64,000 nucleotides of DNA from contig NZ_CP061080.1 of the NCBI RefSeq assembly GCF_014495845.1, positions 919,001 to 983,000 of the forward strand, read 5' to 3'. The DNA is from Aquibium microcysteis (GTDB lineage Bacteria; Pseudomonadota; Alphaproteobacteria; Rhizobiales; Rhizobiaceae). Made by a program: the position numbers and the translations under genes. The notes beneath the pieces were generated by a model. That model had not been told where the DNA came from and searched no databases. It saw nothing but the letters and a program-made list of their open reading frames with translations. Numbering within the stretch: position 1 is the first letter of the stretch; every line of letters starts with the position of its first letter. Shown piece after piece: positions 1 through 64,000 of this stretch.

Positions 1-1
1 C

Positions 2-871
2 GTGCGGACCGTCGGGCTGATCCACGAGTTCGGCTTTCCGACGATGCACACGCCTGGTCTCGCCGCCTGCCTCTCCGGATGGAGCGACGTGATCTTTCCG
101 GCCGAGATCGTGCGGCGATCGATGGCGGACTGTTTTCCCGACGTGGCCCTCCGCAGGACGCAGGTCCTCCCGCAGGGGAAGTGCGTGGTTCCGGGCAATC
201 CCGCCGCGAGGTTGGTCGATACCGCGCCGGTCTCGCTTCGCAAGTCCTACGACTACCTCGTCGTCGGAGCAGGAACGGTCGACTACCGCAAGGGGGTCGA
301 CCTGTTTCTCGCCGCCGCATCGGCCGTCGCCGCGGCGGCGCCGGACCTCACGGTCGGCTTTCTCTGGATCGGGCGCCGCCGCGCCGAAGACGGCATCTAC
401 CTGTCCATGATCGAGGAACAGGCGCGCCGGGCCGGGATCGCGGATCGCTTCGACCTGATGGAAGCCACCGAACACCTCGAAGCGGTCTATGGGGCGGCGG
501 ATGCCTTCTTCCTCTCCTCGCGGCTCGATCCCATGCCGAACGTCTGCATCGATGCGGGGTTCGCCGGCCTGCCGGTCATATGCTTCGCCGACGCGAGCGG
601 GACGGCGGAACTGTTTGCCGCCAGCGAGCAATGCAGGGAACTCGTGGTTCCGCATTGCGACGCGCACGCGGCCGGAACGCTGATCGCCGGCCTCGCCCGG
701 GACCGGCAGCGGTCGAGGCGGCTCGGCAACTGCGTGCAGAACCTGTCGAGACGCAGTTTCGACATGGATCGCTACGTGCGGGCGATCGACGCCGCCGGAC
801 TGGCGGCCGGGCAGCCGCAGCCCTTGGCCGAGCCGGCGGCCCAGCCGCAGCCCGAGCCCGAGCCGGCGTGA
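2..871 (+). CDS. Glycosyltransferase family 4, 5'-truncated by window edge
   Basis: C-terminal part of a GT4-type (GT-B fold) glycosyltransferase, which would move a sugar from a nucleotide-sugar donor to a glycan or lipid acceptor in the cytoplasm. The visible 289 residues contain the donor-binding half: the G-A-G-T-V-D-Y-R-K-G-V-D-L-F stretch near residue 90, then a segment like the GT4 E-x7-E region around S-S-R-L-D-P-M-P-N-V with a later acidic residue. The reading frame is open from the first base, so the true start lies upstream; the GTG at base 2 is not the real start. The tail is a Pro/Gln/Glu repeat (PQPLAEPAAQPQPEPEPA), unusual for the family. The stop overlaps the next gene's GTG start (GTGA), so the two are translationally coupled. 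The acceptor is unknown. Confidence 0.75.
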   Translation: MRTVGLIHEFGFPTMHTPGLAACLSGWSDVIFPAEIVRRSMADCFPDVALRRTQVLPQGKCVVPGNPAARLVDTAPVSLRKSYDYLVVGAGTVDYRKGVDLFLAAASAVAAAAPDLTVGFLWIGRRRAEDGIYLSMIEEQARRAGIADRFDLMEATEHLEAVYGAADAFFLSSRLDPMPNVCIDAGFAGLPVICFADASGTAELFAASEQCRELVVPHCDAHAAGTLIAGLARDRQRSRRLGNCVQNLSRRSFDMDRYVRAIDAAGLAAGQPQPLAEPAAQPQPEPEPA

Positions 872-1854
872 AGGTCGCCCTCTTCGGCGCCAGCGGATTC
901 ATCGGTCGCGTCATCGGCGACAGGCTGCGCGCGGAGGCGATCGAGCATGTCGGCCTGTCGCACCGCAACCGCAGCGGCTGCTTCGTGCCGATCGATTTCG
1001 GGCACCCGGACGGCTACGCGCATCTCCTGCGCGGCGTCACGACGGCCGTCCTTCTCGTGGCGCAGTCGCGGCCGGGCCTGCCGGGCGGTCGCACGGAGGC
1101 GGAAATCCGCAACGACGTCCGACCCTATGCGGCATTTGCCGGGATCGCCGCGGCAGCCGGCCTGCGCCACGTCGTCTACCTGTCCTCCGGCGGCACCGTC
1201 TATGGCTCCCAGCCCGATCGCACGCCGATCACCGAGGACCATCCAACGAACCCGATCGACGCCTATGGCGCCCGCAAGCTGATGACGGAGAGTGTCCTGC
1301 GGTCGTCGCTGGGGGCTGCGGGCGTCGGACTGACCGTGCTGCGGCCGTCGAACCCGGTGGGCGCGGCGCAGCGGTTCGAACCGGTGGGTTTCGTGGCCAG
1401 GGCGGTTCACGCCAGCGTCGCGGGGGCGACGATCGACGTCTGGGGCGACGGTTCGACCGTGCGCGACCATTTCGACGTCGCCGATCTCGCCGATGCCGTC
1501 ATCCGCAGCCTCGGCGGCGACACGTCTCACCGTGTCTACAATGTCGGCAGCGGCGTCGGCACCGGCATCGACGAGGTGCTGGCGCTCGTGCACGATCTCG
1601 GCGGCCGGCCGATCCGCCGCCGGTACCTGCCGGCGCGCCCGTTCGACGTCCCGGTCAACGTGCTGTCGAGCGACCGGATCGCGAGAGACCTCGGATGGAC
1701 CGTCCGCAAGGACATGAGACGGATCGTGTCGGACCTTCTGGAGGCGTTCGGGGGCACCGGCCGCAGCCCTGACGCGGCGGGGTATGCCGGTCTCCCACCG
1801 GTGCGGAGCGGACGATCCGCCGAACCGGCGCCCCGTCACCCCTCGCGGGAATAG
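868..1854 (+). CDS. NAD-dependent sugar epimerase/dehydratase
   Basis: Extended short-chain dehydrogenase of about 328 residues that would act on a nucleotide sugar. The start is GTG at 868, overlapping the preceding stop; it immediately precedes the N-terminal Rossmann motif G-A-S-G-F-I-G. Later come the catalytic Ser region (YLSSGGTVYG) and the Y-x3-K pair in DAYGARK, then LRPSNPVG and the DHFDVADLADA segment typical of the GalE/WcaG group. Direct coupling to a glycosyltransferase suggests a role in making an activated sugar for a surface glycan. Its 3' end overlaps the convergent hydratase-lyase gene by 19 bp. The exact substrate cannot be read from the sequence. Confidence 0.85.
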   Translation: MKVALFGASGFIGRVIGDRLRAEAIEHVGLSHRNRSGCFVPIDFGHPDGYAHLLRGVTTAVLLVAQSRPGLPGGRTEAEIRNDVRPYAAFAGIAAAAGLRHVVYLSSGGTVYGSQPDRTPITEDHPTNPIDAYGARKLMTESVLRSSLGAAGVGLTVLRPSNPVGAAQRFEPVGFVARAVHASVAGATIDVWGDGSTVRDHFDVADLADAVIRSLGGDTSHRVYNVGSGVGTGIDEVLALVHDLGGRPIRRRYLPARPFDVPVNVLSSDRIARDLGWTVRKDMRRIVSDLLEAFGGTGRSPDAAGYAGLPPVRSGRSAEPAPRHPSRE

Positions 1855-2684
1855 GTGCCGTGGCCGGGGCGGTAGGTCTTGTCGTCGAGGAACTGCGACA
1901 GGCCCTTGGCGCGGCCGCGCTCGGGGTCGACGAAGGTCGTCTGGTCGGCCTTGGCGGTGAGGTATTCGGCCGATTCCTCCCAGGTCATCTCGCGCACGTA
2001 TTTGTAGGCCATGCGCGCCTGGCGCAGCACCGTCGGGTTCTTGGCGAGAAGCACCCGGCAGAGCGCGACCGTGCGCTCGCGCAGCCGGTCGGCCGGCACC
2101 GCCTCGTTGACCAGGCCGAGCTGCTCGGCGACCTTGCCGCCGAACTGCTCGCCGGTCATCACGTAGTAGAGCGCCTTGCGGTCGTTCATCAGGGTCGAGA
2201 TCGCCTTGGAGACCACGCCGCCGGGGATGACGCCCCAGTTGATCTCCGACAGGCCGAACACCGCGTCCTCGGAAGCGATGGCGAGGTCGCAGCAGATCAG
2301 CGGCGTGAAGGCGCCGCCGAAGCACCAGCCGTTGACCATGGCGATGGTGGGCTTGGAATAGTGCATCAGCGTGCGCCACTGCCAGGCGCGGGTGGAGCGG
2401 TAGGCGCGCATGCGCTCGACGTCGCTGACGCCGTCGGTGGCGCGGAAGAAGTCCTTCAGGTCCATGCCGGCGGAGAACGCCTCGCCGACGCCGGTGAGCA
2501 CGATGACGCCGCAGCGGTCGTCGATCTCCAGCGCGTCGAGGACCCGGTTCATCTCCTCGGCGAGGCCGACGCTCATGGCGTTGCGCTTCTCCGGGCGGTT
2601 GAGCTTCACCCAGGCGATGCCGTCCTCGAACTCGACGAGCACGTCCTTGCCCCAGGGTTCGGGGCGGCTTTGATCGTGTGTCAT
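1836..2684 (-). CDS. ferB: p-Hydroxycinnamoyl-CoA hydratase-lyase, paralog 1 (FerB/Ech type)
   Basis: Crotonase-superfamily enzyme of 282 residues. The family hydrates feruloyl- or p-coumaroyl-CoA and cleaves it to vanillin or 4-hydroxybenzaldehyde plus acetyl-CoA. From memory it aligns over its full length with Pseudomonas HCHL: NRPEKRNAM (29-37), SAGMDLKDFF (71-80), MVNGWCFGG (116-124) and GLSEINWG, whose Glu147 corresponds to the catalytic Glu143. Pocket positions differ from that reference: Tyr75 is Phe (F79), Ser123 is Thr (T127), and the Tyr239 position in the YL-x-AK-x-DQ motif is Thr. It is the last gene of the operon, 10 bp after the aldehyde dehydrogenase. A second copy heads the same operon. 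Family membership is secure; preferred substrate is not. Confidence 0.87.
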   Translation of the reverse strand: MTHDQSRPEPWGKDVLVEFEDGIAWVKLNRPEKRNAMSVGLAEEMNRVLDALEIDDRCGVIVLTGVGEAFSAGMDLKDFFRATDGVSDVERMRAYRSTRAWQWRTLMHYSKPTIAMVNGWCFGGAFTPLICCDLAIASEDAVFGLSEINWGVIPGGVVSKAISTLMNDRKALYYVMTGEQFGGKVAEQLGLVNEAVPADRLRERTVALCRVLLAKNPTVLRQARMAYKYVREMTWEESAEYLTAKADQTTFVDPERGRAKGLSQFLDDKTYRPGHGTYSREG

Positions 2685-2694
2685 GCTGGCGGTC

Positions 2695-4140
2695 TCACGT
2701 CTGGCTGACGAACTTGGTGGTGAGGTAGGCGTCCATGCCTTCGGTGCCGCCTTCGCTGCCGTAGCCGCTCTGCTTGATGCCGCCGAAGGGGGTCTCGGGC
2801 ATGTTGATGAAGTTGTTGTTCAGGCCGACCATGCCGGCCTCCAGCGCGTCCGCCACCATTGCGGCGGTCCTGGACGACGTCGTGAAGGCGTAGGAGGCGA
2901 GGCCGAAGGGGAGGCGGTTGGCCTGGCCGATCGCCTCGTCGAAGGACGAGAAGCGCGACGTGATCGCCATCGGGCCGAAAGGCTCCTCGTTCATCGCCTG
3001 CGCTTCCACCGGCACGTCGGCGAGCACTGTCGGCTGGAAGAAGGAACCGCGGTTGGCGCCGCGCTCGCCCCCGGCCGCGAGCCTGGCGCCGCGGCCGACG
3101 GCATCCGCGACGAGCCGCTCCATGGCCGCGACGCGGCGGGTGTTGGCGAGCGGCCCCATGCCGGTGGCGGGGTCGAGCCCGTCGCCGACCCGGATCGCCG
3201 TCGCCGCGCTCGCGAAACTCTCCACGAAACGGTCGTGCAGGCTCTCGTGCACGTAGAAGCGGGTCGGCGAGACGCAGACCTGGCCGGCATTGCGGTACTT
3301 CGCGGCGACCATCGAGCGCACCGCGTGGTCGAGATCGGCATCCTCGAAGACGAGCACCGGGGCGTGGCCGCCGAGTTCCATCGTCGCGCGCTTCACGCCG
3401 GCCTCGGCCGCGAGCCTGGCCAGCTGCATGCCCACGCCGGTCGAGCCCGTGAAGGTGATCTTGCGGATCGCCGGATGGGCGATCAGCTGCTGCGACACCT
3501 GCGCCGGCACGCCGTAGACGACGTTGAGCACGCCCTTCGGCAGGCCGGCATCGTCGAGCGCCCGGGCGATCTCGAGCACGGAGGCCGGGGTCTCCTCCGA
3601 CGGCTTGATCACCATGGTGCAGCCGACCGCGAGTGCGGCGGAAATCTTGCGGGCGGGGATGATGACGGGGATGTTCCACGGCGTGAAGGCGGCGACGGGG
3701 CCGACCGGCTCCTTCGTCACCATCCAGCGCGCGCCCGGCACGCGCGAGGGTACGATGCGGCCATAGGTGCGGCGACCCTCGTCGGCCGTCCAGTCGAAGA
3801 TGTCGGCCGCGGCCATCACCTCCTGCCGGGCCTCCAGGATCGGCTTGCCCTGTTCCAGCACCATGCGCACCGCGATGGTCTCGACGCGCTCGCGCATCAG
3901 GTCCGCGGCCTTGCGCAGGATCTTCGCGCGATCGTAGGCGGGCAGCGCCTTCCACGGCCGGAACGCGCGCTCCGCGGCCTGCGCGGCCGCCTCGATGTCA
4001 TCGCGGCCGGCATGCGGCACGGCGCCGATGGCCTCGCCGGTCGCCGGGTTGATCACGTCCTCGGTGACGCGGTCGCCGGCATCGAGCCAGCGGCCGTCGA
4101 CGAAGAGCTGGAGCGCCCCGTAGCGCGCGTCTGCGGTCAT
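2695..4140 (-). CDS. NAD(P)-dependent aldehyde dehydrogenase, probable vanillin dehydrogenase
   Basis: Aldehyde dehydrogenase of 481 residues, full length for the family, oxidising an aldehyde to its acid with NAD(P)+. Key residues are visible: oxyanion Asn156 (PWNIP), Lys179 (IKPSEE), general base Glu255 (ELGGHAP) and nucleophile Cys289 (GQVCVSPTRF). The closest-looking subgroup is the succinate-semialdehyde/vanillin dehydrogenase type. It lies between the ADP-forming CoA ligase (31 bp upstream) and hydratase-lyase paralog 1 (10 bp downstream), so the aldehyde released by those enzymes is its likely substrate. A similar dehydrogenase at 24561-26027 heads another operon. Vanillin as the substrate is inferred from context. 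Confidence 0.87.
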   Translation of the reverse strand: MTADARYGALQLFVDGRWLDAGDRVTEDVINPATGEAIGAVPHAGRDDIEAAAQAAERAFRPWKALPAYDRAKILRKAADLMRERVETIAVRMVLEQGKPILEARQEVMAAADIFDWTADEGRRTYGRIVPSRVPGARWMVTKEPVGPVAAFTPWNIPVIIPARKISAALAVGCTMVIKPSEETPASVLEIARALDDAGLPKGVLNVVYGVPAQVSQQLIAHPAIRKITFTGSTGVGMQLARLAAEAGVKRATMELGGHAPVLVFEDADLDHAVRSMVAAKYRNAGQVCVSPTRFYVHESLHDRFVESFASAATAIRVGDGLDPATGMGPLANTRRVAAMERLVADAVGRGARLAAGGERGANRGSFFQPTVLADVPVEAQAMNEEPFGPMAITSRFSSFDEAIGQANRLPFGLASYAFTTSSRTAAMVADALEAGMVGLNNNFINMPETPFGGIKQSGYGSEGGTEGMDAYLTTKFVSQT

Positions 4141-4171
4141 GGTCCCCTCCCGGTGCGGCCGGATCGCCGCG

Positions 4172-6298
4172 TCAGTCCTTCACAAAGAGCGCGTCCAGCG
4201 CCACCGCGCCCGCCGCGCCCACCATCAGCGGATTGACGTCGACCTCGCGGATCGACGGGTCCGAAAGCATCAGCCGGCCGAGCGCGACCACGACGTCGGC
4301 GATGGCGCCGACGTCGCGCCGCGGCTGCCCGCGGAACGGGCCGAGCAGGGTCGCCGCCTTCAGCCGGCCGAGCTCGGCGATCACGCGCTCGCGGGTGGTC
4401 GAGGCCGGCAGCAGGCGCGCGTCCTTCAGCGCCTCGATCCAGACGCCGCCGAGACCGACCAGCACGACCGGTCCCCATTGCGGGTCGCGGCGCGCGCCGA
4501 CGACCATTTCGAGGCCGGGCCTCGCCATCTCCTCCACCAGCACGCCGTCCAGTGCCAGCCCCGGCCGGGCGGCGGCGACACTCGTCTGCATCCGGTCCCA
4601 GGCGGCACGCAGCGCGGCCTCGTCGGCGATGCCGACGACGACCCCGCCGACGTCGCTCTTGTGGGCGAGGGCGGCGGCCTGCGCCTTGATCACGACGGGA
4701 TAGCCGATGCGGCCTGCCGCTGCGGCGGCGTCTTCGACGGTCGTGGCCATCTCGCCGCGCGGGACGGCGATGCCGAGATCGGCCAGCACGCGCTTGCCCC
4801 GGTATTCGGCGACGACGCCGCTGCCCGGCACGCGCACGGCGACGGCCGGAGCCGGCCGCGTCTCGTCGGTCGCGGCGAGCGCCTCGGCATAGGCGGCGAC
4901 CACCGCCATGGCGCGCAGCGCCCGTTCCGGCGAGCGGAAGAACGGGATGCCGCTCGCCCGCACGTCGGCCATGAAGCGGTCGTCGAGCGGATAGTCGTCG
5001 CCGATGATGTTCAGGATCACCGGCTTGGTGGACTGCGCGTAGACGGGCAGGATGGCGTCGGACTTGGCGATCTGCATCTTCGGCGAGCCGCCGGCATAGG
5101 AGAGCAGGGCCATGCCGACGTCGTGCTGCTTCAGCAGCACCGCCGCCGACGTTCCGTAGATCGCGGGATTGGCGAAGCCGACGGTTCCGATGTCGAACGG
5201 ATTGTCGACATGCACGTAGGGCGGCACCAGCGCCTGCATCTCCGCCTCGATCTCGGGCGTCAGCGTCGCGAGTTCGAGGCCGATGCGTTCGCAGAAGTCG
5301 AAGCAGAGGCCGCGGATGGCGCCGGAATTGGTGACCACGCCGGCCTTGCCGGGCGGCGGGGCGGGGAAGCGCGACAGGATCGCCAGCACGTCGAAGAGCT
5401 CGTCCGTCGTCTCGACCAGAGCGATCGCCTCGTCGCGGAGGATGGTCTGCATCACCGCGTGGTCGCCGGCGAGCGCGCCGGTGTGCGACTGCGCCGCCGC
5501 GCGGCCCTTGGCGCTGGAACCGGGATGCAGGAGGACCAGCGGAATGCCGGCCGCGCGCGCACGGCGGGCGGCCGCGACGAACAGCGGCGGATTGCGGATC
5601 TGCTCGACATAGACGCCGATGGCGGCGTTCTGCGGGTCGCGCACCAGCACGTCGATGAAGTGCTCGGCGCCGAGCACGGCTTCGTTGCCGGTGGCGACGA
5701 CGAGCGACGTCTCTATGCCGCGCGCATGCATGGCGAAGCGGATGTTGGCCGCGGTGGCGCCGCTCTGGGCGACGACGGCGACGCGCCGCCGGCCGGCTGC
5801 CGGAGCACGGACCTCGACGGGCTCGAAGGTCAGCGGGATGCCGTCGGGATAGTTGGTGTAGCCCATGCAATTGGGACCGAGCAGGGCGATGTTCGCCTCG
5901 CCGCAGAACCGGGCGAGTTCGTCCTGAAGCAGTCGTCCCTCCTCGCCGGCCTCGGCGAAGCCCGAGGCGAAGACCACCACCGCGCCGATGCCGCGCTCGG
6001 CGCAGGCGCGCACGGATTCGAGGATCGCGGCCTGCGGCACGATCAGCACCGCCACGTCGATGCCGGCGGGCAGGTCGCCGATCGTCTTGACGCAGGGCCG
6101 GCCGCGGATCTCGTCCTTCGAACGGCTGACGAGGTGGATGGCGCCGGAGTACCCGAACGCCTCCAGGTTGCCGAGCACGCCGCCGCCGATCGAGGTCGGC
6201 TCCGGCTGGGCGCCGACGATGGCGATGGAGCGCGGCCGGAGCAGCCGGTCGATGTCCGGTCCGGCGACCGCGAGCGGCGACGGGACGGCGTCAGCCAC
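4172..6298 (-). CDS. ferA: ADP-forming acyl-CoA synthetase, probable feruloyl-CoA synthetase (FerA type)
   Basis: Nucleoside-diphosphate-forming acyl-CoA synthetase of 708 residues. It would convert ferulate or p-coumarate, CoA and ATP into the CoA thioester. Domain order is CoA-binding Rossmann (about 15-150, with RSIAIVGA and GPNCMGY), succinyl-CoA-ligase-like domains (about 165-460, including QSHTGALAGD with phospho-acceptor His272), and a C-terminal ATP-grasp domain (about 480-705, ending EVDVNPLMV). The FerA enzyme of Sphingobium SYK-6 belongs to this superfamily rather than to AMP-forming ligases. The gene overlaps the end of hydratase-lyase paralog 2 by 8 bp, and this pairing identifies the role. 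Without that context it could be a ligase for other carboxylic acids. Confidence 0.83.
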   Translation of the reverse strand: MADAVPSPLAVAGPDIDRLLRPRSIAIVGAQPEPTSIGGGVLGNLEAFGYSGAIHLVSRSKDEIRGRPCVKTIGDLPAGIDVAVLIVPQAAILESVRACAERGIGAVVVFASGFAEAGEEGRLLQDELARFCGEANIALLGPNCMGYTNYPDGIPLTFEPVEVRAPAAGRRRVAVVAQSGATAANIRFAMHARGIETSLVVATGNEAVLGAEHFIDVLVRDPQNAAIGVYVEQIRNPPLFVAAARRARAAGIPLVLLHPGSSAKGRAAAQSHTGALAGDHAVMQTILRDEAIALVETTDELFDVLAILSRFPAPPPGKAGVVTNSGAIRGLCFDFCERIGLELATLTPEIEAEMQALVPPYVHVDNPFDIGTVGFANPAIYGTSAAVLLKQHDVGMALLSYAGGSPKMQIAKSDAILPVYAQSTKPVILNIIGDDYPLDDRFMADVRASGIPFFRSPERALRAMAVVAAYAEALAATDETRPAPAVAVRVPGSGVVAEYRGKRVLADLGIAVPRGEMATTVEDAAAAAGRIGYPVVIKAQAAALAHKSDVGGVVVGIADEAALRAAWDRMQTSVAAARPGLALDGVLVEEMARPGLEMVVGARRDPQWGPVVLVGLGGVWIEALKDARLLPASTTRERVIAELGRLKAATLLGPFRGQPRRDVGAIADVVVALGRLMLSDPSIREVDVNPLMVGAAGAVALDALFVKD

Positions 6299-7154
6299 GG
6301 TCGTAGGTCTCCAGTCCGGGCTTGAACGACTTGTCGTCGAGGAACTGCTTCATGCCGGTGTTGCGGCCGTTCTCGGGGTCGCGGAACTCGGTCTGGTCGG
6401 ACTTGGCCATCAGGTAGTCGGCGGCCTGGTCCCAGGTGAGATCCTTGACGTAGCGGGCGGCGGTCTTTGCCTGGCGCAGGACGTAGGGGTTCTTGCCCAT
6501 CAGCGTCTTCGCCAGGTCGCGGGTGCGGTCCTTCAGCTCGGCGGCGGGAACCGCCTTGTTGACGAGCTTCATGGCCGCCGCCTCGCGGCCGGTGAAGGTC
6601 TCGCCGGTCATGATGTAGTACATGGCGTCGCGGAAGCTCATCACCTCCACCACCGCCTTGGTGACGATGCCGGCCGGGATGATGCCCCAGTTGATCTCCG
6701 ACAGGCCGAAGACGGCGTCCTCCGAGGCGATGGCGAGGTCGGAGCCGATCAGGAACTGGAAGGCGCCGCCGAAGCACCAGCCGTTGACCATCGAGATGGT
6801 CGGCTTCGGATACTGCATCATCCGCCGCCACTGCCATCCTGCGTTGGCGCGGAACAGGCGTTCGCGTTGGATCGGCGGCACCTTGTCGGTGGCGCGGAAG
6901 TATTCCTTCAGGTCCATCCCGGCGGAAAAGGACTCGCCCGCCCCGGTCACGACCATCACCTTGCACCGATCGTCCGTTTCGAGCGCATCCATGATCGCAT
7001 TCATCTCCCAGACGATCCCGGGATTGATGGCGTTGCGCCGCGCGGGGCGGTTCAGCGTCACCCAGGCGATCCCGTCCTCGAACTCGACGGTGACGTTCTC
7101 GCCCCACGACCCGTTCTGGGCGGAGGCACCGGGCGCGGTGTCGGCAGGCTGCAT
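6291..7154 (-). CDS. ferB: p-Hydroxycinnamoyl-CoA hydratase-lyase, paralog 2
   Basis: Second HCHL/FerB-type crotonase in the operon, first in transcription order. I chose ATG at 7154 because CGGAG lies 7 bases upstream; this gives 287 residues. An upstream in-frame codon at 7208 would run through the operator. Conserved landmarks are NRPARRNAI, SAGMDLKEYF, MVNGWCFGG and GLSEINWG with the catalytic Glu. Unlike paralog 1 it keeps the Tyr75 equivalent (KEYF), but the Ser123 position is Gln (GGAFQFL) and the Tyr239 position is Met (DYLMAKSDQ). The two copies therefore differ from each other and from the Pseudomonas enzyme at the substrate pocket. It lies 30 bp downstream of operator A. Confidence 0.87.
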   Translation of the reverse strand: MQPADTAPGASAQNGSWGENVTVEFEDGIAWVTLNRPARRNAINPGIVWEMNAIMDALETDDRCKVMVVTGAGESFSAGMDLKEYFRATDKVPPIQRERLFRANAGWQWRRMMQYPKPTISMVNGWCFGGAFQFLIGSDLAIASEDAVFGLSEINWGIIPAGIVTKAVVEVMSFRDAMYYIMTGETFTGREAAAMKLVNKAVPAAELKDRTRDLAKTLMGKNPYVLRQAKTAARYVKDLTWDQAADYLMAKSDQTEFRDPENGRNTGMKQFLDDKSFKPGLETYDRG

Positions 7155-7179
7155 GAGGATACTCCGTGAATGTCGTGGC

Positions 7180-7215
7180 TCAATATCAGGCAGCCATATA
7201 TCCGTCAACCTGATA
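7180..7215 (-). promoter_or_regulatory. Promoter with operator A (TATCAGG-N3-CCTGATA family) for the ferulate operon
   Basis: Read on the minus strand, a -35-like TTGACG (7208-7203) is followed after 2 bases by a 17-bp inverted repeat TATATGG-CTG-CCTGATA (7200-7184). A weak -10 TATTGA (7185-7180) overlaps the repeat's end at the usual 17-bp spacing. A further half-site TATCAGG (7215-7209) abuts the -35 box. The arrangement would let a bound repressor block RNA polymerase. Related sites lie at 13550-13566, 26064-26080, 36545-36561 and 42371-42387. The regulator is not identified. Confidence 0.6.
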
Positions 7216-7220
7216 CGGCC

Positions 7221-7946
7221 TCAACCTCGCCCGAGGAACGGCATCGAGACCGGCAGGATGGTGGACTCGAACAGGTTCACGTCGTCCGGCAGTGTCGCCA
7301 TGATCAGCGCCACGCGGGCGACGTCGGCCGGGTTCATCGAGCCCGGCCGCGGCCGGTCCGTGATCCCGGGAACCAGCATGCTGGTGGTCGAGCCCGGATG
7401 CAGCATCGACACCGCGATGCCGTGCTCGCGCCCGTCGAGCGCCAGCGAGCGGGTCAGGCCCTCGAGCGCGAACTTGCTCGCGGTGTAGGCCGCGGTGTGC
7501 TGTCGCGGCACCTTTGCGGAGATGCTGCCGACATTGATGATGCGGCCGCGGCCGCGCGGGATCATCATGCGCAGCGCCGCCCGGCTGCACAGGAAGACCG
7601 AGGTCAGGTTGATCCGCATCACCTCCTCCCAGCGCGCCAGCGCCAGGTCGACGGTCGGCGTGTGGTCGGCGATGCCGGCATTGTTGACCACCACGTCCGG
7701 ATCGCCGAAAGCCTCGCGGCAGCGCGCGAAGAGCGCCTCGACCTGCGCTTCGTCGGTGACGTCGCAGGGGACGGCGAGCGCCGTGCCGCCGGCGCCGGCG
7801 ATTTCCGCGGCGAGGTCGTCGAGCTTGCCGGCAGTGCGGGCGGCGAGCACGCATCGGGCGCCGGCGGCCGCATAGGTCTTGGCGATCTCCCAGCCGATGC
7901 CGGAACTCGCGCCGGTGACGATGGCGGTCTTTCCGTGAAGATGCAT
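7221..7946 (-). CDS. Classical short-chain dehydrogenase/reductase
   Basis: Classical SDR of 241 residues, an NAD(P)(H)-dependent oxidoreductase. The cofactor motif TGASSGIG is at 11-18, NNAG at 88-91, and the catalytic triad is Ser141, Tyr154 and Lys158 (YTASK). Length and order are standard. The AAR after the second beta strand, rather than an acidic residue, mildly favours NADP. It lies 20 bp after the LuxR-type regulator and probably shares its transcript. Its stop is only 66 bp before the ferulate operon start, with operator A between them. A role in reducing or oxidising an aromatic side-chain carbonyl would fit the context but is a guess. Confidence 0.82.
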   Translation of the reverse strand: MHLHGKTAIVTGASSGIGWEIAKTYAAAGARCVLAARTAGKLDDLAAEIAGAGGTALAVPCDVTDEAQVEALFARCREAFGDPDVVVNNAGIADHTPTVDLALARWEEVMRINLTSVFLCSRAALRMMIPRGRGRIINVGSISAKVPRQHTAAYTASKFALEGLTRSLALDGREHGIAVSMLHPGSTTSMLVPGITDRPRPGSMNPADVARVALIMATLPDDVNLFESTILPVSMPFLGRG

Positions 7947-7966
7947 GTCGGTTTCCTTCGTCGTGG

Positions 7967-8746
7967 TCAGTGCGTTCGGTCGAGCGCGTGCAGGAAGTCG
8001 GCGAGGCCGCGGCGGTCGCGCACGCCGAGCTTGCGGTAGGCGCGGCGGCGGTAGGTGATGACGCTGCTGAGCGCGATGCCGGTCGCGGCCGAGATCTCGC
8101 GCTGGGTCCGCCCGAGATGGAGTGCGGCGGCGACCGCGGCCTCGCGCTCCGACAGCGCATGGCCGCCGTCGAGCAGGCGGCGGACGAGCTCGGGCAGGGG
8201 TTCAGGCACCGGTTCCGACGGGCGGCGCGGCATGTCGACGTGGCGGGCGAGCATGGCCATCGCGAGATCGGCGAGCCGGCCGAGCGCCTCGATCTCCGCC
8301 GGGCTCGAATGCCCGCTCTCGCGCGTCCGGTAGGCGCTCGCAAACAACGGTGCCGGACCGCCGGCATAGAGCGTCAGACGCTCCACGATGCCGCCGCGCT
8401 CGTAGCAGGCGCGACGGTAGTCGGGGTCGGTGATGCCGTTCCAGGCCTGGCGGACGATCTGCACCGGACCGGCGGCCTGCGCCAGCGCGCGCTGCATGGC
8501 GCGGTCGCGCTGCCAGTAGCTGCGCGCATAGGCGAGCGAGGCGCTCTGCGCGAAATCGGGAATGTCGCGGTGGGTCCCGGCGGCGAACAGGCAGCGCGGC
8601 GTGCCGTCGGCGTCGATCGCGAAGGCCGAACAGAGATCGGTGCCGGCCGCCGCGCGCAGCACGTCCAGGAAGCGGTCGGGGAAGGCGTCGGAGCCGATGG
8701 CCGCGACGGCGGCGGCCAGTGCCGCGGCGAGCGACCGTTCGATCAT
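7967..8746 (-). CDS. LuxR-family transcriptional regulator
   Basis: Protein of 259 residues with a C-terminal LuxR/GerE helix-turn-helix at about 194-240 (LSEREAAVAAAL, then ISAATGIALSSVITYRRR and YRKLGV). The N-terminal 180 residues look like an alpha/beta sensory domain without an obvious receiver Asp or autoinducer-binding signature. They carry several Trp and Tyr residues (SYWQRDRAMQRAL, QAWNGITDPDYR), as in small-molecule-sensing LuxR proteins. It is transcribed away from the VOC gene, with about 90 bp between starts, and with the SDR downstream. It may control either or both neighbours. The ligand is unknown. Confidence 0.75.
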   Translation of the reverse strand: MIERSLAAALAAAVAAIGSDAFPDRFLDVLRAAAGTDLCSAFAIDADGTPRCLFAAGTHRDIPDFAQSASLAYARSYWQRDRAMQRALAQAAGPVQIVRQAWNGITDPDYRRACYERGGIVERLTLYAGGPAPLFASAYRTRESGHSSPAEIEALGRLADLAMAMLARHVDMPRRPSEPVPEPLPELVRRLLDGGHALSEREAAVAAALHLGRTQREISAATGIALSSVITYRRRAYRKLGVRDRRGLADFLHALDRTH

Positions 8747-8838
8747 CGACGTCCTCCCGCCGGGGGGACAGACTGCGCTGCTGCGGCCGCTAGCTTCGGC
8801 TTCGGTCGCACCGGCGACGACAGCACGGAGGAAACGCC

Positions 8839-9375
8839 ATGACGCCTGCCCCGAAAGTGAAGGGTCTCTACCACTATTCCTTTCCCTGCCGCGACGGCGA
8901 GGAGACGCGGAAATTCTACGAGGACCTGCTCGGTCTGCCGCTCGTCAACTGCATGACCGCGGACAAGGTGCCGAGCACCGGCGAGGAGAAGCCCTACGCG
9001 CATTTCTTTTTCGAGATGGCGGACGGCTCCTACATGGCCTTCTTCGACCTCGGGGAGAACGAGATGCCGCTGCCGTCGCCCAACACGCCGGCCTGGGTGA
9101 TGCACTTCGCCATGGAGGTGGAATCGGTCGAGAAGGTGCTGCAGATGAAGGAGCGCCTCCAGCAGGCCGGCGTGAAGACGACCGACATCGTCGACCACGA
9201 CTTCATCAACTCGATCTATTTCTTCGACCCGAACGGCCTGCGGCTCGAGATCACGGCCCGCACCGAGGAGCCCGGCTATCTCGAGAAGGCGGCGAGCGAA
9301 GCCCATGCGGCCATGGCGGCGTGGACCGAAAAGAAGGCCAGGATGATCGCCGCCAGGAAGGGCGAGGCCGCCTGA
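8839..9375 (+). CDS. VOC-superfamily protein (glyoxalase/extradiol dioxygenase fold)
   Basis: Protein of 178 residues with the paired beta-alpha-beta-beta-beta architecture of vicinal oxygen chelate proteins. Candidate metal ligands are His12 (YHYSFPCRD), a His in HFFFEMADG or VMHFAMEVES, and the Glu in the C-terminal DPNGLRLEIT motif. A Lys/Ala/Glu-rich helical tail follows the fold (about 148-178). GGAGG lies 5 bases upstream of the ATG. Standing alone, divergent from a LuxR regulator, it could be a lyase, an isomerase or a dioxygenase-like enzyme on an aromatic intermediate. The fold call is good; the reaction is not known. Confidence 0.75.
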   Translation: MTPAPKVKGLYHYSFPCRDGEETRKFYEDLLGLPLVNCMTADKVPSTGEEKPYAHFFFEMADGSYMAFFDLGENEMPLPSPNTPAWVMHFAMEVESVEKVLQMKERLQQAGVKTTDIVDHDFINSIYFFDPNGLRLEITARTEEPGYLEKAASEAHAAMAAWTEKKARMIAARKGEAA

Positions 9376-9441
9376 CATCTTTTTCGTCTCCTCCCGTGCC
9401 GCGGACGACGGACGCCATCGGCGTCTGCCGCCTGCGGCGGC

Positions 9442-10659
9442 TCAGTCCTTGAGCAGGCCGTGCCGCCTGCTCCAGTCGATCACCCGGTCGAGGCAGATCT
9501 TCAGCTCGTCCGGCTGGTTGAGATAATAGTGCGTCGCGCGCGGAATGCGCAGATACTCCTTGTCCGGCGTCGCGAGCGCCGCCGCAATGGTCGGATTGTG
9601 AGTCGCCGGCACCGCTTCGTCGGCGTTGTTCTCGATCTGCAGGACCGGCGTGCGGCGGATCAGCCGCGCATTCTTCGGTCCCTTGGCATTGGACATGTCG
9701 TAGCTCCACTGGCTCAGCCAGGAGCGCAGGGTCGAGTAGCGCGCCAGACCGACCGGGCCGACGTTCACGGCCCGCGGGTCGCCCATGTAGCTCCAGCCGG
9801 GCCTGCGGTCGTTCGGATCGATCGAAGGGTCGAACCAGCGGACGTCGCACATGGTGCGGTGGACGACGAAGGCGCGCTCCTGCTCCGGGCCACCCTGCGC
9901 GCGAAGCCGTTCCAGCGTGGCCAGGCACCAGTCGGTGATCCGGCGGTTGCGGGCCACCTGCGCGGCACGGAAGCGGGCCACGAAGGCGGCGGAATAGGGC
10001 GGCTGGTCGGGGCACGCGGGCGCGTAGATGTCGAGCGCCGGGTCGCGACGGTCGGGATCGAGTTCGTCGATCACCGAAGGGTCGAGCCATTCGGTGAGGG
10101 TCTCGGCGCGCGACAGGTGTGCGGCGATGAAGATGACGCCGTCGGCGGGCTGCAGCCCGGCCTCGACCAGGTTCACCTCGTCGCCGGCCGGGGTGTGCGT
10201 GATCGTGGGGTTCTCCGCCTGCGCCTGATAGAACAGCGACAGCGAGCCGCCGCCCGACCACCCGACCAGCACGACCTTCGCGTAGCCGAGGACGGTGCGG
10301 GCGTGGTCGAGCCAGCGGCCGAGGTCGATCGCCACTTTCTCCATGATCAGCGCGCTGTCGTTCTTCGGATAGCGGCTCGCCGCGCACAGCACGTGCAGGC
10401 CGCGGTCGGCGAGAGCGGCGGGCATGGGCAGGAGCTGCAGCGTCGAGGTCGGGTGCATGAACACGTAGACCGTCGACGACGGCGCGGCCGGCCGCAGCAG
10501 CTGGCCTTCGAGATTGACCCGGCCCGAATTGCCCGCGAACCCGTAGGTCTCGGTGAATCGGGCCGTCTCCGGGAAGGAGACGATCAGCGGCACGCGCTCC
10601 CAGGCGGGCTTCGCGGCCGCTGGCGCGAAAGCCCCGGCGTCCTGACGCGCAGCACTCAT
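9442..10659 (-). CDS. Alpha/beta-hydrolase family protein (about 405 aa)
   Basis: Serine hydrolase-like protein. The nucleophile elbow is GWSGGGS with Ser135, preceded by an HP-containing loop (VFMHPTST, 66-73) in the oxyanion-hole position. The likely catalytic His is in RATHYYLNQPDE near the C-terminus. A large insert of about 150 residues between the nucleophile and the acid region (DPSVIDELDPDRRD through WFDPSIDPNDRRPGW) exceeds the usual cap size. ATG at 10659 overlaps the dienelactone hydrolase stop (ATGA), so it is the last gene of a four-gene aromatic operon. The substrate could be an ester, lactone or C-C bond in a ring-cleavage intermediate. No signal peptide is evident. Confidence 0.7.
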   Translation of the reverse strand: MSAARQDAGAFAPAAAKPAWERVPLIVSFPETARFTETYGFAGNSGRVNLEGQLLRPAAPSSTVYVFMHPTSTLQLLPMPAALADRGLHVLCAASRYPKNDSALIMEKVAIDLGRWLDHARTVLGYAKVVLVGWSGGGSLSLFYQAQAENPTITHTPAGDEVNLVEAGLQPADGVIFIAAHLSRAETLTEWLDPSVIDELDPDRRDPALDIYAPACPDQPPYSAAFVARFRAAQVARNRRITDWCLATLERLRAQGGPEQERAFVVHRTMCDVRWFDPSIDPNDRRPGWSYMGDPRAVNVGPVGLARYSTLRSWLSQWSYDMSNAKGPKNARLIRRTPVLQIENNADEAVPATHNPTIAAALATPDKEYLRIPRATHYYLNQPDELKICLDRVIDWSRRHGLLKD

Positions 10660-11336
10660 CGCCGGGCGGAGCCCGCCTCGGCAAGGAAGCGCAGGCTGCG
10701 CTCCCAGGCGATCGCGGCCTGTGCGGCGTCGGGCGTGCCGGGCGCGCCGCGGTTGAAGCCGTGGCCGGCGGGATAGAGGTGGATGACCGCCTCGGGACGC
10801 TTCGCCCGCACCGTCTCGACGTTGCTCATCGGGATCGACGTGTCGGTCTCGCCGAAATGCATCATCACCGGGCAGAGCGGCTTCGCCTCTGCGAATTTCG
10901 CGATCATGCCGCCATAATAGCACACCGCGGCGTCGAGGCCGTCCAGACGGGTCGCGGCGAGGAAGGCGAGCGAGCCGCCGAGGCAGAAGCCGACCAGCGA
11001 GACCGCCTGCGTCTCCTCCCGCACGCGGTCGATGGCGGCCCGGGTGTCGAGCATCAGCGCGTCCCAGTCGAGCGACTTCAGGTAGGCGAGGGCGGTCGCG
11101 ATCTCCTCGGGCGAATAGCCCGACTCGAAGTCGCGGGCGAAGCGGTCGAACAGGGCCGGCGCGATCGCCACGTAGCCTTCCGCGGCGAAGGCGTCGCAGA
11201 CCCCGCGGATGTGGGCGTTGACGCCGAAGATCTCCTGCAGCACGACGATTCCGCCGCGCGGCGTTCCCTGCGGCGCGGCGCGGTAGGCGCCGAGTTCATG
11301 TCCGTCGGCGGCGCGAAGCCGCAGCATGGTCCCCAT
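10656..11336 (-). CDS. Dienelactone hydrolase family protein
   Basis: Protein of 226 residues, standard for dienelactone (carboxymethylenebutenolidase) hydrolases, which open lactones formed in modified ortho-cleavage pathways. The Cys-Asp-His triad is present: Cys118 in GFCLGGS, Asp165 in ETDTSIP and His192 in AGHGFNR. The family Glu equivalent is probably E35 in LQEIFGV. ATG at 11336 is preceded by AAGGA at good spacing, and the N-terminus MGTMLRLRAADGHE matches a normal DLH start. It lies 11 bp after the IclR gene and overlaps the next hydrolase. Together with an FAD hydroxylase this suggests catabolism of a hydroxylated aromatic acid, but no ring-cleavage dioxygenase lies nearby. Confidence 0.85.
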   Translation of the reverse strand: MGTMLRLRAADGHELGAYRAAPQGTPRGGIVVLQEIFGVNAHIRGVCDAFAAEGYVAIAPALFDRFARDFESGYSPEEIATALAYLKSLDWDALMLDTRAAIDRVREETQAVSLVGFCLGGSLAFLAATRLDGLDAAVCYYGGMIAKFAEAKPLCPVMMHFGETDTSIPMSNVETVRAKRPEAVIHLYPAGHGFNRGAPGTPDAAQAAIAWERSLRFLAEAGSARR

Positions 11337-11347
11337 GTCGATGTCCT

Positions 11348-12166
11348 TCAGGCTGATTTGCGGTCGTCGGCGAGCGGATCGGCGAAGTCGTCGCGCAGCA
11401 CGTCGGCCGGGCAGCCGAGCCGGCGCGAGACCGACGCCGCGGCGGCGTGCACGCGCCGCGCCGTCCGGCCCTGCGGGTCGATGTCGATGTCGTTCTTCAT
11501 GCCGAGCGCGGTGACGGCGGCGGCGATCTCGCCGGCATAGTCGAACACCGGCGCGGAGATGGAGGCGAAGCCGGCGTTGAGCTGGCTGTCGGAGAAGGCG
11601 AGCTGGCGCTGGCGGATGAGCGGCAGGCTCTCCTCGGCGCGCTGCTTCAGCACCGCGTCGACCGGCCGTTCGCGGGTCTCCACGTGCTGGATCGCCGACC
11701 GGGCCTTGTAGGCGAGGTACACGCGGCCCGTGGCCGCCTGGTAGAGCGGCAGCACGTGGCCGACCCGGACGGACACGAGCACTTCCACCGTCGCGTCCAC
11801 CTTGGCGATGATCACCGGCCCGCGGTTGCCCCACACGGTGAGGAAGACGAGCAGCCCCGTCGCCGACTGCAGCGCGTCGAGCGCCTCGCGCGAAACCTGG
11901 GCGACGTCGATCTGGCGCATCGCCGCGGCGCCGAGCTGCAGCGCATAGGGGCCGAGCCCGTAGCGCATCGTTGCCGGGTCCTGCTCGACGAGGCCGGCCT
12001 GCACGAAGCTCGCCATGTAGAGATGGGCCTTGCTGGCCGGCATGTCGGCAAGCTCGGCGATCTTGCTGAGCGGCAGCTTGCCGCCCGCCGCCTCGAGCAC
12101 GCGGATCAGGCGGAAGCCGACGTCGATCGACTGGATGCGGCGCTGCTGGCGGACCAGGCCGGTCAC
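11348..12166 (-). CDS. IclR-family transcriptional regulator
   Basis: Regulator of 272 residues. The N-terminal winged helix-turn-helix (about 10-75) contains LPLSKIAELADMPASKAHLY and LVEQDPATMRYGLG. The C-terminal IclR effector domain (about 90-250) contains LYQAATGRVYLAY and FASISAPVFDYAGEIAAAVTA. The GTG start overlaps the monooxygenase stop as GTGA, so the regulator is embedded within the operon it probably controls. IclR proteins in aromatic clusters usually sense the pathway substrate and can be activators or repressors. It is one candidate, with the MarR protein at 16951, for recognising the shared 17-bp inverted repeat; nothing in the sequence decides between them. Confidence 0.88.
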   Translation of the reverse strand: MTGLVRQQRRIQSIDVGFRLIRVLEAAGGKLPLSKIAELADMPASKAHLYMASFVQAGLVEQDPATMRYGLGPYALQLGAAAMRQIDVAQVSREALDALQSATGLLVFLTVWGNRGPVIIAKVDATVEVLVSVRVGHVLPLYQAATGRVYLAYKARSAIQHVETRERPVDAVLKQRAEESLPLIRQRQLAFSDSQLNAGFASISAPVFDYAGEIAAAVTALGMKNDIDIDPQGRTARRVHAAAASVSRRLGCPADVLRDDFADPLADDRKSA

Positions 12167-13386
12167 TGCGCGCCCACCAGGTCCATGGAGCGGTCGTCGG
12201 ACACCGGCACCGTGGTCGCGTCGTAGGTGAACAGCCATTCGTAGCGCTGCCGGATCTTCGATTCCTCCCATTCGGCATCGACATAGGCTTCGGCCTGCGC
12301 GGCATCCGACAGGGCGGGGTTGTGGAAGCGTCCGAGATTGGCCTCCGCCCCCTTGACGATCCTGGACGTCCGGTCGTTGCGCGCGGCCTCGTAGTGGCGG
12401 AAGGCCGCCGCGTGGTCGTCCGCGTTCGCCGCGAGCGCGCGCGACAGCACGAAGCCGTCCTCGATCGCCATCACCGCTCCTTGTGCGAGGAAGGGCAGGG
12501 TGGGGTGGCAGGCATCGCCGAGCAGCGTCACCCGGCCCTGCGTCCACTGCTTCATCGGCTGGCGCAGCATGAGCGCCCACTTGTAGGGCGTGTCGATGGC
12601 CTTGATCAGCGTGTGGACGTCCTCGTGCCAGCCCTCGTAGTCGGCGAGGCATTCCTCGACGGTCCCGGCGACGGACCAGGATTCGACCTGCCAGTTGGCG
12701 CGCTCGACCACGGAGACGTAGTTCATGAGTTCGCCGCGGCGCAGCAGATAGTGGATGACGTGGCCGCCGGGGCCGATCCAGTTGGTGCCGACCGGCCGGC
12801 GGAAGCGCTCCGGCAGCCGGTCGATGGGGATGACGCCGCGCCAGGCGACGATGCCGGTGAAGGTCGGGTCGTCGGCGCCGAACAGCGCAGTGCGGACGAC
12901 CGAGTGCACGCCGTCGGCGCCGATCGCGACGTCGGACCGCGCCGAGGATCCGTCGGCGAAGCGCAGCGTGACGCCGCGCGCGTCCTGGTCGATGCCCGTG
13001 CACTGCCTGCCGAGCCGGATCGCGTCCGGCGCGATGCGGCGGATCCCGGCGGCCAGCGCCTGATGCAGGTCGTTGCGGTGGATGGTGATGTAGGGAAACC
13101 CGTACTGGGCGACCGAGAGCGGCCCGAGGTCGAAGAGCTTCCAGGTGCGGCCGGTGTTCCAGAGCCGGATCTGCTTGCCGCCCGGCTCGCTGGCCACGTC
13201 CATGATCTCTTTCTCGAGGCCGAGCGCGAACAGGATCCGGGTGCCGTTGGCGCTGACCTGCACGCCCGCGCCCACTTCGCGCAGCACCGGGGCCTGTTCG
13301 TAGACCTCGACCGCAAAGCCCTGCCGCAACAGGCCGAGCGCCGCCGTCAGCCCGCCTATCCCTCCTCCCACGATCGCGATCTTCAT
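12163..13386 (-). CDS. FAD-dependent aromatic hydroxylase (salicylate/3-hydroxybenzoate hydroxylase type)
   Basis: Class A flavoprotein monooxygenase of 407 residues, using NAD(P)H and O2 to hydroxylate an aromatic acid. The three family fingerprints are present: GGGIGG (7-12) for ADP binding, GADGVHSVVR with Asp158-Gly159, and LLGDACHPTLPF with Gly290-Asp291 for the FAD ribityl chain. Length matches salicylate 1-hydroxylase, 3-hydroxybenzoate 6-hydroxylase and 6-hydroxynicotinate 3-monooxygenase, and these cannot be told apart by eye. It heads the monooxygenase, IclR, dienelactone hydrolase and alpha/beta hydrolase operon. It diverges from the tctBAC operon across about 370 bp that includes operator B. 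Confidence 0.83.
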   Translation of the reverse strand: MKIAIVGGGIGGLTAALGLLRQGFAVEVYEQAPVLREVGAGVQVSANGTRILFALGLEKEIMDVASEPGGKQIRLWNTGRTWKLFDLGPLSVAQYGFPYITIHRNDLHQALAAGIRRIAPDAIRLGRQCTGIDQDARGVTLRFADGSSARSDVAIGADGVHSVVRTALFGADDPTFTGIVAWRGVIPIDRLPERFRRPVGTNWIGPGGHVIHYLLRRGELMNYVSVVERANWQVESWSVAGTVEECLADYEGWHEDVHTLIKAIDTPYKWALMLRQPMKQWTQGRVTLLGDACHPTLPFLAQGAVMAIEDGFVLSRALAANADDHAAAFRHYEAARNDRTSRIVKGAEANLGRFHNPALSDAAQAEAYVDAEWEESKIRQRYEWLFTYDATTVPVSDDRSMDLVGAQ

Positions 13387-13538
13387 GCCTGCACCGTCCT
13401 CGAATTGCCCGAAACCATGAAACGCCGCGCGGGCGATGTCAATTTGCTTTTGACAGAGTATAACTCGGTTTGCTTAAATCCAACGGTCGAAGGGCGCGCG
13501 CCACCTCGCGCCGGACCGGGTCGTGTGTCTGATCGTCA

Positions 13539-13580
13539 TTGACAAGCCATGTATGGCGGCCTGATATAAGGATGCCATAT
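13539..13580 (+). promoter_or_regulatory. Promoter with operator B for the tctBAC operon
   Basis: A perfect TTGACA (13539-13544) is followed 5 bases later by the 17-bp element TGTATGG-CGG-CCTGATA (13550-13566). A -10-like TGATAT (13562-13567) begins at 17-bp spacing inside the element. The right arm matches the shared consensus exactly, and the left arm is degenerate in the same way as site A read on the minus strand (TATATGG). A second inverted pair, TATGGC (13552-13557) and GCCATA (13574-13579), overlaps it. The rest of 13387-13756 has no recognisable gene; a minus-strand TATACT (13462-13457) could be the hydroxylase operon -10. Confidence 0.6.
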
Positions 13581-13756
13581 GATCCGGGGGAGGGACAGCG
13601 TAGGGAAGGGGCGGTCGCCGGACGACGTTTGAGAATGTCAAAGCCGATTGGTCTGCCGCGAACGCGGTGCGGGGAGTTCCGGTGCCGGGAGGCGTCGCCC
13701 CTGTGAATGCCGGCGCCGCTGCGCCGGAGCATTGAATGTCCTTGGGAGGAGGATTG

Positions 13757-14206
13757 ATGCTCAAGGTGAAGAGCCCGCAGGACCTCGGTGCGGGGGTCCT
13801 GTTTCTGATGTTCGGCGGTGCCGGGCTCCTGTTCGGTCGCGACCTCGAGTTCGGCAGCGCGCGCAGCATGGGTCCCGGCTACTTTCCGATGCTGATCTCG
13901 GGCCTGATCATCCTGATCGGGCTGGTGGTGATGGTCCGGTCCTTCTCGCTCCGCGGACCCGCCATCGAGCGGTTCCAGGCCCGTCCCATCATCGTTCTGC
14001 TCATCGCTCTGGCGCTCTTCAGCCTGCTCATCCGCGAAGCGGGCGTGGTCATCACCTCGATCGCCATGATGGTCGCCGCCGCCTATGCGCGGCCGAAGGT
14101 GGCGATCGTCGAGACGCTCGTTTTCGCCGCCTGTGTCGCCGCCTTCGTGGCGCTCGTCTTCGTGTACGGCCTCAACCAGCCGATGCCGCTGTGGTGGAAC
14201 AGCTAG
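13757..14206 (+). CDS. tctB: Tripartite tricarboxylate transporter small membrane subunit TctB
   Basis: Small integral membrane subunit, 149 residues from ATG at 13757. GGGAGGAGGA lies just upstream, which favours this start over the in-frame ATG at 13736. Four hydrophobic segments are visible, around 13-30, 44-65, 80-97 and 100-140. The GSARSMGPGYFPMLI motif is typical of TctB proteins. It works with TctA (next gene, no gap) and the periplasmic binding protein TctC as a cation-driven carboxylate importer. Position next to aromatic operons and under operator B suggests an aromatic or short carboxylate as the ligand, but this is inference. Confidence 0.88.
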   Translation: MLKVKSPQDLGAGVLFLMFGGAGLLFGRDLEFGSARSMGPGYFPMLISGLIILIGLVVMVRSFSLRGPAIERFQARPIIVLLIALALFSLLIREAGVVITSIAMMVAAAYARPKVAIVETLVFAACVAAFVALVFVYGLNQPMPLWWNS

Positions 14207-15712
14207 ATGGACATGATCGATCATCTGGCGACCGGCTTCGCCGCCGCCGCCTCGCTGCAGAATCTCTTCTTCTGCCTGATCGGGGTGCTGCTCGGCACGC
14301 TGATCGGCGTGCTGCCGGGCATCGGGCCGATCCCGACGCTGGCGATCCTGCTGCCGATCACCTTCGGGCTCGATCCGCTCTCGGCGCTGATCATGATGGC
14401 CGGCATCTACTACGGCGCCCAGTACGGGGGCTCGACCACGTCGATCCTGGTGAACATGCCCGGAGAGGCCTCATCCGTCGTCACCTGCATCGAGGGCCAC
14501 CAGATGGCGCGGCGCGGCCGCGCCGGGGCGGCGCTGGCGACGGCGGCGGTCGCCTCCTTCGTGGCCGGCTGCGTCGGCACCGTCTTCCTCGCCGGCTTCG
14601 GTCCCGTGCTGTCGAAGGTGGCACAGCAGTTCACCTCGCCGGACTACTTCTCGCTGATGGTGCTCGGCCTCGTGATGGCGGTGGTACTGGCGCACGGGTC
14701 GGTGCTGAAGGCGGTCGCCATGGTGCTGATCGGGCTGCTGCTCGGTCTCGTCGGGACCGACGTCAACACCGGGCTCACGCGCTACACCTTCGACATCGAC
14801 GGGCTGTGGGAAGGGATCGACTTTCTGCCACTGGTGCTCGGACTGTTCGGCATCGTCGAGATCATCCGCAACCTCGAGAACCCGCCCGCGCACCGCATAC
14901 CGATCTCGACGCGCCTGCGCGACCTGTGGCCGACGCGCGCCGAGTACCGCCTGGCTTGGCCCGCGGCGCTCCGCGGCACCGGAATCGGCTCGCTGCTCGG
15001 CATCCTGCCCGGCGGCGGCGCCGTGCTTGCCTCCTTTGCCAGCTACACCGTCGAGAAGAAGATCACGCGCGAGCCGCAGCGTTTCGGCAACGGCGCGATC
15101 GAAGGCGTGGCGGGACCCGAGGCGGCCAACAACGCGGCCGCGCAGACGTCCTTCATCCCGCTGCTGACGCTCGGCATCCCCTCCAACCCGGTGATGGCCA
15201 TCATGATGGGCGCCATGATCATCCAGGGCATCCAGCCGGGTGCCGCGGTGATGACGGCGCGGCCGGAACTCTTCTGGGGCATGGTCGCCTCGATGTGGAT
15301 CGGCAATCTGATGCTGGTGATCATCAACCTGCCGCTGCTCGGCATCTGGGTGAAGCTCCTGTCGGTCCCCTACCGCTTCCTCTACCCGGCGATCCTGCTG
15401 TTCTGCGCCGTCGGCGTCTATTCGACCAGCACGGAGCCGTTCATGATGGTGCTGATGATCGCCTTCACGATCCTCGGCTACGTGCTCCTCAAATTCGGAT
15501 GCGAGCCGGCGCCGCTGGTGCTCGGCTTCATCCTCGGTCCGCTGATGGAGACCAATCTCCGGCGCTCGCTGACCCTGTCGCGCGGCGATCCGATGATCTT
15601 CCTCGACCGGCCGATCTCCGCTGCCCTGCTCGCCGCCACCGTGCTGGTGATCGCGCTGATCGTGTTCCCGCAGTTCCGCAAGACCCGCGAGGTGGCGTTC
15701 CAGGAGGACTAG
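14207..15712 (+). CDS. tctA: Tripartite tricarboxylate transporter large membrane subunit TctA
   Basis: Transport channel subunit, 501 residues, starting directly after the tctB stop codon. About 11-12 hydrophobic segments are spread over the length. Family hallmarks are LIGVLPGIGPIPTLAILLP near the N-terminus, YYGAQYGGSTTSILVNMPGE, and the repeated half with GILPGGGAVLASF and PEAANNAAAQTSFIPLLTLGIP. Full length and intact. It would couple substrate delivered by TctC to proton or sodium flow. A 56-bp gap to tctC contains a strong AGGAGGAG site. Confidence 0.93.
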   Translation: MDMIDHLATGFAAAASLQNLFFCLIGVLLGTLIGVLPGIGPIPTLAILLPITFGLDPLSALIMMAGIYYGAQYGGSTTSILVNMPGEASSVVTCIEGHQMARRGRAGAALATAAVASFVAGCVGTVFLAGFGPVLSKVAQQFTSPDYFSLMVLGLVMAVVLAHGSVLKAVAMVLIGLLLGLVGTDVNTGLTRYTFDIDGLWEGIDFLPLVLGLFGIVEIIRNLENPPAHRIPISTRLRDLWPTRAEYRLAWPAALRGTGIGSLLGILPGGGAVLASFASYTVEKKITREPQRFGNGAIEGVAGPEAANNAAAQTSFIPLLTLGIPSNPVMAIMMGAMIIQGIQPGAAVMTARPELFWGMVASMWIGNLMLVIINLPLLGIWVKLLSVPYRFLYPAILLFCAVGVYSTSTEPFMMVLMIAFTILGYVLLKFGCEPAPLVLGFILGPLMETNLRRSLTLSRGDPMIFLDRPISAALLAATVLVIALIVFPQFRKTREVAFQED

Positions 15713-15768
15713 CCGCCGCCCCGCATCCCATCGTGCCGTCAACAGAACCCATCCAGGAGGAGAAAGAC

Positions 15769-16758
15769 ATGTCCAACGAACACCTCAAGATCACGCGCCG
15801 CACGGCGCTGACGCTCGCCCTCGGCGCGACCGCGCTGATGGCGCCCGGTCTCGCCTTCGCGCAGAGCGGCTATCCGAGCAAGACCATCAGCTTCATCTGC
15901 GCCTTCCCGGCCGGAAGCGGCGCCGACGTGCTGGTCCGCTTCTTCGCCGACAAGGTGGCGGCGGTCTCTGGCCACACGGTCATCGTCGAGAACAAGCCGG
16001 GAGCCGCGGGCAGCATCGCCACCGAGTTCACGGCGCGCGCACCGGCCGACGGCCACACGATCTTCGTGCATTCGGGCAACTCCGTCGCGGGCAACATGTG
16101 GCTGATGAAGAAGCCGCCGGTCGATGCGGCCAAGGACCTGCAGACGATCGCGACGGTCAACAAGCAGGCCTTCATGATCACCGTGCGCGCCGACAGCCCC
16201 TACAAGACGCTTGCCGACCTCGTCGCCGACCAGAAGGCGAAGGGCGACAAGGGCTCCTACGCCGTCAACGCCACCTCCGGCCGCGTGCTGGCGGAGGAGT
16301 TCAAGCAGATCGCCGGGCTGCAGACCGTTCCGGTGTCCTATGGAACGGCTGCCGATTCCATCAACGACATCATGAGCGGTCAGGTCGATTTCGGCGTGCA
16401 GGACCCGGTCTTCTCGCTGGCCCAGGTGCGCGGCGGGCGCTTCCGGGTTCTGGCGCTCGGCGCCGCGGAGCGTCTCCAGGGCATCCCGGACATCCCGACC
16501 TTCAAGGAGCAGGGCTACGACATCGACCAGCTCGGCTGGTGGGGCGTGATGGTGCCGGCCGGTGTCCCGGCCGACGTCGTGACGACCATCAACGGCTGGT
16601 TCAACCAGGTGCTGGCCGACGAGGCGACCAAGGAGTTCCTCATGAAGCAGGGCGGCGACCCCTACGTCTCGACGCCCGAGGAGGCGCAGAAGCTGATGGA
16701 AGACACCATCACCGAGTGGAAGCGTCTCGTCGAAGTGGCGAAGATTCCGGCACAGTAA
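15769..16758 (+). CDS. tctC: Tripartite tricarboxylate transporter substrate-binding protein TctC (BUG family)
   Basis: Periplasmic binding protein, 329 residues from the ATG at 15769. The export signal is a twin-arginine-like ITRRTALTL followed by a hydrophobic stretch and a probable cleavage after GLAFA (residue 30). The mature part shows the BUG signatures YPSKTISFICAFPAGSGADVLVR and VIVENKPGAAGSIATE. It would bind a carboxylate ligand and deliver it to TctAB. The ligand class cannot be read from the sequence; known BUG proteins bind citrate, dicarboxylates, terephthalate, nicotinate or amino acids. The gene ends in a strong terminator. Confidence 0.93.
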   Translation: MSNEHLKITRRTALTLALGATALMAPGLAFAQSGYPSKTISFICAFPAGSGADVLVRFFADKVAAVSGHTVIVENKPGAAGSIATEFTARAPADGHTIFVHSGNSVAGNMWLMKKPPVDAAKDLQTIATVNKQAFMITVRADSPYKTLADLVADQKAKGDKGSYAVNATSGRVLAEEFKQIAGLQTVPVSYGTAADSINDIMSGQVDFGVQDPVFSLAQVRGGRFRVLALGAAERLQGIPDIPTFKEQGYDIDQLGWWGVMVPAGVPADVVTTINGWFNQVLADEATKEFLMKQGGDPYVSTPEEAQKLMEDTITEWKRLVEVAKIPAQ

Positions 16759-16782
16759 TCACGCGTGACGGACTCGATCAGG

Positions 16783-16811
16783 GCGCCGGCAGAGATGCCG
16801 GCGCTTTGCCT
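16783..16811 (+). terminator. Rho-independent terminator of the tctBAC operon
   Basis: A perfect 9-bp stem GCGCCGGCA / TGCCGGCGC with a GAGA loop (16783-16804) lies 24 bp after the tctC stop and is followed by TTTGCCTTT. Its position fits the end of the three-gene operon. Confidence 0.75.
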
Positions 16812-16950
16812 TTCCTGCCGTCTGTCCGCACGGATGAAGCGTCGGCCGCGTGTTCGCAGGCGTTGCGTGGTCGAAGGATGCGGCTCCGCTTGCAGTGCAG
16901 GATCATCTCGGTTAGGCGGATTGAGGCAGGCAAGGGGGACGGAAACCGCA

Positions 16951-17427
16951 TTGTCCACGAGCAAAGCTTCGACCGGCGCGGATCGCGCGATCCTGCGTCC
17001 GCGCGCCATGTTCTTCCTCAACCAGGCCAATCATGCGGTGCGCAGCCGCCTCGACGCCGCGCTGGCCGCCGTCGAGATGACGGGAATCCAGTACACCGTG
17101 CTCAGCGTCATCGGCCGCCACGAAGGGCTTTCGTCGGCGGAACTGTCGCGCCGCTTCTTCGTCACGCCGCAGACGATGAACGAACTGATCGGGTTGCTCG
17201 AGCGGCGCGACTACATCGTCCGCAAGGCCGATCCCGCCAACCGGCGCATCCTGCGCATGTCGGTCACCGATACCGGGCGGGGGATGCTGGAGACATGCGA
17301 TGCCCTGGCAGACGCGGTCGAGCGCGACGTGTTCGGCGGCATGGCGGACGAGGACTACCGCCGGCTCTGCGAACTCACCCGCGATCTCGCGCGCCATCTG
17401 CGCACGCGCGACGAGCCGGCCGCCTGA
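16951..17427 (+). CDS. MarR-family transcriptional regulator
   Basis: Winged-helix regulator. I set the start at TTG 16951 (158 residues), with AAGGGGGA upstream, because the frame before it has a non-coding look; ATG 17008 (MFFLNQANHAV) would give a shorter protein. The core has the MarR order: dimerisation helix (LNQANHAVRSRLDAAL), GIQYTVLSVIG, recognition helix region LSSAELSRRFFVTPQTMNELI, wing RKADPANRRILRMSVT and a C-terminal helix. In Sphingobium SYK-6 and Rhodopseudomonas, MarR proteins (FerC, CouR) repress ferulate or coumarate genes and respond to the CoA thioester. This protein is therefore my leading candidate for the shared 17-bp operator. The link is inference. Confidence 0.82.
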   Translation: MSTSKASTGADRAILRPRAMFFLNQANHAVRSRLDAALAAVEMTGIQYTVLSVIGRHEGLSSAELSRRFFVTPQTMNELIGLLERRDYIVRKADPANRRILRMSVTDTGRGMLETCDALADAVERDVFGGMADEDYRRLCELTRDLARHLRTRDEPAA

Positions 17428-17477
17428 GGTCTGGGGCGATACGGAGCGGCCGGAGCCGCTCCGCGTGAGGCGTGGCG

Positions 17478-18494
17478 TCAGCCGGTCAGGCCGAGCAACT
17501 TTTCGGCATTGCCGTGGTAGAGCTTGTGACGGACCTCTTCGCTGACGTCGAGCGCGTCGAGGATGCGCAGCGTCTCGCGGATGTACATCGGCCCGCCTTC
17601 CGGATCGAAGGGGGCATCCGAGGCGAACACCACGCGGTCCTCGCCGAAGAATTCGATCGCGTGCTCGATCGCCTTGCGCGACCCGAAGGAGGCGGTGTCG
17701 GCGTAGAACTCCTTGAAATAGTCGAGATGCGGCCGCTTCAGCGCCTTCAGCACCCCGGTCAGGTCGCGGTCGCTGGTGCGCTTGCCGAGCTGGTCCCAGC
17801 CGGGACCGACGCGGCCCTCGAAATAGGGGATCATCCCGCCGGCATGGTGGGTGATGACCTTGAGACCCGGATACTTGTCGAACATGCCCGAGAAGACCAT
17901 GCGCGCCATGGCGGCAGAACTCTCGTAGGGCCAGCCGAGCGTCCACCAGATCTCGTATTCGGAGCGGCTCTCGCTCTCGTAGTCGGAGAAGTTCTGGGCG
18001 CGGGCGGGGTGCAGCCAGATCGGCTTGCCGGCCTTGGCCATGTAGTCGAAGAAGGGCGCATATTCCGGCAGGTCGACCGGCTTGCCCGAGATGTTGGTGA
18101 AGATCTGCATGCCGGCGGCGCCGAGATCGTCGATAGCGCGGCGGCACTCCTCGATCAGCGCGTCGGGATTGTTCATCGGCGCCGTGCCGATGAAGGCCGG
18201 AAAGCGATCGGGATATTTCTGGCAGAGCTCGGCCATCGAATCGGAGCCGATCTGCGACAGTTCCAGCGCGCCCTGCGGCCCGGCGAACTTCTCCAGCGGC
18301 GGCGAGGCCAGCGACAGCACCTGCTGGTACTCGTCGCCGAACATGTCCATCACCTCGAAACGGCGGTCGAGGTCCGTCATCATCGGCACGTCGCCCGACC
18401 GCTTGGTCATGTCCGACATGGTGCCGAGTTCCTTGACGAGCCGGTCGAAGAAGGGCTTCGGCCAGATGTGGTTGAAGATGTCGATCTTCCGCAT
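17478..18494 (-). CDS. Amidohydrolase-2 family protein (ACMSD-type decarboxylase/hydrolase)
   Basis: TIM-barrel metalloenzyme of 338 residues. The family includes ACMSD, gamma-resorcylate decarboxylase and 5-carboxyvanillate decarboxylase (LigW). The N-terminus KIDIFNHIWPK matches the ACMSD DxHxH start except that the first His is Phe7, leaving His9. Other expected ligands are present: His162 (IWLHPAR), His216/His217 (THHAGG) and Asp293 (FASDAPFD). It probably uses a single divalent metal. It lies 75 bp downstream of the FAD-linked oxidase and may be the last gene of the operon starting at 26027. Decarboxylation of an aromatic acid such as a carboxyvanillate is plausible but unproven. Confidence 0.8.
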   Translation of the reverse strand: MRKIDIFNHIWPKPFFDRLVKELGTMSDMTKRSGDVPMMTDLDRRFEVMDMFGDEYQQVLSLASPPLEKFAGPQGALELSQIGSDSMAELCQKYPDRFPAFIGTAPMNNPDALIEECRRAIDDLGAAGMQIFTNISGKPVDLPEYAPFFDYMAKAGKPIWLHPARAQNFSDYESESRSEYEIWWTLGWPYESSAAMARMVFSGMFDKYPGLKVITHHAGGMIPYFEGRVGPGWDQLGKRTSDRDLTGVLKALKRPHLDYFKEFYADTASFGSRKAIEHAIEFFGEDRVVFASDAPFDPEGGPMYIRETLRILDALDVSEEVRHKLYHGNAEKLLGLTG

Positions 18495-18569
18495 GGGTCT
18501 CTCCAGTCTGCGAGGTTTGGTGTTGGTCTGTCCGTCCCGGCCGGCGGGTCGACCGCCGGCCGTGCGATG

Positions 18570-19946
18570 TCAGCCGGCCTGTCCGAGCTTGCCGGGGTTC
18601 ATGATGCCGGCCGGATCGAGCGCCGCCTTGATGGCGTTCATGACGTCGACGGCCTCCCCGTGCTCGCGGCGCAGATAGGGGAGCTTGGCGATGCCGATGC
18701 CATGCTCGCCGCTGAAGGTGCCGCCCATCTCCAGCGCCCGGGCGTAGAGACGGCCGGCGAGGCGCTCGGCCTCGGCCAGTTCCTCGGGAATCTCCGGCTT
18801 GATCAGATAGCCGACATGGAAATTGCCGTCGCCGACATGGCCGATGATCTTGGCGGTGAGGAAGGATTGATCGACGTCGGCGCGCGCGGCGAGCACCGCC
18901 TCGGCGAGGCGCGAGATCGGAACGCAGACGTCGGTGGTGTAGGTCTTGCAGCCGGGGCGCAGCGACTGGTTGGCGTAGATCGTCTCGTGGCGTGCCTTCC
19001 AGAGCCGCTCGCGATCCTCGGGCAGCGTCGACCAGGCGAAATCGGAGCCGCCGGAATCGGCCGCGATGGCGGCGACGCTGCGCGACTGCTCCTCGACCCA
19101 GTTCGGGCTGCCGTGGAACTCCAGGAAAAGGGTCGGCGCACGCCTGAGGCCGAGATTGGAATGCGCGTTGGCCGCGTCGATCGCCACCTCGTCCAGGAAT
19201 TCGATGCGGGCCACGGGAATCCCGCTCTGGATCGTGGCGACGACGGCCTCGACCGCGCCGCGCATGGTCTCGAAGGCGCAGACGGCAGACGCGATCGTCT
19301 CCGGGATCGGCTGCAGCCGCACGGTGACCTCGGTGATGACGCCGAGCGTCCCCTCGGCCCCGACGAAGAGCTTGGTCAGGTCGTAGCCGCTGGAGGATTT
19401 CTTCACGCGGCGCCCCGTCGTGATGACCTTGCCGGTCGGCGTGACCACGCGCAGCGCCAGCACGTTCTCGCGCATGGTGCCGTAGCGCACCGCCGTGGTC
19501 CCGCTCGCCCGCGTCGAGGCCATGCCGCCGAGCGTCGCGTCCGCACCCGGATCGATCGGGAAGAACAGGCCCATGTCGCGCAGATGCGCGTTGAGCTGCT
19601 TGCGCGTGACGCCGGCCTCCACCACCGCGTCGAAATCCTCGCCGTTGACGGCGACGATCCGGTTCATGCGGCTGACGTCGAGCGAGATCCCGCCGCGCAG
19701 CGGGATCGTGTGGCCCTCCATGGAAGAGCCGGCGGCGAAGGGCGTGACCGGCACGCCGGCCTCGTGGCAGGCGGCGACCACCCGCTGCACGTCGTCCTCG
19801 TTCTCGGCAAAGACCACGGCGTCCGGCAGGTGCGCCGGCTGGCGCGACATGTCGCGTCCGTGGTGGTCGCGTACGGCGTCGGCCACCGAGAGCCGCTCGC
19901 CGAAATGCGCCTTGAGGCGGTCGATCGTCTCCCGGAGCCGCGTCAT
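18570..19946 (-). CDS. FAD-linked oxidase, GlcD / D-lactate dehydrogenase type
   Basis: Flavoprotein of 458 residues in the vanillyl-alcohol-oxidase fold. The N-terminal PCMH-type FAD domain (about 35-215) shows PFAAGSSMEGH, DPGADATLGGM and SSSGYDLTKLFVGAEGTLGVITEVTVRLQP. The C-terminal FAD-oxidase cap ends with GHVGDGNFHV (metal/substrate His residues), SGEHGIG and LDPAGIMNPGK. The family oxidises D-2-hydroxy acids to 2-oxo acids, passing electrons to cytochrome or quinone. It sits 7 bp after the second thiamine enzyme in the same operon as an FMN-dependent 2-hydroxyacid dehydrogenase. Together the two could handle both enantiomers of one hydroxy acid. Confidence 0.87.
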   Translation of the reverse strand: MTRLRETIDRLKAHFGERLSVADAVRDHHGRDMSRQPAHLPDAVVFAENEDDVQRVVAACHEAGVPVTPFAAGSSMEGHTIPLRGGISLDVSRMNRIVAVNGEDFDAVVEAGVTRKQLNAHLRDMGLFFPIDPGADATLGGMASTRASGTTAVRYGTMRENVLALRVVTPTGKVITTGRRVKKSSSGYDLTKLFVGAEGTLGVITEVTVRLQPIPETIASAVCAFETMRGAVEAVVATIQSGIPVARIEFLDEVAIDAANAHSNLGLRRAPTLFLEFHGSPNWVEEQSRSVAAIAADSGGSDFAWSTLPEDRERLWKARHETIYANQSLRPGCKTYTTDVCVPISRLAEAVLAARADVDQSFLTAKIIGHVGDGNFHVGYLIKPEIPEELAEAERLAGRLYARALEMGGTFSGEHGIGIAKLPYLRREHGEAVDVMNAIKAALDPAGIMNPGKLGQAG

Positions 19947-19953
19947 CGCCGCC

Positions 19954-21603
19954 TCACGCGCCCGCCGCCGCGCGGTGATAGCGCGAGCGCTGGATTTCCT
20001 TGGCGGTGATGAATTCGAGCAGGACGGGGATGCCGGCCTTCGTCTTCTCGATGCCGCGGCGGATCGCCGGCACGATCTCGTCCGGCGTCGTCACCCGCTC
20101 GCCATGGGCGCCCATGGCCCGGGCGAAGGCGGCGTAGTCGCCGGAGATGTCGGTCGAGCGGTATTTCACGGTCGAGACTGGCATGATCGGCAGCTCCATC
20201 GCCATGGAGAAATTGTTGAGCAGGATCGACAGGATCGGAATGCGCTCGCGCACGGCGGTCTCGAAGTCCATGCCGGTGAAGCCGATGGCGGCGTCGCCCC
20301 AGACGTTGATGCAGAGCTTGTCGGGATGAGCGAGCTTGGCGCCCATCGCGAGCCCGAGGCCGTAGCCGAGCTGGGTCGACTTGCCCCAGCCGATATAGGT
20401 CAGCGGCTCGACGGTCTTCCAGAACGGCGAAAGCTGGTCGCGCGGACTGCCGGCATCGTGGGTGATGATCGTATTGGCCACGTCGACCGTCTGCTGCAGG
20501 TCCCAGAGCACCCGGTAGGGTGACAGCGGCGCGTCGTTCGAGGTGAGCTTCGGCATCCACATGGCGAGCCATTCGGCCTGCACGGCGGCGATCTCTGCGG
20601 CGGTGCCGGCGGCGTCGCGACGGGGTGTCCCGCGCGCGTCGAGCGCGGCGAGCACGGCGTCGAGCGTCAGCGCCGCGTCGCCGACCAGCGCCACCGTCGC
20701 CTCGACGTCCTTGTTGACGTGGTCGGGGTCGAGCGTGGCATGGACGATCGTCTTGCCGAGCGGCATCTGCACGCCGAAGGCGGTCTCGGTGAACGAGCAG
20801 CCGATGCCGAAGATCAGGTCGGACGCGTCGAGGAAGTGGCGCAGCGTCTTCGAGATCGCAGCACCGCCCGCGCCGATCGACAGGTCGTGCGTCTCGGGGA
20901 AGGCGCTCTTGCCTTCGAGGCTGGTCGCCACCGGGATCGCCAGGCGCTCGGCCAGCGCCTTCAGCTGCGGCCAGGCCTTCGCGTAGTGGACGCCCTGGCC
21001 GGCATAGAGCACCGGGCGCTTCGCGGCGAGCAGGAGGTCGACGGCGGCGTCCACGGCGGCCGGGTCGGGGCCGTAGCGGGTGGCGAGCACCGGGCGGTAG
21101 TCGAGCGGTTCCGGCACGTCGAGCTGCCACATGTCGTTCGGGATCTCGACCAGCACCGGGCCGCCGCGGCCGTTGCGCAGCCGGCTGAACGCGCGGCGGA
21201 AGACGTTGACCAGTTCTGCGGCCGAGGTGATCGGCTCGGCCGACTTGGTGATCGTCCGCATCGAGATCGTGGCGTTGTAGTTCGGGTCGACATGGGCGAG
21301 CCGGCGCTCGTAGCCCATCGGCAGCACCAGCAGCGGCACCGACTCCGAATAGGCCTGCGCGATGCCGCCATAGGAATTTTCCGTGCCCGGTCCGAGCTGC
21401 ATGGCGAAGACGCCGATCCGGCGGCCCGACGACAGCCGCGAGATCGCGTCGGCCATGTGGATGCCGGTGCGTTCCTGCCGCACGATCACCGGGCGGATGT
21501 CCGCCTCCGCCGCGCGCTCCAGCACGTGGTTGACCGGGTAGCCGCAGATCAGGTCGACGCCCTCGCGCCTGAGGATCTCGGCGATCGCCGCTCCGAGCTT
21601 CAT
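19954..21603 (-). CDS. Thiamine-diphosphate-dependent enzyme (acetolactate synthase-like), copy 2
   Basis: ThDP enzyme of 549 residues with three domains: N-terminal PYR domain with catalytic Glu44 (IVRQERTGIHMADA), a central Rossmann-like domain (VLYAGQGVHYA), and a C-terminal PP domain with the Mg/ThDP motif WGDAAIGF...LLNN. The ATG at 21603 overlaps the preceding stop (ATGA). It could act as a 2-oxo acid decarboxylase or carboligase on the product of the neighbouring hydroxyacid dehydrogenases. It differs strongly from the ThDP enzyme two genes upstream, so this is not a recent duplication. Both keep the activating Glu and cofactor motif, arguing against one being an inactive subunit. Confidence 0.85.
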   Translation of the reverse strand: MKLGAAIAEILRREGVDLICGYPVNHVLERAAEADIRPVIVRQERTGIHMADAISRLSSGRRIGVFAMQLGPGTENSYGGIAQAYSESVPLLVLPMGYERRLAHVDPNYNATISMRTITKSAEPITSAAELVNVFRRAFSRLRNGRGGPVLVEIPNDMWQLDVPEPLDYRPVLATRYGPDPAAVDAAVDLLLAAKRPVLYAGQGVHYAKAWPQLKALAERLAIPVATSLEGKSAFPETHDLSIGAGGAAISKTLRHFLDASDLIFGIGCSFTETAFGVQMPLGKTIVHATLDPDHVNKDVEATVALVGDAALTLDAVLAALDARGTPRRDAAGTAAEIAAVQAEWLAMWMPKLTSNDAPLSPYRVLWDLQQTVDVANTIITHDAGSPRDQLSPFWKTVEPLTYIGWGKSTQLGYGLGLAMGAKLAHPDKLCINVWGDAAIGFTGMDFETAVRERIPILSILLNNFSMAMELPIMPVSTVKYRSTDISGDYAAFARAMGAHGERVTTPDEIVPAIRRGIEKTKAGIPVLLEFITAKEIQRSRYHRAAAGA

Positions 21604-22835
21604 GGCCTGTCTCCTCCCAGGGTGTCGCGCGGCCAGGCCGTCGCATGCCGCACCGGCGCCTGCCGCGCCTCCGCTGCCGAGCGCAGGCCGCATTGGCCGA
21701 GCGCGATGGTGAACTCGTCGATGAAGCTCGCCGCCATGTGGCGCGCCCCGTCGTCGCCGATCGCCGCGAGCGCCAGCATGAAGGCGCGCCCGGCGAAGGT
21801 GGAGCGGGCGCCGCAGGCGAGCGCCCGCATCATGTCGACGCCCGATGTGACGCCGCTGTCGAGGATCACCGTCATGTCGTCTCCGACGGCGGCGGCGATG
21901 GCGGGCAGCACGTCGATCGAAGCGGGGGCGGCGTCGAACTGCCGGCCGCCATGGTTGGAGACGATCACGCCGTCCATGCCGATCGAGCGGGCCTGTGCGG
22001 CGTCAGCCGGATGCAGCACGCCCTTGACCAGCATCGGCCCGCGCCAGGCTTCGCGCAGCCGCGCCAGCACCTCCCAGGCGAAACCGCCGCCGACATGGGC
22101 GCCGACGAAGGCTGCGGGATCGCGCCCGCCGGCATAGGGCACGATGTTGGCGAAGGCCGGTTTGCCGCGCCGCACCAGGGCGCCGAGCCAGGGCGGCGAG
22201 GCGGCGATGTCGATGGCGTTGCGCGGTCCGATCCGGAACGGCATCACGAAGCCGTTGCGCAGGTCGCGCGGCCGCTTCGAGCGCACCGGCACGTCGAGCG
22301 TGGCGACCAGGACCCGCGCTCCGGCCGCTTGCGCGCGGCGCGCGAGGTCGAAGCTGACGCGGTGGTCGTCCGCCGCCAGCGGATAGAGCTGGAACCAGGT
22401 GACGTCGGGTGCCCGGCGCGTGACGTCCTCGATCGTGGCGGTGGCCAGCGTGCCGACGAGATAGGGGATGTTCATGCGCTGCGCGGCTCGGGCGAAGAGC
22501 TCGGTCGCGCCCGGCCACATCAGCCCGTCCATGCCGATGGGCGAGATGCCGATCGGCGCGGCGTAGCGGTGGCCGAAGAGCTCGACCGAGGTGTCGACGT
22601 CGCGGACCTCGCGGCCGTAGCGCGGCACGATCTCGATGCTGCGCAGCGCGGACCGGTTGCGCGCCGGGCCGCCGTCGTCGCCCGCGCCGCCCTGCAGGAA
22701 TTCGAAGGCGAAGCGCGGGATGCGCCGTGCGGCGCGTCGCTCGAGGTCCTCGATCGTCGGGAAGCGGCGCCGCAGCAGCGGCAGACGCTGCGCCAGCCGC
22801 GCCTCGTCCGGTTCGATCGGCGCCCGCGCGTCCAC
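21600..22835 (-). CDS. FMN-dependent alpha-hydroxy-acid dehydrogenase (lactate/mandelate dehydrogenase family)
   Basis: TIM-barrel flavoenzyme of 411 residues that oxidises an L-2-hydroxy acid to the 2-oxo acid. The start is GTG at 22835, sharing one base with the previous gene's TAG. Hallmarks are PIGISPIGMDGLMWPGAE-like FMN binding near 95-111, WFQLYP with Tyr151, Lys271, the catalytic pair His295 and Arg298 in SNHGGRQFD, and the DSGVTSGVDMMRAL phosphate loop. The family's substrate-carboxylate Tyr (Tyr24 of spinach glycolate oxidase) is Phe45 here (FEFLQGGAGD). It lies between two thiamine enzymes, as expected for a mandelate-like route: hydroxy acid, oxo acid, aldehyde, acid. Confidence 0.87.
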   Translation of the reverse strand: MDARAPIEPDEARLAQRLPLLRRRFPTIEDLERRAARRIPRFAFEFLQGGAGDDGGPARNRSALRSIEIVPRYGREVRDVDTSVELFGHRYAAPIGISPIGMDGLMWPGATELFARAAQRMNIPYLVGTLATATIEDVTRRAPDVTWFQLYPLAADDHRVSFDLARRAQAAGARVLVATLDVPVRSKRPRDLRNGFVMPFRIGPRNAIDIAASPPWLGALVRRGKPAFANIVPYAGGRDPAAFVGAHVGGGFAWEVLARLREAWRGPMLVKGVLHPADAAQARSIGMDGVIVSNHGGRQFDAAPASIDVLPAIAAAVGDDMTVILDSGVTSGVDMMRALACGARSTFAGRAFMLALAAIGDDGARHMAASFIDEFTIALGQCGLRSAAEARQAPVRHATAWPRDTLGGDRP

Positions 22836-24532
22836 TAGTAGCTCACCACCACGTCGAGCAGCGCCTGCCGTCCCGCGCGCGTCGCCTCGAGCGCCCGCCG
22901 GATGGCGGCAGGCAGTTCGGCGCCGTCCTCGACCCGTTCGGCATGGGCGCCGTGGGCGCGGGCGATGGCGGCATGGTCGGGCGTCGGGTCGAGCGCGGTG
23001 ATCGGCATGACGTTGGCGGCGGCGGCCCTGCCGTCGGGATACATGTAGAGCGTGGAGCGCCGCACCGCGTTCCAGATGCCGTTGTTGAAGACGACGGTGA
23101 GCAGGGGCAGCTTCAGCGCCGCGGCCGTCTGGTGGCAGGCGACGGGGTTCGCGAACATGTAGGAGCCGTCGCCGATGGTGGCGATGACCTGCTTGCCCCG
23201 GTTGCCGAACTGCGCGCCGAGGGCTGCGGTGAGGCCCCAGCCGAGCCCGCCGGACAGCGGCGTCCCGAAATAGCTGTCGGGCGCTTCGAGCCGCATCGCC
23301 GCCGGCTCGATGCCGAGTTCGTTGAAGAAGACGGTGTCGGCGTCGGCGGCATCCGACAGGCACCGGCTGACATAGGCGGGCGACATCGGCGAACCGCTGC
23401 CCCTGGCCAGCCGCTTCTCGATTGCTTCTGCGGCAGCCGCGCGGGCGGCGGCGACCCTGGCGCGGCGTTCTTCGAAGGTCTCCCCGGCCGGGACCCGTTC
23501 TGCGAGTGCGGCGTCGAGCGCGGCGAGACCCGCATGCACGTCGCCGGCCAGCGAGACGTCGACGCGGAAGCTGCGCATCGGCACGGCCGGATGGAGCGGC
23601 TGCGGCCCGAGTGCCACGACTGTGCAGCCGTCCGCCGGCTGCACGTGCGCGGCGACCCAGGGAACCATGGCGGCGGCCACGACGATGACGTCTGCTTCGC
23701 GGACCCAGGCCGTCGGCTCCTGGCCGACGAGCATCGGATGGCTGGACGGCAGGGACTGCCGCGTCGCCCAGTACTCGACCACCGGCAGCGCGAAGCGCTG
23801 CGAAAAGCCGGCCAGCGGCTCGAATCCGTCGCCGCAGCCGCCGCTCTGCGTGATGATGACGGGGTTCTTCGCACGGGCGAGCGCATCGGCCGCGCAGGCG
23901 ACCGCTTCCTTGGCCGGAGGTCCATAGGTGGTGGGCACCACCGCCGGCCCGGCGGCCGTCAGGTCGACGGCCTCCGCCAGGACCTCGCGCGGCAGGCTGA
24001 CATAGACCGGGCCGCGCGGCTCGCTCATGGCGATGCCCACCGCGCGGTCGATCACCGCGGCCGCCTGTTCGGGATAGCGCAGCTCGTAGTCCCACTTGAC
24101 GACCTCGCGGACCATGCCGGCCTGGTCGCGCATCTCCTGGCCCCAGTGGATCGGGCTCGACCGGCTACCGAAGCGGCCGCTCTCGGTCAGCGGCGTGCGG
24201 CCCGAGCACATCAGGATGGGCACGTTCTCCGATGCGGCGTTGATCAGCCCCATCACCGCATTGGCGAGCCCGACATTGACGTGCACCATCACCGCCGCCG
24301 GCTTGCCGGTGACGAGATAGTAGCCGTGCGCCATGCCGACCGCGACGCCCTCGTGCGGGATGACGAGCGGCTCGGGCATGGCGATGCCGCTCTCCGGCGC
24401 GCGTGCATAGGCCTCGATGATGGACGGGAAATCCGTGCCGCCATTGGCGAAGAGCACGTCGATCCCGGCCGCCTTCATCCGGCCGAGCACGGCCTCCGCG
24501 GCGAAGCTGCCGTCCGGCTGGGTGTGTTTCAT
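22835..24532 (-). CDS. Thiamine-diphosphate-dependent enzyme (benzoylformate decarboxylase/acetolactate synthase-like), copy 1
   Basis: ThDP enzyme of 565 residues with PYR, central and PP domains. Glu61 in IPHEGVAVGMAHGYY is the cofactor-activating residue. IGDGSYMFANP and the following FNNG form the Mg/ThDP site. Domain order and length fit decarboxylases and synthases of the acetolactate-synthase superfamily. It follows the aldehyde dehydrogenase by 28 bp and overlaps the FMN dehydrogenase by one base. By analogy with mdlBCD, this or the second copy would decarboxylate an aryl 2-oxo acid to an aldehyde for the dehydrogenase upstream. The actual substrate is unknown. Confidence 0.85.
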   Translation of the reverse strand: MKHTQPDGSFAAEAVLGRMKAAGIDVLFANGGTDFPSIIEAYARAPESGIAMPEPLVIPHEGVAVGMAHGYYLVTGKPAAVMVHVNVGLANAVMGLINAASENVPILMCSGRTPLTESGRFGSRSSPIHWGQEMRDQAGMVREVVKWDYELRYPEQAAAVIDRAVGIAMSEPRGPVYVSLPREVLAEAVDLTAAGPAVVPTTYGPPAKEAVACAADALARAKNPVIITQSGGCGDGFEPLAGFSQRFALPVVEYWATRQSLPSSHPMLVGQEPTAWVREADVIVVAAAMVPWVAAHVQPADGCTVVALGPQPLHPAVPMRSFRVDVSLAGDVHAGLAALDAALAERVPAGETFEERRARVAAARAAAAEAIEKRLARGSGSPMSPAYVSRCLSDAADADTVFFNELGIEPAAMRLEAPDSYFGTPLSGGLGWGLTAALGAQFGNRGKQVIATIGDGSYMFANPVACHQTAAALKLPLLTVVFNNGIWNAVRRSTLYMYPDGRAAAANVMPITALDPTPDHAAIARAHGAHAERVEDGAELPAAIRRALEATRAGRQALLDVVVSY

Positions 24533-24560
24533 GGCGTTGGCCTCCCTGCCTGTATGCGCT

Positions 24561-26027
24561 TCAGACCGTGACGCTCAGCGTCTTGGTGACGAGGAAGGCG
24601 TCGATGCCCTCCATGCCGACTTCCGAGCCGTGCCCGCTCTCCTTGACGCCGCCGAACGGCGTCTCGGGCATCGAGATGTTGAAGGAGTTGATGCCCACCA
24701 TGCCGGCCTCGATGGCGTCGCCCAGCCGCGCGATGGCGGCGGCCGAAGAGGTGAAGGCATAGGCGGCGAGCCCGTAGGGCAGCGCGTTGGCCTTGGCGAC
24801 GGCATCGTCCAGGCTTCCGAACGGATTGATCACGGCGACCGGACCGAACGGTTCCTCGCGCATGATCCTGGCGTCGGCAGGCACGTCGGCGAGCACCGTC
24901 GGTGCATAGAAGCTGCCCTCGTTGCCGATGCGGCGACCGCCCGCGAGCAGTTTCGCCCCTCGCTCGACCGCGTCCTGGACCAGAGCCTCGACCGCATCGC
25001 GCCGCCGCATGTGGACGAGCGGACCCATCTGCGTGTCCGGCTCCAGTCCGTCGCCGACCTTGATCCGCGCCGCCCTTTCGGCAAAACCCTCGCAGAAGCG
25101 TGCGTAGGATGCCTCCTGCACGTAGAAGCGGGTCGGCGACACGCAGACCTGCCCGGAATTGCGGTACTTGCGCTGCACGCCCATGTCGAGCGCGGTGGCG
25201 ATGTCGGCGTCGTCGAAGACGAGCACGGGCGCGTGGCCGCCGAGCTCCATCGTCGTGCGCTTCAAACCGTCGGCGGCGAGCTTGATCAGGTGCTTGCCGA
25301 CGGGAATGGAACCGGTGAACGAGATCTTGCGGATGACCGGGGAGGCCAGGAGATGGCGCGATATGGTGTCCGGCACGCCGAACACCACCGCGATGGCGCC
25401 GGCCGGAACGCCTGCGTCGACCAGGCACCGCGCCACCGCCAGCGCGGCGGCCGGCGCTTCCTCGCCCGGCTTGTAGACCATGGTGCAGCCGGCCGCGAGC
25501 GCAGCACCCATCTTGCGCGCCGCATTGCCGATCGGAAAGTTCCAGGCCGAGAAGCCCGCACTGGGGCCGACAGGCTCGCGCACCACCGAGAAGCGGGTGT
25601 GGTGCAGACGGCCGGGGATGACGCGGCCATAGCTGCGGCGGCCTTCTTCGGCGAACCACTCCATCTCTTCCGATGCGAAATGCGTCTCGAGCCGCGCTTC
25701 GGCGAGCGGCTTGCCCATCTCCAGCGTGGCGAGGCGGGCGATGTCCTCCTGGCGCTCGCGCATCAGGTCGGCGGCCTTCTTGAGGATCCGGCCGCGGTCC
25801 CGCGGGTTGACGTGTCGCCAGGTCGCGAAGGCCCGCTCCGCCGCCGCCAGGGCGCGGTCGAGGTCGGCCGGCGTGGCATGCGGCACGACGCCGACGGCGC
25901 GGCCAGTGGCGGGATTGACGACCGGCTGCGTCTCGCGCTCCGAGGCCTCGATCCAGACGCCGTCGATGAGAAGGGCAGGGGAGACGTAGCCGCCCGGCGC
26001 GGCGGGCGTGGTGGTCGCGGCGTTCAT
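24561..26027 (-). CDS. NAD(P)-dependent aldehyde dehydrogenase
   Basis: Aldehyde dehydrogenase of 488 residues. ATG at 26027 is chosen because AGGAGGA lies 6 bases upstream; an earlier in-frame start would enter the promoter region. Catalytic residues are Asn163 (AWNFP), Lys186 (YKPGEE), Glu261 (ELGGHAP) and Cys295 (GQVCVSPTRF). It is visibly related to the vanillin-type dehydrogenase at 2695-4140, sharing RKYRN(S/A)GQVCVSPTRFYV-like and MPETPFGG(V/I)K segments. First gene of the operon downstream of operator C, so an aldehyde from the adjacent thiamine enzyme is its likely substrate. Confidence 0.88.
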   Translation of the reverse strand: MNAATTTPAAPGGYVSPALLIDGVWIEASERETQPVVNPATGRAVGVVPHATPADLDRALAAAERAFATWRHVNPRDRGRILKKAADLMRERQEDIARLATLEMGKPLAEARLETHFASEEMEWFAEEGRRSYGRVIPGRLHHTRFSVVREPVGPSAGFSAWNFPIGNAARKMGAALAAGCTMVYKPGEEAPAAALAVARCLVDAGVPAGAIAVVFGVPDTISRHLLASPVIRKISFTGSIPVGKHLIKLAADGLKRTTMELGGHAPVLVFDDADIATALDMGVQRKYRNSGQVCVSPTRFYVQEASYARFCEGFAERAARIKVGDGLEPDTQMGPLVHMRRRDAVEALVQDAVERGAKLLAGGRRIGNEGSFYAPTVLADVPADARIMREEPFGPVAVINPFGSLDDAVAKANALPYGLAAYAFTSSAAAIARLGDAIEAGMVGINSFNISMPETPFGGVKESGHGSEVGMEGIDAFLVTKTLSVTV

Positions 26028-26059
26028 CAGTCGTCCTCCTCGATCCGATGGAACCCATC

Positions 26060-26088
26060 GTATCATCAGGGCCCCTGATAATTGTCAA
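26060..26088 (-). promoter_or_regulatory. Promoter with operator C for the mandelate-like operon
   Basis: On the minus strand a perfect TTGACA (26088-26083) is followed after 2 bases by TATCAGG-GGC-CCTGATG (26080-26064), with a -10-like TGATAC (26065-26060) at 17-bp spacing. Only one base of the 14 arm positions departs from a perfect inverted repeat. It lies 37 bp upstream of the aldehyde dehydrogenase start. The divergent DsbA-fold gene starts 94 bp away on the other side, so the site could affect both. Confidence 0.65.
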
Positions 26089-26173
26089 GTCCCCCGTGAA
26101 TCCTCTGGCGCCGTCCCCGCACGGCGCGTAAGGACCGCCGTCGTCGTCGCACACGCGAGGAAAGGTGCCGCTC

Positions 26174-26788
26174 ATGGACAGCCCCGAGCCGATCGAGTTC
26201 CATTTCGATTTCATCTCGCCCTTCGGCTTCTTCGCGAGCCTGCGGATCGACGAGATCGCCGCCCGGCACGGTCGCGAGGCGGATTGGCAGTCGATGCTGG
26301 TGGGCATCAGCGTGCTCAAGGTGATGGGGCTGAAGGCGATCCCGGCCACGCCGCTGAAGGGTGAGTATGCGCGCCGCGACGCCGAGCGCTACTGCCGTCG
26401 CCACGGCCTGACGCTGGCGCGCGATTTCGGCGCGCCGCCGGCCAACCCGCTCGCCGCCGGGCGCACGTTCCACTGGCTGAAGAAGCACCAGCCGGAGCAC
26501 CACAAGCCGGTCGCCCGCGCGATCTATGCAGCCTATTTCCTGGAGGGCCGCGACATCGGCGACCTCGGCCTGGTGCTGGACGTCGCGGCGGCCTGCGGCG
26601 CCGACAGGGCCGCGCTCGCCGACGGCCACGCGAGCGGCGAAGCCTCGGATCTCCTGCGCGCCGCCGTCGACCGCTCGCTCGGCAAGGGCGTCTTCGGCTC
26701 GCCCTTCTTCATCGTCGACGGGGAGCCGTTCTTCGGCGTCGAGAAGATGGAGCTGATGGAGGAATGGCTGGACACCGGCGGCTGGTAG
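26174..26788 (+). CDS. 2-Hydroxychromene-2-carboxylate isomerase family protein (DsbA/GST-kappa fold)
   Basis: Thioredoxin-fold protein of 204 residues. ATG at 26174 is preferred to the GTG at 26165 because GAGGAAAGG is then better spaced. The N-terminal strand and turn FHFDFISPFGFFAS carries the family Ser (ISP) that positions glutathione in HCCA isomerase and GST-kappa. The C-terminal GVFGSPFFIVDGEPFFGVEKMELM segment is the second family signature, with the cis-Pro. The classical substrate is 2-hydroxychromene-2-carboxylate in naphthalene catabolism, but many paralogs have unknown roles. Divergence from the thiamine-enzyme operon across operator C suggests a linked aromatic pathway. Confidence 0.82.
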   Translation: MDSPEPIEFHFDFISPFGFFASLRIDEIAARHGREADWQSMLVGISVLKVMGLKAIPATPLKGEYARRDAERYCRRHGLTLARDFGAPPANPLAAGRTFHWLKKHQPEHHKPVARAIYAAYFLEGRDIGDLGLVLDVAAACGADRAALADGHASGEASDLLRAAVDRSLGKGVFGSPFFIVDGEPFFGVEKMELMEEWLDTGGW

Positions 26789-26828
26789 GCGCCGCACCGG
26801 CGGCTGGCAGGCGCCGCACCGGCGGCGG

Positions 26829-28700
26829 TCAGCCGCCCGCGAAGTCGAAGGCGAGGGCCAGCATCGACATGTGCTCGACCACGATGCGCCGCGAGTCCTC
26901 GTGGCCGGGCGGATCGAGGCGGATGAGGACCCTGCGCTGGCCCTGCTCCTCGCGGCACGAAATGTCGCGGATCCGCCCTTCCGGCAGCAATGCGGAGAGG
27001 TCGCGCATCAGCACGCGCTCCGTCGCGGCCTGGCGCAGTGCCGGCTTGAAGACCTTGCCCGTCGTGGTGAGCGGCATCTCGTCCATCAGGTAGATCCGCT
27101 TCGGCACGGCTGCGGGCTCAGGAATGTGGCCGCGCACGCTCTCCAGGATCTCGTCCGGTGCGGTGCTGCGGCCCGGCTTCAGCTTGAGGAAGGCGACCGG
27201 CAGTTCGCCCGCGTGGCGGTCGGGCTCGCCGACGGCGGCGCAGAGTTCGACGTCGGGATGGTGCATCAGCGCCTCCTCGATCACCAGCGGGTCGATGTTG
27301 TGGCCGCCGCGGATGATCACGTCCTTGGACCGGCCGAGCACCACGACCTGGCCGTCGGGATCGATGCGCCCGGTGTCGCCGGTCGCCAGCCATCCGCCTG
27401 GGAGGAAGGCGGACGCGTTCAGTGTCGCGTTGACGTAACCCGGCGTGACGTTGGGGCCGCGGACCGCCAGTGCGCCGGCCGAGCCGACGGGAAGCGGACG
27501 CGTCGGATCGGGCCGGCCGTCCCCGTCGACGGCGAAGACGCGCACCTCGCAATAGGGCAGGGGCCAGCCTGACGAACCCGGCCGGCGCGCGGCGTGGCGC
27601 GGGACGGTGGCGATCATGCCCGCCGCCTCGGTCATGCCGTAGATGCTGCGGATCGGCACGCCGAAGCGTTCCTCGAAGCGGGCGGCGAGTTCGCCGGGCA
27701 TCGGCGAGCCGCCGCCGTAGAGCGCCTTGATGCCCGGGACGCCTCGGACGTCCGGATGCTGGGCGAGCAGCGTCGACACGAAGGTCGGTCCGCCGGAGAG
27801 CACGGTGACGCCGCGGCGCGCGACGATTCTCCAGTAGTCGCGGACGAAGGCCTTGTTGCGCATGCCGAGCCGGGACGGGATCAGCGTGCCCGCGCCGGCG
27901 GCGATGGCGGCGGCGGCGAGCACGATCGAGCCCGCGACGTGGAAGAACGGGAAACCGTTGAGGAAGAGGTCGTCCGGCCCGACGTCGTACATCAGGCCGG
28001 CAAACCAGGCGACGTGGACCTGGTTGCGATGGCTGTGCAGGACGAGCTTGGGAACGCCGGTGGAACCGCCGGTGTGGAAGCAGGCGGCGATGGCGTCGCG
28101 GTCGACGTCGATCTCGAAGGACGGTTCCGCAGGCTGCGCGGCCGACAGTGTGGAGAACGAGTCGGGGCCGTCCTCCGCGCCGACGCGCAGGACGTGGAGC
28201 GGGCGCGCGACGAGGCGGCGGATCGCCGGGACCTTGTCCCAGATCGGAAAGGCGGGGTCAGGGCCGTGCGCCACGACGACGCTTGCGCCGGCGTGGGTGA
28301 TCAGCTCGGCGATGTGCTCGGCCGACAGCATGTAGTTGAGCGGCATGACGCGGCCGGCGGCCTGCGCGGCGAGGAACGCGACGACGGTTTCCGGCATCGG
28401 CGGTAGGAGCAGGGCGACCGTGTCGTCGCGGCCGACGCCGAGGGAGCGGAAGAGGTTCGCCGCCCTGTTCACCGCCTCCAGCAGACCGGCGAAGCTCAGG
28501 ATCTCGGGCTCGTCGGCGGCGGTTCCGTCGGGCAGGTAGACGAGGGCGCGGCGTTCGCCGTGAAGCGCTGCGGAGCGGCGGAGCAATCCGTAGGTCGACT
28601 GCACGGGCACGGCGCCGTCGTAGTCCGCACCGGTCAGCGCCGCGACGTCGGCGGCGTCGCGGATGGGGCGGCGCCCGGAGGCCGGCGAGGCGGGGTCCAT
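26829..28700 (-). CDS. AMP-forming acyl-CoA synthetase
   Basis: ANL-superfamily adenylating enzyme of 623 residues that would form an acyl-adenylate and then the CoA thioester. The P-loop is HTGGSTGVPK instead of the usual TSGTTGxPK. Other motifs are YGMTEAAG, LATGDTGRID, GRSKDVIIRGGHNIDP, and a C-terminal Lys near TTTGKVFKPALR. About 35 residues extend past the catalytic Lys region, ending DPPGHEDSRRIVVEHM. ATG at 28700 avoids overlap with the divergent LysR gene; no strong ribosome site is evident. The substrate is unknown; a branched, aromatic or short acid would suit the surroundings. Confidence 0.82.
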   Translation of the reverse strand: MDPASPASGRRPIRDAADVAALTGADYDGAVPVQSTYGLLRRSAALHGERRALVYLPDGTAADEPEILSFAGLLEAVNRAANLFRSLGVGRDDTVALLLPPMPETVVAFLAAQAAGRVMPLNYMLSAEHIAELITHAGASVVVAHGPDPAFPIWDKVPAIRRLVARPLHVLRVGAEDGPDSFSTLSAAQPAEPSFEIDVDRDAIAACFHTGGSTGVPKLVLHSHRNQVHVAWFAGLMYDVGPDDLFLNGFPFFHVAGSIVLAAAAIAAGAGTLIPSRLGMRNKAFVRDYWRIVARRGVTVLSGGPTFVSTLLAQHPDVRGVPGIKALYGGGSPMPGELAARFEERFGVPIRSIYGMTEAAGMIATVPRHAARRPGSSGWPLPYCEVRVFAVDGDGRPDPTRPLPVGSAGALAVRGPNVTPGYVNATLNASAFLPGGWLATGDTGRIDPDGQVVVLGRSKDVIIRGGHNIDPLVIEEALMHHPDVELCAAVGEPDRHAGELPVAFLKLKPGRSTAPDEILESVRGHIPEPAAVPKRIYLMDEMPLTTTGKVFKPALRQAATERVLMRDLSALLPEGRIRDISCREEQGQRRVLIRLDPPGHEDSRRIVVEHMSMLALAFDFAGG

Positions 28701-28717
28701 GGTCTGGTGCAAGCTTG

Positions 28718-28795
28718 GGTCTTCCGTCAGGTGTCGCCGCCGCGGCGGGGAGCCTGCGACGCTGGTCTTCGGGGAGACAATAGACGCGGGTCTTC
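28718..28795. repeat. Three direct repeats GGTCTTC in a LysR divergent promoter region
   Basis: GGTCTTC occurs at 28718-28724, 28764-28770 and 28789-28795, all within the 134 bp separating the divergent acyl-CoA synthetase and LysR starts. The last two extend to GGTCTTCG. Spacing (46 and 25 bp) is irregular. They could be regulator contact sites, but three 7-mers in GC-rich DNA may also be chance. Confidence 0.3.
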
Positions 28796-28834
28796 GCTTG
28801 ACTAGGCGGACGCCGAGAACCCAAAGTGCCGAAT

Positions 28835-29776
28835 ATGGAACACTCGACACCGCCCGCCGCTGCCGCGTCCGCCCGTCCGGCGCGGATCGACCTCAATGCG
28901 CTGATGCTGTTCTACGAGACGGTCAATGCCCGCAGCATCAACAAGGCGTCGGCGCTGCTCGACATGCCGAAGTCGACCATCAGCCGGCGGCTGCGGCTGC
29001 TCGAACAGCAGTTCAGTTCGACCCTCCTGAAGCGCGGCGCGCGGTCGCTCGGCCTGACCGAGACCGGCCAGGCGCTCTATCACCGGTGCGAGCGCATCGT
29101 GGCCGAACTCGAGAAGGCCAACCTGCAGACGGCCGAGATGCAGGAGGAAATGAGCGGCGTGCTGCGCATCAGCATGCCGTCCTTCTTCGTGGGCTGGGTA
29201 TCCGAGGCGATCGCGGACTTCGCGGCGCAGAACCCGGCGCTGCGGCTGGAGATCGAGGCGCACAACCGGCAGGTCGACGTCACCGAGGAGCCGTTCGACG
29301 TCGCCATCCATTTCGGCAAGCCGGCGGAAACCTTCCAGCCGACGCGGACGCTGGCCCAGCTTCCGCGCAGTTTCTATGCCACGCCGGCTTACCTTGCCAT
29401 GCATGGAACACCGTCCCACCACATGGAACTCGCCGCGCACGACCTGATCGTCCACCAGTTCCAGATGCGCGACAGGATCTTTCCCTGGCTCCGGCAGGGC
29501 GACGGCGCCGGGCCGCCGCGGCCGCCGCGGGCCGTGGCCAACAACGCGGTGCTGATCCGCGACCTCGTCCTGGGTGGACTGGGGATCGGACTGCTCCCCG
29601 ACATCATGTGCCATGAGGACGTCAAGTCCGGTGCCCTCGTGCGGGTCGCGCTCGACTGGGAGAGCCCGCCGCTGACGGCGTCCGCGACCTATCTCGCGCG
29701 CCGCTTCGCGCCCGTGAAGACGCGCGCCTTCATCGATCATCTCGCCACCTACCTGCGCCAGCGCGCGCAGAGCTGA
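28835..29776 (+). CDS. LysR-family transcriptional regulator
   Basis: Regulator of 313 residues from ATG at 28835. The N-terminal helix-turn-helix (about 18-78) reads NALMLFYETVNARSINKASALL, then PKSTISRRLRLLEQQF and GLTETGQALYHRC. The periplasmic-binding-type effector domain (about 105-310) includes GVLRISMP, LEIEAHNRQVDV, FDVAIHFG and LVLGGLGIGLLP, most like the aromatic and drug-response LysR subgroup. It is divergent from the acyl-CoA synthetase and 151 bp upstream of the amidase/ABC operon. It could regulate either one; LysR genes usually control the divergent neighbour. Confidence 0.87.
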   Translation: MEHSTPPAAAASARPARIDLNALMLFYETVNARSINKASALLDMPKSTISRRLRLLEQQFSSTLLKRGARSLGLTETGQALYHRCERIVAELEKANLQTAEMQEEMSGVLRISMPSFFVGWVSEAIADFAAQNPALRLEIEAHNRQVDVTEEPFDVAIHFGKPAETFQPTRTLAQLPRSFYATPAYLAMHGTPSHHMELAAHDLIVHQFQMRDRIFPWLRQGDGAGPPRPPRAVANNAVLIRDLVLGGLGIGLLPDIMCHEDVKSGALVRVALDWESPPLTASATYLARRFAPVKTRAFIDHLATYLRQRAQS

Positions 29777-29813
29777 CGGGGCCACCATCCGCCCTGTCCG
29801 AGCGTGCCGATTT

Positions 29814-29830
29814 TCGAACACCGGGTTCGA
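29814..29830. promoter_or_regulatory. Inverted repeat upstream of the amidase operon
   Basis: TCGAAC (29814-29819) and GTTCGA (29825-29830) form a perfect inverted pair with a 5-bp spacer, 98 bp upstream of the amidase GTG and just after the LysR gene. Length and partial symmetry fit a LysR-type site, but no promoter hexamers are clear. The rest of 29777-29927 shows nothing recognisable. Confidence 0.3.
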
Positions 29831-29927
29831 GGAGGCCAGCTATTGGTGCGGGGGTCGCTCTGCTAACGTCCTGCGGATAGGGAGAGCCGGGGCGAAGCCC
29901 GACCGATTGCCGACTGGGAGGACGACC

Positions 29928-31337
29928 GTGGGCAGCACCGACAATCTATGGACGCTCTCGGCCCGGGCGATCGTCGACGGCATCGCCGCCGGCCGCTTCA
30001 CCGCCCGCGACGTGGTACGGTCGACGCTGGCCCGCATCGACGCCGTCAACGGCAAGGTCAACGCGCTCGTCTCGGTCCAGGCCGAGGATGCATTGGAGCG
30101 GGCCGATGTGCTCGACGCGCATGCGCAGGCCGGCAAGCCGCTGCTGCCGCTGCACGGCGTGCCGGTGACCACCAAGGTCAACACCGACCAGCGCGGCCTG
30201 CCCACCACCAACGGCACCCGTTTCTTCGCCGACAGGATCGCGGCGGACGACGACGCCTGTGTGGCCAACCTGCGCGACGCCGGTGCCGTGCTGATCGGGC
30301 GGTCGAACGCGCCGGCCATGTCGATGCGCTGGACCACCGAGAACGACGTCCACGGGCGCACGCTCAACCCATGGAACGCCGAGGTGGTGCCGGGCGGGTC
30401 GAGCGGCGGCGCAGGTGTCGCCGTCGCGATCGGCCTCGGCCCGATCGCGCATGGCAACGACGGCGGCGGCTCGATCCGCATGCCCGCCTTCTGCGCCGGC
30501 GTCGTCGGTCTGCGGCCGACCGTCGGGCGCATTCCGGCCGCGGCTGCCGACGAGGCGCAGGGCCGTGCCTTCGCGGCGGGACTGATCTCGACCCAGGGGC
30601 CGCTCGGCCGCACCGCCGACGACGTGCGCATGGGTTTTTCCGCCATGGCCGCGCCGAGCGGACGCGATCCCGTCCAGGTGCCGGTGCCGTTCGACCCGTC
30701 GGCGAACGCCGCGCCCTGCCGGGTGGCGCTGTGCGTTGATCCCACCGGGACCGGGGTCGACGGCTGGACGGAGGCGTCGCTCGGGATTGCGGCCGACAGG
30801 CTGCGGTCCGCCGGCTACGAGGTGGTCGACGCTGCGCCGCCGCATTTCGGCGATGCCGTGGCGCTGTGGCATGCCATCGCCTCGCAGGCCCGCTTCGCCA
30901 TGGGCCCCTTCATCGAGCAGCATGGCGACGAGGGCGCCCGGATCCTCAACCGCCGCGTCCAGCAGTGGAACACCTTCGAGCCCGGCCGCTTCATTGCGGC
31001 TCTCGACCGCCGGACCGGGCTGCAGAAGGCCTGGGACCGGTTCCTGCGCGACCATCCGCTGCTGCTCGTTCCCGTCATGAACGGCAGGCCCTTCGCCGTC
31101 GGCTACGATTCCAGCAGCGAGGCGGCGATGCACGAGATGTTCCGGCTGCTGTCGCCGATGCTGCCGGCCTCCGCGCTCGGCTATCCGGCGGCCTCGGTGC
31201 CGACGGCCGTGCTCGACGGCCTGCCGGGAGGGGTGCAGCTGATGGCGGCACGGTTCGACGAGGCGCGTATCCTGCATGCGGCCGCGATCGTCCAGGGCGA
31301 CTTCGCCGACGGCCCGCCCATCGATCCGAAATTCTAG
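29928..31337 (+). CDS. Amidase signature family enzyme
   Basis: Cytoplasmic amidase of 469 residues hydrolysing an amide to acid and ammonia. GTG at 29928 is the start because GGGAGGA lies 5 bases upstream; no better ATG exists. The Ser-Ser-Lys triad is Lys83 (HGVPVTTKVNTD), Ser158 in the Gly/Ser-rich PGGSSGGAG, and nucleophile Ser182 (NDGGGSIRMPA). The first motif is TTKVN rather than the common VKDN, a minor variation. It lies 39 bp upstream of a peptide-type ABC importer gene, with a 16-bp palindrome between them. The importer probably supplies its substrate, perhaps an amide or small peptide derivative. Confidence 0.85.
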   Translation: MGSTDNLWTLSARAIVDGIAAGRFTARDVVRSTLARIDAVNGKVNALVSVQAEDALERADVLDAHAQAGKPLLPLHGVPVTTKVNTDQRGLPTTNGTRFFADRIAADDDACVANLRDAGAVLIGRSNAPAMSMRWTTENDVHGRTLNPWNAEVVPGGSSGGAGVAVAIGLGPIAHGNDGGGSIRMPAFCAGVVGLRPTVGRIPAAAADEAQGRAFAAGLISTQGPLGRTADDVRMGFSAMAAPSGRDPVQVPVPFDPSANAAPCRVALCVDPTGTGVDGWTEASLGIAADRLRSAGYEVVDAAPPHFGDAVALWHAIASQARFAMGPFIEQHGDEGARILNRRVQQWNTFEPGRFIAALDRRTGLQKAWDRFLRDHPLLLVPVMNGRPFAVGYDSSSEAAMHEMFRLLSPMLPASALGYPAASVPTAVLDGLPGGVQLMAARFDEARILHAAAIVQGDFADGPPIDPKF

Positions 31338-31338
31338 G

Positions 31339-31354
31339 CCGACCGATCGGTCGG
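31339..31354. repeat. 16-bp perfect palindrome between amidase and ABC binding-protein genes
   Basis: CCGACCGATCGGTCGG begins 2 bp after the amidase stop and ends 22 bp before the binding-protein ATG. It could form a small hairpin that modulates the downstream gene, or act as a dimeric repressor site. There is no U tract, so it is not a typical terminator. Confidence 0.4.
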
Positions 31355-31376
31355 ATGCTTCAGGGAGGATGTAGAC

Positions 31377-32969
31377 ATGCCTGGTTCCACGACTTCCGTC
31401 CTGCGGAAGATCACGCTGTCCGCGCTCGCGGCGGCCTCCATGTTCGCCGCCGGTCTCGGCACGGCTTCGGCTGAAACGCTCAAGGTGGTCGCGCACTCGG
31501 CGCTGCGCGTCCTCGACCCGATGATGGCGGGTGCCTACATCATCCGCAACCACGCCTACATGATCTTCGACACGCTTCTGGCGACGGATGCCGAGGGCAA
31601 CATCCGTCCGCAGATGGCGGACTGGACCGTTTCCGACGACAGGCTGACCTACGTCTTCACGCTGCGCGACGGCCTGAAGTGGCACGACGGCCAGCCGGTG
31701 ACGGCGGAGGACTGCGTGGCCTCGCTGAAGCGCTGGGGCGCCAAGGATGCCGCCGGCCAGGTCCTGATGGCCAACACGCAGAGCCTCGCGGCGCTCGACG
31801 AGCGGCGCATCGAGCTGAAGCTGAAGGCACCGAACGATTTCGTGCTGGCCGCCATCGGCAAGCCGTCGTCCTTCGTGCCCTTCATGATGCCGAAGCGGCT
31901 GGCCGACGTGCCGGTGAACCAGCCGATCAAGGAGATGGTCGGTTCGGGTCCGTTCAAGTTCGACCAGGCGGCGTTCAACCCGGGCGTCCTCGTCGCCTAT
32001 GACAAGAACCAGGATTACGTTCCGCGGAACGAGCCGCCGAGCGGGCTGGCCGGCGGCAAGGTCGCCAAGGTCGACCGCGTCGAGTGGGTGACGATGCCCG
32101 ATCCGCAGACCGCCGTGAACGCGCTGGCCTCCGGCGAGGTCGACTACGTCGAGAGCGTGCCGGTCGACCTCCTGCCGATCATCGAGAACAACGAGGACGT
32201 GGTCGTCGACCTGCTCGATCCGGGCTACCAGATCACCGCGGTGTTCAACACGCTGCATCCGCCCTTCGACGACCCGAAGAAGCGCCGTGCAGCACTCGCG
32301 GCCTTCAACCAGAAGGACGTGATGGACGCGCTGATCGGCGATCCGCGCTACTACAAGCTCTGCGGGGCGATGTTCGGCTGCGGCAATCCGCTGGAGACAG
32401 ACGTCGGCTCCGAGATCGTGATGAAGGCCGACCCCGAGGCGTCGAAGGCGATGCTGGCCGAAGCGGGCTACGCCAACGAGACCGTGGTCATCCCGCACCC
32501 GACCGACCTCGTGCTGCTGCGCGCGCCGGGCATCGTCGGCGCCGACGCGCTGAAGAAGGGCGGCTTCAACGTCGACCTGCAGTCGAAGGACTGGCAGACC
32601 GTGCTCGGCCAGGTGGCCAGCCGCGAGGCTCCGGACAAGGGCGGGTGGAACATGCTGATCACCCTGCTCGGCGTGCCGGACATGGCCAACCCCATCATCA
32701 ACGAGCGCCTGAACGCCAAGGGCACCAATGGTGGCGCGATGGGCTGGCTCGGCGATCCGAAGCTCGAGGAGATGCGTGCCGCCTTCGCCGCTTCCGCCTC
32801 GGCTGACGAGCAGAGGAAGATGGCGGAGGAGATCCAGGCCTATGCCTACGAGCAGGCCGTCTACGCGCCGCTCGGCCAGTTCTTCCGGGTGACGGCCTGG
32901 AGCAGTTCGATCGACGGCATCGTCCGTGCCCCGGTCACGCTGTTCTGGAACATCGAGAAGAATCCGTAA
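31377..32969 (+). CDS. ABC transporter substrate-binding protein, peptide/nickel (DppA/OppA) family
   Basis: Periplasmic binding protein (SBP family 5) of 530 residues. Signal peptide about 1-32 (KITLSALAAASMFAAGLGTASA, cleaved before ETLKVV). Mature hallmarks are YMIFDTLLATDAEGNIRPQMADWT, YVFTLRDGLKWHDGQPVTAEDCV and GSGPFKFD. GGGAGGA lies upstream of the ATG. It is followed at 21 bp by two permease genes and an ATPase gene. SBP family 5 proteins bind peptides, nickel complexes, opines or glycosides; linkage to an amidase points to an amide-containing ligand. Confidence 0.92.
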   Translation: MPGSTTSVLRKITLSALAAASMFAAGLGTASAETLKVVAHSALRVLDPMMAGAYIIRNHAYMIFDTLLATDAEGNIRPQMADWTVSDDRLTYVFTLRDGLKWHDGQPVTAEDCVASLKRWGAKDAAGQVLMANTQSLAALDERRIELKLKAPNDFVLAAIGKPSSFVPFMMPKRLADVPVNQPIKEMVGSGPFKFDQAAFNPGVLVAYDKNQDYVPRNEPPSGLAGGKVAKVDRVEWVTMPDPQTAVNALASGEVDYVESVPVDLLPIIENNEDVVVDLLDPGYQITAVFNTLHPPFDDPKKRRAALAAFNQKDVMDALIGDPRYYKLCGAMFGCGNPLETDVGSEIVMKADPEASKAMLAEAGYANETVVIPHPTDLVLLRAPGIVGADALKKGGFNVDLQSKDWQTVLGQVASREAPDKGGWNMLITLLGVPDMANPIINERLNAKGTNGGAMGWLGDPKLEEMRAAFAASASADEQRKMAEEIQAYAYEQAVYAPLGQFFRVTAWSSSIDGIVRAPVTLFWNIEKNP

Positions 32970-32990
32970 GCGGACGGCGGGAGGAACGGA

Positions 32991-33932
32991 TTGCTCACCT
33001 ACGTCGCGCTCCGCATCGGTTCCGCCCTGCCGGTCGCGGTTCTGGTGGCGCTCATCGTGTTCCTCCTCGTCCGGCTCACGCCGGGCGATCCCGCGGCCAT
33101 CCTCGCCGGCGAGAACGCCAGTCCCGAGCAACTCGAGGCGATCCGCCTGAGCCTCGGGCTGGATCTCCCGATGCACCGGCAGATGCTCGACTGGGCCGGC
33201 GGCATCCTCGGCGGCGATTTCGGCACCTCGATCATCTCGCAGATCCCGGTCGTCACGATGATCGGGCAGCGGCTCGAGCCGACGCTGTCGCTGACCCTGA
33301 TCACCTTCTGCCTGACCGTCCTCGTCGCCATCCCGCTCGGCGTGCTGGCGGCCTGGAAGCACGGCACGGCCGTCGACCGCGGCGTGATGGTGTTCTCCAT
33401 CATCGGCTTCTCGGTGCCGGTCTTCGTGCTCGGCTACACGCTGATCCAGATCTTCTCGATCCAGCTCGGCGTCCTGCCGGTTCAGGGCTACCGGCCGATC
33501 GGCGAGGGGCTCGGTCCCTTCCTCTACCGCATGGTGCTGCCCGCGCTGACGCTGACGCTCGCCTTCACCGCTCTCATCGCCCGCATGACGCGCACGAGCA
33601 TGCTGTCGGTGCTGGGCGAGGACTACATCCGCACGGCGCGCGCCAAGGGCGCCGCGGAGCCGAGGGTGCTGTTCCGCCATGCGCTGAGGAACGCCTTCGT
33701 GCCCATCATCACCATCCTCGGCAACAGTTTCGCGCTGCTCATCGGCGGTGTGGTCGTCACGGAGACGGTGTTCAACCTGCCCGGCATCGGCCGCCTGACC
33801 GTGGAGGCGATCCTGGCGCGCGACTATCCGGTCATCCAGGGCGTGGTACTCCTGATGAGCTTCGTCTATCTCGGCATCAACCTCCTGGTCGACATCGCCT
33901 ACGTCGCCATCGATCCCCGCATCCGGTACTAG
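32991..33932 (+). CDS. ABC transporter permease, DppB type
   Basis: Inner-membrane permease of 313 residues starting at TTG 32991 with GGGAGGA upstream. N-terminal membrane anchor (LTYVALRIGSALPVAVLVALIVFLLVRL, in part), the LTPGDPAAILAGENAS motif typical of DppB, about six transmembrane segments, and the EAA-type loop around RTARAKGAAEPRVLFRHALRNAFVPII. Pairs with the next permease. Only 4 bp separate its stop from the next ATG. Confidence 0.93.
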   Translation: MLTYVALRIGSALPVAVLVALIVFLLVRLTPGDPAAILAGENASPEQLEAIRLSLGLDLPMHRQMLDWAGGILGGDFGTSIISQIPVVTMIGQRLEPTLSLTLITFCLTVLVAIPLGVLAAWKHGTAVDRGVMVFSIIGFSVPVFVLGYTLIQIFSIQLGVLPVQGYRPIGEGLGPFLYRMVLPALTLTLAFTALIARMTRTSMLSVLGEDYIRTARAKGAAEPRVLFRHALRNAFVPIITILGNSFALLIGGVVVTETVFNLPGIGRLTVEAILARDYPVIQGVVLLMSFVYLGINLLVDIAYVAIDPRIRY

Positions 33933-33936
33933 ACCG

Positions 33937-34803
33937 ATGACCGGCCGTTCCCTCTCCTCGCTCCGGCTGCCGGCGATCCCGCGCACGCCCCCGCTGGTCG
34001 GCGCCGCTGCGCTGCTGCTGGCCGTCGTCGTGGTCGCCGCCATCCTGGCGCCGCTGGTGGCGACGCATGATCCGAATGCGCTGAACCCGGCGCTGCGCTT
34101 CCGTCCGATGGGCGGCGAACACCTGCTCGGCACCGATTCCTTCGGGCGCGACATCTTCTCCCGCCTAGTCTACGGCGCGCGCGCCTCTCTCTTCGTGGGC
34201 GTGGTCACGGCCGTGGCCAGCATTTCCGTCGGACTGCTGATCGGCCTGGTCTGCGGCTATTTCCGGTTGGCCGACATGCTGCTGATGCGGCTGATGGACG
34301 GATTGATGGCCATTCCGGGCATCCTGCTCGCCATCGCCTTCGTGTCGCTCTGGGGCGCGTCGCTCACCAGCGTCATCGTCGCCATCAGCGTCCCCGAGAT
34401 CCCGCGGGTCGTGCGGCTGACGCGCTCGGTCGTGCTCGCCACGCGGCATGAGGCCTATGTCGAGGCGGCGGTGACGCTCGGCACGCCGAGCTGGCTGATC
34501 GTCCGGCGCCACCTGATGCCCAACACGCTGCCGGCGCTGATCGTGCAGTCGACCTACGTCTGCGCCTCGGCGATCATGGTCGAGGCGATCCTGTCCTTCA
34601 TCGGCGCCGGCCTGAGCTCCGACACGCCGACCTGGGGCAACATGATCGCCGACGGCCGGCTCTACTTCCAGATCCGGCCGTCGATCGTTTTCGTCCCCGC
34701 CGCCGTGCTGTCGGCCTGCGTGCTGGCGATGAACGTCATCGGCGACGAACTGCGCGACCGGCTCGATCCGCGCCTGAGCAGGGGAGACCGCCGTGTCGGC
34801 TGA
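33937..34803 (+). CDS. ABC transporter permease, DppC type
   Basis: Second permease, 288 residues. N-terminal hydrophobic anchor (about 20-42), the LGTDSFGRDIFSRLVYGAR motif diagnostic of DppC proteins, five further membrane segments, and the coupling loop AYVEAAVTLGTPSWLIVRRHLMPN. The C-terminus NVIGDELRDRLDPRL is standard. It overlaps the ATPase gene by 11 bp. Confidence 0.93.
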   Translation: MTGRSLSSLRLPAIPRTPPLVGAAALLLAVVVVAAILAPLVATHDPNALNPALRFRPMGGEHLLGTDSFGRDIFSRLVYGARASLFVGVVTAVASISVGLLIGLVCGYFRLADMLLMRLMDGLMAIPGILLAIAFVSLWGASLTSVIVAISVPEIPRVVRLTRSVVLATRHEAYVEAAVTLGTPSWLIVRRHLMPNTLPALIVQSTYVCASAIMVEAILSFIGAGLSSDTPTWGNMIADGRLYFQIRPSIVFVPAAVLSACVLAMNVIGDELRDRLDPRLSRGDRRVG

Positions 34804-36445
34804 ACCGGTGCTGGCCATCGCGGGCCTGTCGCTCGGGCTGCGTCGCGGCGGCTGGCGACCGCTGCTCGAGGATCTGTCGCTTCAGGTGGCGGAGGGCGAG
34901 ACCGTCTGCCTCGTCGGCGAGAGCGGTTCGGGCAAGTCGCTGACCGCGCTCGCGACCATGGGCCTGCTGTCGCCGTCGATCCAGGTCCGCGGCGGATCGA
35001 TCCGCATCGACGGGCGCTCCGTTCTCGATGCGGGACCCTCGGCGATGCGCCGGATGCGCGCGTCCAGCATGGGCATGATCTTCCAGGAGCCGATGACGGC
35101 GCTGAACCCGGTCGTCACCGTCGGGGCACAGATCGACGAGGTGCTGGTGATCCATGGGCGCCAGTCCAGGCGCGAGCGCCGCGCCGAGGTGCTGCAGGTG
35201 CTGGAATCGGTGAACCTTCCCGATCCGGCCGCGATCTACGACGCCTATCCGCACCAGCTGTCCGGCGGGCAGCGGCAGCGCGCGATGATCGCGATGGCGC
35301 TGGTGCTGAAACCGCGCATCCTCATCGCCGACGAGCCGACCACCGCGCTCGACGTGACGACGCAGCGCCAGATCCTGTCGCTGATCAAGGCGCTGCAGGC
35401 GCGCAACCGGATGGGCGTGCTGTTCATCACGCACGACATGGGCGTCGTCGCCGACATCGCCGACAGGGTCATCGTGCTGCGCAACGGCCGCATGGTCGAG
35501 CAGGGACCCGTCGGGGACATCCTGCGCGCGCCCGAGGCGGCCTATACGCGCGAACTCCTGCAGTCGGTGCCGAGCCTGATCCCGGCGGCAAGGCGCCCGC
35601 CCGTCGAGACCGCGCCGGTGCTGACGGTCGACGGATTGTCGAAGCACTATGGCGGTGGCGGACTGTTCGGCAGGCGTCGGAAGGTGGCCGCGGCAGTGGA
35701 CGTCGCCTTCGCGCTCCGGCCGGGCCGCACGCTCGGCATCGTCGGCGAGAGCGGATCGGGCAAGAGCACGGTCGCGCGCTGCGTCATGCGGCTGCTCAAG
35801 CCGGATGCAGGGCGGGTGAACCTCGCCGGCGAGGACATCGCCGTTCTTCCGGAAAAGGACCTGCACGCGAAGCGGCGGCACATCCAGCTCGTCTTCCAGG
35901 ATCCCTATCGCTCGCTCAATCCCCGCATTCCGGTCGGCGAGAGCATCATCGAGGGCCTGACCAACTACGGCACCGCCCGCGCGGCCGCCATGGACCAGGC
36001 GCGTGCGCTGCTCGACCGGGTCGGGCTTCCTGCCGATGCCGTGAACCGCTACCCGCACGAGTTTTCGGGCGGCCAGCGCCAGCGCATCGCGATTGCCCGC
36101 GCACTGGCGCTCTCGCCGCAGGTCATCGTCGCCGACGAGGCGGTGTCTGCGCTCGACGTGGTCGTGCAGAAACAGGTGCTCGACCTGCTGCGCACCCTCC
36201 AGGACGATCTCGGCATCGCCATGCTGTTCATTACGCACGACCTGCGCGTGGCGGCGCAGGTGTGCGACGACATCCTGGTGATGCAGTCGGGAAAGGCCGT
36301 GGAGTTCGGCCCCGCCGCGGACATCCTGCGCCACCCGCGCCACCGCTACACGCGCGAACTCATCGACGCCGCACCGGGCCGGCACTGGGACTTCGCCCGT
36401 TTCCGGGCCGTCGAGACCGAGCACTCCCCGACAACCGGCGCCTAA
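34793..36445 (+). CDS. ABC transporter ATPase with two fused nucleotide-binding domains (DppD-DppF fusion)
   Basis: Cytoplasmic ATPase of 550 residues, GTG start. First NBD about 5-265: Walker A GESGSGKS, signature LSGGQRQRAMIAMAL, Walker B ILIADEPT, H-loop FITHDMG. Second NBD about 275-545: Walker A GESGSGKST, signature FSGGQRQRIAIARAL, Walker B VIVADEAVSALD, H-loop FITHDLR. Both halves carry all motifs, so this one gene replaces separate dppD and dppF, a common arrangement in Rhizobiales. The second Walker B is followed by EAVS rather than EPTS. The stop codon lies inside the first unit of a 19-bp tandem repeat. Confidence 0.93.
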   Translation: MSAEPVLAIAGLSLGLRRGGWRPLLEDLSLQVAEGETVCLVGESGSGKSLTALATMGLLSPSIQVRGGSIRIDGRSVLDAGPSAMRRMRASSMGMIFQEPMTALNPVVTVGAQIDEVLVIHGRQSRRERRAEVLQVLESVNLPDPAAIYDAYPHQLSGGQRQRAMIAMALVLKPRILIADEPTTALDVTTQRQILSLIKALQARNRMGVLFITHDMGVVADIADRVIVLRNGRMVEQGPVGDILRAPEAAYTRELLQSVPSLIPAARRPPVETAPVLTVDGLSKHYGGGGLFGRRRKVAAAVDVAFALRPGRTLGIVGESGSGKSTVARCVMRLLKPDAGRVNLAGEDIAVLPEKDLHAKRRHIQLVFQDPYRSLNPRIPVGESIIEGLTNYGTARAAAMDQARALLDRVGLPADAVNRYPHEFSGGQRQRIAIARALALSPQVIVADEAVSALDVVVQKQVLDLLRTLQDDLGIAMLFITHDLRVAAQVCDDILVMQSGKAVEFGPAADILRHPRHRYTRELIDAAPGRHWDFARFRAVETEHSPTTGA

Positions 36446-36531
36446 GGCGGCAACCGGCGCCTAGGGCAGCATCTGGCGCCTAGGGCGGCAACTGGCGCCC
36501 AAGGCGGCAACTGGCGCCTGAAGCGGAATCC
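36437..36531 (+). repeat. Five-unit 19-bp tandem repeat
   Basis: Five head-to-tail 19-bp units: 36437-36455, 36456-36474, 36475-36493, 36494-36512 and 36513-36531. Consensus GGCGCCTAGGGCGGCAACT. Units 1-4 differ by 1-4 bases and unit 5 is more degenerate. The ATPase stop (TAA, 36443-36445) is in unit 1, and the array ends 6 bp before the -35-like box of the thioesterase promoter. Each unit carries the palindrome GGCGCC. It is not a CRISPR: there are no spacers. Confidence 0.9.
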
Positions 36532-36536
36532 CGCTG

Positions 36537-36561
36537 TTGCCATATATCAGGAACCCTGATA
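36537..36561 (+). promoter_or_regulatory. Promoter region with operator D (perfect inverted repeat)
   Basis: TTGCCA (36537-36542), 2 bases, then TATCAGG-AAC-CCTGATA (36545-36561), a perfect 7-3-7 inverted repeat and the best copy of the shared element. The geometry relative to the -35-like hexamer is the same as at sites A and C. No good -10 is visible. It lies 26 bp upstream of the thioesterase ATG. Confidence 0.65.
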
Positions 36562-36587
36562 GCCGAATGGCGAACGGGAGGAACGTG

Positions 36588-37514
36588 ATGGGCGGTCAGG
36601 ACGGCATCGGCGGGATCGAAGTCTGGCGTGGCGGCGTCAACGCCTGGGAATGCGACGAGATGGGTCACATGAACACCCGGTTCTACGTCGTGCGTTGCAT
36701 GGAGGGCCTGTCCGTCCTGTTCGCGTTCTCCGGCCTGCCCGGCATCTTCGCGGCAGGCGCGACCGTGACCCTGCAGGTCGACGAAATGCACATCCGTTTC
36801 CACCGCGAGGCGGCCGTGGCGACGCCGCTGCGGCTGACGGCGGGGTTCGTGCGGGTGGGCGAGGCGGATGCGGACGTGGTGGCGCTGCTGCATCACGGCA
36901 TCGGCGGAGCGCTCGCGGCGACCTTCCGGGTCGTGCTGAGGGCCGCTGCACCGGACGGCGGCGCGGCGGAATGGCCGGCATCCTTCCGCGAGCGGGCAGC
37001 AGGGCTCGGCATGGCCGTGCCGGCGGAGGCGCGCCCGCGCAGCGTGAAGAGCGGGCCGGTCCCGGCGATCGATGCAGCCCGCGCGCTCGAGGCCCACAGG
37101 CGGATCTCGCTCGGCGCGCTCGCGCCCGCCGACTGCGATGCCTTCGGGCGCATGCTGCCGCAGAAGTTCATGGGCGCCGTCGCCGACGGCATCCGGCAGC
37201 TGACGACGCCGCTGCGCGAAGTCGTCGTGGCGCATGCCGACCCCGCGCCGACGCATTTCGGCGGGGCGGTGCTGGAATTCCGGATGGTGCATTGCGGCCG
37301 GCCGCGCACCGGCGACTGTTTCGAGGTCCGCTCGGCCTTCACGGCGGCCGACGGCAAGACGATGTCGCTCGAGCACTGGATGATCGACCCGATCGACGGC
37401 CGGGTCTGGGGCCATATGGAATCGGTGGCGGTCGTGTTCGACATCGACCGCCGCAAGATCGTCGGCATCACCGCCGCGGCGCTCGAAGCGCTCCGCCCGA
37501 TGATGCTCGCCTGA
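36588..37514 (+). CDS. Double-hotdog acyl-CoA thioesterase family protein
   Basis: Protein of 308 residues from ATG at 36588, with GGGAGGA upstream. The first hotdog (about 10-140) has NAWECDEMGHMNTRFYV, matching the 4HBT-type D-x2-GH-x-N motif, followed by the central helix and FRVVLRA strand. The second half (about 165-305) repeats the pattern: CDAFGRMLPQKFMGAVADGI, FEVRSAFTAADGKTMSLEHWMID. Such proteins hydrolyse acyl-CoA thioesters and could recycle CoA in aromatic catabolism. It is the only gene directly behind operator D, and the next gene is convergent. Confidence 0.75.
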   Translation: MGGQDGIGGIEVWRGGVNAWECDEMGHMNTRFYVVRCMEGLSVLFAFSGLPGIFAAGATVTLQVDEMHIRFHREAAVATPLRLTAGFVRVGEADADVVALLHHGIGGALAATFRVVLRAAAPDGGAAEWPASFRERAAGLGMAVPAEARPRSVKSGPVPAIDAARALEAHRRISLGALAPADCDAFGRMLPQKFMGAVADGIRQLTTPLREVVVAHADPAPTHFGGAVLEFRMVHCGRPRTGDCFEVRSAFTAADGKTMSLEHWMIDPIDGRVWGHMESVAVVFDIDRRKIVGITAAALEALRPMMLA

Positions 37515-37565
37515 CCGTATCCGGGGCCGCGCCTTCGTCGAAGCCGCGGCTCCCGTGTCCTTCGC

Positions 37566-39104
37566 CTATTCGGCCGGGCTCATCGGCGCGCAGGCGAAGT
37601 TCGCCGCATCGTTGGTGTCGCCGCTGCCCTTGTAGGTCGCGATCGTCGGATAGGGGCAGAGCGGTCGCGTCATCGGGCTGTCGGCCTTCGAGGCGATGAT
37701 CCGCTCCGGCGCCTCGCCCTTCTCGACCCAGTTCTCCAGAGCAGTCAGCATGTCGAAGCGGTCGGGTCCGGCGCCGCCGCGGCAGTGGCCGACGCCCGGC
37801 GCGAGGAAGTAGCGCACGCTGTCGGTCACCGGTGCATCGATCTGCGGCCCGACGGTGGCCTCCACGGCCTTGTAGTATTGCAGCGTCTGCAGCGCGCTCG
37901 GGCCGGAATCGTTGAAGCCGTGCCAGAGCAGGAGCTTGCCGCCGCGCTTCACGAAGGGCGCGATGTCGGGATCCGTCGGGATCATGTAGTCGGTCGCCTT
38001 CGTCCCCAGCAGCTTCGCCATCTCCGTGTCGGGATCGAAGGTCAGCGGATCCCAGTCCGGGTCCTGCTTGTAGAGATAGGCCGTGGCGACGCCGCCGAAA
38101 TGGACGTTGAGTCCCTTGGGCAGCGGCGGAATGCCCACGAAGCGCATCACCCAGTCGCTCTCGCCGCCGCGCAGCGTCGGGTCGGACACCGTGAGGCCGT
38201 CGGGCGTGACGTAGCCGGCATAGAGCTTGCGCACCGCGCCGGCCTGCTCCGGCGACAGGCACGCGGCGCCGGCGGTCTGGCCGGCCTCGCACTCGATCTC
38301 GGCCGGATCCCAGGTGCAGGCGAGCGGGTTGGTCAGGTAGCCGTCCTTCACCCCGTCGACCGCGTCGCAGGCCGCGATCACGGCGTCGCGGATCAGCGGC
38401 ACCTGCTCGGCGGTGATCAGCGCGCCGGGCGTGTTGCGGAAGACCTGCGCCCGCTGGATCGACTGGGAGTAGAGCACCCAGCTGAACACCGGCGCGCCGG
38501 CGATGACGCCGTCGAAATCGTCCGGATGGCGCTGCGTTTCGGTCATGCCCTGGCGCCCGCCCGTCGAGCAGCCCTGCCAGTAGGCATGCGTCTGCGGCCG
38601 GCCGTAATGGGCCGCCACGAGGGCCTTGCCGACGACGGCCGACACGTGGGCGGCGCGCTCGCCGAAATCGGCGAGCACGACCTCGTTGAGCTGGCCCTTC
38701 TCCGTGATCATCCAGTCCATGCCGAGAGATTCGGTGCCGCCGTGGCCCATGTTGGTGCCGATGGTGGCGTAGCCGCGCGCCAGTGCGGGCGCGGCCGTCT
38801 CCAGCTTGGTGTCGCCGGCGAAGCCGCTGCCGCCGAGGGCGAGGAACTTGCCGTTCCAGTCCAGCGGCAGGCGCGTGACGGTGACGATCTGCGAGCCGGG
38901 AGCCGAGGCATTGACCGCCTCGACCTCGCAATAGGCGGGCAGTCCGTCCGCCGCGGCGACGTCGCGGGCGGCGGTGACGGTGGTGTCGGCGACCAGGCCG
39001 GGCTGCATGAGCGCGGCGCAGTCGGCGGCGAGCGCCGCCTGCGCGGTGCCGGCCGCCAGGACCAACGCCAGTCCGGCGGCGACTGTCTGTCTTCGGGTCG
39101 TCAT
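37566..39104 (-). CDS. Secreted tannase/feruloyl esterase family enzyme
   Basis: Serine esterase of 512 residues, exported by an N-terminal signal (TVAAGLALVLAAGTAQAALA, cleavage near 27). ATG at 39104 has AAGGAGGAG upstream; longer in-frame starts read through an Arg-rich non-coding stretch. The tannase-family CS-D-HC arrangement is complete: Cys179-Ser180 in GCSTGG, Asp399 in HGFNDSG and His440-Cys441 in GVGHCRGG, where the two Cys bridge next to the active site. Family members release ferulate, gallate or similar acids from plant esters, or hydrolyse MHET in one case. A feruloyl ester is the best guess given the ferulate operon at 1836-7154. Confidence 0.85.
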   Translation of the reverse strand: MTTRRQTVAAGLALVLAAGTAQAALAADCAALMQPGLVADTTVTAARDVAAADGLPAYCEVEAVNASAPGSQIVTVTRLPLDWNGKFLALGGSGFAGDTKLETAAPALARGYATIGTNMGHGGTESLGMDWMITEKGQLNEVVLADFGERAAHVSAVVGKALVAAHYGRPQTHAYWQGCSTGGRQGMTETQRHPDDFDGVIAGAPVFSWVLYSQSIQRAQVFRNTPGALITAEQVPLIRDAVIAACDAVDGVKDGYLTNPLACTWDPAEIECEAGQTAGAACLSPEQAGAVRKLYAGYVTPDGLTVSDPTLRGGESDWVMRFVGIPPLPKGLNVHFGGVATAYLYKQDPDWDPLTFDPDTEMAKLLGTKATDYMIPTDPDIAPFVKRGGKLLLWHGFNDSGPSALQTLQYYKAVEATVGPQIDAPVTDSVRYFLAPGVGHCRGGAGPDRFDMLTALENWVEKGEAPERIIASKADSPMTRPLCPYPTIATYKGSGDTNDAANFACAPMSPAE

Positions 39105-39192
39105 CGTCTCTCTCCTCCTTCTGGTTGCACGGCAATGCTGCCGGCGATCCCGCCGCCTCGGCCTCCGGGCTCCTCTCCCGGAATCAGCCCGC

Positions 39193-39921
39193 TCAGCGGA
39201 AGCGTTCGGCCGTCGCGACACTGTTGATCAGCGCGGCGAGCTCCTTGCGGGAGGCGAAGGACGCCTCCGGCGCGGTCGACAGGAAGGCCTTGACGGCCCG
39301 CACCGTGGCGACCGAGTTCCTTGCCAGCTGCGCGACGATGCGCTCCGTCTCGGCCTCCAGCGCGTCGGTCGCGGCGACGACGCCGATGAGGCCGAGCGCT
39401 TTCGCCTCCGGCGCGGAGATCGCGTCGCGGGTCAGCACCAGACGCGCCAGCACCGCGCGGGGCAGGCGGTCGGCGAGCGCGTTCATCACCAGCGTCGGGG
39501 CGATGTCGTGGTTCATCTCCGGCACCTGGAAGAGCGCCGTGTCGGCGGCGACCGCCACGTCGGCGAGAGCGGCGATGGCGCAGCCGACGCCGCTGGCGCG
39601 GCCGCGCACCTGGCTCACCACCGGCACCGGGACCTCCCGCAGGACCTGGTAGAAGTCCAGCACCGGATCGGAGATCAGGCGTCGCAGGTCGAGCGCGGTG
39701 GCGCGGGTGCCGGCCGGCGGCATCGCCGCGCTGCGGCCGGTGCAGAAGTCGGTGCCGGCGCCGCGGACGAGCACTGCCCGCGTGTCCGGGTCGAGGGTGC
39801 GCAGCGCCGACGTGATCGCCTCGGCCATGACGGGCGTCAGCGCGTTGCCGTGATCGGGCCGGCTGAGCTCGATGTCGAGCACGTGGTCGTCGCGCCGGGT
39901 GATGATGACGTCGCTGCTCAC
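39193..39921 (-). CDS. Enoyl-CoA hydratase/isomerase family protein
   Basis: Crotonase-fold protein of 242 residues. GTG at 39921 overlaps the preceding stop (GTGA). Visible elements are LSRPDHGNALTPVM, the first oxyanion segment GAGTDFCTGR, the second RGRASGVGCAIAALADVAVAA, and the acidic region FQVPEMNHDIAP. Not of the HCHL type, since the NGWCFGG and SEINWG motifs are absent. Its coupling to a molybdenum hydroxylase subunit and, 88 bp further, a feruloyl esterase suggests a side-chain CoA pathway. Substrate unknown. Confidence 0.82.
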   Translation of the reverse strand: MSSDVIITRRDDHVLDIELSRPDHGNALTPVMAEAITSALRTLDPDTRAVLVRGAGTDFCTGRSAAMPPAGTRATALDLRRLISDPVLDFYQVLREVPVPVVSQVRGRASGVGCAIAALADVAVAADTALFQVPEMNHDIAPTLVMNALADRLPRAVLARLVLTRDAISAPEAKALGLIGVVAATDALEAETERIVAQLARNSVATVRAVKAFLSTAPEASFASRKELAALINSVATAERFR

Positions 39922-42290
39922 TGGCTGTCTCCTCCGCTGATCGTCTGCCTTGCCCTTGCGTCCTGGATCGCCTGCCAGATCCGCGGCGGCGTCGCCGGCA
40001 TCTCGACGTGACGCACGCCGAGATGGGCGAGCGCGTCCACGACGGCATTGATGGTGACGCCGAGCGCCGGCGTCGTGCCGCCTTCGCCGCCCGGCCGGAA
40101 TCCCATCGGGTGATTTGCCGAGGGGATTTCGCTCAGGTCGGTGACGAAGGACGGAAAGTCGCCGGCGCGGGCGACCGCATAGTCCATCAGGGACGCCGAC
40201 AGCGTCTGGCCGCTGTCGTCGAAGTGCATGCACTCGAGCAGCGCCTGTCCGGCACCCTGGACGATGCCGCCATGGGTCTGGCCGTGCACGATCATCGGGT
40301 TGAGTGCGCGGCCGACGTCGTCCACCGAGACGTAGTTGGCGATCTCCCATGCGCCCGTCTCCGGGTCGATCTCGATCTCGCAGACGGCGGCGCCGTAGGG
40401 AAAGGCGAGACCCGCGGTGACCGCGTCGGCGACGGCGCGGAAGGGGCCTCGCAGCGGCGCGGGCAGGCCGGCGCCGTCCTCGGCCTGACGGGCGAGCTCG
40501 AACAGGGTGGCGACGCGGTTGGTTCCGGCGACGCGGAAGAGGCCGTCCTCGGCGGCGATCTCGTCGAGCGGCCGGCCGGCGAGGGCGGCAAGCACGCTGC
40601 GGGCGCGCAGCACGATCTCCTCCGACGCCTGCCGGAAGACGATGGAGGCGAAACGCAGCGAACGGCCCGAATGCGAGCCGCCGCCGGCAGAGACGAAATC
40701 CGTGTCGCCGGTCCGGATGCGGACGGTTGTGTGAGGGACGCCGAGGAGACCGCCGACGAGTTGCGCGAAGGCCGTCTCGTGGCCCTGGCCGGTGTTCTGG
40801 GTCCCCACGACGACGTCGATCGTCCCGCCGGAGGCGTCGATGGCGATCTCGGCGCGCTCGCGGGGAATGCCGCTGGTGCCCTCGATGTAGTTGCCGAAGC
40901 CGATCCCGCGGCAGCGCCCGCGCGCTCGCGCCTCGGCCCGGCGGGCCTCGAAGCCCTCCCAGTCGGCGAGATCGAGCGCCCTCTGCATGACCGCCTCGTA
41001 GGCGCCGTTGTCGTAGGTCACGCCGAAAGGGTTGCGGTAGGGCTGCGCCTGCGGCGGGATCATGTTGCGGCGGCGCAGCGCGATCCGGTCGAATCCGCAC
41101 TGGCGGGCGGCGAGGTCGATCATGCGCTCGATCGCATACATGGCTTCCGGCCGACCGGCGCTGCGATAGGGGATGGTCGGCGGCGTGTTGGTCATCACCG
41201 CGCGCGCCGCGACGCAGGCAGCCGGAACGCGGTAGAGGCTCGTCATCAGCTGCGCGCCCTTGTTGAGCGGCACGTAGGAGACGGTGTTGGCGCCGACGTT
41301 GGACGTGTTGGTCGAGCGGAAGGCGAGGAAGGTGCCCTCAGCGTCCAGCGCCAGCTCCGCCTCGATCTCGAGGTCGCGGCCCTGGTAGTCGGCGAGGAAG
41401 GATTCGGTGCGGTCGGCGATGTGACGCACCGGACGTCCGGTCTGCCGCGCCGCGAGCGCCAGCGCCACGAACTCCGGATAGAGCGCGTTTCGTGTGCCGA
41501 AATTGCCGCCGACGTCGGGCGGCGCGACGACGCGCACCAGGGCCGGGTCGACGCCGAGCGTCGCGGCGAGCTGGTCGCGCATGGCCACCACGCCGATCCC
41601 GCTCGAGGCGTGCAGCGTGAAGCGTCCGGTGGCGGCGTCATAGGCCGCGGCGCTGCTGCGCGGCTCCATGTGCGCGCCGGTCACGCGCTGGACATGGCTT
41701 CGGAAGGCCACGCGGTGGGCCGCCGCCTCGAAAGCCGCCGCGGTCGCGGCCGGGTCGCCGATCACCGCCTCGAGCGCGAGGTTGCCGGGCACGTGGTCCC
41801 AGAGCAGAGGGGCGTCCGGTTGCATGGCGGCCGAGGCCCGTGTGACGGCGTCGAGCACCTCCCACTCCACCGCGATCCGATCGGCCGCGTCCCTGGCGAC
41901 GTCGTGGCTTTCGGCGACGACTGCGGCGAAAGCCTCGCCGACATGGCGCACCCGGTCGTCCGGCAGGACGCGGTGGGGCGTGCGGGCCCGCTCCGACCCG
42001 TCGGCATTGGCCAGCGGGACGTCGGCACCGGCCTTCGACGTGCCGATCGCGTGAGGAAGGGGGGCGAGCGCCCGCACGGCCGCGTCGCCGCCCGTGAGGA
42101 CGGCCAGAACGCCGGGGACGGCCAGCGCCTCGGCGACGTCGATCGCCCGGATCCGCGCATGGGCGTGCGGCGACCGCGCGAACACGGCGAAGGCGGCGTT
42201 CGCGAAGCGCAGGTCGTCGGCGAACCGTCCGGCTCCGCGAACGAGTCGGTCGTCTTCCGTCCGGAGAACCTCCTCGCCGATTCCCTTCAT
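39918..42290 (-). CDS. Xanthine dehydrogenase-family molybdopterin-binding (large) subunit
   Basis: Molybdenum hydroxylase catalytic subunit of 790 residues, hydroxylating an aldehyde, purine or aromatic heterocycle with water as oxygen source. ATG at 42290 precedes the standard start GIGEEVLRTEDDRLVRGAGRF. Landmarks are VGGNFGTRN (Mo-cofactor region), IPYRSAGRPEAMYAIER, GTQNTGQGHETAF and catalytic Glu736 in RPGGEGGTTPALG. The loop lacks the AYRCSFR Cys signature of CO dehydrogenase, so it is not CoxL. The usual 2Fe-2S and FAD partner subunits are not encoded anywhere in the window, so electron transfer partners must come from elsewhere. Confidence 0.88.
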   Translation of the reverse strand: MKGIGEEVLRTEDDRLVRGAGRFADDLRFANAAFAVFARSPHAHARIRAIDVAEALAVPGVLAVLTGGDAAVRALAPLPHAIGTSKAGADVPLANADGSERARTPHRVLPDDRVRHVGEAFAAVVAESHDVARDAADRIAVEWEVLDAVTRASAAMQPDAPLLWDHVPGNLALEAVIGDPAATAAAFEAAAHRVAFRSHVQRVTGAHMEPRSSAAAYDAATGRFTLHASSGIGVVAMRDQLAATLGVDPALVRVVAPPDVGGNFGTRNALYPEFVALALAARQTGRPVRHIADRTESFLADYQGRDLEIEAELALDAEGTFLAFRSTNTSNVGANTVSYVPLNKGAQLMTSLYRVPAACVAARAVMTNTPPTIPYRSAGRPEAMYAIERMIDLAARQCGFDRIALRRRNMIPPQAQPYRNPFGVTYDNGAYEAVMQRALDLADWEGFEARRAEARARGRCRGIGFGNYIEGTSGIPRERAEIAIDASGGTIDVVVGTQNTGQGHETAFAQLVGGLLGVPHTTVRIRTGDTDFVSAGGGSHSGRSLRFASIVFRQASEEIVLRARSVLAALAGRPLDEIAAEDGLFRVAGTNRVATLFELARQAEDGAGLPAPLRGPFRAVADAVTAGLAFPYGAAVCEIEIDPETGAWEIANYVSVDDVGRALNPMIVHGQTHGGIVQGAGQALLECMHFDDSGQTLSASLMDYAVARAGDFPSFVTDLSEIPSANHPMGFRPGGEGGTTPALGVTINAVVDALAHLGVRHVEMPATPPRIWQAIQDARARQTISGGDSQ

Positions 42291-42370
42291 TCGTCTCGTC
42301 CTCTCCGTCTCGTACCGTCGATGCGACGTCCGCCACGCGCCCGCGCGCTCCTCAGGTCTCGCGACACGCA

Positions 42371-42387
42371 TATCAGGGAGACTTATA
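42371..42387 (-). promoter_or_regulatory. Operator E (degenerate copy) upstream of the molybdenum hydroxylase operon
   Basis: TATCAGG-GAG-ACTTATA on the plus strand, equivalent to TATAAGT-CTC-CCTGATA read toward the operon. One arm is exact and the other matches 4 of 7 positions. It lies 81 bp upstream of the ATG at 42290. Unlike sites A-D it has no -35-like hexamer 2-5 bp away, so it is the least secure member. Confidence 0.4.
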
Positions 42388-42769
42388 ATTCATGAATGCC
42401 ACATTGGATATGTCATTGTTGAAAATTTGCTGCTGCGATCAAGCGCCGGCGGTCCCCGCCGGAGGAGAAGCCATGGACCGGTCCCGACTATCCCGGTGAG
42501 AGAGGACATGCAGAGGTTCGTCGCCGAGCTTCCGTGATCGCCGACGCTCGTGCGGTGCCGCGACGAGCCGCCCGCACCGGTGGAGCCAGCCTGAACCGGA
42601 CCCTCGCCGGCTGCCCGACCGTGCAATCACGCTTCCGAAAAACTCAGACGACGAAAGTTCAGAATAACAAATGAGAAAGATTACCGGTTGCGCTTGACGC
42701 GGATAGCAACTTGTCTAATCTTAATCCATTCGGATTCGGCCCGTTGTGTTCGCCCGGCTTGGAGCGGCG
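42388..42769 (+). promoter_or_regulatory. AT-richer leader region with possible autotransporter promoter
   Basis: No gene is recognisable here. A 7-bp hairpin CCGGCGG-TCC-CCGCCGG occupies 42446-42462. The last 130 bp are markedly more AT-rich than the surroundings. A TTGACG (42694-42699) with TAATCT (42716-42721) at 16-bp spacing could form the promoter for the autotransporter gene. GGAG (42761-42764) precedes its ATG. Confidence 0.4.
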
Positions 42770-45700
42770 ATGCAGCATTGGAGGTCAGTCGTGCGCAGTG
42801 CGTTGCGGTTGCCGATGTTGCGTCTCGAAGTCCGACAAGTCCCCCGCTCGCCAGATGGCGAGAAGGAGACGGTCTTCGGCCGACTTCTTCACGCGTTTGT
42901 TCTGTCGGCCAGTCGCTGGCGGCATGTCTGCTTTCCTGCTTTCGTCTGCATCTGTGCGCTTCTCCTCCTGGTTGGGGGCACGGGCGTGGCGGAAGCGGCC
43001 TGCGTGCCGACGGGCGCGACCATGGACTGCGTCGATCCGCCGGCGGGTGGCGCGCAGTACACGGCACCGGCGGTTACCACGCTGAACGTCAACGGCCTGA
43101 CTGCCGACATTCTCCCGGCCGCAGGCGTGGCCGGCGTTTCCCTGGTCACCGCGCCGCGGCCCGACGGCGGCGGCGGTGACGACTGCGACATCGGGATCGT
43201 CTGCGACGGCGATCCGGGCAACCCGGGCACCGCAGGCGCGAACCTGACCATCGACTATGCCGGCGGCTCCTTCGACATCATCACGTCGGGCGGCGGCAAG
43301 GGCGTCGTCGGCATCAGCCTTGGCGGCTACGGCGGAAGCGGCGGCGACGGCTACGGCCTCGGCGGCTACGGCGGAACCGGCGGCGCCGGCGGGGCGGGCG
43401 GCACCGTGACGATCGACAGTTCGGGCGAGATCGTCACGTCCGGAGATTTCGCGCACGGCATTCTCGGCCAGAGCATCGGCGGCAACGGTGGGGTGGGCGG
43501 CGATGCCGGCGGCGTCGATGCCGAAGGCGGCACCGGCGGTGCCGCGGCCGGCGGCGGTGCGGTCAGCATCACCAGCTACTCGACGATCTCGACCGATGGC
43601 GAGTCGGCCCACGGCATCTTCGCCCAGAGTTCCGGCGGCCGGGCCGGTGCCGGCGGCGACGCGGGCGGCATCTGGGCCGAAGCCGGCGGCGGCGGAACGG
43701 CAGCTCCGGGCGCCGCGGTCACCGTCGACAATTTCGGCACTATCCACACCCAGGGAGGCTATTCCATCGGCATCTTCGCCCAGTCGGTCGGCGGCTTCGG
43801 CGGCGATGGCGGCAGCGGCGGCGGGCTGGTCGCCTTCGGCGGCGACGCGGCCAGCGCCGGCCCCGGCGGCACGGTCATCGTGAACAACCAGGGAATCATC
43901 GAAACCGACGAAGCCGGCTCGCACGGTATCCTGGCGCAGTCGATCGGCGGCGGCGGCGGATCCGGCGGTTCGGCCGGCGGACTGGTCGCGCTGGGCGCCG
44001 AGGGGTCGGTCGGCGGGGCGGGCGGTGCCGTGACCGTCACCAACGACGGGGCTGGCCACATCGAGACCCAGGGCAACAATTCCAAGGGCATCTTCGCCCA
44101 GTCGGTCGGCGGCGGCGGCGGTGACGGCGGCAATTCCGGCGGCCTGGTCTCGATCGGCGGCGGCGGCAGTTCGTCGAGCGCCGGCGGCGTGGTGGTCGTG
44201 ACCAACGCGCAGTCGATCACCACCCATGGCGACCGTTCGGATGCCGTCTACGCGCAGTCGGTCGGCGGCGGCGGCGGCAGCGGCGGGGTCTCCGGAGGGC
44301 TCGTCTCGATCGGCGGCGAAGGCGGCAGCGGCGGCAGCGGCGAGACCGTGACGGTCACCAACAGCGGCACCCTGTTCACGTCGGGCGTGTTCGCGCGCGG
44401 CATCTTCGCCCAGTCGGTCGGCGGCGGCGGCGGCGACGGCGGCTTCTCCGGCGGTCTGGTGTCGATCGGCGGAGCCGGTGCCGAAGGCGGCAGCGGCAAG
44501 AAGGTCACCGTCGGCAATTCCGGCGACATCACGACGGAAGAGAATGATTCGGCGGCGATCTTCGCGCAGAGCGTCGGCGGCGGCGGCGGCGCCGGCGGCA
44601 ATTCGCTCGGCGTCGGCGTGTTCGTGACCGTGGCCGTCGGCGGCAGCGGCGGCAAGGGCGGCGGCGGCGGCGACGTGGCCGTCAACGAAGGCAACACCGC
44701 CGGTTCGGCCGGTGCCAGGATCGAGACGAAGGGCGATCGCTCGGCCGGTATCCTGGCGCAGTCCGTCGGCGGTGGCGGCGGCAGCGGCGGTTTCGCGATC
44801 GGCGCGGCGGGCGCGCCCTATGGCAACGTGACGCTGACCTTCGGCGGCAGCGGCGGCGACGGCGGCGACGGCGGCGTGGTCTACGCCGGTGCCAATGGCG
44901 AGATCATGACCGGCGGCTCGTTCTCCTCCGGCATCGTCGCCGAATCGATCGGCGGCGGCGGCGGCAGCGGCGGCTTCACGGTGGCCGTGTCGGCATCGAC
45001 CGGTGGCTCCGTGGCGCTCGGCATGGGCGGCACCGGCGGCAAGGGCGGCGCCGGAGGCGAGGTCGACGTCAACAATTTCGCGACCATTCGGACCGGCTGC
45101 GCCGATTGCACCCAGTCGCACGGCATTCTGGCCAGCAGCATCGGCGGCGGCGGTGGCTCGGGCGGCTTCGCCATCACCGGCTCGGCGGCCATGGTGGGAA
45201 GCCTGTCTCTCGGTTTCGGCGGAACCGGCGGGGAGGGCAATGGCGGCGGCACGGTCGACGTGGTGAGCACCGTCGCCGACGCGGCCGGTATCCGCACCGA
45301 CGGCGACATGTCGCACGGCATCCTGGCGCAGTCCATCGGCGGCGGCGGCGGCAACGGCGGCTTCAGCGTCGCCGTGGGTGTCGCGCTCCAGGGTCCGGCG
45401 GCGAGCCTCGCCTTCGGCGGCGACGGCGGTGTCGGCGCTATGGGCGGCGTGGTGACGGTCGACAACACCGGCAACATCACGACGACCGGCGACGGCTCGA
45501 ACGGCATCCTGGCCCAGTCGATCGGCGGCGGCGGGGGCACCGGCGGATTCTCCGGGTCGCTCGCCTTCAGCGTGCAGGGGGCGGCCGGCGCGGCATCCTT
45601 CGGCGGGGCGGGCGGCGAAGGATCGGAAGGCAACGACGTCACCGTCCATCATTCCGGCGACATCCGCACGAGCGGCGACAATGCCGCCGGCATCCTTGCC

Positions 45701-48700
45701 CAGTCCGTCGGCGGCGGCGGCGGCACCGGCGGCTTCAGCATCGGCGCGTCGGGCTCGATCAAGTCGACCGCCGCCGTCATGGCGATGGGCGGCGACGGCG
45801 GCACGGGTGGCGGCAGCGGGACGGTGACGGTGACCGACGTCTTCGGCACCATCACCACCAGCGGGCAGCAGTCGCACGGCATCCTGGCCCAGTCCGTCGC
45901 CGGCGGCGGCGGCACGGGCGGCTTCAGCATCGGCGCGAGCTTCTCGCTCAAGAGCGATTCCTACGCCAATGCGGTGGGCGGGACCGGCGGCACGGCGCAG
46001 AATGCGGGTGACGTCATCGTCGTCAACGACGCCGCCATCATCACGGGCGGCGCTTTCGCGCTGATCGGAGACCGCGAGATCGCCGCAGGCGTCGGTTCGC
46101 ACGGCATTCTCGCCCAGTCGATCGGCGGCGGCGGCGGCACGGGCGGGTTCAGCGGCGCGGTCGCGATCACGATGGAAGGAGACGCCTCGGCCAGCACCAC
46201 GGGCGGCGAGGGTGCCGGCGGCGGCGACGGCGGATCGGTCGACGTCACCTCCAACGGCACCATCATCACGCGCGCCGACAACTCCATCGGCCTCTTCGCG
46301 CAGTCGGTCGGCGGCGGCGGCGGCAGTGGCGGCTTCTCCATCGGCTTCGGCGGCTCGATGAAGTCGGATGCCGACACCAAGAGCGTCGGCGGCAAGGGCG
46401 GAGCGGCCGGCAGCGGCGGCGAGGTGACGGTCGAGGTCAACGAGGCGATCACGACCTTCGGCGCGCTGTCGCACGGCGTCCTGGCGCAGTCGATCGGCGG
46501 CGGTGGCGGCAATGGCGGCTTTTCGATCGGCCTCGGCGGTTCGCTCGAGGCGGATTCCAAGGTCGACAGCGTCGGCGGCGATGCCAGCGGCGGCGGCGAC
46601 GGCGGCACCGTGACGGTGACGGTCGGGGCGCAGGACAATCTGCTGTTTCCGCTGATCCGGACCTTCGGCGACGGCGCGGTCGGCGTCTTCGCGCAGTCGG
46701 TCGGCGGCGGCGGCGGCACGGGCGGGTTCTCCGGCGGTCTGAGCATCGCGGTCGACGGCACCGCCGAGAACGAGGTCGGCGGCGGCGGCGGCGGGGAGGG
46801 CGGTGCCGGCGGCGAGGTCCACGTCACGAACTACGGCACCATCGTCACGCGCGGGGCCAATGCGGCGGGCGTCTTCGCCCAGTCGGTGGGCGGTGGCGGC
46901 GGATCGGGCGGATTCTCGATCGCGGCCTCGGTCGGGGACAGCCAGGCCGTCGCCAACAGCGTCGGCGGCGACGGCAGCGGCGGCGGCGACGGCGGCGACG
47001 TGCGCGTCGACAATTTCGGTTACATCGAGACCCATGGCGACTTCTCGCACGGAATCATCGCCCAGTCGGTCGGCGGCGGCGGCGGCAGTGGCGGCATCGC
47101 CATCGCGGCCGGTGTCACGATGAGCGGCGACAGCGGTTCGAGCGAGGTCGGCGGCGGCGGCGGCGGCGCGGGCGGCAATGGCGGCGAGGTGATCGTCGAG
47201 AACGACGGCGTGATCGTCGTCCACGGCGACAATGCCTTCGGCATCTTCGCCCAGTCGGTGGGCGGCGGCGGCGGCTCGGGCGGCATCGCCGGCGGTCTCG
47301 ACATCAACGGCACGATGGAGAGCGCCGTCGGCGGCGACGGCGGGGCGGGCGGCAATGGCGGCGACGTCACGGTTACCAGCAACGGCAGCATCACCACGAC
47401 CGGCGCGAATTCCTCGGCCGTCTTCGCGCAGTCGGTCGGCGGCAGCGGCGGCTGGGGCGGCTTGGCGATCGGGATCGGCACCGGCGCGGGAGATTCGGAC
47501 GGCGTCAAGCTGAGCCTCGGCTCCAAGAGCATCACGGAAACCTGCCTGAGCCTGCAGTTCGCGGAATGTCTGCCGCAGGGCGGCACGCAAGGAACCGTCA
47601 CGGTTACCATCGATGGCGAGACCACGGTCACCAGCGGCAATCTCGCCTACGGGCTGCTCGCCCAGGCGATCGGCGGCGGCGGCGGCGCCATGGGCACCGT
47701 CATGGGCGCCCTGAGCTTCTTCGGCAGCGACGTCGTCGTCGACGTGGGCTCCAACGGTGCGCTGTCGGAGAACGGCCAGGCAGTGACCATCACCTACGGC
47801 AACCCGACGACCACGACGGGCCTCGGCTCGATCGGTCTCATCGCCCAGTCGGTCGGCGGCGGCGGCGGCGTCAACGCGATGACCGCCGAGGAACTCGAGC
47901 TCAATCCCACCGGCGAGGACAGCTTCATCCTCAGCGTCGGCGGCTATTCGGAAGGCGCCGGCTTCGACGGCACCGGCAGCGGCGGCGGCTTCGACATGAC
48001 CGCCGAAGGGACCGTCACGACCGGGAACCACAACGCCATCGGCATCGTCGCCCAGACCATCGGCGGCGGCGGCGGCGTCGGCACCATCACGGTGGAGTCG
48101 ATCGTCAACGGCGGCAAGCTGCTCGACATCGTGCTCGGGGGATCGCAGCACACCGACGGTCCTTTCGTCGGCGATGCCGGACCGGCCTCGACCCTGACGG
48201 CCGAGGAGCAGGTGACCACCTCCGGCGCGCTCAGCCACGGCATCGTCGCCCAGTCCATCGGCGGCGGCGGCGGCATCGCCAATGTCGCGTTCCTCGATGG
48301 TCTCGTGCTGGGCGAGGGCGTCGAAATCACGCTCGGAAGCGGCACGGACGGTGCCGGCGGCGAAGGTGGCGACGTCACCGTGACGGCCCATGGCGTCGAG
48401 ACCGGCGGCGCCGGGGCCATGGGCATCGTCGTCCAGTCGATCGGCGGCGGTGGCGGCCTGACCGGCGTCTATTCCGACGGCCTGCTGCTCGGCCAGGACG
48501 GTTTCTCGCTCACCCCCGTGACGATCACTGCCGCCGGAGCCAGCGCGGGCGGCAATGGCGGCGATGCCACGCTCTACAGCTATGGCGACGTCCGGACGGA
48601 CGGCTACGGCGCCCACGGCATCGTGGTGCAGTCGATCGCGGGCGGCGGCGGGATCGTCGGTTCGGGGCTCTATGGCACGGACATCGACGATCCGGACCTG

Positions 48701-50881
48701 AAAGCCTTCGCCGGCAGCGTCGGCAAGCCCGGCACGGCCGGCAGGGTCTCGGTCACCCAGACCCGCAACGTCGTCGTGGCGGGCGAAGACAGCGTCGGCA
48801 TCTACGGCCAGAGCGCCGGCGGCACGGCCAATGGCGACGTCGACATCGTCGTCGACCACAACGGCACGGACGGCAACGGCATCGGCCTCGTCTGGGCGGC
48901 CGACGGGACGGGAGCTGCGGTCCAGTTCGCCGATGGCGACGAGAACCTTCTGTCCAGCAACGGAACGCTCTACGCGCAGGGCAGTCTGGCCGCGCCCAAC
49001 GTGCTGCCGCGGATCGACGGTCTGGCCGTTCTCGGCGGCATCGGCAACGAGGACGTCTTCAACCGGGCGCGCGGCGCAGGCTTCGTGGATGACTATGCCC
49101 TGACGGACGGGGTCACCCGGACCAGCAACATCATCGGCAATGTCGATCTCGGCGGCGGCACCAACAATCTGACCAATGAAGCCGGGGCGCTGTTCATTTC
49201 CGATGCCTTCGTGAAGCTGGGCATGGGCGGTTACCTCACCAACGAAGGCTTCCTCGCACCCGGCGATCGGGGGCGCGTCCTGACGACGTCGGTCGGAAGC
49301 CACCTCGTGCTGGCCGATTCCGGCTTCTACTACATCGACATCGACCTCAATCAGCAGAATGCCGACGACACGAAGGTGACCGACCTGATCTCGGTGAACG
49401 AGACCGCCACCGTCGACGGCGCGGGTCCGCTCCTGCTTCTGTCGATCGACAAGGCGTTCTCCAATGACGGCTACGTCATCGTCCATGCCGACGGCGGCGT
49501 CACCGACCAGGGCTTCACGCCGACGCTCACGCCTCCGGCCGTCGGCTTCATCTTCAGCGTCGAGGTCGAGGACAATCCTGTGACCGGCCAGGACCTCGTC
49601 CTCCTCGCCGAGAAGCCGGCCTTCCTCGACCTCCTCCAGGATCCGGCATCAGGCACCACCGATCCCAACGTCTGGCGGATGGGCGAGGGCATCGACGCGA
49701 TCGAGCAGGCGATCGACGTCGACGATCCCTTCAATTATCTCGTCAATCTGCTGCGGCTGCAGCCCGACCACCAGGCGCTCGGCGACGCGGTCATCACGCT
49801 GACGCCGCACCAGGCGCCGCATCTGTTCGCAATGACGCAGCAGCGTTCGTCGGAGTTCCTCGACCTCTCGGCGTCATGCCCGGCCGGGCAGACAGATCCC
49901 GACGACCGGCGCAACTGCGTCTGGGCCGACGTCGTCGGGGGCGAGGCCAGTCGCGAGGTTGTCCAGGACAGCCCCGCGAACGAGGATGACTGGCGGTCCC
50001 TGGCCTTCGGCCTGCAGGGCGTGGTGAACGATCACTGGGCCGCCGGCTTCGCCCTGGGCACCACCGAGACGGCATCCAGCCAGATCCGGCACGGAGAAAC
50101 GCTCTCCGACCTGAAGGGCAACATCCACTCCGCCAGCCTCTCGGCAGACTACCGCAACGGTCCGTTCGGGATGACCTTCGTGGCCGCCGGTTCCTATGGC
50201 GCCTGGCGCGCACGGCGGCATGTCGAGGTCGACGGCTTTCAGCAGACCTACACGAGTTTCGACGGCATCGCCTACGACGAGAACGATCAGGAGTATCCGC
50301 TGTTCTCCGAGAAGACGGTCGAGTTCGAAGGCATCGACGGCATCGCGAGAAGCAATCCCGACATACTCTCGCTCAACCCGCGGCTGCGGTTCAGCCACGT
50401 CCAGGCCTTCGGCGGCTTCGAGATGGTGTCCTATCTCGATCTCGACGGTTACTTCATGTACTCGCGTGAGCGCGACGAGACCGGTGTCGGCCTCGCCAAC
50501 CTGACCTATCCGTCCCTGTGGCAGTCGGCCTTCGTCGTCACACCGCGTCTGGAAGTCAATCGCACGGTCGCGCTCGCTTCGGGGGCGACCCTGAGCGGCT
50601 TCGTTCGCGGCGGCGTCGCGCTCTCGCCGCAGGACTCCTGGTCTGCACGGACGCAGTTCATCGCGGCACCCGACGGGCTCGACCCGATCGAGATCGTCGA
50701 ACCCTTCGACCAGGCGCGGTTCGAGATCGAGGCGGGCCTCGATCTCTACTGCTCGCAGTCCGGCGGCAGGATGCAGGTGAACTATGACGGCTCCTTCGGC
50801 ACGACGACCAGCCAGCACGCGCTCAAGGCGATGCTGGCCTACAGGTTCGGCGGAGCGGCCGGTGCAGGCGGCTGTTTCTGA
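42770..50881 (+). CDS. Giant Gly-rich autotransporter (type Va) with about 30 internal repeats
   Basis: Predicted surface protein of 2,703 residues from ATG at 42770 (GGAG 5 bases upstream; an alternative GTG lies at 42746). An unusually long charged N-region (1-53) precedes the hydrophobic core VCFPAFVCICALLLLV (53-68), with cleavage near VAEA (76), resembling the extended signal peptides of large autotransporters. The passenger (about 80-2380) is built from about 30 imperfect units with core GI(L/F)AQS(I/V)GGGGGxGG, then beta-rich segments, and ends in a non-repetitive region near 2040-2300. The C-terminal 320 residues (from about 2383, CVWADVVGGEAS) form the translocator beta-barrel, ending AYRF then GGAAGAGGCF. 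It probably folds as a surface beta-solenoid. No protease or adhesin motif was recognised. Confidence 0.88.
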   Translation: MQHWRSVVRSALRLPMLRLEVRQVPRSPDGEKETVFGRLLHAFVLSASRWRHVCFPAFVCICALLLLVGGTGVAEAACVPTGATMDCVDPPAGGAQYTAPAVTTLNVNGLTADILPAAGVAGVSLVTAPRPDGGGGDDCDIGIVCDGDPGNPGTAGANLTIDYAGGSFDIITSGGGKGVVGISLGGYGGSGGDGYGLGGYGGTGGAGGAGGTVTIDSSGEIVTSGDFAHGILGQSIGGNGGVGGDAGGVDAEGGTGGAAAGGGAVSITSYSTISTDGESAHGIFAQSSGGRAGAGGDAGGIWAEAGGGGTAAPGAAVTVDNFGTIHTQGGYSIGIFAQSVGGFGGDGGSGGGLVAFGGDAASAGPGGTVIVNNQGIIETDEAGSHGILAQSIGGGGGSGGSAGGLVALGAEGSVGGAGGAVTVTNDGAGHIETQGNNSKGIFAQSVGGGGGDGGNSGGLVSIGGGGSSSSAGGVVVVTNAQSITTHGDRSDAVYAQSVGGGGGSGGVSGGLVSIGGEGGSGGSGETVTVTNSGTLFTSGVFARGIFAQSVGGGGGDGGFSGGLVSIGGAGAEGGSGKKVTVGNSGDITTEENDSAAIFAQSVGGGGGAGGNSLGVGVFVTVAVGGSGGKGGGGGDVAVNEGNTAGSAGARIETKGDRSAGILAQSVGGGGGSGGFAIGAAGAPYGNVTLTFGGSGGDGGDGGVVYAGANGEIMTGGSFSSGIVAESIGGGGGSGGFTVAVSASTGGSVALGMGGTGGKGGAGGEVDVNNFATIRTGCADCTQSHGILASSIGGGGGSGGFAITGSAAMVGSLSLGFGGTGGEGNGGGTVDVVSTVADAAGIRTDGDMSHGILAQSIGGGGGNGGFSVAVGVALQGPAASLAFGGDGGVGAMGGVVTVDNTGNITTTGDGSNGILAQSIGGGGGTGGFSGSLAFSVQGAAGAASFGGAGGEGSEGNDVTVHHSGDIRTSGDNAAGILAQSVGGGGGTGGFSIGASGSIKSTAAVMAMGGDGGTGGGSGTVTVTDVFGTITTSGQQSHGILAQSVAGGGGTGGFSIGASFSLKSDSYANAVGGTGGTAQNAGDVIVVNDAAIITGGAFALIGDREIAAGVGSHGILAQSIGGGGGTGGFSGAVAITMEGDASASTTGGEGAGGGDGGSVDVTSNGTIITRADNSIGLFAQSVGGGGGSGGFSIGFGGSMKSDADTKSVGGKGGAAGSGGEVTVEVNEAITTFGALSHGVLAQSIGGGGGNGGFSIGLGGSLEADSKVDSVGGDASGGGDGGTVTVTVGAQDNLLFPLIRTFGDGAVGVFAQSVGGGGGTGGFSGGLSIAVDGTAENEVGGGGGGEGGAGGEVHVTNYGTIVTRGANAAGVFAQSVGGGGGSGGFSIAASVGDSQAVANSVGGDGSGGGDGGDVRVDNFGYIETHGDFSHGIIAQSVGGGGGSGGIAIAAGVTMSGDSGSSEVGGGGGGAGGNGGEVIVENDGVIVVHGDNAFGIFAQSVGGGGGSGGIAGGLDINGTMESAVGGDGGAGGNGGDVTVTSNGSITTTGANSSAVFAQSVGGSGGWGGLAIGIGTGAGDSDGVKLSLGSKSITETCLSLQFAECLPQGGTQGTVTVTIDGETTVTSGNLAYGLLAQAIGGGGGAMGTVMGALSFFGSDVVVDVGSNGALSENGQAVTITYGNPTTTTGLGSIGLIAQSVGGGGGVNAMTAEELELNPTGEDSFILSVGGYSEGAGFDGTGSGGGFDMTAEGTVTTGNHNAIGIVAQTIGGGGGVGTITVESIVNGGKLLDIVLGGSQHTDGPFVGDAGPASTLTAEEQVTTSGALSHGIVAQSIGGGGGIANVAFLDGLVLGEGVEITLGSGTDGAGGEGGDVTVTAHGVETGGAGAMGIVVQSIGGGGGLTGVYSDGLLLGQDGFSLTPVTITAAGASAGGNGGDATLYSYGDVRTDGYGAHGIVVQSIAGGGGIVGSGLYGTDIDDPDLKAFAGSVGKPGTAGRVSVTQTRNVVVAGEDSVGIYGQSAGGTANGDVDIVVDHNGTDGNGIGLVWAADGTGAAVQFADGDENLLSSNGTLYAQGSLAAPNVLPRIDGLAVLGGIGNEDVFNRARGAGFVDDYALTDGVTRTSNIIGNVDLGGGTNNLTNEAGALFISDAFVKLGMGGYLTNEGFLAPGDRGRVLTTSVGSHLVLADSGFYYIDIDLNQQNADDTKVTDLISVNETATVDGAGPLLLLSIDKAFSNDGYVIVHADGGVTDQGFTPTLTPPAVGFIFSVEVEDNPVTGQDLVLLAEKPAFLDLLQDPASGTTDPNVWRMGEGIDAIEQAIDVDDPFNYLVNLLRLQPDHQALGDAVITLTPHQAPHLFAMTQQRSSEFLDLSASCPAGQTDPDDRRNCVWADVVGGEASREVVQDSPANEDDWRSLAFGLQGVVNDHWAAGFALGTTETASSQIRHGETLSDLKGNIHSASLSADYRNGPFGMTFVAAGSYGAWRARRHVEVDGFQQTYTSFDGIAYDENDQEYPLFSEKTVEFEGIDGIARSNPDILSLNPRLRFSHVQAFGGFEMVSYLDLDGYFMYSRERDETGVGLANLTYPSLWQSAFVVTPRLEVNRTVALASGATLSGFVRGGVALSPQDSWSARTQFIAAPDGLDPIEIVEPFDQARFEIEAGLDLYCSQSGGRMQVNYDGSFGTTTSQHALKAMLAYRFGGAAGAGGCF
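43297..48835 (+). repeat. Degenerate coding repeats of the autotransporter passenger
   Basis: About 30 in-frame repeats, roughly 155-240 bp apart (mean near 187 bp). Each contains a string coding for AQS(I/V)GGGGG plus a glycine run. Examples start with GILGQSIGGNGG early, GILAQSIGGGGGTGG in the middle and IVVQSIAGGGG near the end. Units diverge toward both ends, and the first and last (GISLGGYGG, IYGQSAGG) are the most degenerate. The GGC-rich code makes long spurious open frames on other strands. Confidence 0.85.
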
Positions 50882-51023
50882 TCGTCTGCGGGCCGTGGCA
50901 GGCCGACCACCCGGGAGAGCCGGCCGCCCGCTTGGCCCGCCATTCGGAGCGCGGCGTGCTGACGGGCGCAGCCGGTTGCGGCCGCTGCCCGCCGGCGACG
51001 CATGAAGCGGGCGGCCTTCGGCG

Positions 51024-52037
51024 TCAGCCGCGATGGAGAAGCCCGCAGGCCTTGCAATAAGCCTCGTGCACCGGTCCGCGGCCGAGATGGTGGCGGAAGC
51101 CCTTCATCTCCGCGAAATAGGGGATCGGCGCGCGCGCCGGACGCTCCGGCGCCTGGCCGAAATCGTCGAAGAGGGTCTGGATGGTGACGACGACGCGCTC
51201 GGCGTCGTTCCAGTCGCGGTACGCGCCGAGGTCGATCTTGTAGGCTGCCTCCAGGTAGTCCATGCCTTGCTCGTAGAGCGGCCGTGACCGGTCGGTGACG
51301 TATTGCAGATAGTCGCGCATCGTCCGCACGTCGTCCTTGGTCGAGATCGGGCCGTGGCCGGCGACGATCGTCTCGACGTCCATGTCGAGCACCATGTCGC
51401 AGACCCGGATCCAGCGGTCGACGGGTCCGTACCAGGCGATCGGCGTGCCTTCGGTGAACAGGATGTCGCCGGTGTAGATCACCTTGTCGTCCGGCACGTA
51501 GATCAGGGCGTCACCCAGCGAATGCGACGGGCCGACCTCGATCAGTTGCACCGTCTTGGAGCCGACCTTGATGTCGAGCGTGCCCGAGAAGGTTTCCGTC
51601 GGCGGGGTGAGCTCGATGCCGGAGAAATCGAACGGCCGGAAGCACTCCTTCATGAAGACCCCTGCGCTGCCGTACTGGTCGGCATTGGTAACGATCTTCT
51701 GCACCACCGCCGGGTCGAAGCGGGCGAAGTCGTCCACCGTCCCCTGGGTGGCGATGATGCGCGCGCCCTCGACGAGCTGGTTGCCGAAGGTGTGGTCGCC
51801 GTCCGCATGGGTGTTGACGAGAATGCCGATCTCCTTCGCCGCGGGAATGGAGGCGCGGTAGGCGGCGAGCATCTCGGCCGTGAGCTTCAGGTCGAACAGC
51901 GTGTCGACCATCAGCGACGCGTCGCCGTCGACGATCAGCCCGGCATTCGACCAGCCCCAGCTGCCGTCCGGCAGCAGGTAGGCGTAGCAGCCGTTGCCGA
52001 GATCGTGGATGCCTTTGGTGTATTGCCACTTGGCCAT
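51024..52037 (-). CDS. Metallo-beta-lactamase-fold hydrolase
   Basis: MBL-fold protein of 337 residues. The metal motif is NTHADGDHTFGN: His, Asp and His of the first site are present, but the second His of HxHxDH is Asp, as in a recognised subgroup with THANGDH-like motifs. Further ligands are His in VGPSHSLGD, Asp in VIYTGDILF and His in VAGHGPIS. The C-terminal 90 residues end in CKACGLLHRG, with a CxxC pair. It is the last gene of a TRAP transporter operon, 19 bp after dctM, so it probably hydrolyses a lactone, ester or thioester imported by that system. Confidence 0.82.
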   Translation of the reverse strand: MAKWQYTKGIHDLGNGCYAYLLPDGSWGWSNAGLIVDGDASLMVDTLFDLKLTAEMLAAYRASIPAAKEIGILVNTHADGDHTFGNQLVEGARIIATQGTVDDFARFDPAVVQKIVTNADQYGSAGVFMKECFRPFDFSGIELTPPTETFSGTLDIKVGSKTVQLIEVGPSHSLGDALIYVPDDKVIYTGDILFTEGTPIAWYGPVDRWIRVCDMVLDMDVETIVAGHGPISTKDDVRTMRDYLQYVTDRSRPLYEQGMDYLEAAYKIDLGAYRDWNDAERVVVTIQTLFDDFGQAPERPARAPIPYFAEMKGFRHHLGRGPVHEAYCKACGLLHRG

Positions 52038-52056
52038 TGGGGAACTCCGATCGGTT

Positions 52057-53373
52057 TCAGACGAGCGCGGTTGCGAGCCACGGGAAGAGGAAGACCAGCA
52101 CGAGCACCAGCAGCATCATCGCCGCGAAGGGGGCCGCGCCGGCGAAGATGTCGCCCAGCGTCACCGTGCTGTCGGGCCCCAGTGTCGCCTTCACCACGAA
52201 GGCGGCGATGCCGAAAGGCGGCGTGAGCAGGCCGATCTCGACCGCCAGCACCACCATCACGCCGAGCCAGATCAGGTCGACGCCGGTGCCGGTCAGGATC
52301 GGCAGGGCGATCGGCAGCGTCAGAAGCATGATCGAAGCCGAATCGAGGATCGTGCCGAGCAGGATGATGACGATCATCAGCGCCACGACGATCCCCGTGA
52401 CGCCCATGCCGGACTCCACGACGTAGGACCCCAGCCAGCCCGGCATGCCCGACATCGCGAGCATCCGCGAGTAGAGGCTGGCGCCGATGATCAGGAAGCA
52501 GATCGACGAGGTCGTGTGGCCGGTCTGCACCAGCACCTGCCAGAAGCTCGCCCATGTCAGCCGGCGCTTGGCGAGCGAGATCAGAAGCGCCCCGAGAGCG
52601 CCCGCGGCACCTGCCTCCGTCGGCGTGAAGAAGCCGCCATAGATGCCGCCGAGCACGAGCGCGATCAGGATGACGATGGGCGCCAGCTTGCTGGCCATTT
52701 CGGCCACGCCCATGTCCTGCGACGTGTCGTAGGACGCTGCCCGTCTTGCCCCGACGAAGGACGGCCACCACCGTCCCATCGCAATGATGCCGGCGCAGTA
52801 GACCACCGCCAGCAGCGTCCCGGGGATGACGCCCGCGATGAACAGCGAGCCGACCGACTGCTCCGTCAGCACGCCGTAGAGAATGAACAGCAGGCTGGGC
52901 GGGATCAGCATGCCGAGCACCGAGGAGCCCGCGACCACGCCCACCGCGAAGCGCGGCGTGTAGCCGTGGCGGATCATCTCCGGCACCGCCACCTTGGTGA
53001 AAACGGCCGCCGAGGCGATCGAGATGCCGGTGATCGCGGCAAAGACGGCATTGGCGGCCACCGTGGCGATGCCGAGCCCGCCGAGCACGCGGCGGAACAG
53101 CTGCGCGGCCACCTCGAACGTGTCGCGCCCGATGCCCGCCACCGCCACCAGCAGGCCCATCAGCACGAACAGCGGCACCACGCCGAACAGATAGTCGCTG
53201 ATGGAATCCTTGAAGGCCAGCACCAGCATGTTCGAGGCGATGTCGAAACTGCCGCGCAGCAGCCAGACCCCGCCGAAGGAGAGCAGGATGAGGGCGATGG
53301 CGACGTGCATGCCCGAATAGATCAGCGCCAGCATGAGGCCGATCGACAGGAAGGCGATGCCGACGCCGCTCAT
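52057..53373 (-). CDS. dctM: TRAP transporter large permease (DctM)
   Basis: Integral membrane protein of 438 residues with about 12 hydrophobic segments, the ion-coupled channel subunit of a TRAP importer. Landmarks are FTKVAVPEMIRHGYTPRFAVGVVAGSSVLGMLIPPS in the first half and GTILDSASIMLLTLPIALPI plus VEIGLLTPPFG in the second, standard for DctM. ATG at 53373 overlaps the dctQ stop (ATGA), which fixes the start. Works with the small subunit and the binding protein encoded just upstream. Confidence 0.93.
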   Translation of the reverse strand: MSGVGIAFLSIGLMLALIYSGMHVAIALILLSFGGVWLLRGSFDIASNMLVLAFKDSISDYLFGVVPLFVLMGLLVAVAGIGRDTFEVAAQLFRRVLGGLGIATVAANAVFAAITGISIASAAVFTKVAVPEMIRHGYTPRFAVGVVAGSSVLGMLIPPSLLFILYGVLTEQSVGSLFIAGVIPGTLLAVVYCAGIIAMGRWWPSFVGARRAASYDTSQDMGVAEMASKLAPIVILIALVLGGIYGGFFTPTEAGAAGALGALLISLAKRRLTWASFWQVLVQTGHTTSSICFLIIGASLYSRMLAMSGMPGWLGSYVVESGMGVTGIVVALMIVIILLGTILDSASIMLLTLPIALPILTGTGVDLIWLGVMVVLAVEIGLLTPPFGIAAFVVKATLGPDSTVTLGDIFAGAAPFAAMMLLVLVLVFLFPWLATALV

Positions 53374-53948
53374 GCCGAACGCTCCCGCAGCGCGCGCAGG
53401 TCGTCGAGCGCACCTGCGAGGAACTGCAGCGCGGTCGCGGCGATGCCGAGGAAGACGAGGATGAACAGCGGCCATTGCGGGATCGTGAAGAAGCCCGGAT
53501 TGCCCATGAAGTTGCGCTCCGGATGCAGCCATGCGGCGGCGACGCTCGGCCAGAACCGCCAGGCGATCATCGCCATCAGCAGCCCGCCGGCGAGATGGCA
53601 GACGCACAAGAGGGCAAGGCGAGCCCGCGGCGCGCGGCTTTCGAGCACGCCGAGCAGCACGTCCGACCGGGTCATCGATCCGGAGCGCAGCGTATGGGCG
53701 AGTTGCAGGAAGACGATACCGACGATCGAGAAGGCGACGAGTTCCGGAACGCCGGCGATCGGCGCGTCGAAGGCGCTGCGGCCGACGATGTCGGCATTGA
53801 TCAGCAGCATCAGCCCGATGATCCACAGCGTGCCCAGGGCATTCATGATGCCGAGGATGCGCGCGAAAGGTCCGGCCGGCGGGCCGGGGAGGGGGGCTGA
53901 GTCTGGAGGAAGGGCGGATTCGCCGGCCATGAGGGTCGTTCCCGTCAT
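53370..53948 (-). CDS. dctQ: TRAP transporter small permease (DctQ)
   Basis: Protein of 192 residues with four hydrophobic segments at about 38-55, 70-90, 108-130 and 155-175. Typical DctQ elements are INADIVGRSAFDAPIAGVPELVAFSIVG and LRSGSMTRSDVLLG. A Pro/Ala-rich N-terminal tail of about 28 residues precedes the first segment; the internal Met7 is an alternative start. It lies 127 bp after the binding-protein gene, with a strong palindrome in the gap, and overlaps dctM. Confidence 0.88.
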   Translation of the reverse strand: MTGTTLMAGESALPPDSAPLPGPPAGPFARILGIMNALGTLWIIGLMLLINADIVGRSAFDAPIAGVPELVAFSIVGIVFLQLAHTLRSGSMTRSDVLLGVLESRAPRARLALLCVCHLAGGLLMAMIAWRFWPSVAAAWLHPERNFMGNPGFFTIPQWPLFILVFLGIAATALQFLAGALDDLRALRERSA

Positions 53949-54014
53949 CGGTTGGAAGGGCGGTCGCGGGCGCCTCGTGCGCCGGCATCAGGCACCCGCG
54001 CAGGTGCCGGTGCA

Positions 54015-54034
54015 GGCGGCGCCGCGGCGCCGCC
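54015..54034 (-). repeat. 20-bp perfect GC palindrome between dctP and dctQ
   Basis: GGCGGCGCCGCGGCGCCGCC is a perfect 20-bp palindrome in the 127-bp gap between the binding-protein gene and the permease genes. In the transcript it can fold into a very stable hairpin with no U tract. Such intercistronic structures often protect the upstream message and lower permease expression relative to binding protein. The role is inference. Confidence 0.5.
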
Positions 54035-54075
54035 CGTCCGTGTCGTCTGCAGCCCGGCGCCAGCGCCGGCTGTGC

Positions 54076-55149
54076 TCATTCCGCTAGGTAATCGCGCTCG
54101 TAGGTGAAGCCTGCCGCCTTCAGCTTGTCGCGATAGGCTTCCAGCACCGCCTTTGCCGGCTCTCCGCGCGCTTCGGCCGCCTTGATCCAGGCCGCGGTCG
54201 GATTGGGCAGCGCCTTGATCCAGGCGGTGCGCTCGGCCGGGTCGAACTCGACCAGCTTGCCGCCCGCCTCGACCAGCGTCTTCTTCGCCGCCTCGTAGCG
54301 CGCCTCCTGCTCGTCGAAATAGGCCTTGGTGTAGGCCGCGGCGGCGGTCCGGAAGGCGGCCTTGGTGCCATCCGAGAACGTGTCCCACTGCATCTTCGAT
54401 ACGCCCATGCCGCCGATGTACATCGCCCCGAAATGCGTCAGGTTCCAGTTCGGCGCGACCTCGTAGAGCTTGGCGGGAACATTGGCCGTCATCCAGCCGA
54501 TGTTGCCGTCGTACACGCCCGTCTTGATGTCGTTGTAGAAGGACACGTAGCTGCCCTGCACGCCGACGGCCCCGGTGCCGGCGAGCCAGGCGAGGTTGGG
54601 TCCGGCGCCGCCGAGCTTGACGCCGTTCATGTCGGCGACCTTCGTCAGCTCGCGGGTGGAGGCGATGTTGTAGTCGTCGATGGCGATGCCGCCGCCGATG
54701 TAGACGACGCCGGTCGCCTCCTCGAGCTTCGCCAGCGCGCCTTCCGTCTCCGTCAGCGCGGCTTCCACGGCGGCGGTCACGCCGCGGGCGTCGGCCGGGC
54801 CGAAGGGCATGGCATAGGTCAGGTTGAGAAGCCCCATCGTGGCGGGATTGAAGACGCCGCTCATCTGACCGACGTCGATGATGCCCTGCTGGAAGGCCTC
54901 AACTTCCGAGCCGAGCTTGACGATGGTGCCGCCATAGCCCTGCGTCCAGTTGATCTTGACCTCGCCCGATTTCGCCAGTTCGGCGTCGACGGTCGGGATG
55001 AAGGTTTCCTTGATGTGCTTCACCCAGAGGAAGACCTCGGGGTGGCCGGTGGCGACGGTGAGATTGATCGTCTCCTGCGCGAAGACGGGCGTCGCGCCCC
55101 AGGCGACGGCGATGGCGGCCGCGCCGCCCAGCAAAGCGTTTCTGTTCAT
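54076..55149 (-). CDS. dctP: TRAP transporter substrate-binding protein (DctP family)
   Basis: Periplasmic solute receptor of 357 residues. Signal peptide about 1-25 (LLGGAAAIAVAWGATPVFAQ). Start ATG at 55149 has GGGAGGAA upstream. DctP-type features include TINLTVATGHPEVFLWVKHIKETFIPTV, GIIDVGQMSGVFNPA, LTYAMPFGPAD and KLGGAGPNLAWLAGTGAVGV. The ligand is likely a carboxylate; the FAH-family and acyl-CoA synthetase genes on the divergent side hint at a 2-oxo or aromatic acid. Transcription runs away from the TetR gene across a shared operator region. Confidence 0.9.
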   Translation of the reverse strand: MNRNALLGGAAAIAVAWGATPVFAQETINLTVATGHPEVFLWVKHIKETFIPTVDAELAKSGEVKINWTQGYGGTIVKLGSEVEAFQQGIIDVGQMSGVFNPATMGLLNLTYAMPFGPADARGVTAAVEAALTETEGALAKLEEATGVVYIGGGIAIDDYNIASTRELTKVADMNGVKLGGAGPNLAWLAGTGAVGVQGSYVSFYNDIKTGVYDGNIGWMTANVPAKLYEVAPNWNLTHFGAMYIGGMGVSKMQWDTFSDGTKAAFRTAAAAYTKAYFDEQEARYEAAKKTLVEAGGKLVEFDPAERTAWIKALPNPTAAWIKAAEARGEPAKAVLEAYRDKLKAAGFTYERDYLAE

Positions 55150-55217
55150 CGGGTTCCTCCCAGGTTGGACGGCGGCTCGCTCCCGGCCGGTGCCGTCGAA
55201 CAGGACGGTAGCAGATT

Positions 55218-55244
55218 TGAACAGGTTGACAAGATACCTGTCAT
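55218..55244. promoter_or_regulatory. Inverted-repeat operator between dctP and tetR
   Basis: ACAGGT (55221-55226) and ACCTGT (55236-55241) form a perfect inverted pair with a 9-bp spacer, extended by partly symmetric flanks (TGA at left, TCA at right). A nested pair TGACA / TGTCA occurs at 55227-55231 and 55239-55243. It lies 70 bp from dctP and about 55 bp from the TetR GTG, a typical place for a TetR-family autorepressor site. Confidence 0.55.
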
Positions 55245-55299
55245 GACGTTCAATGACGCTCGTGATGGCGCGGCAGGCGTCCGGCGGAAAGGGTGCGAC

Positions 55300-55989
55300 G
55301 TGGCGAGAAGCGAGAAGTCCGGCGAGGGCGACAGGGTCGTGGTGGTCGAACCGACGCCGCGCAACGCCATCGGCACCCGCAACCGCATCCTGATGGCGGC
55401 CGAAGGCGAGTTCGCCGATCACGGCTTCGACGGCGCCACGGTGCGCCAGATCGCGCTGCGCGCCGACGTTCCGGTCGCGCTGGTCAATTATCACTTCGGC
55501 AGCAAGGAAGGGCTCTACCGCGCGATCTTCGAGATGCGCGCGCCGATGATCGTCGACCAGCGCATCGCCGGCCTTCGCCTGGCCGAGATGGAGCCGGACC
55601 CGGAGCGCAAGGTCGAGATGATCGTCAAGGCGGTGCTCGTCCCCAACCTCCACATGCGCAGCACCGAGAAGAATTCGAGCTATGCGCGCATCCTGGCGCG
55701 CGAGGTGTCGGATCCGAAGTCTCACCACCGCAAGGTCGTCGCCGAGTTCTTCGATCCGATCGCCTACCAGGTGATCGACGCGCTGCAGCGCGCCATGCCC
55801 GACCGGTCGATCGAGGAGATCAACTGGGGCTACCAGGCCATGCTCGGCGTGATGGTCTACACCATGGCCGATACCGGCCGCATCAGCCGCCTGTCTGGCG
55901 GGCGCTGCGATCCGGAGGACGAGATGACCACGGCCAGGCACCTCGTGGCGCTCATGAAGGCGGCTCTTCTCTACAGCCGCGTGTCGTAA
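55300..55989 (+). CDS. TetR/AcrR-family transcriptional regulator
   Basis: Regulator of 229 residues. I chose GTG at 55300 (GGAAAGGG upstream); ATG at 55243 is possible but overlaps the operator. The N-terminal helix-turn-helix (about 20-70) reads GTRNRILMAAEGEFADHGFDGATVRQIAL, ADVPVALVNYHFGSKEGLYRAIF. The C-terminal part (about 75-215) is the ligand-binding helical bundle. Divergent from the TRAP operon and 53 bp upstream of the FAH-family gene, it probably represses both units through the 55218-55244 inverted repeat and responds to the imported acid or its CoA ester. Confidence 0.87.
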   Translation: MARSEKSGEGDRVVVVEPTPRNAIGTRNRILMAAEGEFADHGFDGATVRQIALRADVPVALVNYHFGSKEGLYRAIFEMRAPMIVDQRIAGLRLAEMEPDPERKVEMIVKAVLVPNLHMRSTEKNSSYARILAREVSDPKSHHRKVVAEFFDPIAYQVIDALQRAMPDRSIEEINWGYQAMLGVMVYTMADTGRISRLSGGRCDPEDEMTTARHLVALMKAALLYSRVS

Positions 55990-56042
55990 TCGAAGCCGGA
56001 CGGGCCATCCGCCGATCGCCGGACCCAAGGGAGGACGGACCA

Positions 56043-57026
56043 ATGAAACTCGTGACCTACGAGCGCGAAGGCGCGCCGCGCGCCGGCGCCTTCGTCGAGG
56101 GCGACCGCCGGATCGTCGACCTCGCCGAAGCCCACCAGGCGGCCTACGGTGAGGCCTATGCGCCCTTCGCCTCCGTCCAGGCGATGATCGAGGCCGGCGA
56201 CGCCGCACTCGACCGCGCCTACGAGACCCTCGGCAAGGCCGGAGCGGCCACCGTCGCGCGCGACGCGGTCAGGCTCATGGCGCCGGTCCCGGTGCCGATC
56301 CAGATGCGCGACTGCCTGTGCTTCGAGACCCACCTGAAGCAGTCCTTCGCCGCCGCAAGGCGGGTGCGGGCTGCGGCGTCGCCTGATCCGGAGGCGGCGA
56401 TGCGCGAATTCGAGCGCACGGGCGCACTGTCGGTGCCGAAAATCTTCTACGACCAGCCCATCTACTACAAGGCCAACCGGTTCAGCGTGATCGGCGACGG
56501 CCAGGACGTGCTCTGGCCGAGCTATTCCAGCCTGATGGATTTCGAGCTGGAGTTCGGCTTCTACGTCCGCAAGAAGGGCGTCGACATCGCCCGCGACGCC
56601 GCCCGCGACTACATCTACGGCTACACCATCTTCAACGATTTCTCGGCCCGCGACGCCCAGACGCTGGAGATGGGCGGGCAGCTCGGACCCGCCAAGGGCA
56701 AGGATTTCGACTATGGCAACGCCATGGGTCCTTGTCTGGTCACCGCCGACGAGCTGAAGGATCCCTACGGCCTGACCATGGTCTGCCGCGTCAACGGCGA
56801 GGAGTGGGGCCGCGGCAGCACCTCCTCGATGTACTGGAAGTTCGAGGACCTGCTCGCCTACGTCTCCCGCTCCGAGACCCTCCACCCGGGCGAGTTCTTC
56901 GGCTCGGGCACGGTCGGCAATGGCTGCGGGCTCGAGCACATGAAGTTCCTGAAGCATGGCGACCTCGTCGAGCTGGAAGTCGAAGGCATCGGCACGCTGC
57001 GCAACCGTGTGCTGACGCGCCAGTAG
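56043..57026 (+). CDS. Fumarylacetoacetate hydrolase (FAH) family protein
   Basis: Protein of 327 residues with a full FAH fold (about 75-325). Metal-binding acidic residues sit in the SLMDFELEFGFYV region and in GYTIFNDFSARDAQ. Family landmarks are KIFYDQPIYYKANRFSVIGDGQDV, GKDFDYGNAMGPCLV, SRSETLHPGEFFGSGTVGNGCGLE and the C-terminal LKHGDLVELEVEGIGTLRNRV. GGGAGGAC precedes the ATG. The family includes acylpyruvate hydrolases, oxaloacetate decarboxylases and 2-hydroxyhepta-2,4-diene-1,7-dioate isomerases. The following acyl-CoA synthetase may activate its product. Confidence 0.87.
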   Translation: MKLVTYEREGAPRAGAFVEGDRRIVDLAEAHQAAYGEAYAPFASVQAMIEAGDAALDRAYETLGKAGAATVARDAVRLMAPVPVPIQMRDCLCFETHLKQSFAAARRVRAAASPDPEAAMREFERTGALSVPKIFYDQPIYYKANRFSVIGDGQDVLWPSYSSLMDFELEFGFYVRKKGVDIARDAARDYIYGYTIFNDFSARDAQTLEMGGQLGPAKGKDFDYGNAMGPCLVTADELKDPYGLTMVCRVNGEEWGRGSTSSMYWKFEDLLAYVSRSETLHPGEFFGSGTVGNGCGLEHMKFLKHGDLVELEVEGIGTLRNRVLTRQ

Positions 57027-57143
57027 CCGCGTCGCAGAGGGCGGGCAGGGGGCTTCGCTTCGGCCCGCGTCCCTTGCCGCTCTCTTTCCCGAGAGGCCGT
57101 CCGTTTGCCGCCGGCCTCGTCTTCATCCTGCGGAACGCTTGCC

Positions 57144-58640
57144 ATGAACGTCCATGCCCTGATCGCCGACGCCGTCCGCCGTCGTGCCGATGAACCCGCG
57201 ATCGAGCATGCCGGCCGGCGTCTCACCTATCGCGCCTTCGACGCCGCCTGCGCCGCCTTCGGCGAATGGCTGGAGGCGAGGGGATGCCGGCCCGGCGACC
57301 GCGTGCTCCTGTTCCTGCGCAACGGCTTCGACTATCCGGTGCTGCTGATGGGGACCATGCGCGCCGGCATGGTGGCCGTGCCGGTCAATGCCAAGCTGCA
57401 TCCGCGCGAGGTCGCCTGGATCGCCGGCGACGCCGGGCCGCGCTTCGTCTTCACCCATGCCGAGCATGTTGACGCGCTGGCTGCCGCGCTGCCGCCGGGG
57501 AACGCGATCGAGGTGATCGCCATCGAGAATTTCGATCTCCCTGCCTCTGCCACCGCGCCGGCGGCGCCCGCGACTGTCGCGCCGGACGATCCGGCCTGGA
57601 TCTTCTACACCTCCGGCACCACCGGCAAGCCGAAGGGCGCCACGCTCACCCACCGCAACCTCGTCGCCGCCTCCGTCAACTGTCTCGCCGACGTGTTCGA
57701 CTTCCGCCAGACCGACCGCGTCCTCCACGTCGCACCGCTGTCGCACGGCAGCGGGCTCTATCTCCTGCCCGCGCTCGCCCGCGGCGCGCACAACATCGTC
57801 CACGACCGGGCCGGCTTCCGTCCCGACGAGGTTTTCGACACGATCGCCGCGCTGGGCGTCACCGCCATCGCCTTCGTCGCGCCCACCATGATCGTGCGCC
57901 TGCTCGAAGCCGCGCCGCGCGACGACATCGGCAGCCTGCGGGGCGTCATCTACGGCGGTGCCGCGATCCATCTGGAGCACGTCCGCGCGGCGGTCGCCCG
58001 CTTCGGACCGATCTTCCATCAGCTCTACGGCCAGGGCGAGGCGCCGATGACGATCTCCTATCTCCCCGGCCGTGATCATCAGGGCGCCGACGACGAGACG
58101 CTGGTCTCGGCCGGCTACGTGCGGTCGGGCGTCGAGGTCCGCATCCGCGACGAGGACGACCGCGACGTGCCTGACGGCGCCGAAGGTGAGATCTGCGTGC
58201 GCGGCGACGTGGTGATGGCGGGCTACTGGCGCAACCCGGAAGCGACCGCCCGCGCGCTCGCCGGCGGCTGGCTGCACACCGGCGACCTCGGCCGTTTCGA
58301 TTCCGGCGGCCGGCTGCGCGTCCTCGACCGCCGCCACGACACCATCATCTCCGGCGGCACCAACATCTATCCCAAGGAGATCGAGGACGTCCTCGCCGCC
58401 CACCCCGCCGTACGCGAGGTCGTCGCTTTCGGCGTTCCCGACGCCGAATGGGGCGAAAGCGTCGCGGTCGCCGTCGTCGCCGACGATCCCGCGCTCGACG
58501 AACAGGCCCTGCTCGCCTTCTGCAAGGATCACCTCGCGAGCTTCAAGAAGCCCAAGCACGTCCACATCCTGCCCGACCTGCCGAAGAACGCCTACGGCAA
58601 GGTGCTGCGCCGGGATCTGCGGGAGAGGTACGGCCGGTAG
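57144..58640 (+). CDS. AMP-forming acyl-CoA synthetase (fatty/aromatic acid-CoA ligase)
   Basis: ANL-superfamily ligase of 498 residues. P-loop TSGTTGKPKG (156-165), YGQGEAP in place of the A5 YGxTE motif, GWLHTGDLGRFD, DRRHDTIISGGTNIYPKEIED, and catalytic Lys in NAYGKVLRRDLR. It resembles medium-length ligases such as FadD3- or benzoate/cinnamate-CoA types. The ATG has only a weak ribosome site; the 117-bp gap from the FAH gene has no terminator, so the two probably share a transcript under the TetR regulator. Substrate unknown. Confidence 0.87.
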   Translation: MNVHALIADAVRRRADEPAIEHAGRRLTYRAFDAACAAFGEWLEARGCRPGDRVLLFLRNGFDYPVLLMGTMRAGMVAVPVNAKLHPREVAWIAGDAGPRFVFTHAEHVDALAAALPPGNAIEVIAIENFDLPASATAPAAPATVAPDDPAWIFYTSGTTGKPKGATLTHRNLVAASVNCLADVFDFRQTDRVLHVAPLSHGSGLYLLPALARGAHNIVHDRAGFRPDEVFDTIAALGVTAIAFVAPTMIVRLLEAAPRDDIGSLRGVIYGGAAIHLEHVRAAVARFGPIFHQLYGQGEAPMTISYLPGRDHQGADDETLVSAGYVRSGVEVRIRDEDDRDVPDGAEGEICVRGDVVMAGYWRNPEATARALAGGWLHTGDLGRFDSGGRLRVLDRRHDTIISGGTNIYPKEIEDVLAAHPAVREVVAFGVPDAEWGESVAVAVVADDPALDEQALLAFCKDHLASFKKPKHVHILPDLPKNAYGKVLRRDLRERYGR

Positions 58641-59078
58641 GGACGGCCATGGAAACCATCGCGCCGATGGGCGACAATAACCTCGAAAGCCTGCCCGCCG
58701 TGGCCGACTGGCAGAACCGCCCGGGCCGTCCCGATAGCGGTCAGTGGTGACAAGCTACACCACTCCAAGGGACACGATCAAACCCACCTTGCCACGGTCG
58801 GCGTTTCGCTTCGTCCCCACTTGATGACGGTCGACCTGCTTCGCCGCCATGGACGGCCGGTCGAGGTGGGAGCGGAGTTCGCGGCGGATATGAAGAGCAG
58901 CGCCGTCGCCGACCTGGCGTCGTTCATCGCCGGTCATGGACTTTCGCACGAACAGGAAGAGATCAGTCCGCGGGCTCCGGCATGGTGAAGCGGACGAATC
59001 CCCCGTCGCTTCGTCGGGACGCCCGTGTCGATCCTTAAGGCATCGACCAGCATCGCTGGTCGGCCCCCGATACCCTCC
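58641..59078. other. Gap with stem-loop, possible insertion-sequence scar and a small open frame
   Basis: No full gene. AGTGGTG (58743-58749) pairs with CACCACT (58758-58764) across an 8-base loop. The string TACACCACTCCAAGGGACAC (58756-58775) resembles, from memory, terminal sequences of IS256-family elements, but no transposase or second end is visible. A 54-codon frame from ATG 58824 to TGA 58988 (MTVDLLRRHGRPVEVGAEFAA...) has codon use like real genes and an Ala/Glu-rich helical look; I recognise no family. It may be a decayed fragment. Confidence 0.35.
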
Positions 59079-60029
59079 TTACCGCTCCATCCCCCGCCGG
59101 GCCCTGACGCGTGCCAGGGTGTCCGCGACGTCCTTCGCCAGGAGATCCGCCACACGGGTGGCGATGCGCGGCAGCGTGCGGCGGGAGCTGATCGCCAGCG
59201 AGATGCTCTGCGGCACGACGTTGTCGCCCTTGACCGGAACCGCGACGAGGCGACCGTCCAGCAGCTCCTGGGCCGTGTCGAGCTCAGAGGTGAGCGCCAC
59301 ATGGGTGCCGGCGACGACCAGTTGCTTCAGCAGTTGCAGCGAATTCGTTACCACCGGCGGCCGGTCGCCGGCAAACATCCAGCCGTGTCGCGCCTCGAGG
59401 ATCCGACGGATGGCGAGTGCCGGGCTCTGCACCGCGATCGGGTGCTCGCGGACCTGCGACAGGCGCACGTCCGTCTGCCGGGCGAGCGGATGTCCCGGCG
59501 CCATGACGCACAGCAGCGGCAGTTCCTCGCTCCACATCACGTGGACGTCGCGCTGCGGACGCAGGTTGAAGGCGAGCGCCACGTCGGCATCGCCGGCATC
59601 GAGCACCGCCACCGCGTCGTCCGGCGTCGCGATCTCCACGTCGATGCGCACCTTGGGATAGACGCTGGCGACGTGCTGCAGGAAGCGCGGCAGCAGGCTG
59701 TTGACCAGGCTGTCCATCGTGACCAGCCTGATGTGGCCGAGATCGACGCCCTGCATCTGCTTGACGTCGGACCAGATGCGGTTCTCGTCGGCCTTCCAGC
59801 GGCGCGCCAGCACGATGAACATCTCGCCGACGGGCGACAGCGACATGCCCGTCGTCATGCGGTCGAACAGCTGCACGCCGAGACGCGCCTCCAGCAGCTT
59901 GATCTGCCGGTCGATCGCCGAGGCGGCGATGCCGACGGCGCGGGAGGCTGCCTGGATCGAGCCGTGCTCGGCGACCGCCTCGACATATTGCAGGCTGCGG
60001 GGCACGAGGTGGAGCGCCATGAATCCCAT
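59079..60029 (-). CDS. LysR-family transcriptional regulator
   Basis: Regulator of 316 residues (ATG at 60029; ATG at 60020, MALHLVPRSL, is an equally possible start). Helix-turn-helix at about 12-70: SLQYVEAVAEHGSIQAASRAV, AASAIDRQIKLLEARLG, then MSLSPVGEMFI. Effector domain about 95-300 with LGHIRLVTMDSLVNSLLPRF, DADVALAFNLRP and VVAGTHVALTSEL. It is divergent from the OHCU decarboxylase/TRAP operon, 96 bp between starts. An imperfect 12-bp palindrome ATTGTCGATAAT (60050-60061) lies in that gap and is a candidate binding site. Control of ureide or purine-derivative catabolism is inferred from the neighbours. Confidence 0.88.
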   Translation of the reverse strand: MGFMALHLVPRSLQYVEAVAEHGSIQAASRAVGIAASAIDRQIKLLEARLGVQLFDRMTTGMSLSPVGEMFIVLARRWKADENRIWSDVKQMQGVDLGHIRLVTMDSLVNSLLPRFLQHVASVYPKVRIDVEIATPDDAVAVLDAGDADVALAFNLRPQRDVHVMWSEELPLLCVMAPGHPLARQTDVRLSQVREHPIAVQSPALAIRRILEARHGWMFAGDRPPVVTNSLQLLKQLVVAGTHVALTSELDTAQELLDGRLVAVPVKGDNVVPQSISLAISSRRTLPRIATRVADLLAKDVADTLARVRARRGMER

Positions 60030-60125
60030 TCCAAAAATCAGTACGCAGAATTGTCGATAATGTCATGGATTGCAACGTCGCCCTGCCGTTAGCTTGCTTG
60101 CATCGACAGCCGGACGAACGGACGA

Positions 60126-60683
60126 ATGACCACTCCTCTCGACATCCTCAACGCCGCGCCCCGCGACACGGCCGTCGCCATGATGGAGCCGCTCGTGGAG
60201 TGCTCGCCCTGGGTCGTCGACCGCGTGGTGGATGCCCGTCCCTTTGCAAGCGCGGAAGCGCTGTCGGCCGCGCTGGCTGAAACGATCGCTTCGGCCGATG
60301 CCGAGCGTCAGCGTGCGCTGTTTTCGGTCCATCCGGAACTGGCCGGGCGCGAGGCGGCCGAAGGGCGCATGACCGAGGCGTCGACGGGCGAGCAGCACCG
60401 GCTCGGCCTGCTGGCCCTGCTGCCGGCCGACGCGCGGCGTCTCGCCGACCTGAACCGCCGCTACCGCGCCCGCTTCGGCCATCCCTTCATCGTGGCCCTG
60501 CATCGTTTCGACGACCTGCCGTCGCTGTTTGCGGCGTTCGAGCAGCGTCTCGCCGCCGCGCCGGCCGAGGAACACGCCGCCACCCTGGCCGAAATCGCCT
60601 CCGTCATCCGCGCCCGCACCGCCCGCGCCTTCGGGCCGGGCAGCGGCGTCCAAGCCCATCCTGCCGCCGCAACCCTGGAGTAA
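60126..60683 (+). CDS. uraD: 2-Oxo-4-hydroxy-4-carboxy-5-ureidoimidazoline (OHCU) decarboxylase family protein
   Basis: All-helical protein of 185 residues. UraD converts OHCU, made from urate by urate oxidase and HIU hydrolase, to S-allantoin. The active-site elements are present: His69 and Pro70 in SVHPELAGRE and the MTEASTGEQ segment with Glu89, plus RYRARFGHPFIVALH. Length is standard. It lies 4 bp before a TRAP binding-protein gene, and the five-gene unit ends with an allantoin/hydantoin racemase-like gene. Neither urate oxidase nor HIU hydrolase lies in the window, so upstream steps must be elsewhere or the cluster starts from an imported intermediate. Confidence 0.82.
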   Translation: MTTPLDILNAAPRDTAVAMMEPLVECSPWVVDRVVDARPFASAEALSAALAETIASADAERQRALFSVHPELAGREAAEGRMTEASTGEQHRLGLLALLPADARRLADLNRRYRARFGHPFIVALHRFDDLPSLFAAFEQRLAAAPAEEHAATLAEIASVIRARTARAFGPGSGVQAHPAAATLE

Positions 60684-60687
60684 TGCC

Positions 60688-61680
60688 ATGAAAGCCCTTC
60701 TGCCGCTCATCGCTTCATCTGCCATCGCCCTTTCCGTCGCCGCCGCCGACGCGAAGGATCTTATCCGCGTCGCCGGCAATTTCGCCGCCGAACACGCCTC
60801 GTCCCTGGCGATGGCGAAGTTCGAGGCGGAGCTCGAGCGCCTGTCGGGCGGCGAGATCGACGTCAACGTCTTTCCCGCCCAGCAGCTCGGCGGCGCGGCC
60901 GAGAACGTGCAGGCGGTCAAGATCGGCGCCATCGAGCTGATGTGGGTCGGCACCGCCTACCTGACCCGCACCGTTCCGGAACTCGAGGTCGTCGGGCTTC
61001 CGTTCCAGTTCCAGAGCCGCGAGCAGGCCTTCGCCATCGTCGACGGTCCGGTCGGCGCGGCACTCGACGCCAAGCTGGCCAAAGAGGGCATGACCTCGAT
61101 GGGCTACATGGAACTCGGCTTCCGCCACCTGACCAACAACGTCCGCCCGATCCGGACGATCGACGACATCGCCGGCCTCAAGATCCGCCTCCAGCCCAAC
61201 GAGACCCACCTCGCCACCTTCCGCGCGCTCGGCGCCAACCCGGTGGCCATGGACGTGAAGGAGCTCTATTCGGCGCTGGAGCAGAACGTCATCGACGGCC
61301 AGGAGAACCCCTTCGCCATCATCAATGTCGCCGGATACGCCGAGGTCCAGAAGAACATCTCCAACACCGGGCACTTCTTCGACTTCATCTCCGTGGCCGC
61401 CAACAAGAAGTGGTTCGACGGGCTCGACGCGGGCAAGCAGGCGATGGTCCGCGAGGCCATGGCGACCGCCGTCGCCTACCAGCGCGAACTGGCCGCCGAG
61501 CAGGACGCTGCCGGGCTGGCAACGCTGGTCGGCAAGGGCATGGTGTTCACCGAAGTCTCGCCCGAACTCGCCGCAGCGCTGCGCGAGAAGACCGCAGGCG
61601 TCGCGGCCGAAACCAAGGCCCGGCTCGATCCGGACCTGGTGACGCTGCTCGACGCCGAGACCGCGAAGCTCGGCATGTAG
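60688..61680 (+). CDS. dctP: TRAP transporter substrate-binding protein (DctP family)
   Basis: Periplasmic solute receptor of 330 residues. Signal peptide about 1-22 (LLPLIASSAIALSVAAADA). Classic DctP order: IRVAGNFAAEHASSLAMAKFEAEL, VFPAQQLGGAAENVQAVKIGAIELMW, FRHLTNNVRPI, IRLQPNETHLATFRALGANPVAM and the NPFAIINVAGYAEVQKNISNTGH loop. Unlike the receptor at 54076 it matches the carboxylate-binding DctP subgroup closely, including the Arg in GLKIRLQPN that usually pairs with a ligand carboxylate. Operon context (UraD upstream, racemase-like gene downstream) suggests an allantoate-, ureido- or hydantoin-type ligand. Confidence 0.92.
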   Translation: MKALLPLIASSAIALSVAAADAKDLIRVAGNFAAEHASSLAMAKFEAELERLSGGEIDVNVFPAQQLGGAAENVQAVKIGAIELMWVGTAYLTRTVPELEVVGLPFQFQSREQAFAIVDGPVGAALDAKLAKEGMTSMGYMELGFRHLTNNVRPIRTIDDIAGLKIRLQPNETHLATFRALGANPVAMDVKELYSALEQNVIDGQENPFAIINVAGYAEVQKNISNTGHFFDFISVAANKKWFDGLDAGKQAMVREAMATAVAYQRELAAEQDAAGLATLVGKGMVFTEVSPELAAALREKTAGVAAETKARLDPDLVTLLDAETAKLGM

Positions 61681-61683
61681 GCG

Positions 61684-62169
61684 ATGGCGATCGACCGCAT
61701 CCTCGCCTCGCTCCTGACGCGCGCCGATACCGGCGCGCGCCTCGTCGTCATGGCGGGCGCAGCGCTCATGGTCGTGGTCGTCGCGGCCCAGGTCGTCATG
61801 CGCTACGTCTTCAACGGGTCCTTCGACTGGGCCGACGAGGTGAGCCGGATCGCCTTCGTCTGGACGATCTTCATGGCGATCCCGCTCGGCATCCGCGACG
61901 GCACGCATGTCGGCATCGAACTCCTCGTGTCGCGCCTGCCGGTCAGGCTGCGCCGTCTGGTCGCCAGGCTGACCAGCGCGCTCGCCGCGATGATGATGGC
62001 GGTGGTGTCCTGGATCTCGATCGGGGTGGCGTCGGCCACCTGGTCGGAGCGGCTCGGGTCGATCGACATCACCTCGAGCGTCTTCTTCTTCCCCATCATC
62101 GCGGGCTCGCTACATGCGGCGCTGCATCTTGTCCGTCTCGCCCTGTCCCCGCAGGTCACCGGCCCATGA
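61684..62169 (+). CDS. dctQ: TRAP transporter small permease (DctQ)
   Basis: Protein of 161 residues with four hydrophobic segments (about 17-38, 50-68, 90-115, 125-145). FNGSFDWADEVSRIAFVWTIFMAIPLGIRDGTHVGIELL is the characteristic DctQ core. It begins 3 bp after the receptor stop and overlaps dctM by 4 bp. Confidence 0.92.
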   Translation: MAIDRILASLLTRADTGARLVVMAGAALMVVVVAAQVVMRYVFNGSFDWADEVSRIAFVWTIFMAIPLGIRDGTHVGIELLVSRLPVRLRRLVARLTSALAAMMMAVVSWISIGVASATWSERLGSIDITSSVFFFPIIAGSLHAALHLVRLALSPQVTGP

Positions 62170-63446
62170 GCCTCTTCGTCATCGTCCTGTTCCTGGTGCT
62201 CGCCTTCCTCGGCATGCCGCTGGCCTTCTCGCTCGGCGTCTCCGCGCTTGCGGGGCTGTGGCTGGCAGGCTTCGATGCGGCCGTGCTGGCGCCGCGCCTG
62301 CTCAACGCCGTCAACTCCTTCCCCCTGATGTCGATCCCGCTGTTCATGATCGCTGGCGAGCTCATGCTCAAGGGCGGCATCATGGAGCGGCTGGTGGACT
62401 TCGCGAACGCCTTCATCGGCCGGGTGCGCGGCGGTCTGGCGCAGGTCACCATCATTTCGGGCGCCGGCCTCGCTTCGGTCTCGGGCGCCGCCGTGGCCGA
62501 CGCCTCCGCGCTTTCGTCCACCCTGGTCCCGTCGCTTCGCCAGCAATACGGTCTCGGATTCTCCACCGGCATCGTGGCGGCCGCCGCCAATCTCGGGCCG
62601 ATCATTCCCCCGTCGGGCGCCATGATCGTCTACGCCTTCATGGCCGGGTCGAGCGTATCGGTCGGCGGGCTGTTCATGTCCGGCGTGGTGCCGGGGCTGA
62701 TCCTCTTCGTGAGCTTCATGGTGCTCTGCTGGTTCATCGCCTGGAAGCGGGACTATCCGCTGGCCGGCGCGCCGGTGACGCTTTCCAACATCGTGCACCA
62801 GACGCGGCGCAGCTTCGTCGTGTTCCTGATGCCGGTGATCGTCATCGGCGGCATCGTCGGCGGCATCTTCACGCCGACCGAGGGCGCGGCGGTGGGCGTC
62901 TGCTACGCGCTCTTCCTCGGCTTCTTCGTCACCCGCAGGCTGGAACTCGGTCACCTGCCGGAGGTGCTGCTGGGCGCGGCGAAGACCTCGGCGATGGTGG
63001 GCGCCATGATCGCCTTCGCCTCCACCGTGACGTTCCTGTTCACGATCGACCTGCTGCCGATGAAGCTGGCCGGGCTGCTGCAGGGGCTGACCGATGACCC
63101 GTTCCTGTTCCTGTGCCTGATCGCGGTCATGCTGCTGGTCGTCGGCATGTTCCTGGAATCGAACGCGGCCTACATCATGCTCGTGCCGCTGTTCCACCCG
63201 ATCGCCATGCAATACGGGCTCGACCCGCTGCATTTCGGCTTCCTGTTCGTCCTGAACCTCGTCATCGGCATGCTCACCCCGCCGGTCGGCGTGGTGCTGT
63301 TCGTCGTCTGCGGCATCACCGGCGTGAAGATGGGCGAGCTGGTCCGCGAGAGCTGGCCCTTCATCGCCGCCATGTACGCGGTGCTCGTGCTGTGCATGGT
63401 CTTCCCCGGCCTCGTCACCTGGCTGCCGGAAAGGCTCGGCTACTGA
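62166..63446 (+). CDS. dctM: TRAP transporter large permease (DctM)
   Basis: Channel subunit of 426 residues. ATG at 62166 overlaps the dctQ stop (ATGA). About 12 membrane segments. Landmarks: GMPLAFSLGVSALAGL, NSFPLMSIPLFMIAGELMLKGGIMERLV, AAAANLGPIIPPSGAMIVYA, GIFTPTEGAAVGVCYALFLGF and LVIGMLTPPVGVVLFV. Full length, with an intact inverted-repeat domain pattern. The next gene starts within its stop codon. Confidence 0.94.
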   Translation: MSLFVIVLFLVLAFLGMPLAFSLGVSALAGLWLAGFDAAVLAPRLLNAVNSFPLMSIPLFMIAGELMLKGGIMERLVDFANAFIGRVRGGLAQVTIISGAGLASVSGAAVADASALSSTLVPSLRQQYGLGFSTGIVAAAANLGPIIPPSGAMIVYAFMAGSSVSVGGLFMSGVVPGLILFVSFMVLCWFIAWKRDYPLAGAPVTLSNIVHQTRRSFVVFLMPVIVIGGIVGGIFTPTEGAAVGVCYALFLGFFVTRRLELGHLPEVLLGAAKTSAMVGAMIAFASTVTFLFTIDLLPMKLAGLLQGLTDDPFLFLCLIAVMLLVVGMFLESNAAYIMLVPLFHPIAMQYGLDPLHFGFLFVLNLVIGMLTPPVGVVLFVVCGITGVKMGELVRESWPFIAAMYAVLVLCMVFPGLVTWLPERLGY

Positions 63447-64000
63447 TGCGCCTGCTGCTGTTCAATCCCAACACCACCGCTGCGCTGACCCAGCGGCTGG
63501 CCGCCTCGGCGTCCCGCGTGCTGCCGGCCGACGTCGATCTCGTCCCGGTCACCGCCGGCACCGGCTTTCCCTACATTTCCTCCCGCGCGGAAGCGCAGAT
63601 CGCCGGTGCCGGCGTGCTCGACGTGCTGGCGGAAAGGGCAGGAACCTTCGATGCGGCGGTGATCGCCGCCTTCGGCGATCCGGGGCTCCACGCGGCGCGC
63701 GAACAGTTCGATCTGCCGGTTACCGGCCTGTCGGAGGCGGCCATGATCATGTCGCTGTCGCTCGGCGAACGCTTCGCCTTCGTCACCTTCTCGCGGCGGA
63801 TGCGGCCCTGGTACGACGAGCAGGTGGCGCGGGCAGGCCTCGCCATGCGCTTTGCCGGCACCTTCGCGCCGGAGGAAGGATTCGGTTCGATCTCGAGTGT
63901 CGCGGAGGAGATGCGCGAACCGCTCCTGCGCACCTGCCTGCGCGCGGCCGATGCGGCCGACGTCCTCATCCTCGCCGGCGCGCCGATCGCCGGCCTGGCG
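63446..64000 (+). CDS. Asp/Glu/hydantoin racemase-superfamily protein, 3'-truncated by window edge
   Basis: First 185 residues of a racemase-fold protein. The start ATG at 63446 shares a base with the dctM stop (TGATG). Family landmarks NPNTTAAL (7-14), FGDPGLHAAREQF (76-88) and GLSEAAMIMSLSLG match hydantoin/allantoin racemases. Both catalytic Cys positions are changed: the VIACFGDPG Cys is Ala75, and the LGCAGMA loop reads ILAGAPIAGLA with no Cys. The frame runs off the window end. Context (UraD, TRAP importer) suggests ureide metabolism, but with no Cys pair a classical two-base racemase mechanism is unlikely. Confidence 0.82.
   Translation, partial: MRLLLFNPNTTAALTQRLAASASRVLPADVDLVPVTAGTGFPYISSRAEAQIAGAGVLDVLAERAGTFDAAVIAAFGDPGLHAAREQFDLPVTGLSEAAMIMSLSLGERFAFVTFSRRMRPWYDEQVARAGLAMRFAGTFAPEEGFGSISSVAEEMREPLLRTCLRAADAADVLILAGAPIAGLA

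Follow-up and report, generated by a model that had tools for sequence, protein, structure and literature searches.

The question raised by this locus is whether an inverted repeat that recurs ahead of seemingly separate catabolic operons marks them as targets of one regulator and, if so, which protein binds it and what releases that protein. The window, a stretch of 64,000 nucleotides of Aquibium microcysteis DNA, contains seven copies of one 17-bp inverted repeat, each at a promoter of genes for the breakdown of plant phenolics (Table 1). The first-pass annotation had recorded five of these copies; all five are present at the coordinates it gave, but the overlapping partners at 7199 and 13565 were overlooked. 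With high probability, the repeats serve as operators for a MarR-family repressor whose gene lies at 16951-17427; a CoA thioester would release this protein, with five transcription units then being induced together.

Table 1. Predicted operators and associated genes in the window. Mismatches are counted against TATCAGGN3CCTGATA; operator scores are from the matrix built from sites of other genomes.
Feature	Position	Strand	Evidence
Predicted operator A, ferulate operon	7184-7200	-	TATCAGGCAGCCATATA on the + strand; score 22.5; 2 mismatches
Predicted operator B, ferulate operon	7199-7215	-	Score 15.8; 15 bp from 7184, which it overlaps
Predicted operator A, tctBAC-marR gene group	13550-13566	+	Score 18.0; 3 mismatches
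Predicted operator B, tct-marR promoter	13565-13581	+	Score 18.1; 15-bp offset from 13550, overlapping
Predicted operator, aldehyde dehydrogenase/TPP enzyme/2-hydroxyacid dehydrogenase operon	26064-26080	-	Score 20.9; 1 mismatch
Predicted perfect operator, thioesterase gene	36545-36561	+	Score 27.0; 0 mismatches
Predicted operator, molybdenum hydroxylase/hydratase/tannase operon	42371-42387	-	Score 19.4; 2 mismatches
Second p-hydroxycinnamoyl-CoA hydratase/lyase (ech1)	1836-2684	-	NF006588, 409 bits
Aldehyde dehydrogenase, candidate vanillin dehydrogenase	2695-4140	-	Pfam Aldedh
ADP-forming-type acyl-CoA ligase, candidate feruloyl-CoA synthetase	4172-6298	-	ATP-grasp_5, Succ_CoA_lig, CoA_binding_2; no NCBIfam match exceeds the model cut-off
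p-Hydroxycinnamoyl-CoA hydratase/lyase (ech2), first gene of ferulate operon	6291-7154	-	NCBIfam NF006588, 415 bits (cut-off 276)
FAD-binding monooxygenase, divergent from tctB	12163-13386	-	FAD_binding_3
tctB, tctA, tctC, tripartite tricarboxylate-type transporter	13736-16758	+	Pfam TctB, TctA, TctC
MarR-family regulator, proposed repressor of all window sites	16951-17427	+	Pfam MarR
Mandelate-type (TPP/hydroxyacid) gene group	17478-26027	-	Pfam; PDB relatives
4HBT_2 thioesterase-like protein	36588-37514	+	Domain match
Molybdenum hydroxylase large subunit, enoyl-CoA hydratase, tannase/feruloyl esterase	37566-42300	-	Domain matches

Four of the sites lie just behind a -35-like hexamer, as the first-pass annotation had described. 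TTGACG (7203-7208, minus strand) is 2 bp ahead of the 7184 site, TTGACA (13539-13544) 5 bp ahead of 13550, TTGACA (26083-26088, minus strand) 2 bp ahead of 26064 and TTGCCA (36537-36542) 2 bp ahead of 36545. The overlapping site at 7199 covers the hexamer of the ferulate promoter, and the same check of the window sites found no TTGAC(A/G)- or TTGCCA-like hexamer alongside 42371. A TTGACA-like hexamer adjoins 37 of 63 sites, compared with 7.3% of random places, which fits repression.

The first-pass annotation had made its regulon depend on the motif exceeding chance frequency genome-wide and on its conservation upstream of orthologous operons. Strong sites are indeed not at chance frequency: at up to two mismatches, the 6.11-Mb genome has seven sites and the control none, and five of the seven fall within the 35 kb (binomial P = 1.3e-10, a somewhat flattering value since 7184 and 7199 overlap). 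Six matches at up to three mismatches are found in the window, where 0.54 are expected and 100 shuffles give at most four. Across the genome, three-mismatch counting is non-discriminating (47 sites versus 28 in the control), so matrices were used; for the same reason 13550 is not significant by mismatch count alone, and its support comes instead from its score of 18.0 and from its conservation in four related loci, L023-L026. With the other-genome matrix, the window has seven places scoring 15.8-27.0 and a next best of 5.6; the best score in 100 simulated windows is 14.2, and none of them reaches 15.8. This matrix is not independent of the window, since its 26 training sites were picked among matches differing from the window consensus at no more than two positions. 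A matrix built from the window alone provides the cleaner test. Looser patterns in the genome give 11 forward matches versus 3-4 in the control and, for another pattern, 197 matches versus 94. Sixteen further places in the genome were scored, the best at 14.1, and none was accepted; positions 358985, inside coding DNA, and 546823 (13.0), ahead of a TerC gene, were set aside. Genome positions 4403033 (13.6) and 349530 (13.4) outscore a tannase candidate at 1816675 (12.7), which together with 4322304/4322319 makes up the distal candidate sites. That the repeats arose by chance, or are structural palindromes of the terminator or repeat-element kind, has a negligible probability. In its favour are the three mismatches of 13550, the level at which the genome has 47 matches and the control 28; it is opposed by the enrichment of the sites, their position at promoters, their recurring geometry and their conservation in several orders.

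In relatives, sites are kept upstream of the orthologous operons, ahead of the ech2, tctB, aldh2 and thioesterase genes. The core of the 7184 site is invariant in an 11-genome alignment (A1), and the counterparts of 7199 are weaker (12.8) in L023-L025. Sites at the tctB promoter also occur in L036 and on four Neorhizobium plasmids. Counterparts of 13565 score 15.1, 15.1 and 12.6 in L024, L025 and L026, respectively, and none scoring at least 11 is present in L023. The 26064 site is kept in L023-L026 and the 36545 site in L023-L025, while the 42371 site, earlier called weak, is kept before the orthologous gene in three relatives (G032, G034 and G423). An amidohydrolase promoter site of L023-L026 has no counterpart in the window. 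Comparative evidence thus supports the original proposal of a single operator common to the named operons, behind a -35-like box.

The binder of these repeats is very probably the MarR protein, judging from sequence comparison. It has the winged-helix domain and fold of the MarR family (MarR_2, 5.3e-14, and MarR, 2.4e-9, both above cut-off; AF2 model with pLDDT 90.4). Its closest PDB chain by single sequence is HcaR (3k0l, E 2.4e-12), and the 50 matches listed by VIA-align are all MarR-type or named only as transcriptional regulators. The predicted 17-bp operator is associated with the marR gene: it precedes the tctBAC-marR gene group in the window, and a site scoring at least 16 lies within 200 bp ahead of marR in 19 of 41 marR loci of relatives. 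As expected of a hydroxycinnamate MarR regulator, it is also found at hydratase/lyase or ligase promoters (7184/7199, the 11-genome alignment and other marR-bearing loci). With the window-only matrix, an ech2 site of at least 16.6 is present in 9/10 other family genomes with marR and in 0/13 without it (best 14.0; P 1.2e-5), a contrast that is partly confounded because the ech2 genes of the marR-less genomes are more distant (48-58% identity; one at 69% ends before its promoter). Of the 13 family genomes with marR, the present one included, 6 have two or more one-mismatch sites, versus 5 of the 284 without marR. The family sample was used for this test since marR is present in only 4 of 297 genomes of the order-wide sample. 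Among plasmid loci, a site is present at 8/9 that carry a MarR relative, versus 0/8 sampled lyase loci without this MarR nearby.

Regulators of the IclR, LuxR and LysR families also control aromatic catabolism, and all three are encoded in the window (IclR, 11348-12148; LuxR, 7967-8746; LysR, 28826-29776). It is very improbable that one of them binds the repeats and MarR is a bystander. Even though synteny extends to IclR in L023-L026 and to LuxR in L023, L024 and L026, the ten genomes with both marR and an ech2 site, two of which are only 83-85% complete, contain an IclR orthologue (E <=1e-40) in only five cases and a LuxR orthologue (E <=1e-20) in only four. IclR and LuxR, not found in five and six of the ten, were rejected as binder. 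LysR sits in a block that is missing between aldh2 and the thioesterase gene in L023-L025 by local comparison, and the site recurs immediately ahead of marR itself. Of the two candidates named by the first-pass annotation, MarR is therefore favoured and IclR disfavoured.

In the other 22 of the 41 marR loci, no site scoring at least 16 lies directly before marR. Four of these are L023-L026, where marR follows tctC; fourteen are of the Neorhizobium type (L027-L034 and L036-L041; marR 59-69% identical); the remainder are L053, L055 (13.0), L059 (12.9) and L061 (13.5). The Neorhizobium-type loci seemed at first impression to be counter-examples. L036 has a tctB site. For L027-L034 and L037, the 10-kb flanks apparently stop short of the tct and ferulate promoters, and these nine loci may be explained only by analogy with four Neorhizobium plasmid records. 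By the window-only matrix, all four of these have a site before tctB (21.5-23.3); the site before ech2 scores 17.3-18.1 in 3/4 and 13.1 in the fourth. No site was found in L038-L041 (marR 59-63% identical), where the 19.8-19.9 kb around two of them (L128 and L129) contain no place scoring at least 9, nor in G553 (marR 38%) or Paroceanicella L192 (47%). In L188, the ech2 promoter scores just 13.1.

In the proposed mechanism, a MarR dimer would bind TATMAGG-N3-CCTKATA directly behind the -35 box and block RNA polymerase; at the ferulate and tct-marR promoters, two adjacent dimers would be offset by 15 bp. A hydroxycinnamate, once taken up and activated, would yield a CoA thioester (feruloyl- or p-coumaroyl-CoA) that frees the repressor, and the five transcription units would then switch on together. 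Since marR follows tctBAC, it would be switched on with the rest. The FAD monooxygenase may share the 13550 operators with tctB, and their divergent arrangement is also present in L023-L026 and L036. The mandelate-type group encodes an aldehyde dehydrogenase, a benzoylformate-decarboxylase-like TPP enzyme, an FMN 2-hydroxyacid dehydrogenase, a second TPP enzyme, an FAD D-lactate-dehydrogenase-like protein and an amidohydrolase decarboxylase. One switch probably controls the whole gene set.

Feruloyl-CoA is suggested as the effector by the family to which the repressor belongs. MarR could instead respond to a free phenolic acid, to vanillin or to a 2-hydroxy or 2-keto acid of the TPP operon, a reading that is unlikely but not to be neglected. 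PDB entry titles describe HcaR structures in which free ferulic acid or vanillin is the ligand, vanillate and syringate are the compounds sensed by DesR of SYK-6 (PMC6888825), and the putative regulon includes a mandelate-type branch. However, marR stays beside hydratase/lyase and ligase genes in relatives of several orders, and for regulators of this kind of gene that have been characterised, the inducers described are CoA thioesters (PMC10458429, PMC5487221).

A hydroxycinnamoyl-CoA thioester thus remains the preferred effector, and a wider reading, possible rather than probable, can be built on it. TATMAGG-N3-CCTKATA would mark a hydroxycinnamate MarR lineage that spans Rhizobiales and Rhodobacterales, with one locus in Sphingomonadales, three in the Halomonas group and one in Burkholderia; a single Rhodococcus locus has a TATCAGA variant. 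Within this group of Rhizobiaceae, the regulon would also cover a TTT uptake system, the molybdenum hydroxylase and an aryl-2-hydroxyacid branch, as yet undescribed, in which each enantiomer has its own dehydrogenase and a vanillylmandelate-like acid is converted via vanillin into vanillate. If so, feruloyl-CoA would announce in general terms that 'lignin is here', pre-inducing a pathway with a non-cinnamate substrate. The operator sequence, its likely repressor and a list of candidate targets are now available for direct testing. For tctBAC, the TPP/hydroxyacid group, the molybdenum hydroxylase and the thioesterase, all otherwise opaque, substrates become guessable by their association with hydroxycinnamate use, and the repressor and its site form a possible sensor/operator pair for ferulate.

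Among known systems, HcaR of Acinetobacter is a MarR repressor of the hca genes, and CouR belongs to a beta-oxidative pathway. The Acinetobacter protein is 24% identical to the window MarR in the structural alignment. Among the matches listed from searches of open-licence literature, with both half-sites as text and by further topics, no title or opening of an abstract pointed to such a system or described this motif. The CouR box of Rhodococcus jostii RHA1, given as cATTGA-N5-TCAATg in PMC4737184, is not found at the window sites, whose consensus TATCAGG-N3-CCTGATA differs in both letters and spacer. HcaR (Atu1422) of Agrobacterium fabrum, likened here by its described role, also comes from the Rhizobiaceae and is a MarR repressor that acts on its own gene as well as on hydroxycinnamate genes (PMC7797058), but it serves a beta-oxidative pathway (PMC10458429). 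FerC of Sphingobium SYK-6 is a MarR repressor that acts upstream of a feruloyl-CoA hydratase gene, with two operators upstream of ferB from which CoA esters release it; in the accessible part of that account (PMC5048394), it is described for the ferB promoter, without transporter, mandelate-type or molybdenum hydroxylase operons. The likeness to FerC/ferBA is seen in Polymorphobacter L191, where the window motif lies between marR and divergently oriented lyase and ligase genes. By analogy with its family, the window encodes a hydroxycinnamoyl-CoA-type MarR system like those of HcaR and FerC, with a putatively larger regulon that takes in the transporter, the mandelate-type operon and the molybdenum hydroxylase.

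All five copies of the inverted repeat TATCAGG-N3-CCTGATA described by the first-pass annotation are correctly placed. Absent from its list are overlapping pairs of sites, offset by 15 bp, at two promoters (7184/7199 and 13550/13565); 7199 is a sixth match to the consensus. The 6.11 Mb genome has seven sites with at most two mismatches, five of them within the 35-kb region, and the reversed pattern has none, which places the strong sites above chance frequency. The binomial probability of this clustering, 1.3e-10, is slightly flattering, as two of the five overlap. At up to three mismatches the 47 sites exceed the 28 of the control by no large margin, so that 13550 is beyond judgement by mismatch counting. 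A first matrix was built from 26 sites of other genomes and none from the window. Since these were chosen among matches within two mismatches of the window consensus, it is not an independent motif discovery, but tests which places in the window match the sites that relatives carry. The seven window places stand out; the next best score across the 64 kb is 5.6, and the best in 100 first-order Markov windows is 14.2.

Sites and associated features (window coordinates unless marked; scores of window sites from the first matrix)
Feature	Position	Mismatches	Score
Site, ferulate operon	7184	2	22.5
Site, overlapping 7184	7199		15.8
Site, tctBAC-marR	13550	3	18.0
Site, paired with 13550	13565		18.1
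Site, aldh2 (aldehyde dehydrogenase)	26064	1	20.9
Site, thioesterase	36545	0	27.0
Site, molybdenum hydroxylase operon	42371	2	19.4
marR	16951-17427
Intervening block (DsbA-like protein, CoA ligase, LysR, amidase, peptide-type ABC transporter)	26165-36445
Direct repeats	36440-36530
2711-aa open frame	42746-50881
Tandem pair, distal (genome)	4322304/4322319 (4322304-4322335; L132:1805-1836)		15.6 each
Site, second tannase/feruloyl-esterase gene (genome)	1816675 (L135:1676-1692)		12.7

A search with the MarR protein gave 41 related loci, mainly alphaproteobacterial, with three from the Halomonas group. Those of Oryzicola and two Mesorhizobium MAGs (L023-L025) share synteny with the window; in them, sites lie upstream of ech2 (the hydratase/lyase gene heading the ferulate operon), tctB, the amidohydrolase gene, aldh2 and the thioesterase gene; in Aminobacter (L026; genome G522) the first four have sites. 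The separate amidohydrolase site of these four loci is absent from the window. Site 42371, previously called weak, has counterparts upstream of orthologous molybdenum hydroxylase genes in G032 (19.4), G034 (18.8) and G423 (18.8); in the G522 stretch, the fourth fetched for this site, that orthologue was not found. The proposed conservation before orthologous operons is thus borne out at ech2, tctB, aldh2, thioesterase and molybdenum hydroxylase. Pairs with the 15-bp offset also occur in L023-L026 and in G573, with a weaker second copy (10.1-15.1). An alignment of 11 genomes (the window, L023-L026 and six loci of Rhodobacterales type whose nearest mapped gene is the ligase) shows TTGAC, ATATA, GG and CCTGATA to be invariant upstream of the ferulate operon.

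In L023-L025 the two sites between aldh2 and the thioesterase gene are 48-97 bp apart in one divergent promoter region, while the corresponding window sites are separated by 10.5 kb. The intervening block therefore splits, in the window, a promoter region that is single in these relatives; part of the block adjoins marR in L045. Directly upstream of the thioesterase promoter are several near-identical direct repeats of 20-odd bases (ggcggcaactggcgcc type).

The repeats are very probably the operators of the MarR protein, a binding predicted from the association of site and gene. A second matrix, made from the seven window sites only, gives a site scoring at least 16 within 200 bp before marR in 19 of the 41 loci; 25 of 1500 random pieces of these loci, some of which may hold true sites, reach that score. 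A relative of ech2 stands across the site from marR in 15 of the 19. The 22 loci without such a site are L023-L026, where marR follows tctC, 14 of Neorhizobium type, L053, L055 (13.0), L059 (12.9) and L061 (13.5). Among 297 genomes of the family, own genome included, 13 have marR. From site counts that are whole for each genome, though only part of the places is listed, at least one site with no more than one mismatch is present in 9/13 genomes with marR versus 57/284 without (P = 2.8e-4), and at least two in 6/13 versus 5/284 (P = 7.9e-7). From the thirty lyase loci of the family sample, the own ech2 locus and six paralogues (L178-L183) were removed, and one locus per genome was compared. With the window-only matrix, a site of at least 16.6 is found in nine of ten genomes with marR, the exception being G553 (marR 38%), and in none of the 13 that lack marR, where the highest score is 14.0 (P = 1.2e-5). 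This contrast is limited in that the lyases of the latter are more distant (48-58%) and the one at 69% (G405) ends before the promoter. Four genomes of the same genus, one of them 69% complete, have no marR, no lyase at the cut-off and no one-mismatch site, so the cluster seems to have been acquired by this genome.

Four loci with a Neorhizobium-type MarR, 59-63% identical (L038-L041), have no site, and the 19.8-19.9 kb around two of them (L128, L129) contain nothing scoring 9 or more. Since nearby relatives of ech2 and tct are also absent, save distant (28-32%) matches, the targets of the MarR there may be unlinked, or its specificity may have changed. Because of these loci, and because the training sites were chosen circularly, confidence in MarR as the binder is lowered, but only marginally. 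The first-pass annotation had named both MarR and IclR as candidate binders; the site-marR association favours the former, and neither IclR nor LuxR seems to be needed for the site, as they were found in five and four, respectively, of ten genomes with marR and an ech2 site (own genome counted).

Plasmid records provide a test of the MarR assignment outside the training material. The loci were selected to be diverse rather than by random draw, from a set of 24 records and from the 30 and 60 listed among 170. Of nine loci examined that have a MarR relative (L188-L195 and L203), eight have a site of at least 15.7 before ech, fcs, tctB or marR (window-only matrix); the ninth, Paroceanicella L192, has none, in a stretch without such catabolic genes. 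Site-bearing loci include four from Neorhizobium, Sagittula stellata and Polymorphobacter (MarR 34% identical). In Burkholderia arboris the MarR is 28% identical and the site is TATCAGGTAGCCTGATA; in Rhodococcus opacus it is 36% identical, with the variant site TATCAGAGTCACTGATA. The TATCAGA-type palindromes between the Rhodococcus MarR gene and a lyase gene (L203:3371-3411) suggest that the operator family crosses phyla. The plasmid of S. stellata E-37, a cultured strain and possible candidate for bench tests, has two operator-like sites (L190:4541 and 23949) with MarR, ligase, molybdenum hydroxylase and lyase genes. Eight plasmid lyase loci have no MarR relative within their 3.5-kb flanks, the search covering plasmids only; they come from Variovorax, Sphingobium, Sphingomonas, Croceicoccus, Azospirillum, Microvirga, Sinorhizobium and Rhizobium leguminosarum. 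None of them scores above 11.1, although three have another annotated MarR.

The predicted regulon includes the ferulate operon, with two lyases (NF006588), an ADP-forming-type ligase and an aldehyde dehydrogenase, and tctBAC with marR. In the 17478-26027 group, the TPP enzyme is nearest to benzoylformate decarboxylase (1e-28), the FMN enzyme has L-lactate oxidase as its best PDB match (3.4e-83), followed by (S)-mandelate dehydrogenase and 4-hydroxymandelate oxidase, and the FAD enzyme is D-lactate dehydrogenase-like. The amidohydrolase best matches an uncharacterised protein, then 5-carboxyvanillate and gamma-resorcylate decarboxylases. With these enzymes the group may oxidise an aryl 2-hydroxyacid, in both enantiomers, to an aldehyde and acid. 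Far from the cluster, the tandem pair upstream of an NMT1-like solute-binding protein gene is a possible distal target. So is 1816675, which overlaps TTGACA; its score is inside the genome-wide noise, and it is put forward solely for fitting gene function. The esterase gene there has a GC-rich tandem repeat at its start. The 2711-aa frame, rich in glycine repeats and with an N-terminal hydrophobic stretch, has no Pfam match; its product looks like a secreted or autotransporter-type protein of very large size.

No description of the motif or regulon was found among the open-licence papers listed, judged by title or opening of the abstract. Since the search was confined to these and operator letters were compared with those of CouR only, the motif may already be known as the operator of FerC or HcaR. 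A MarR repressor of hydroxycinnamate genes is an already known kind of regulator, and the published CouR box differs in its letters from the TATCAGG-N3-CCTGATA operator here.
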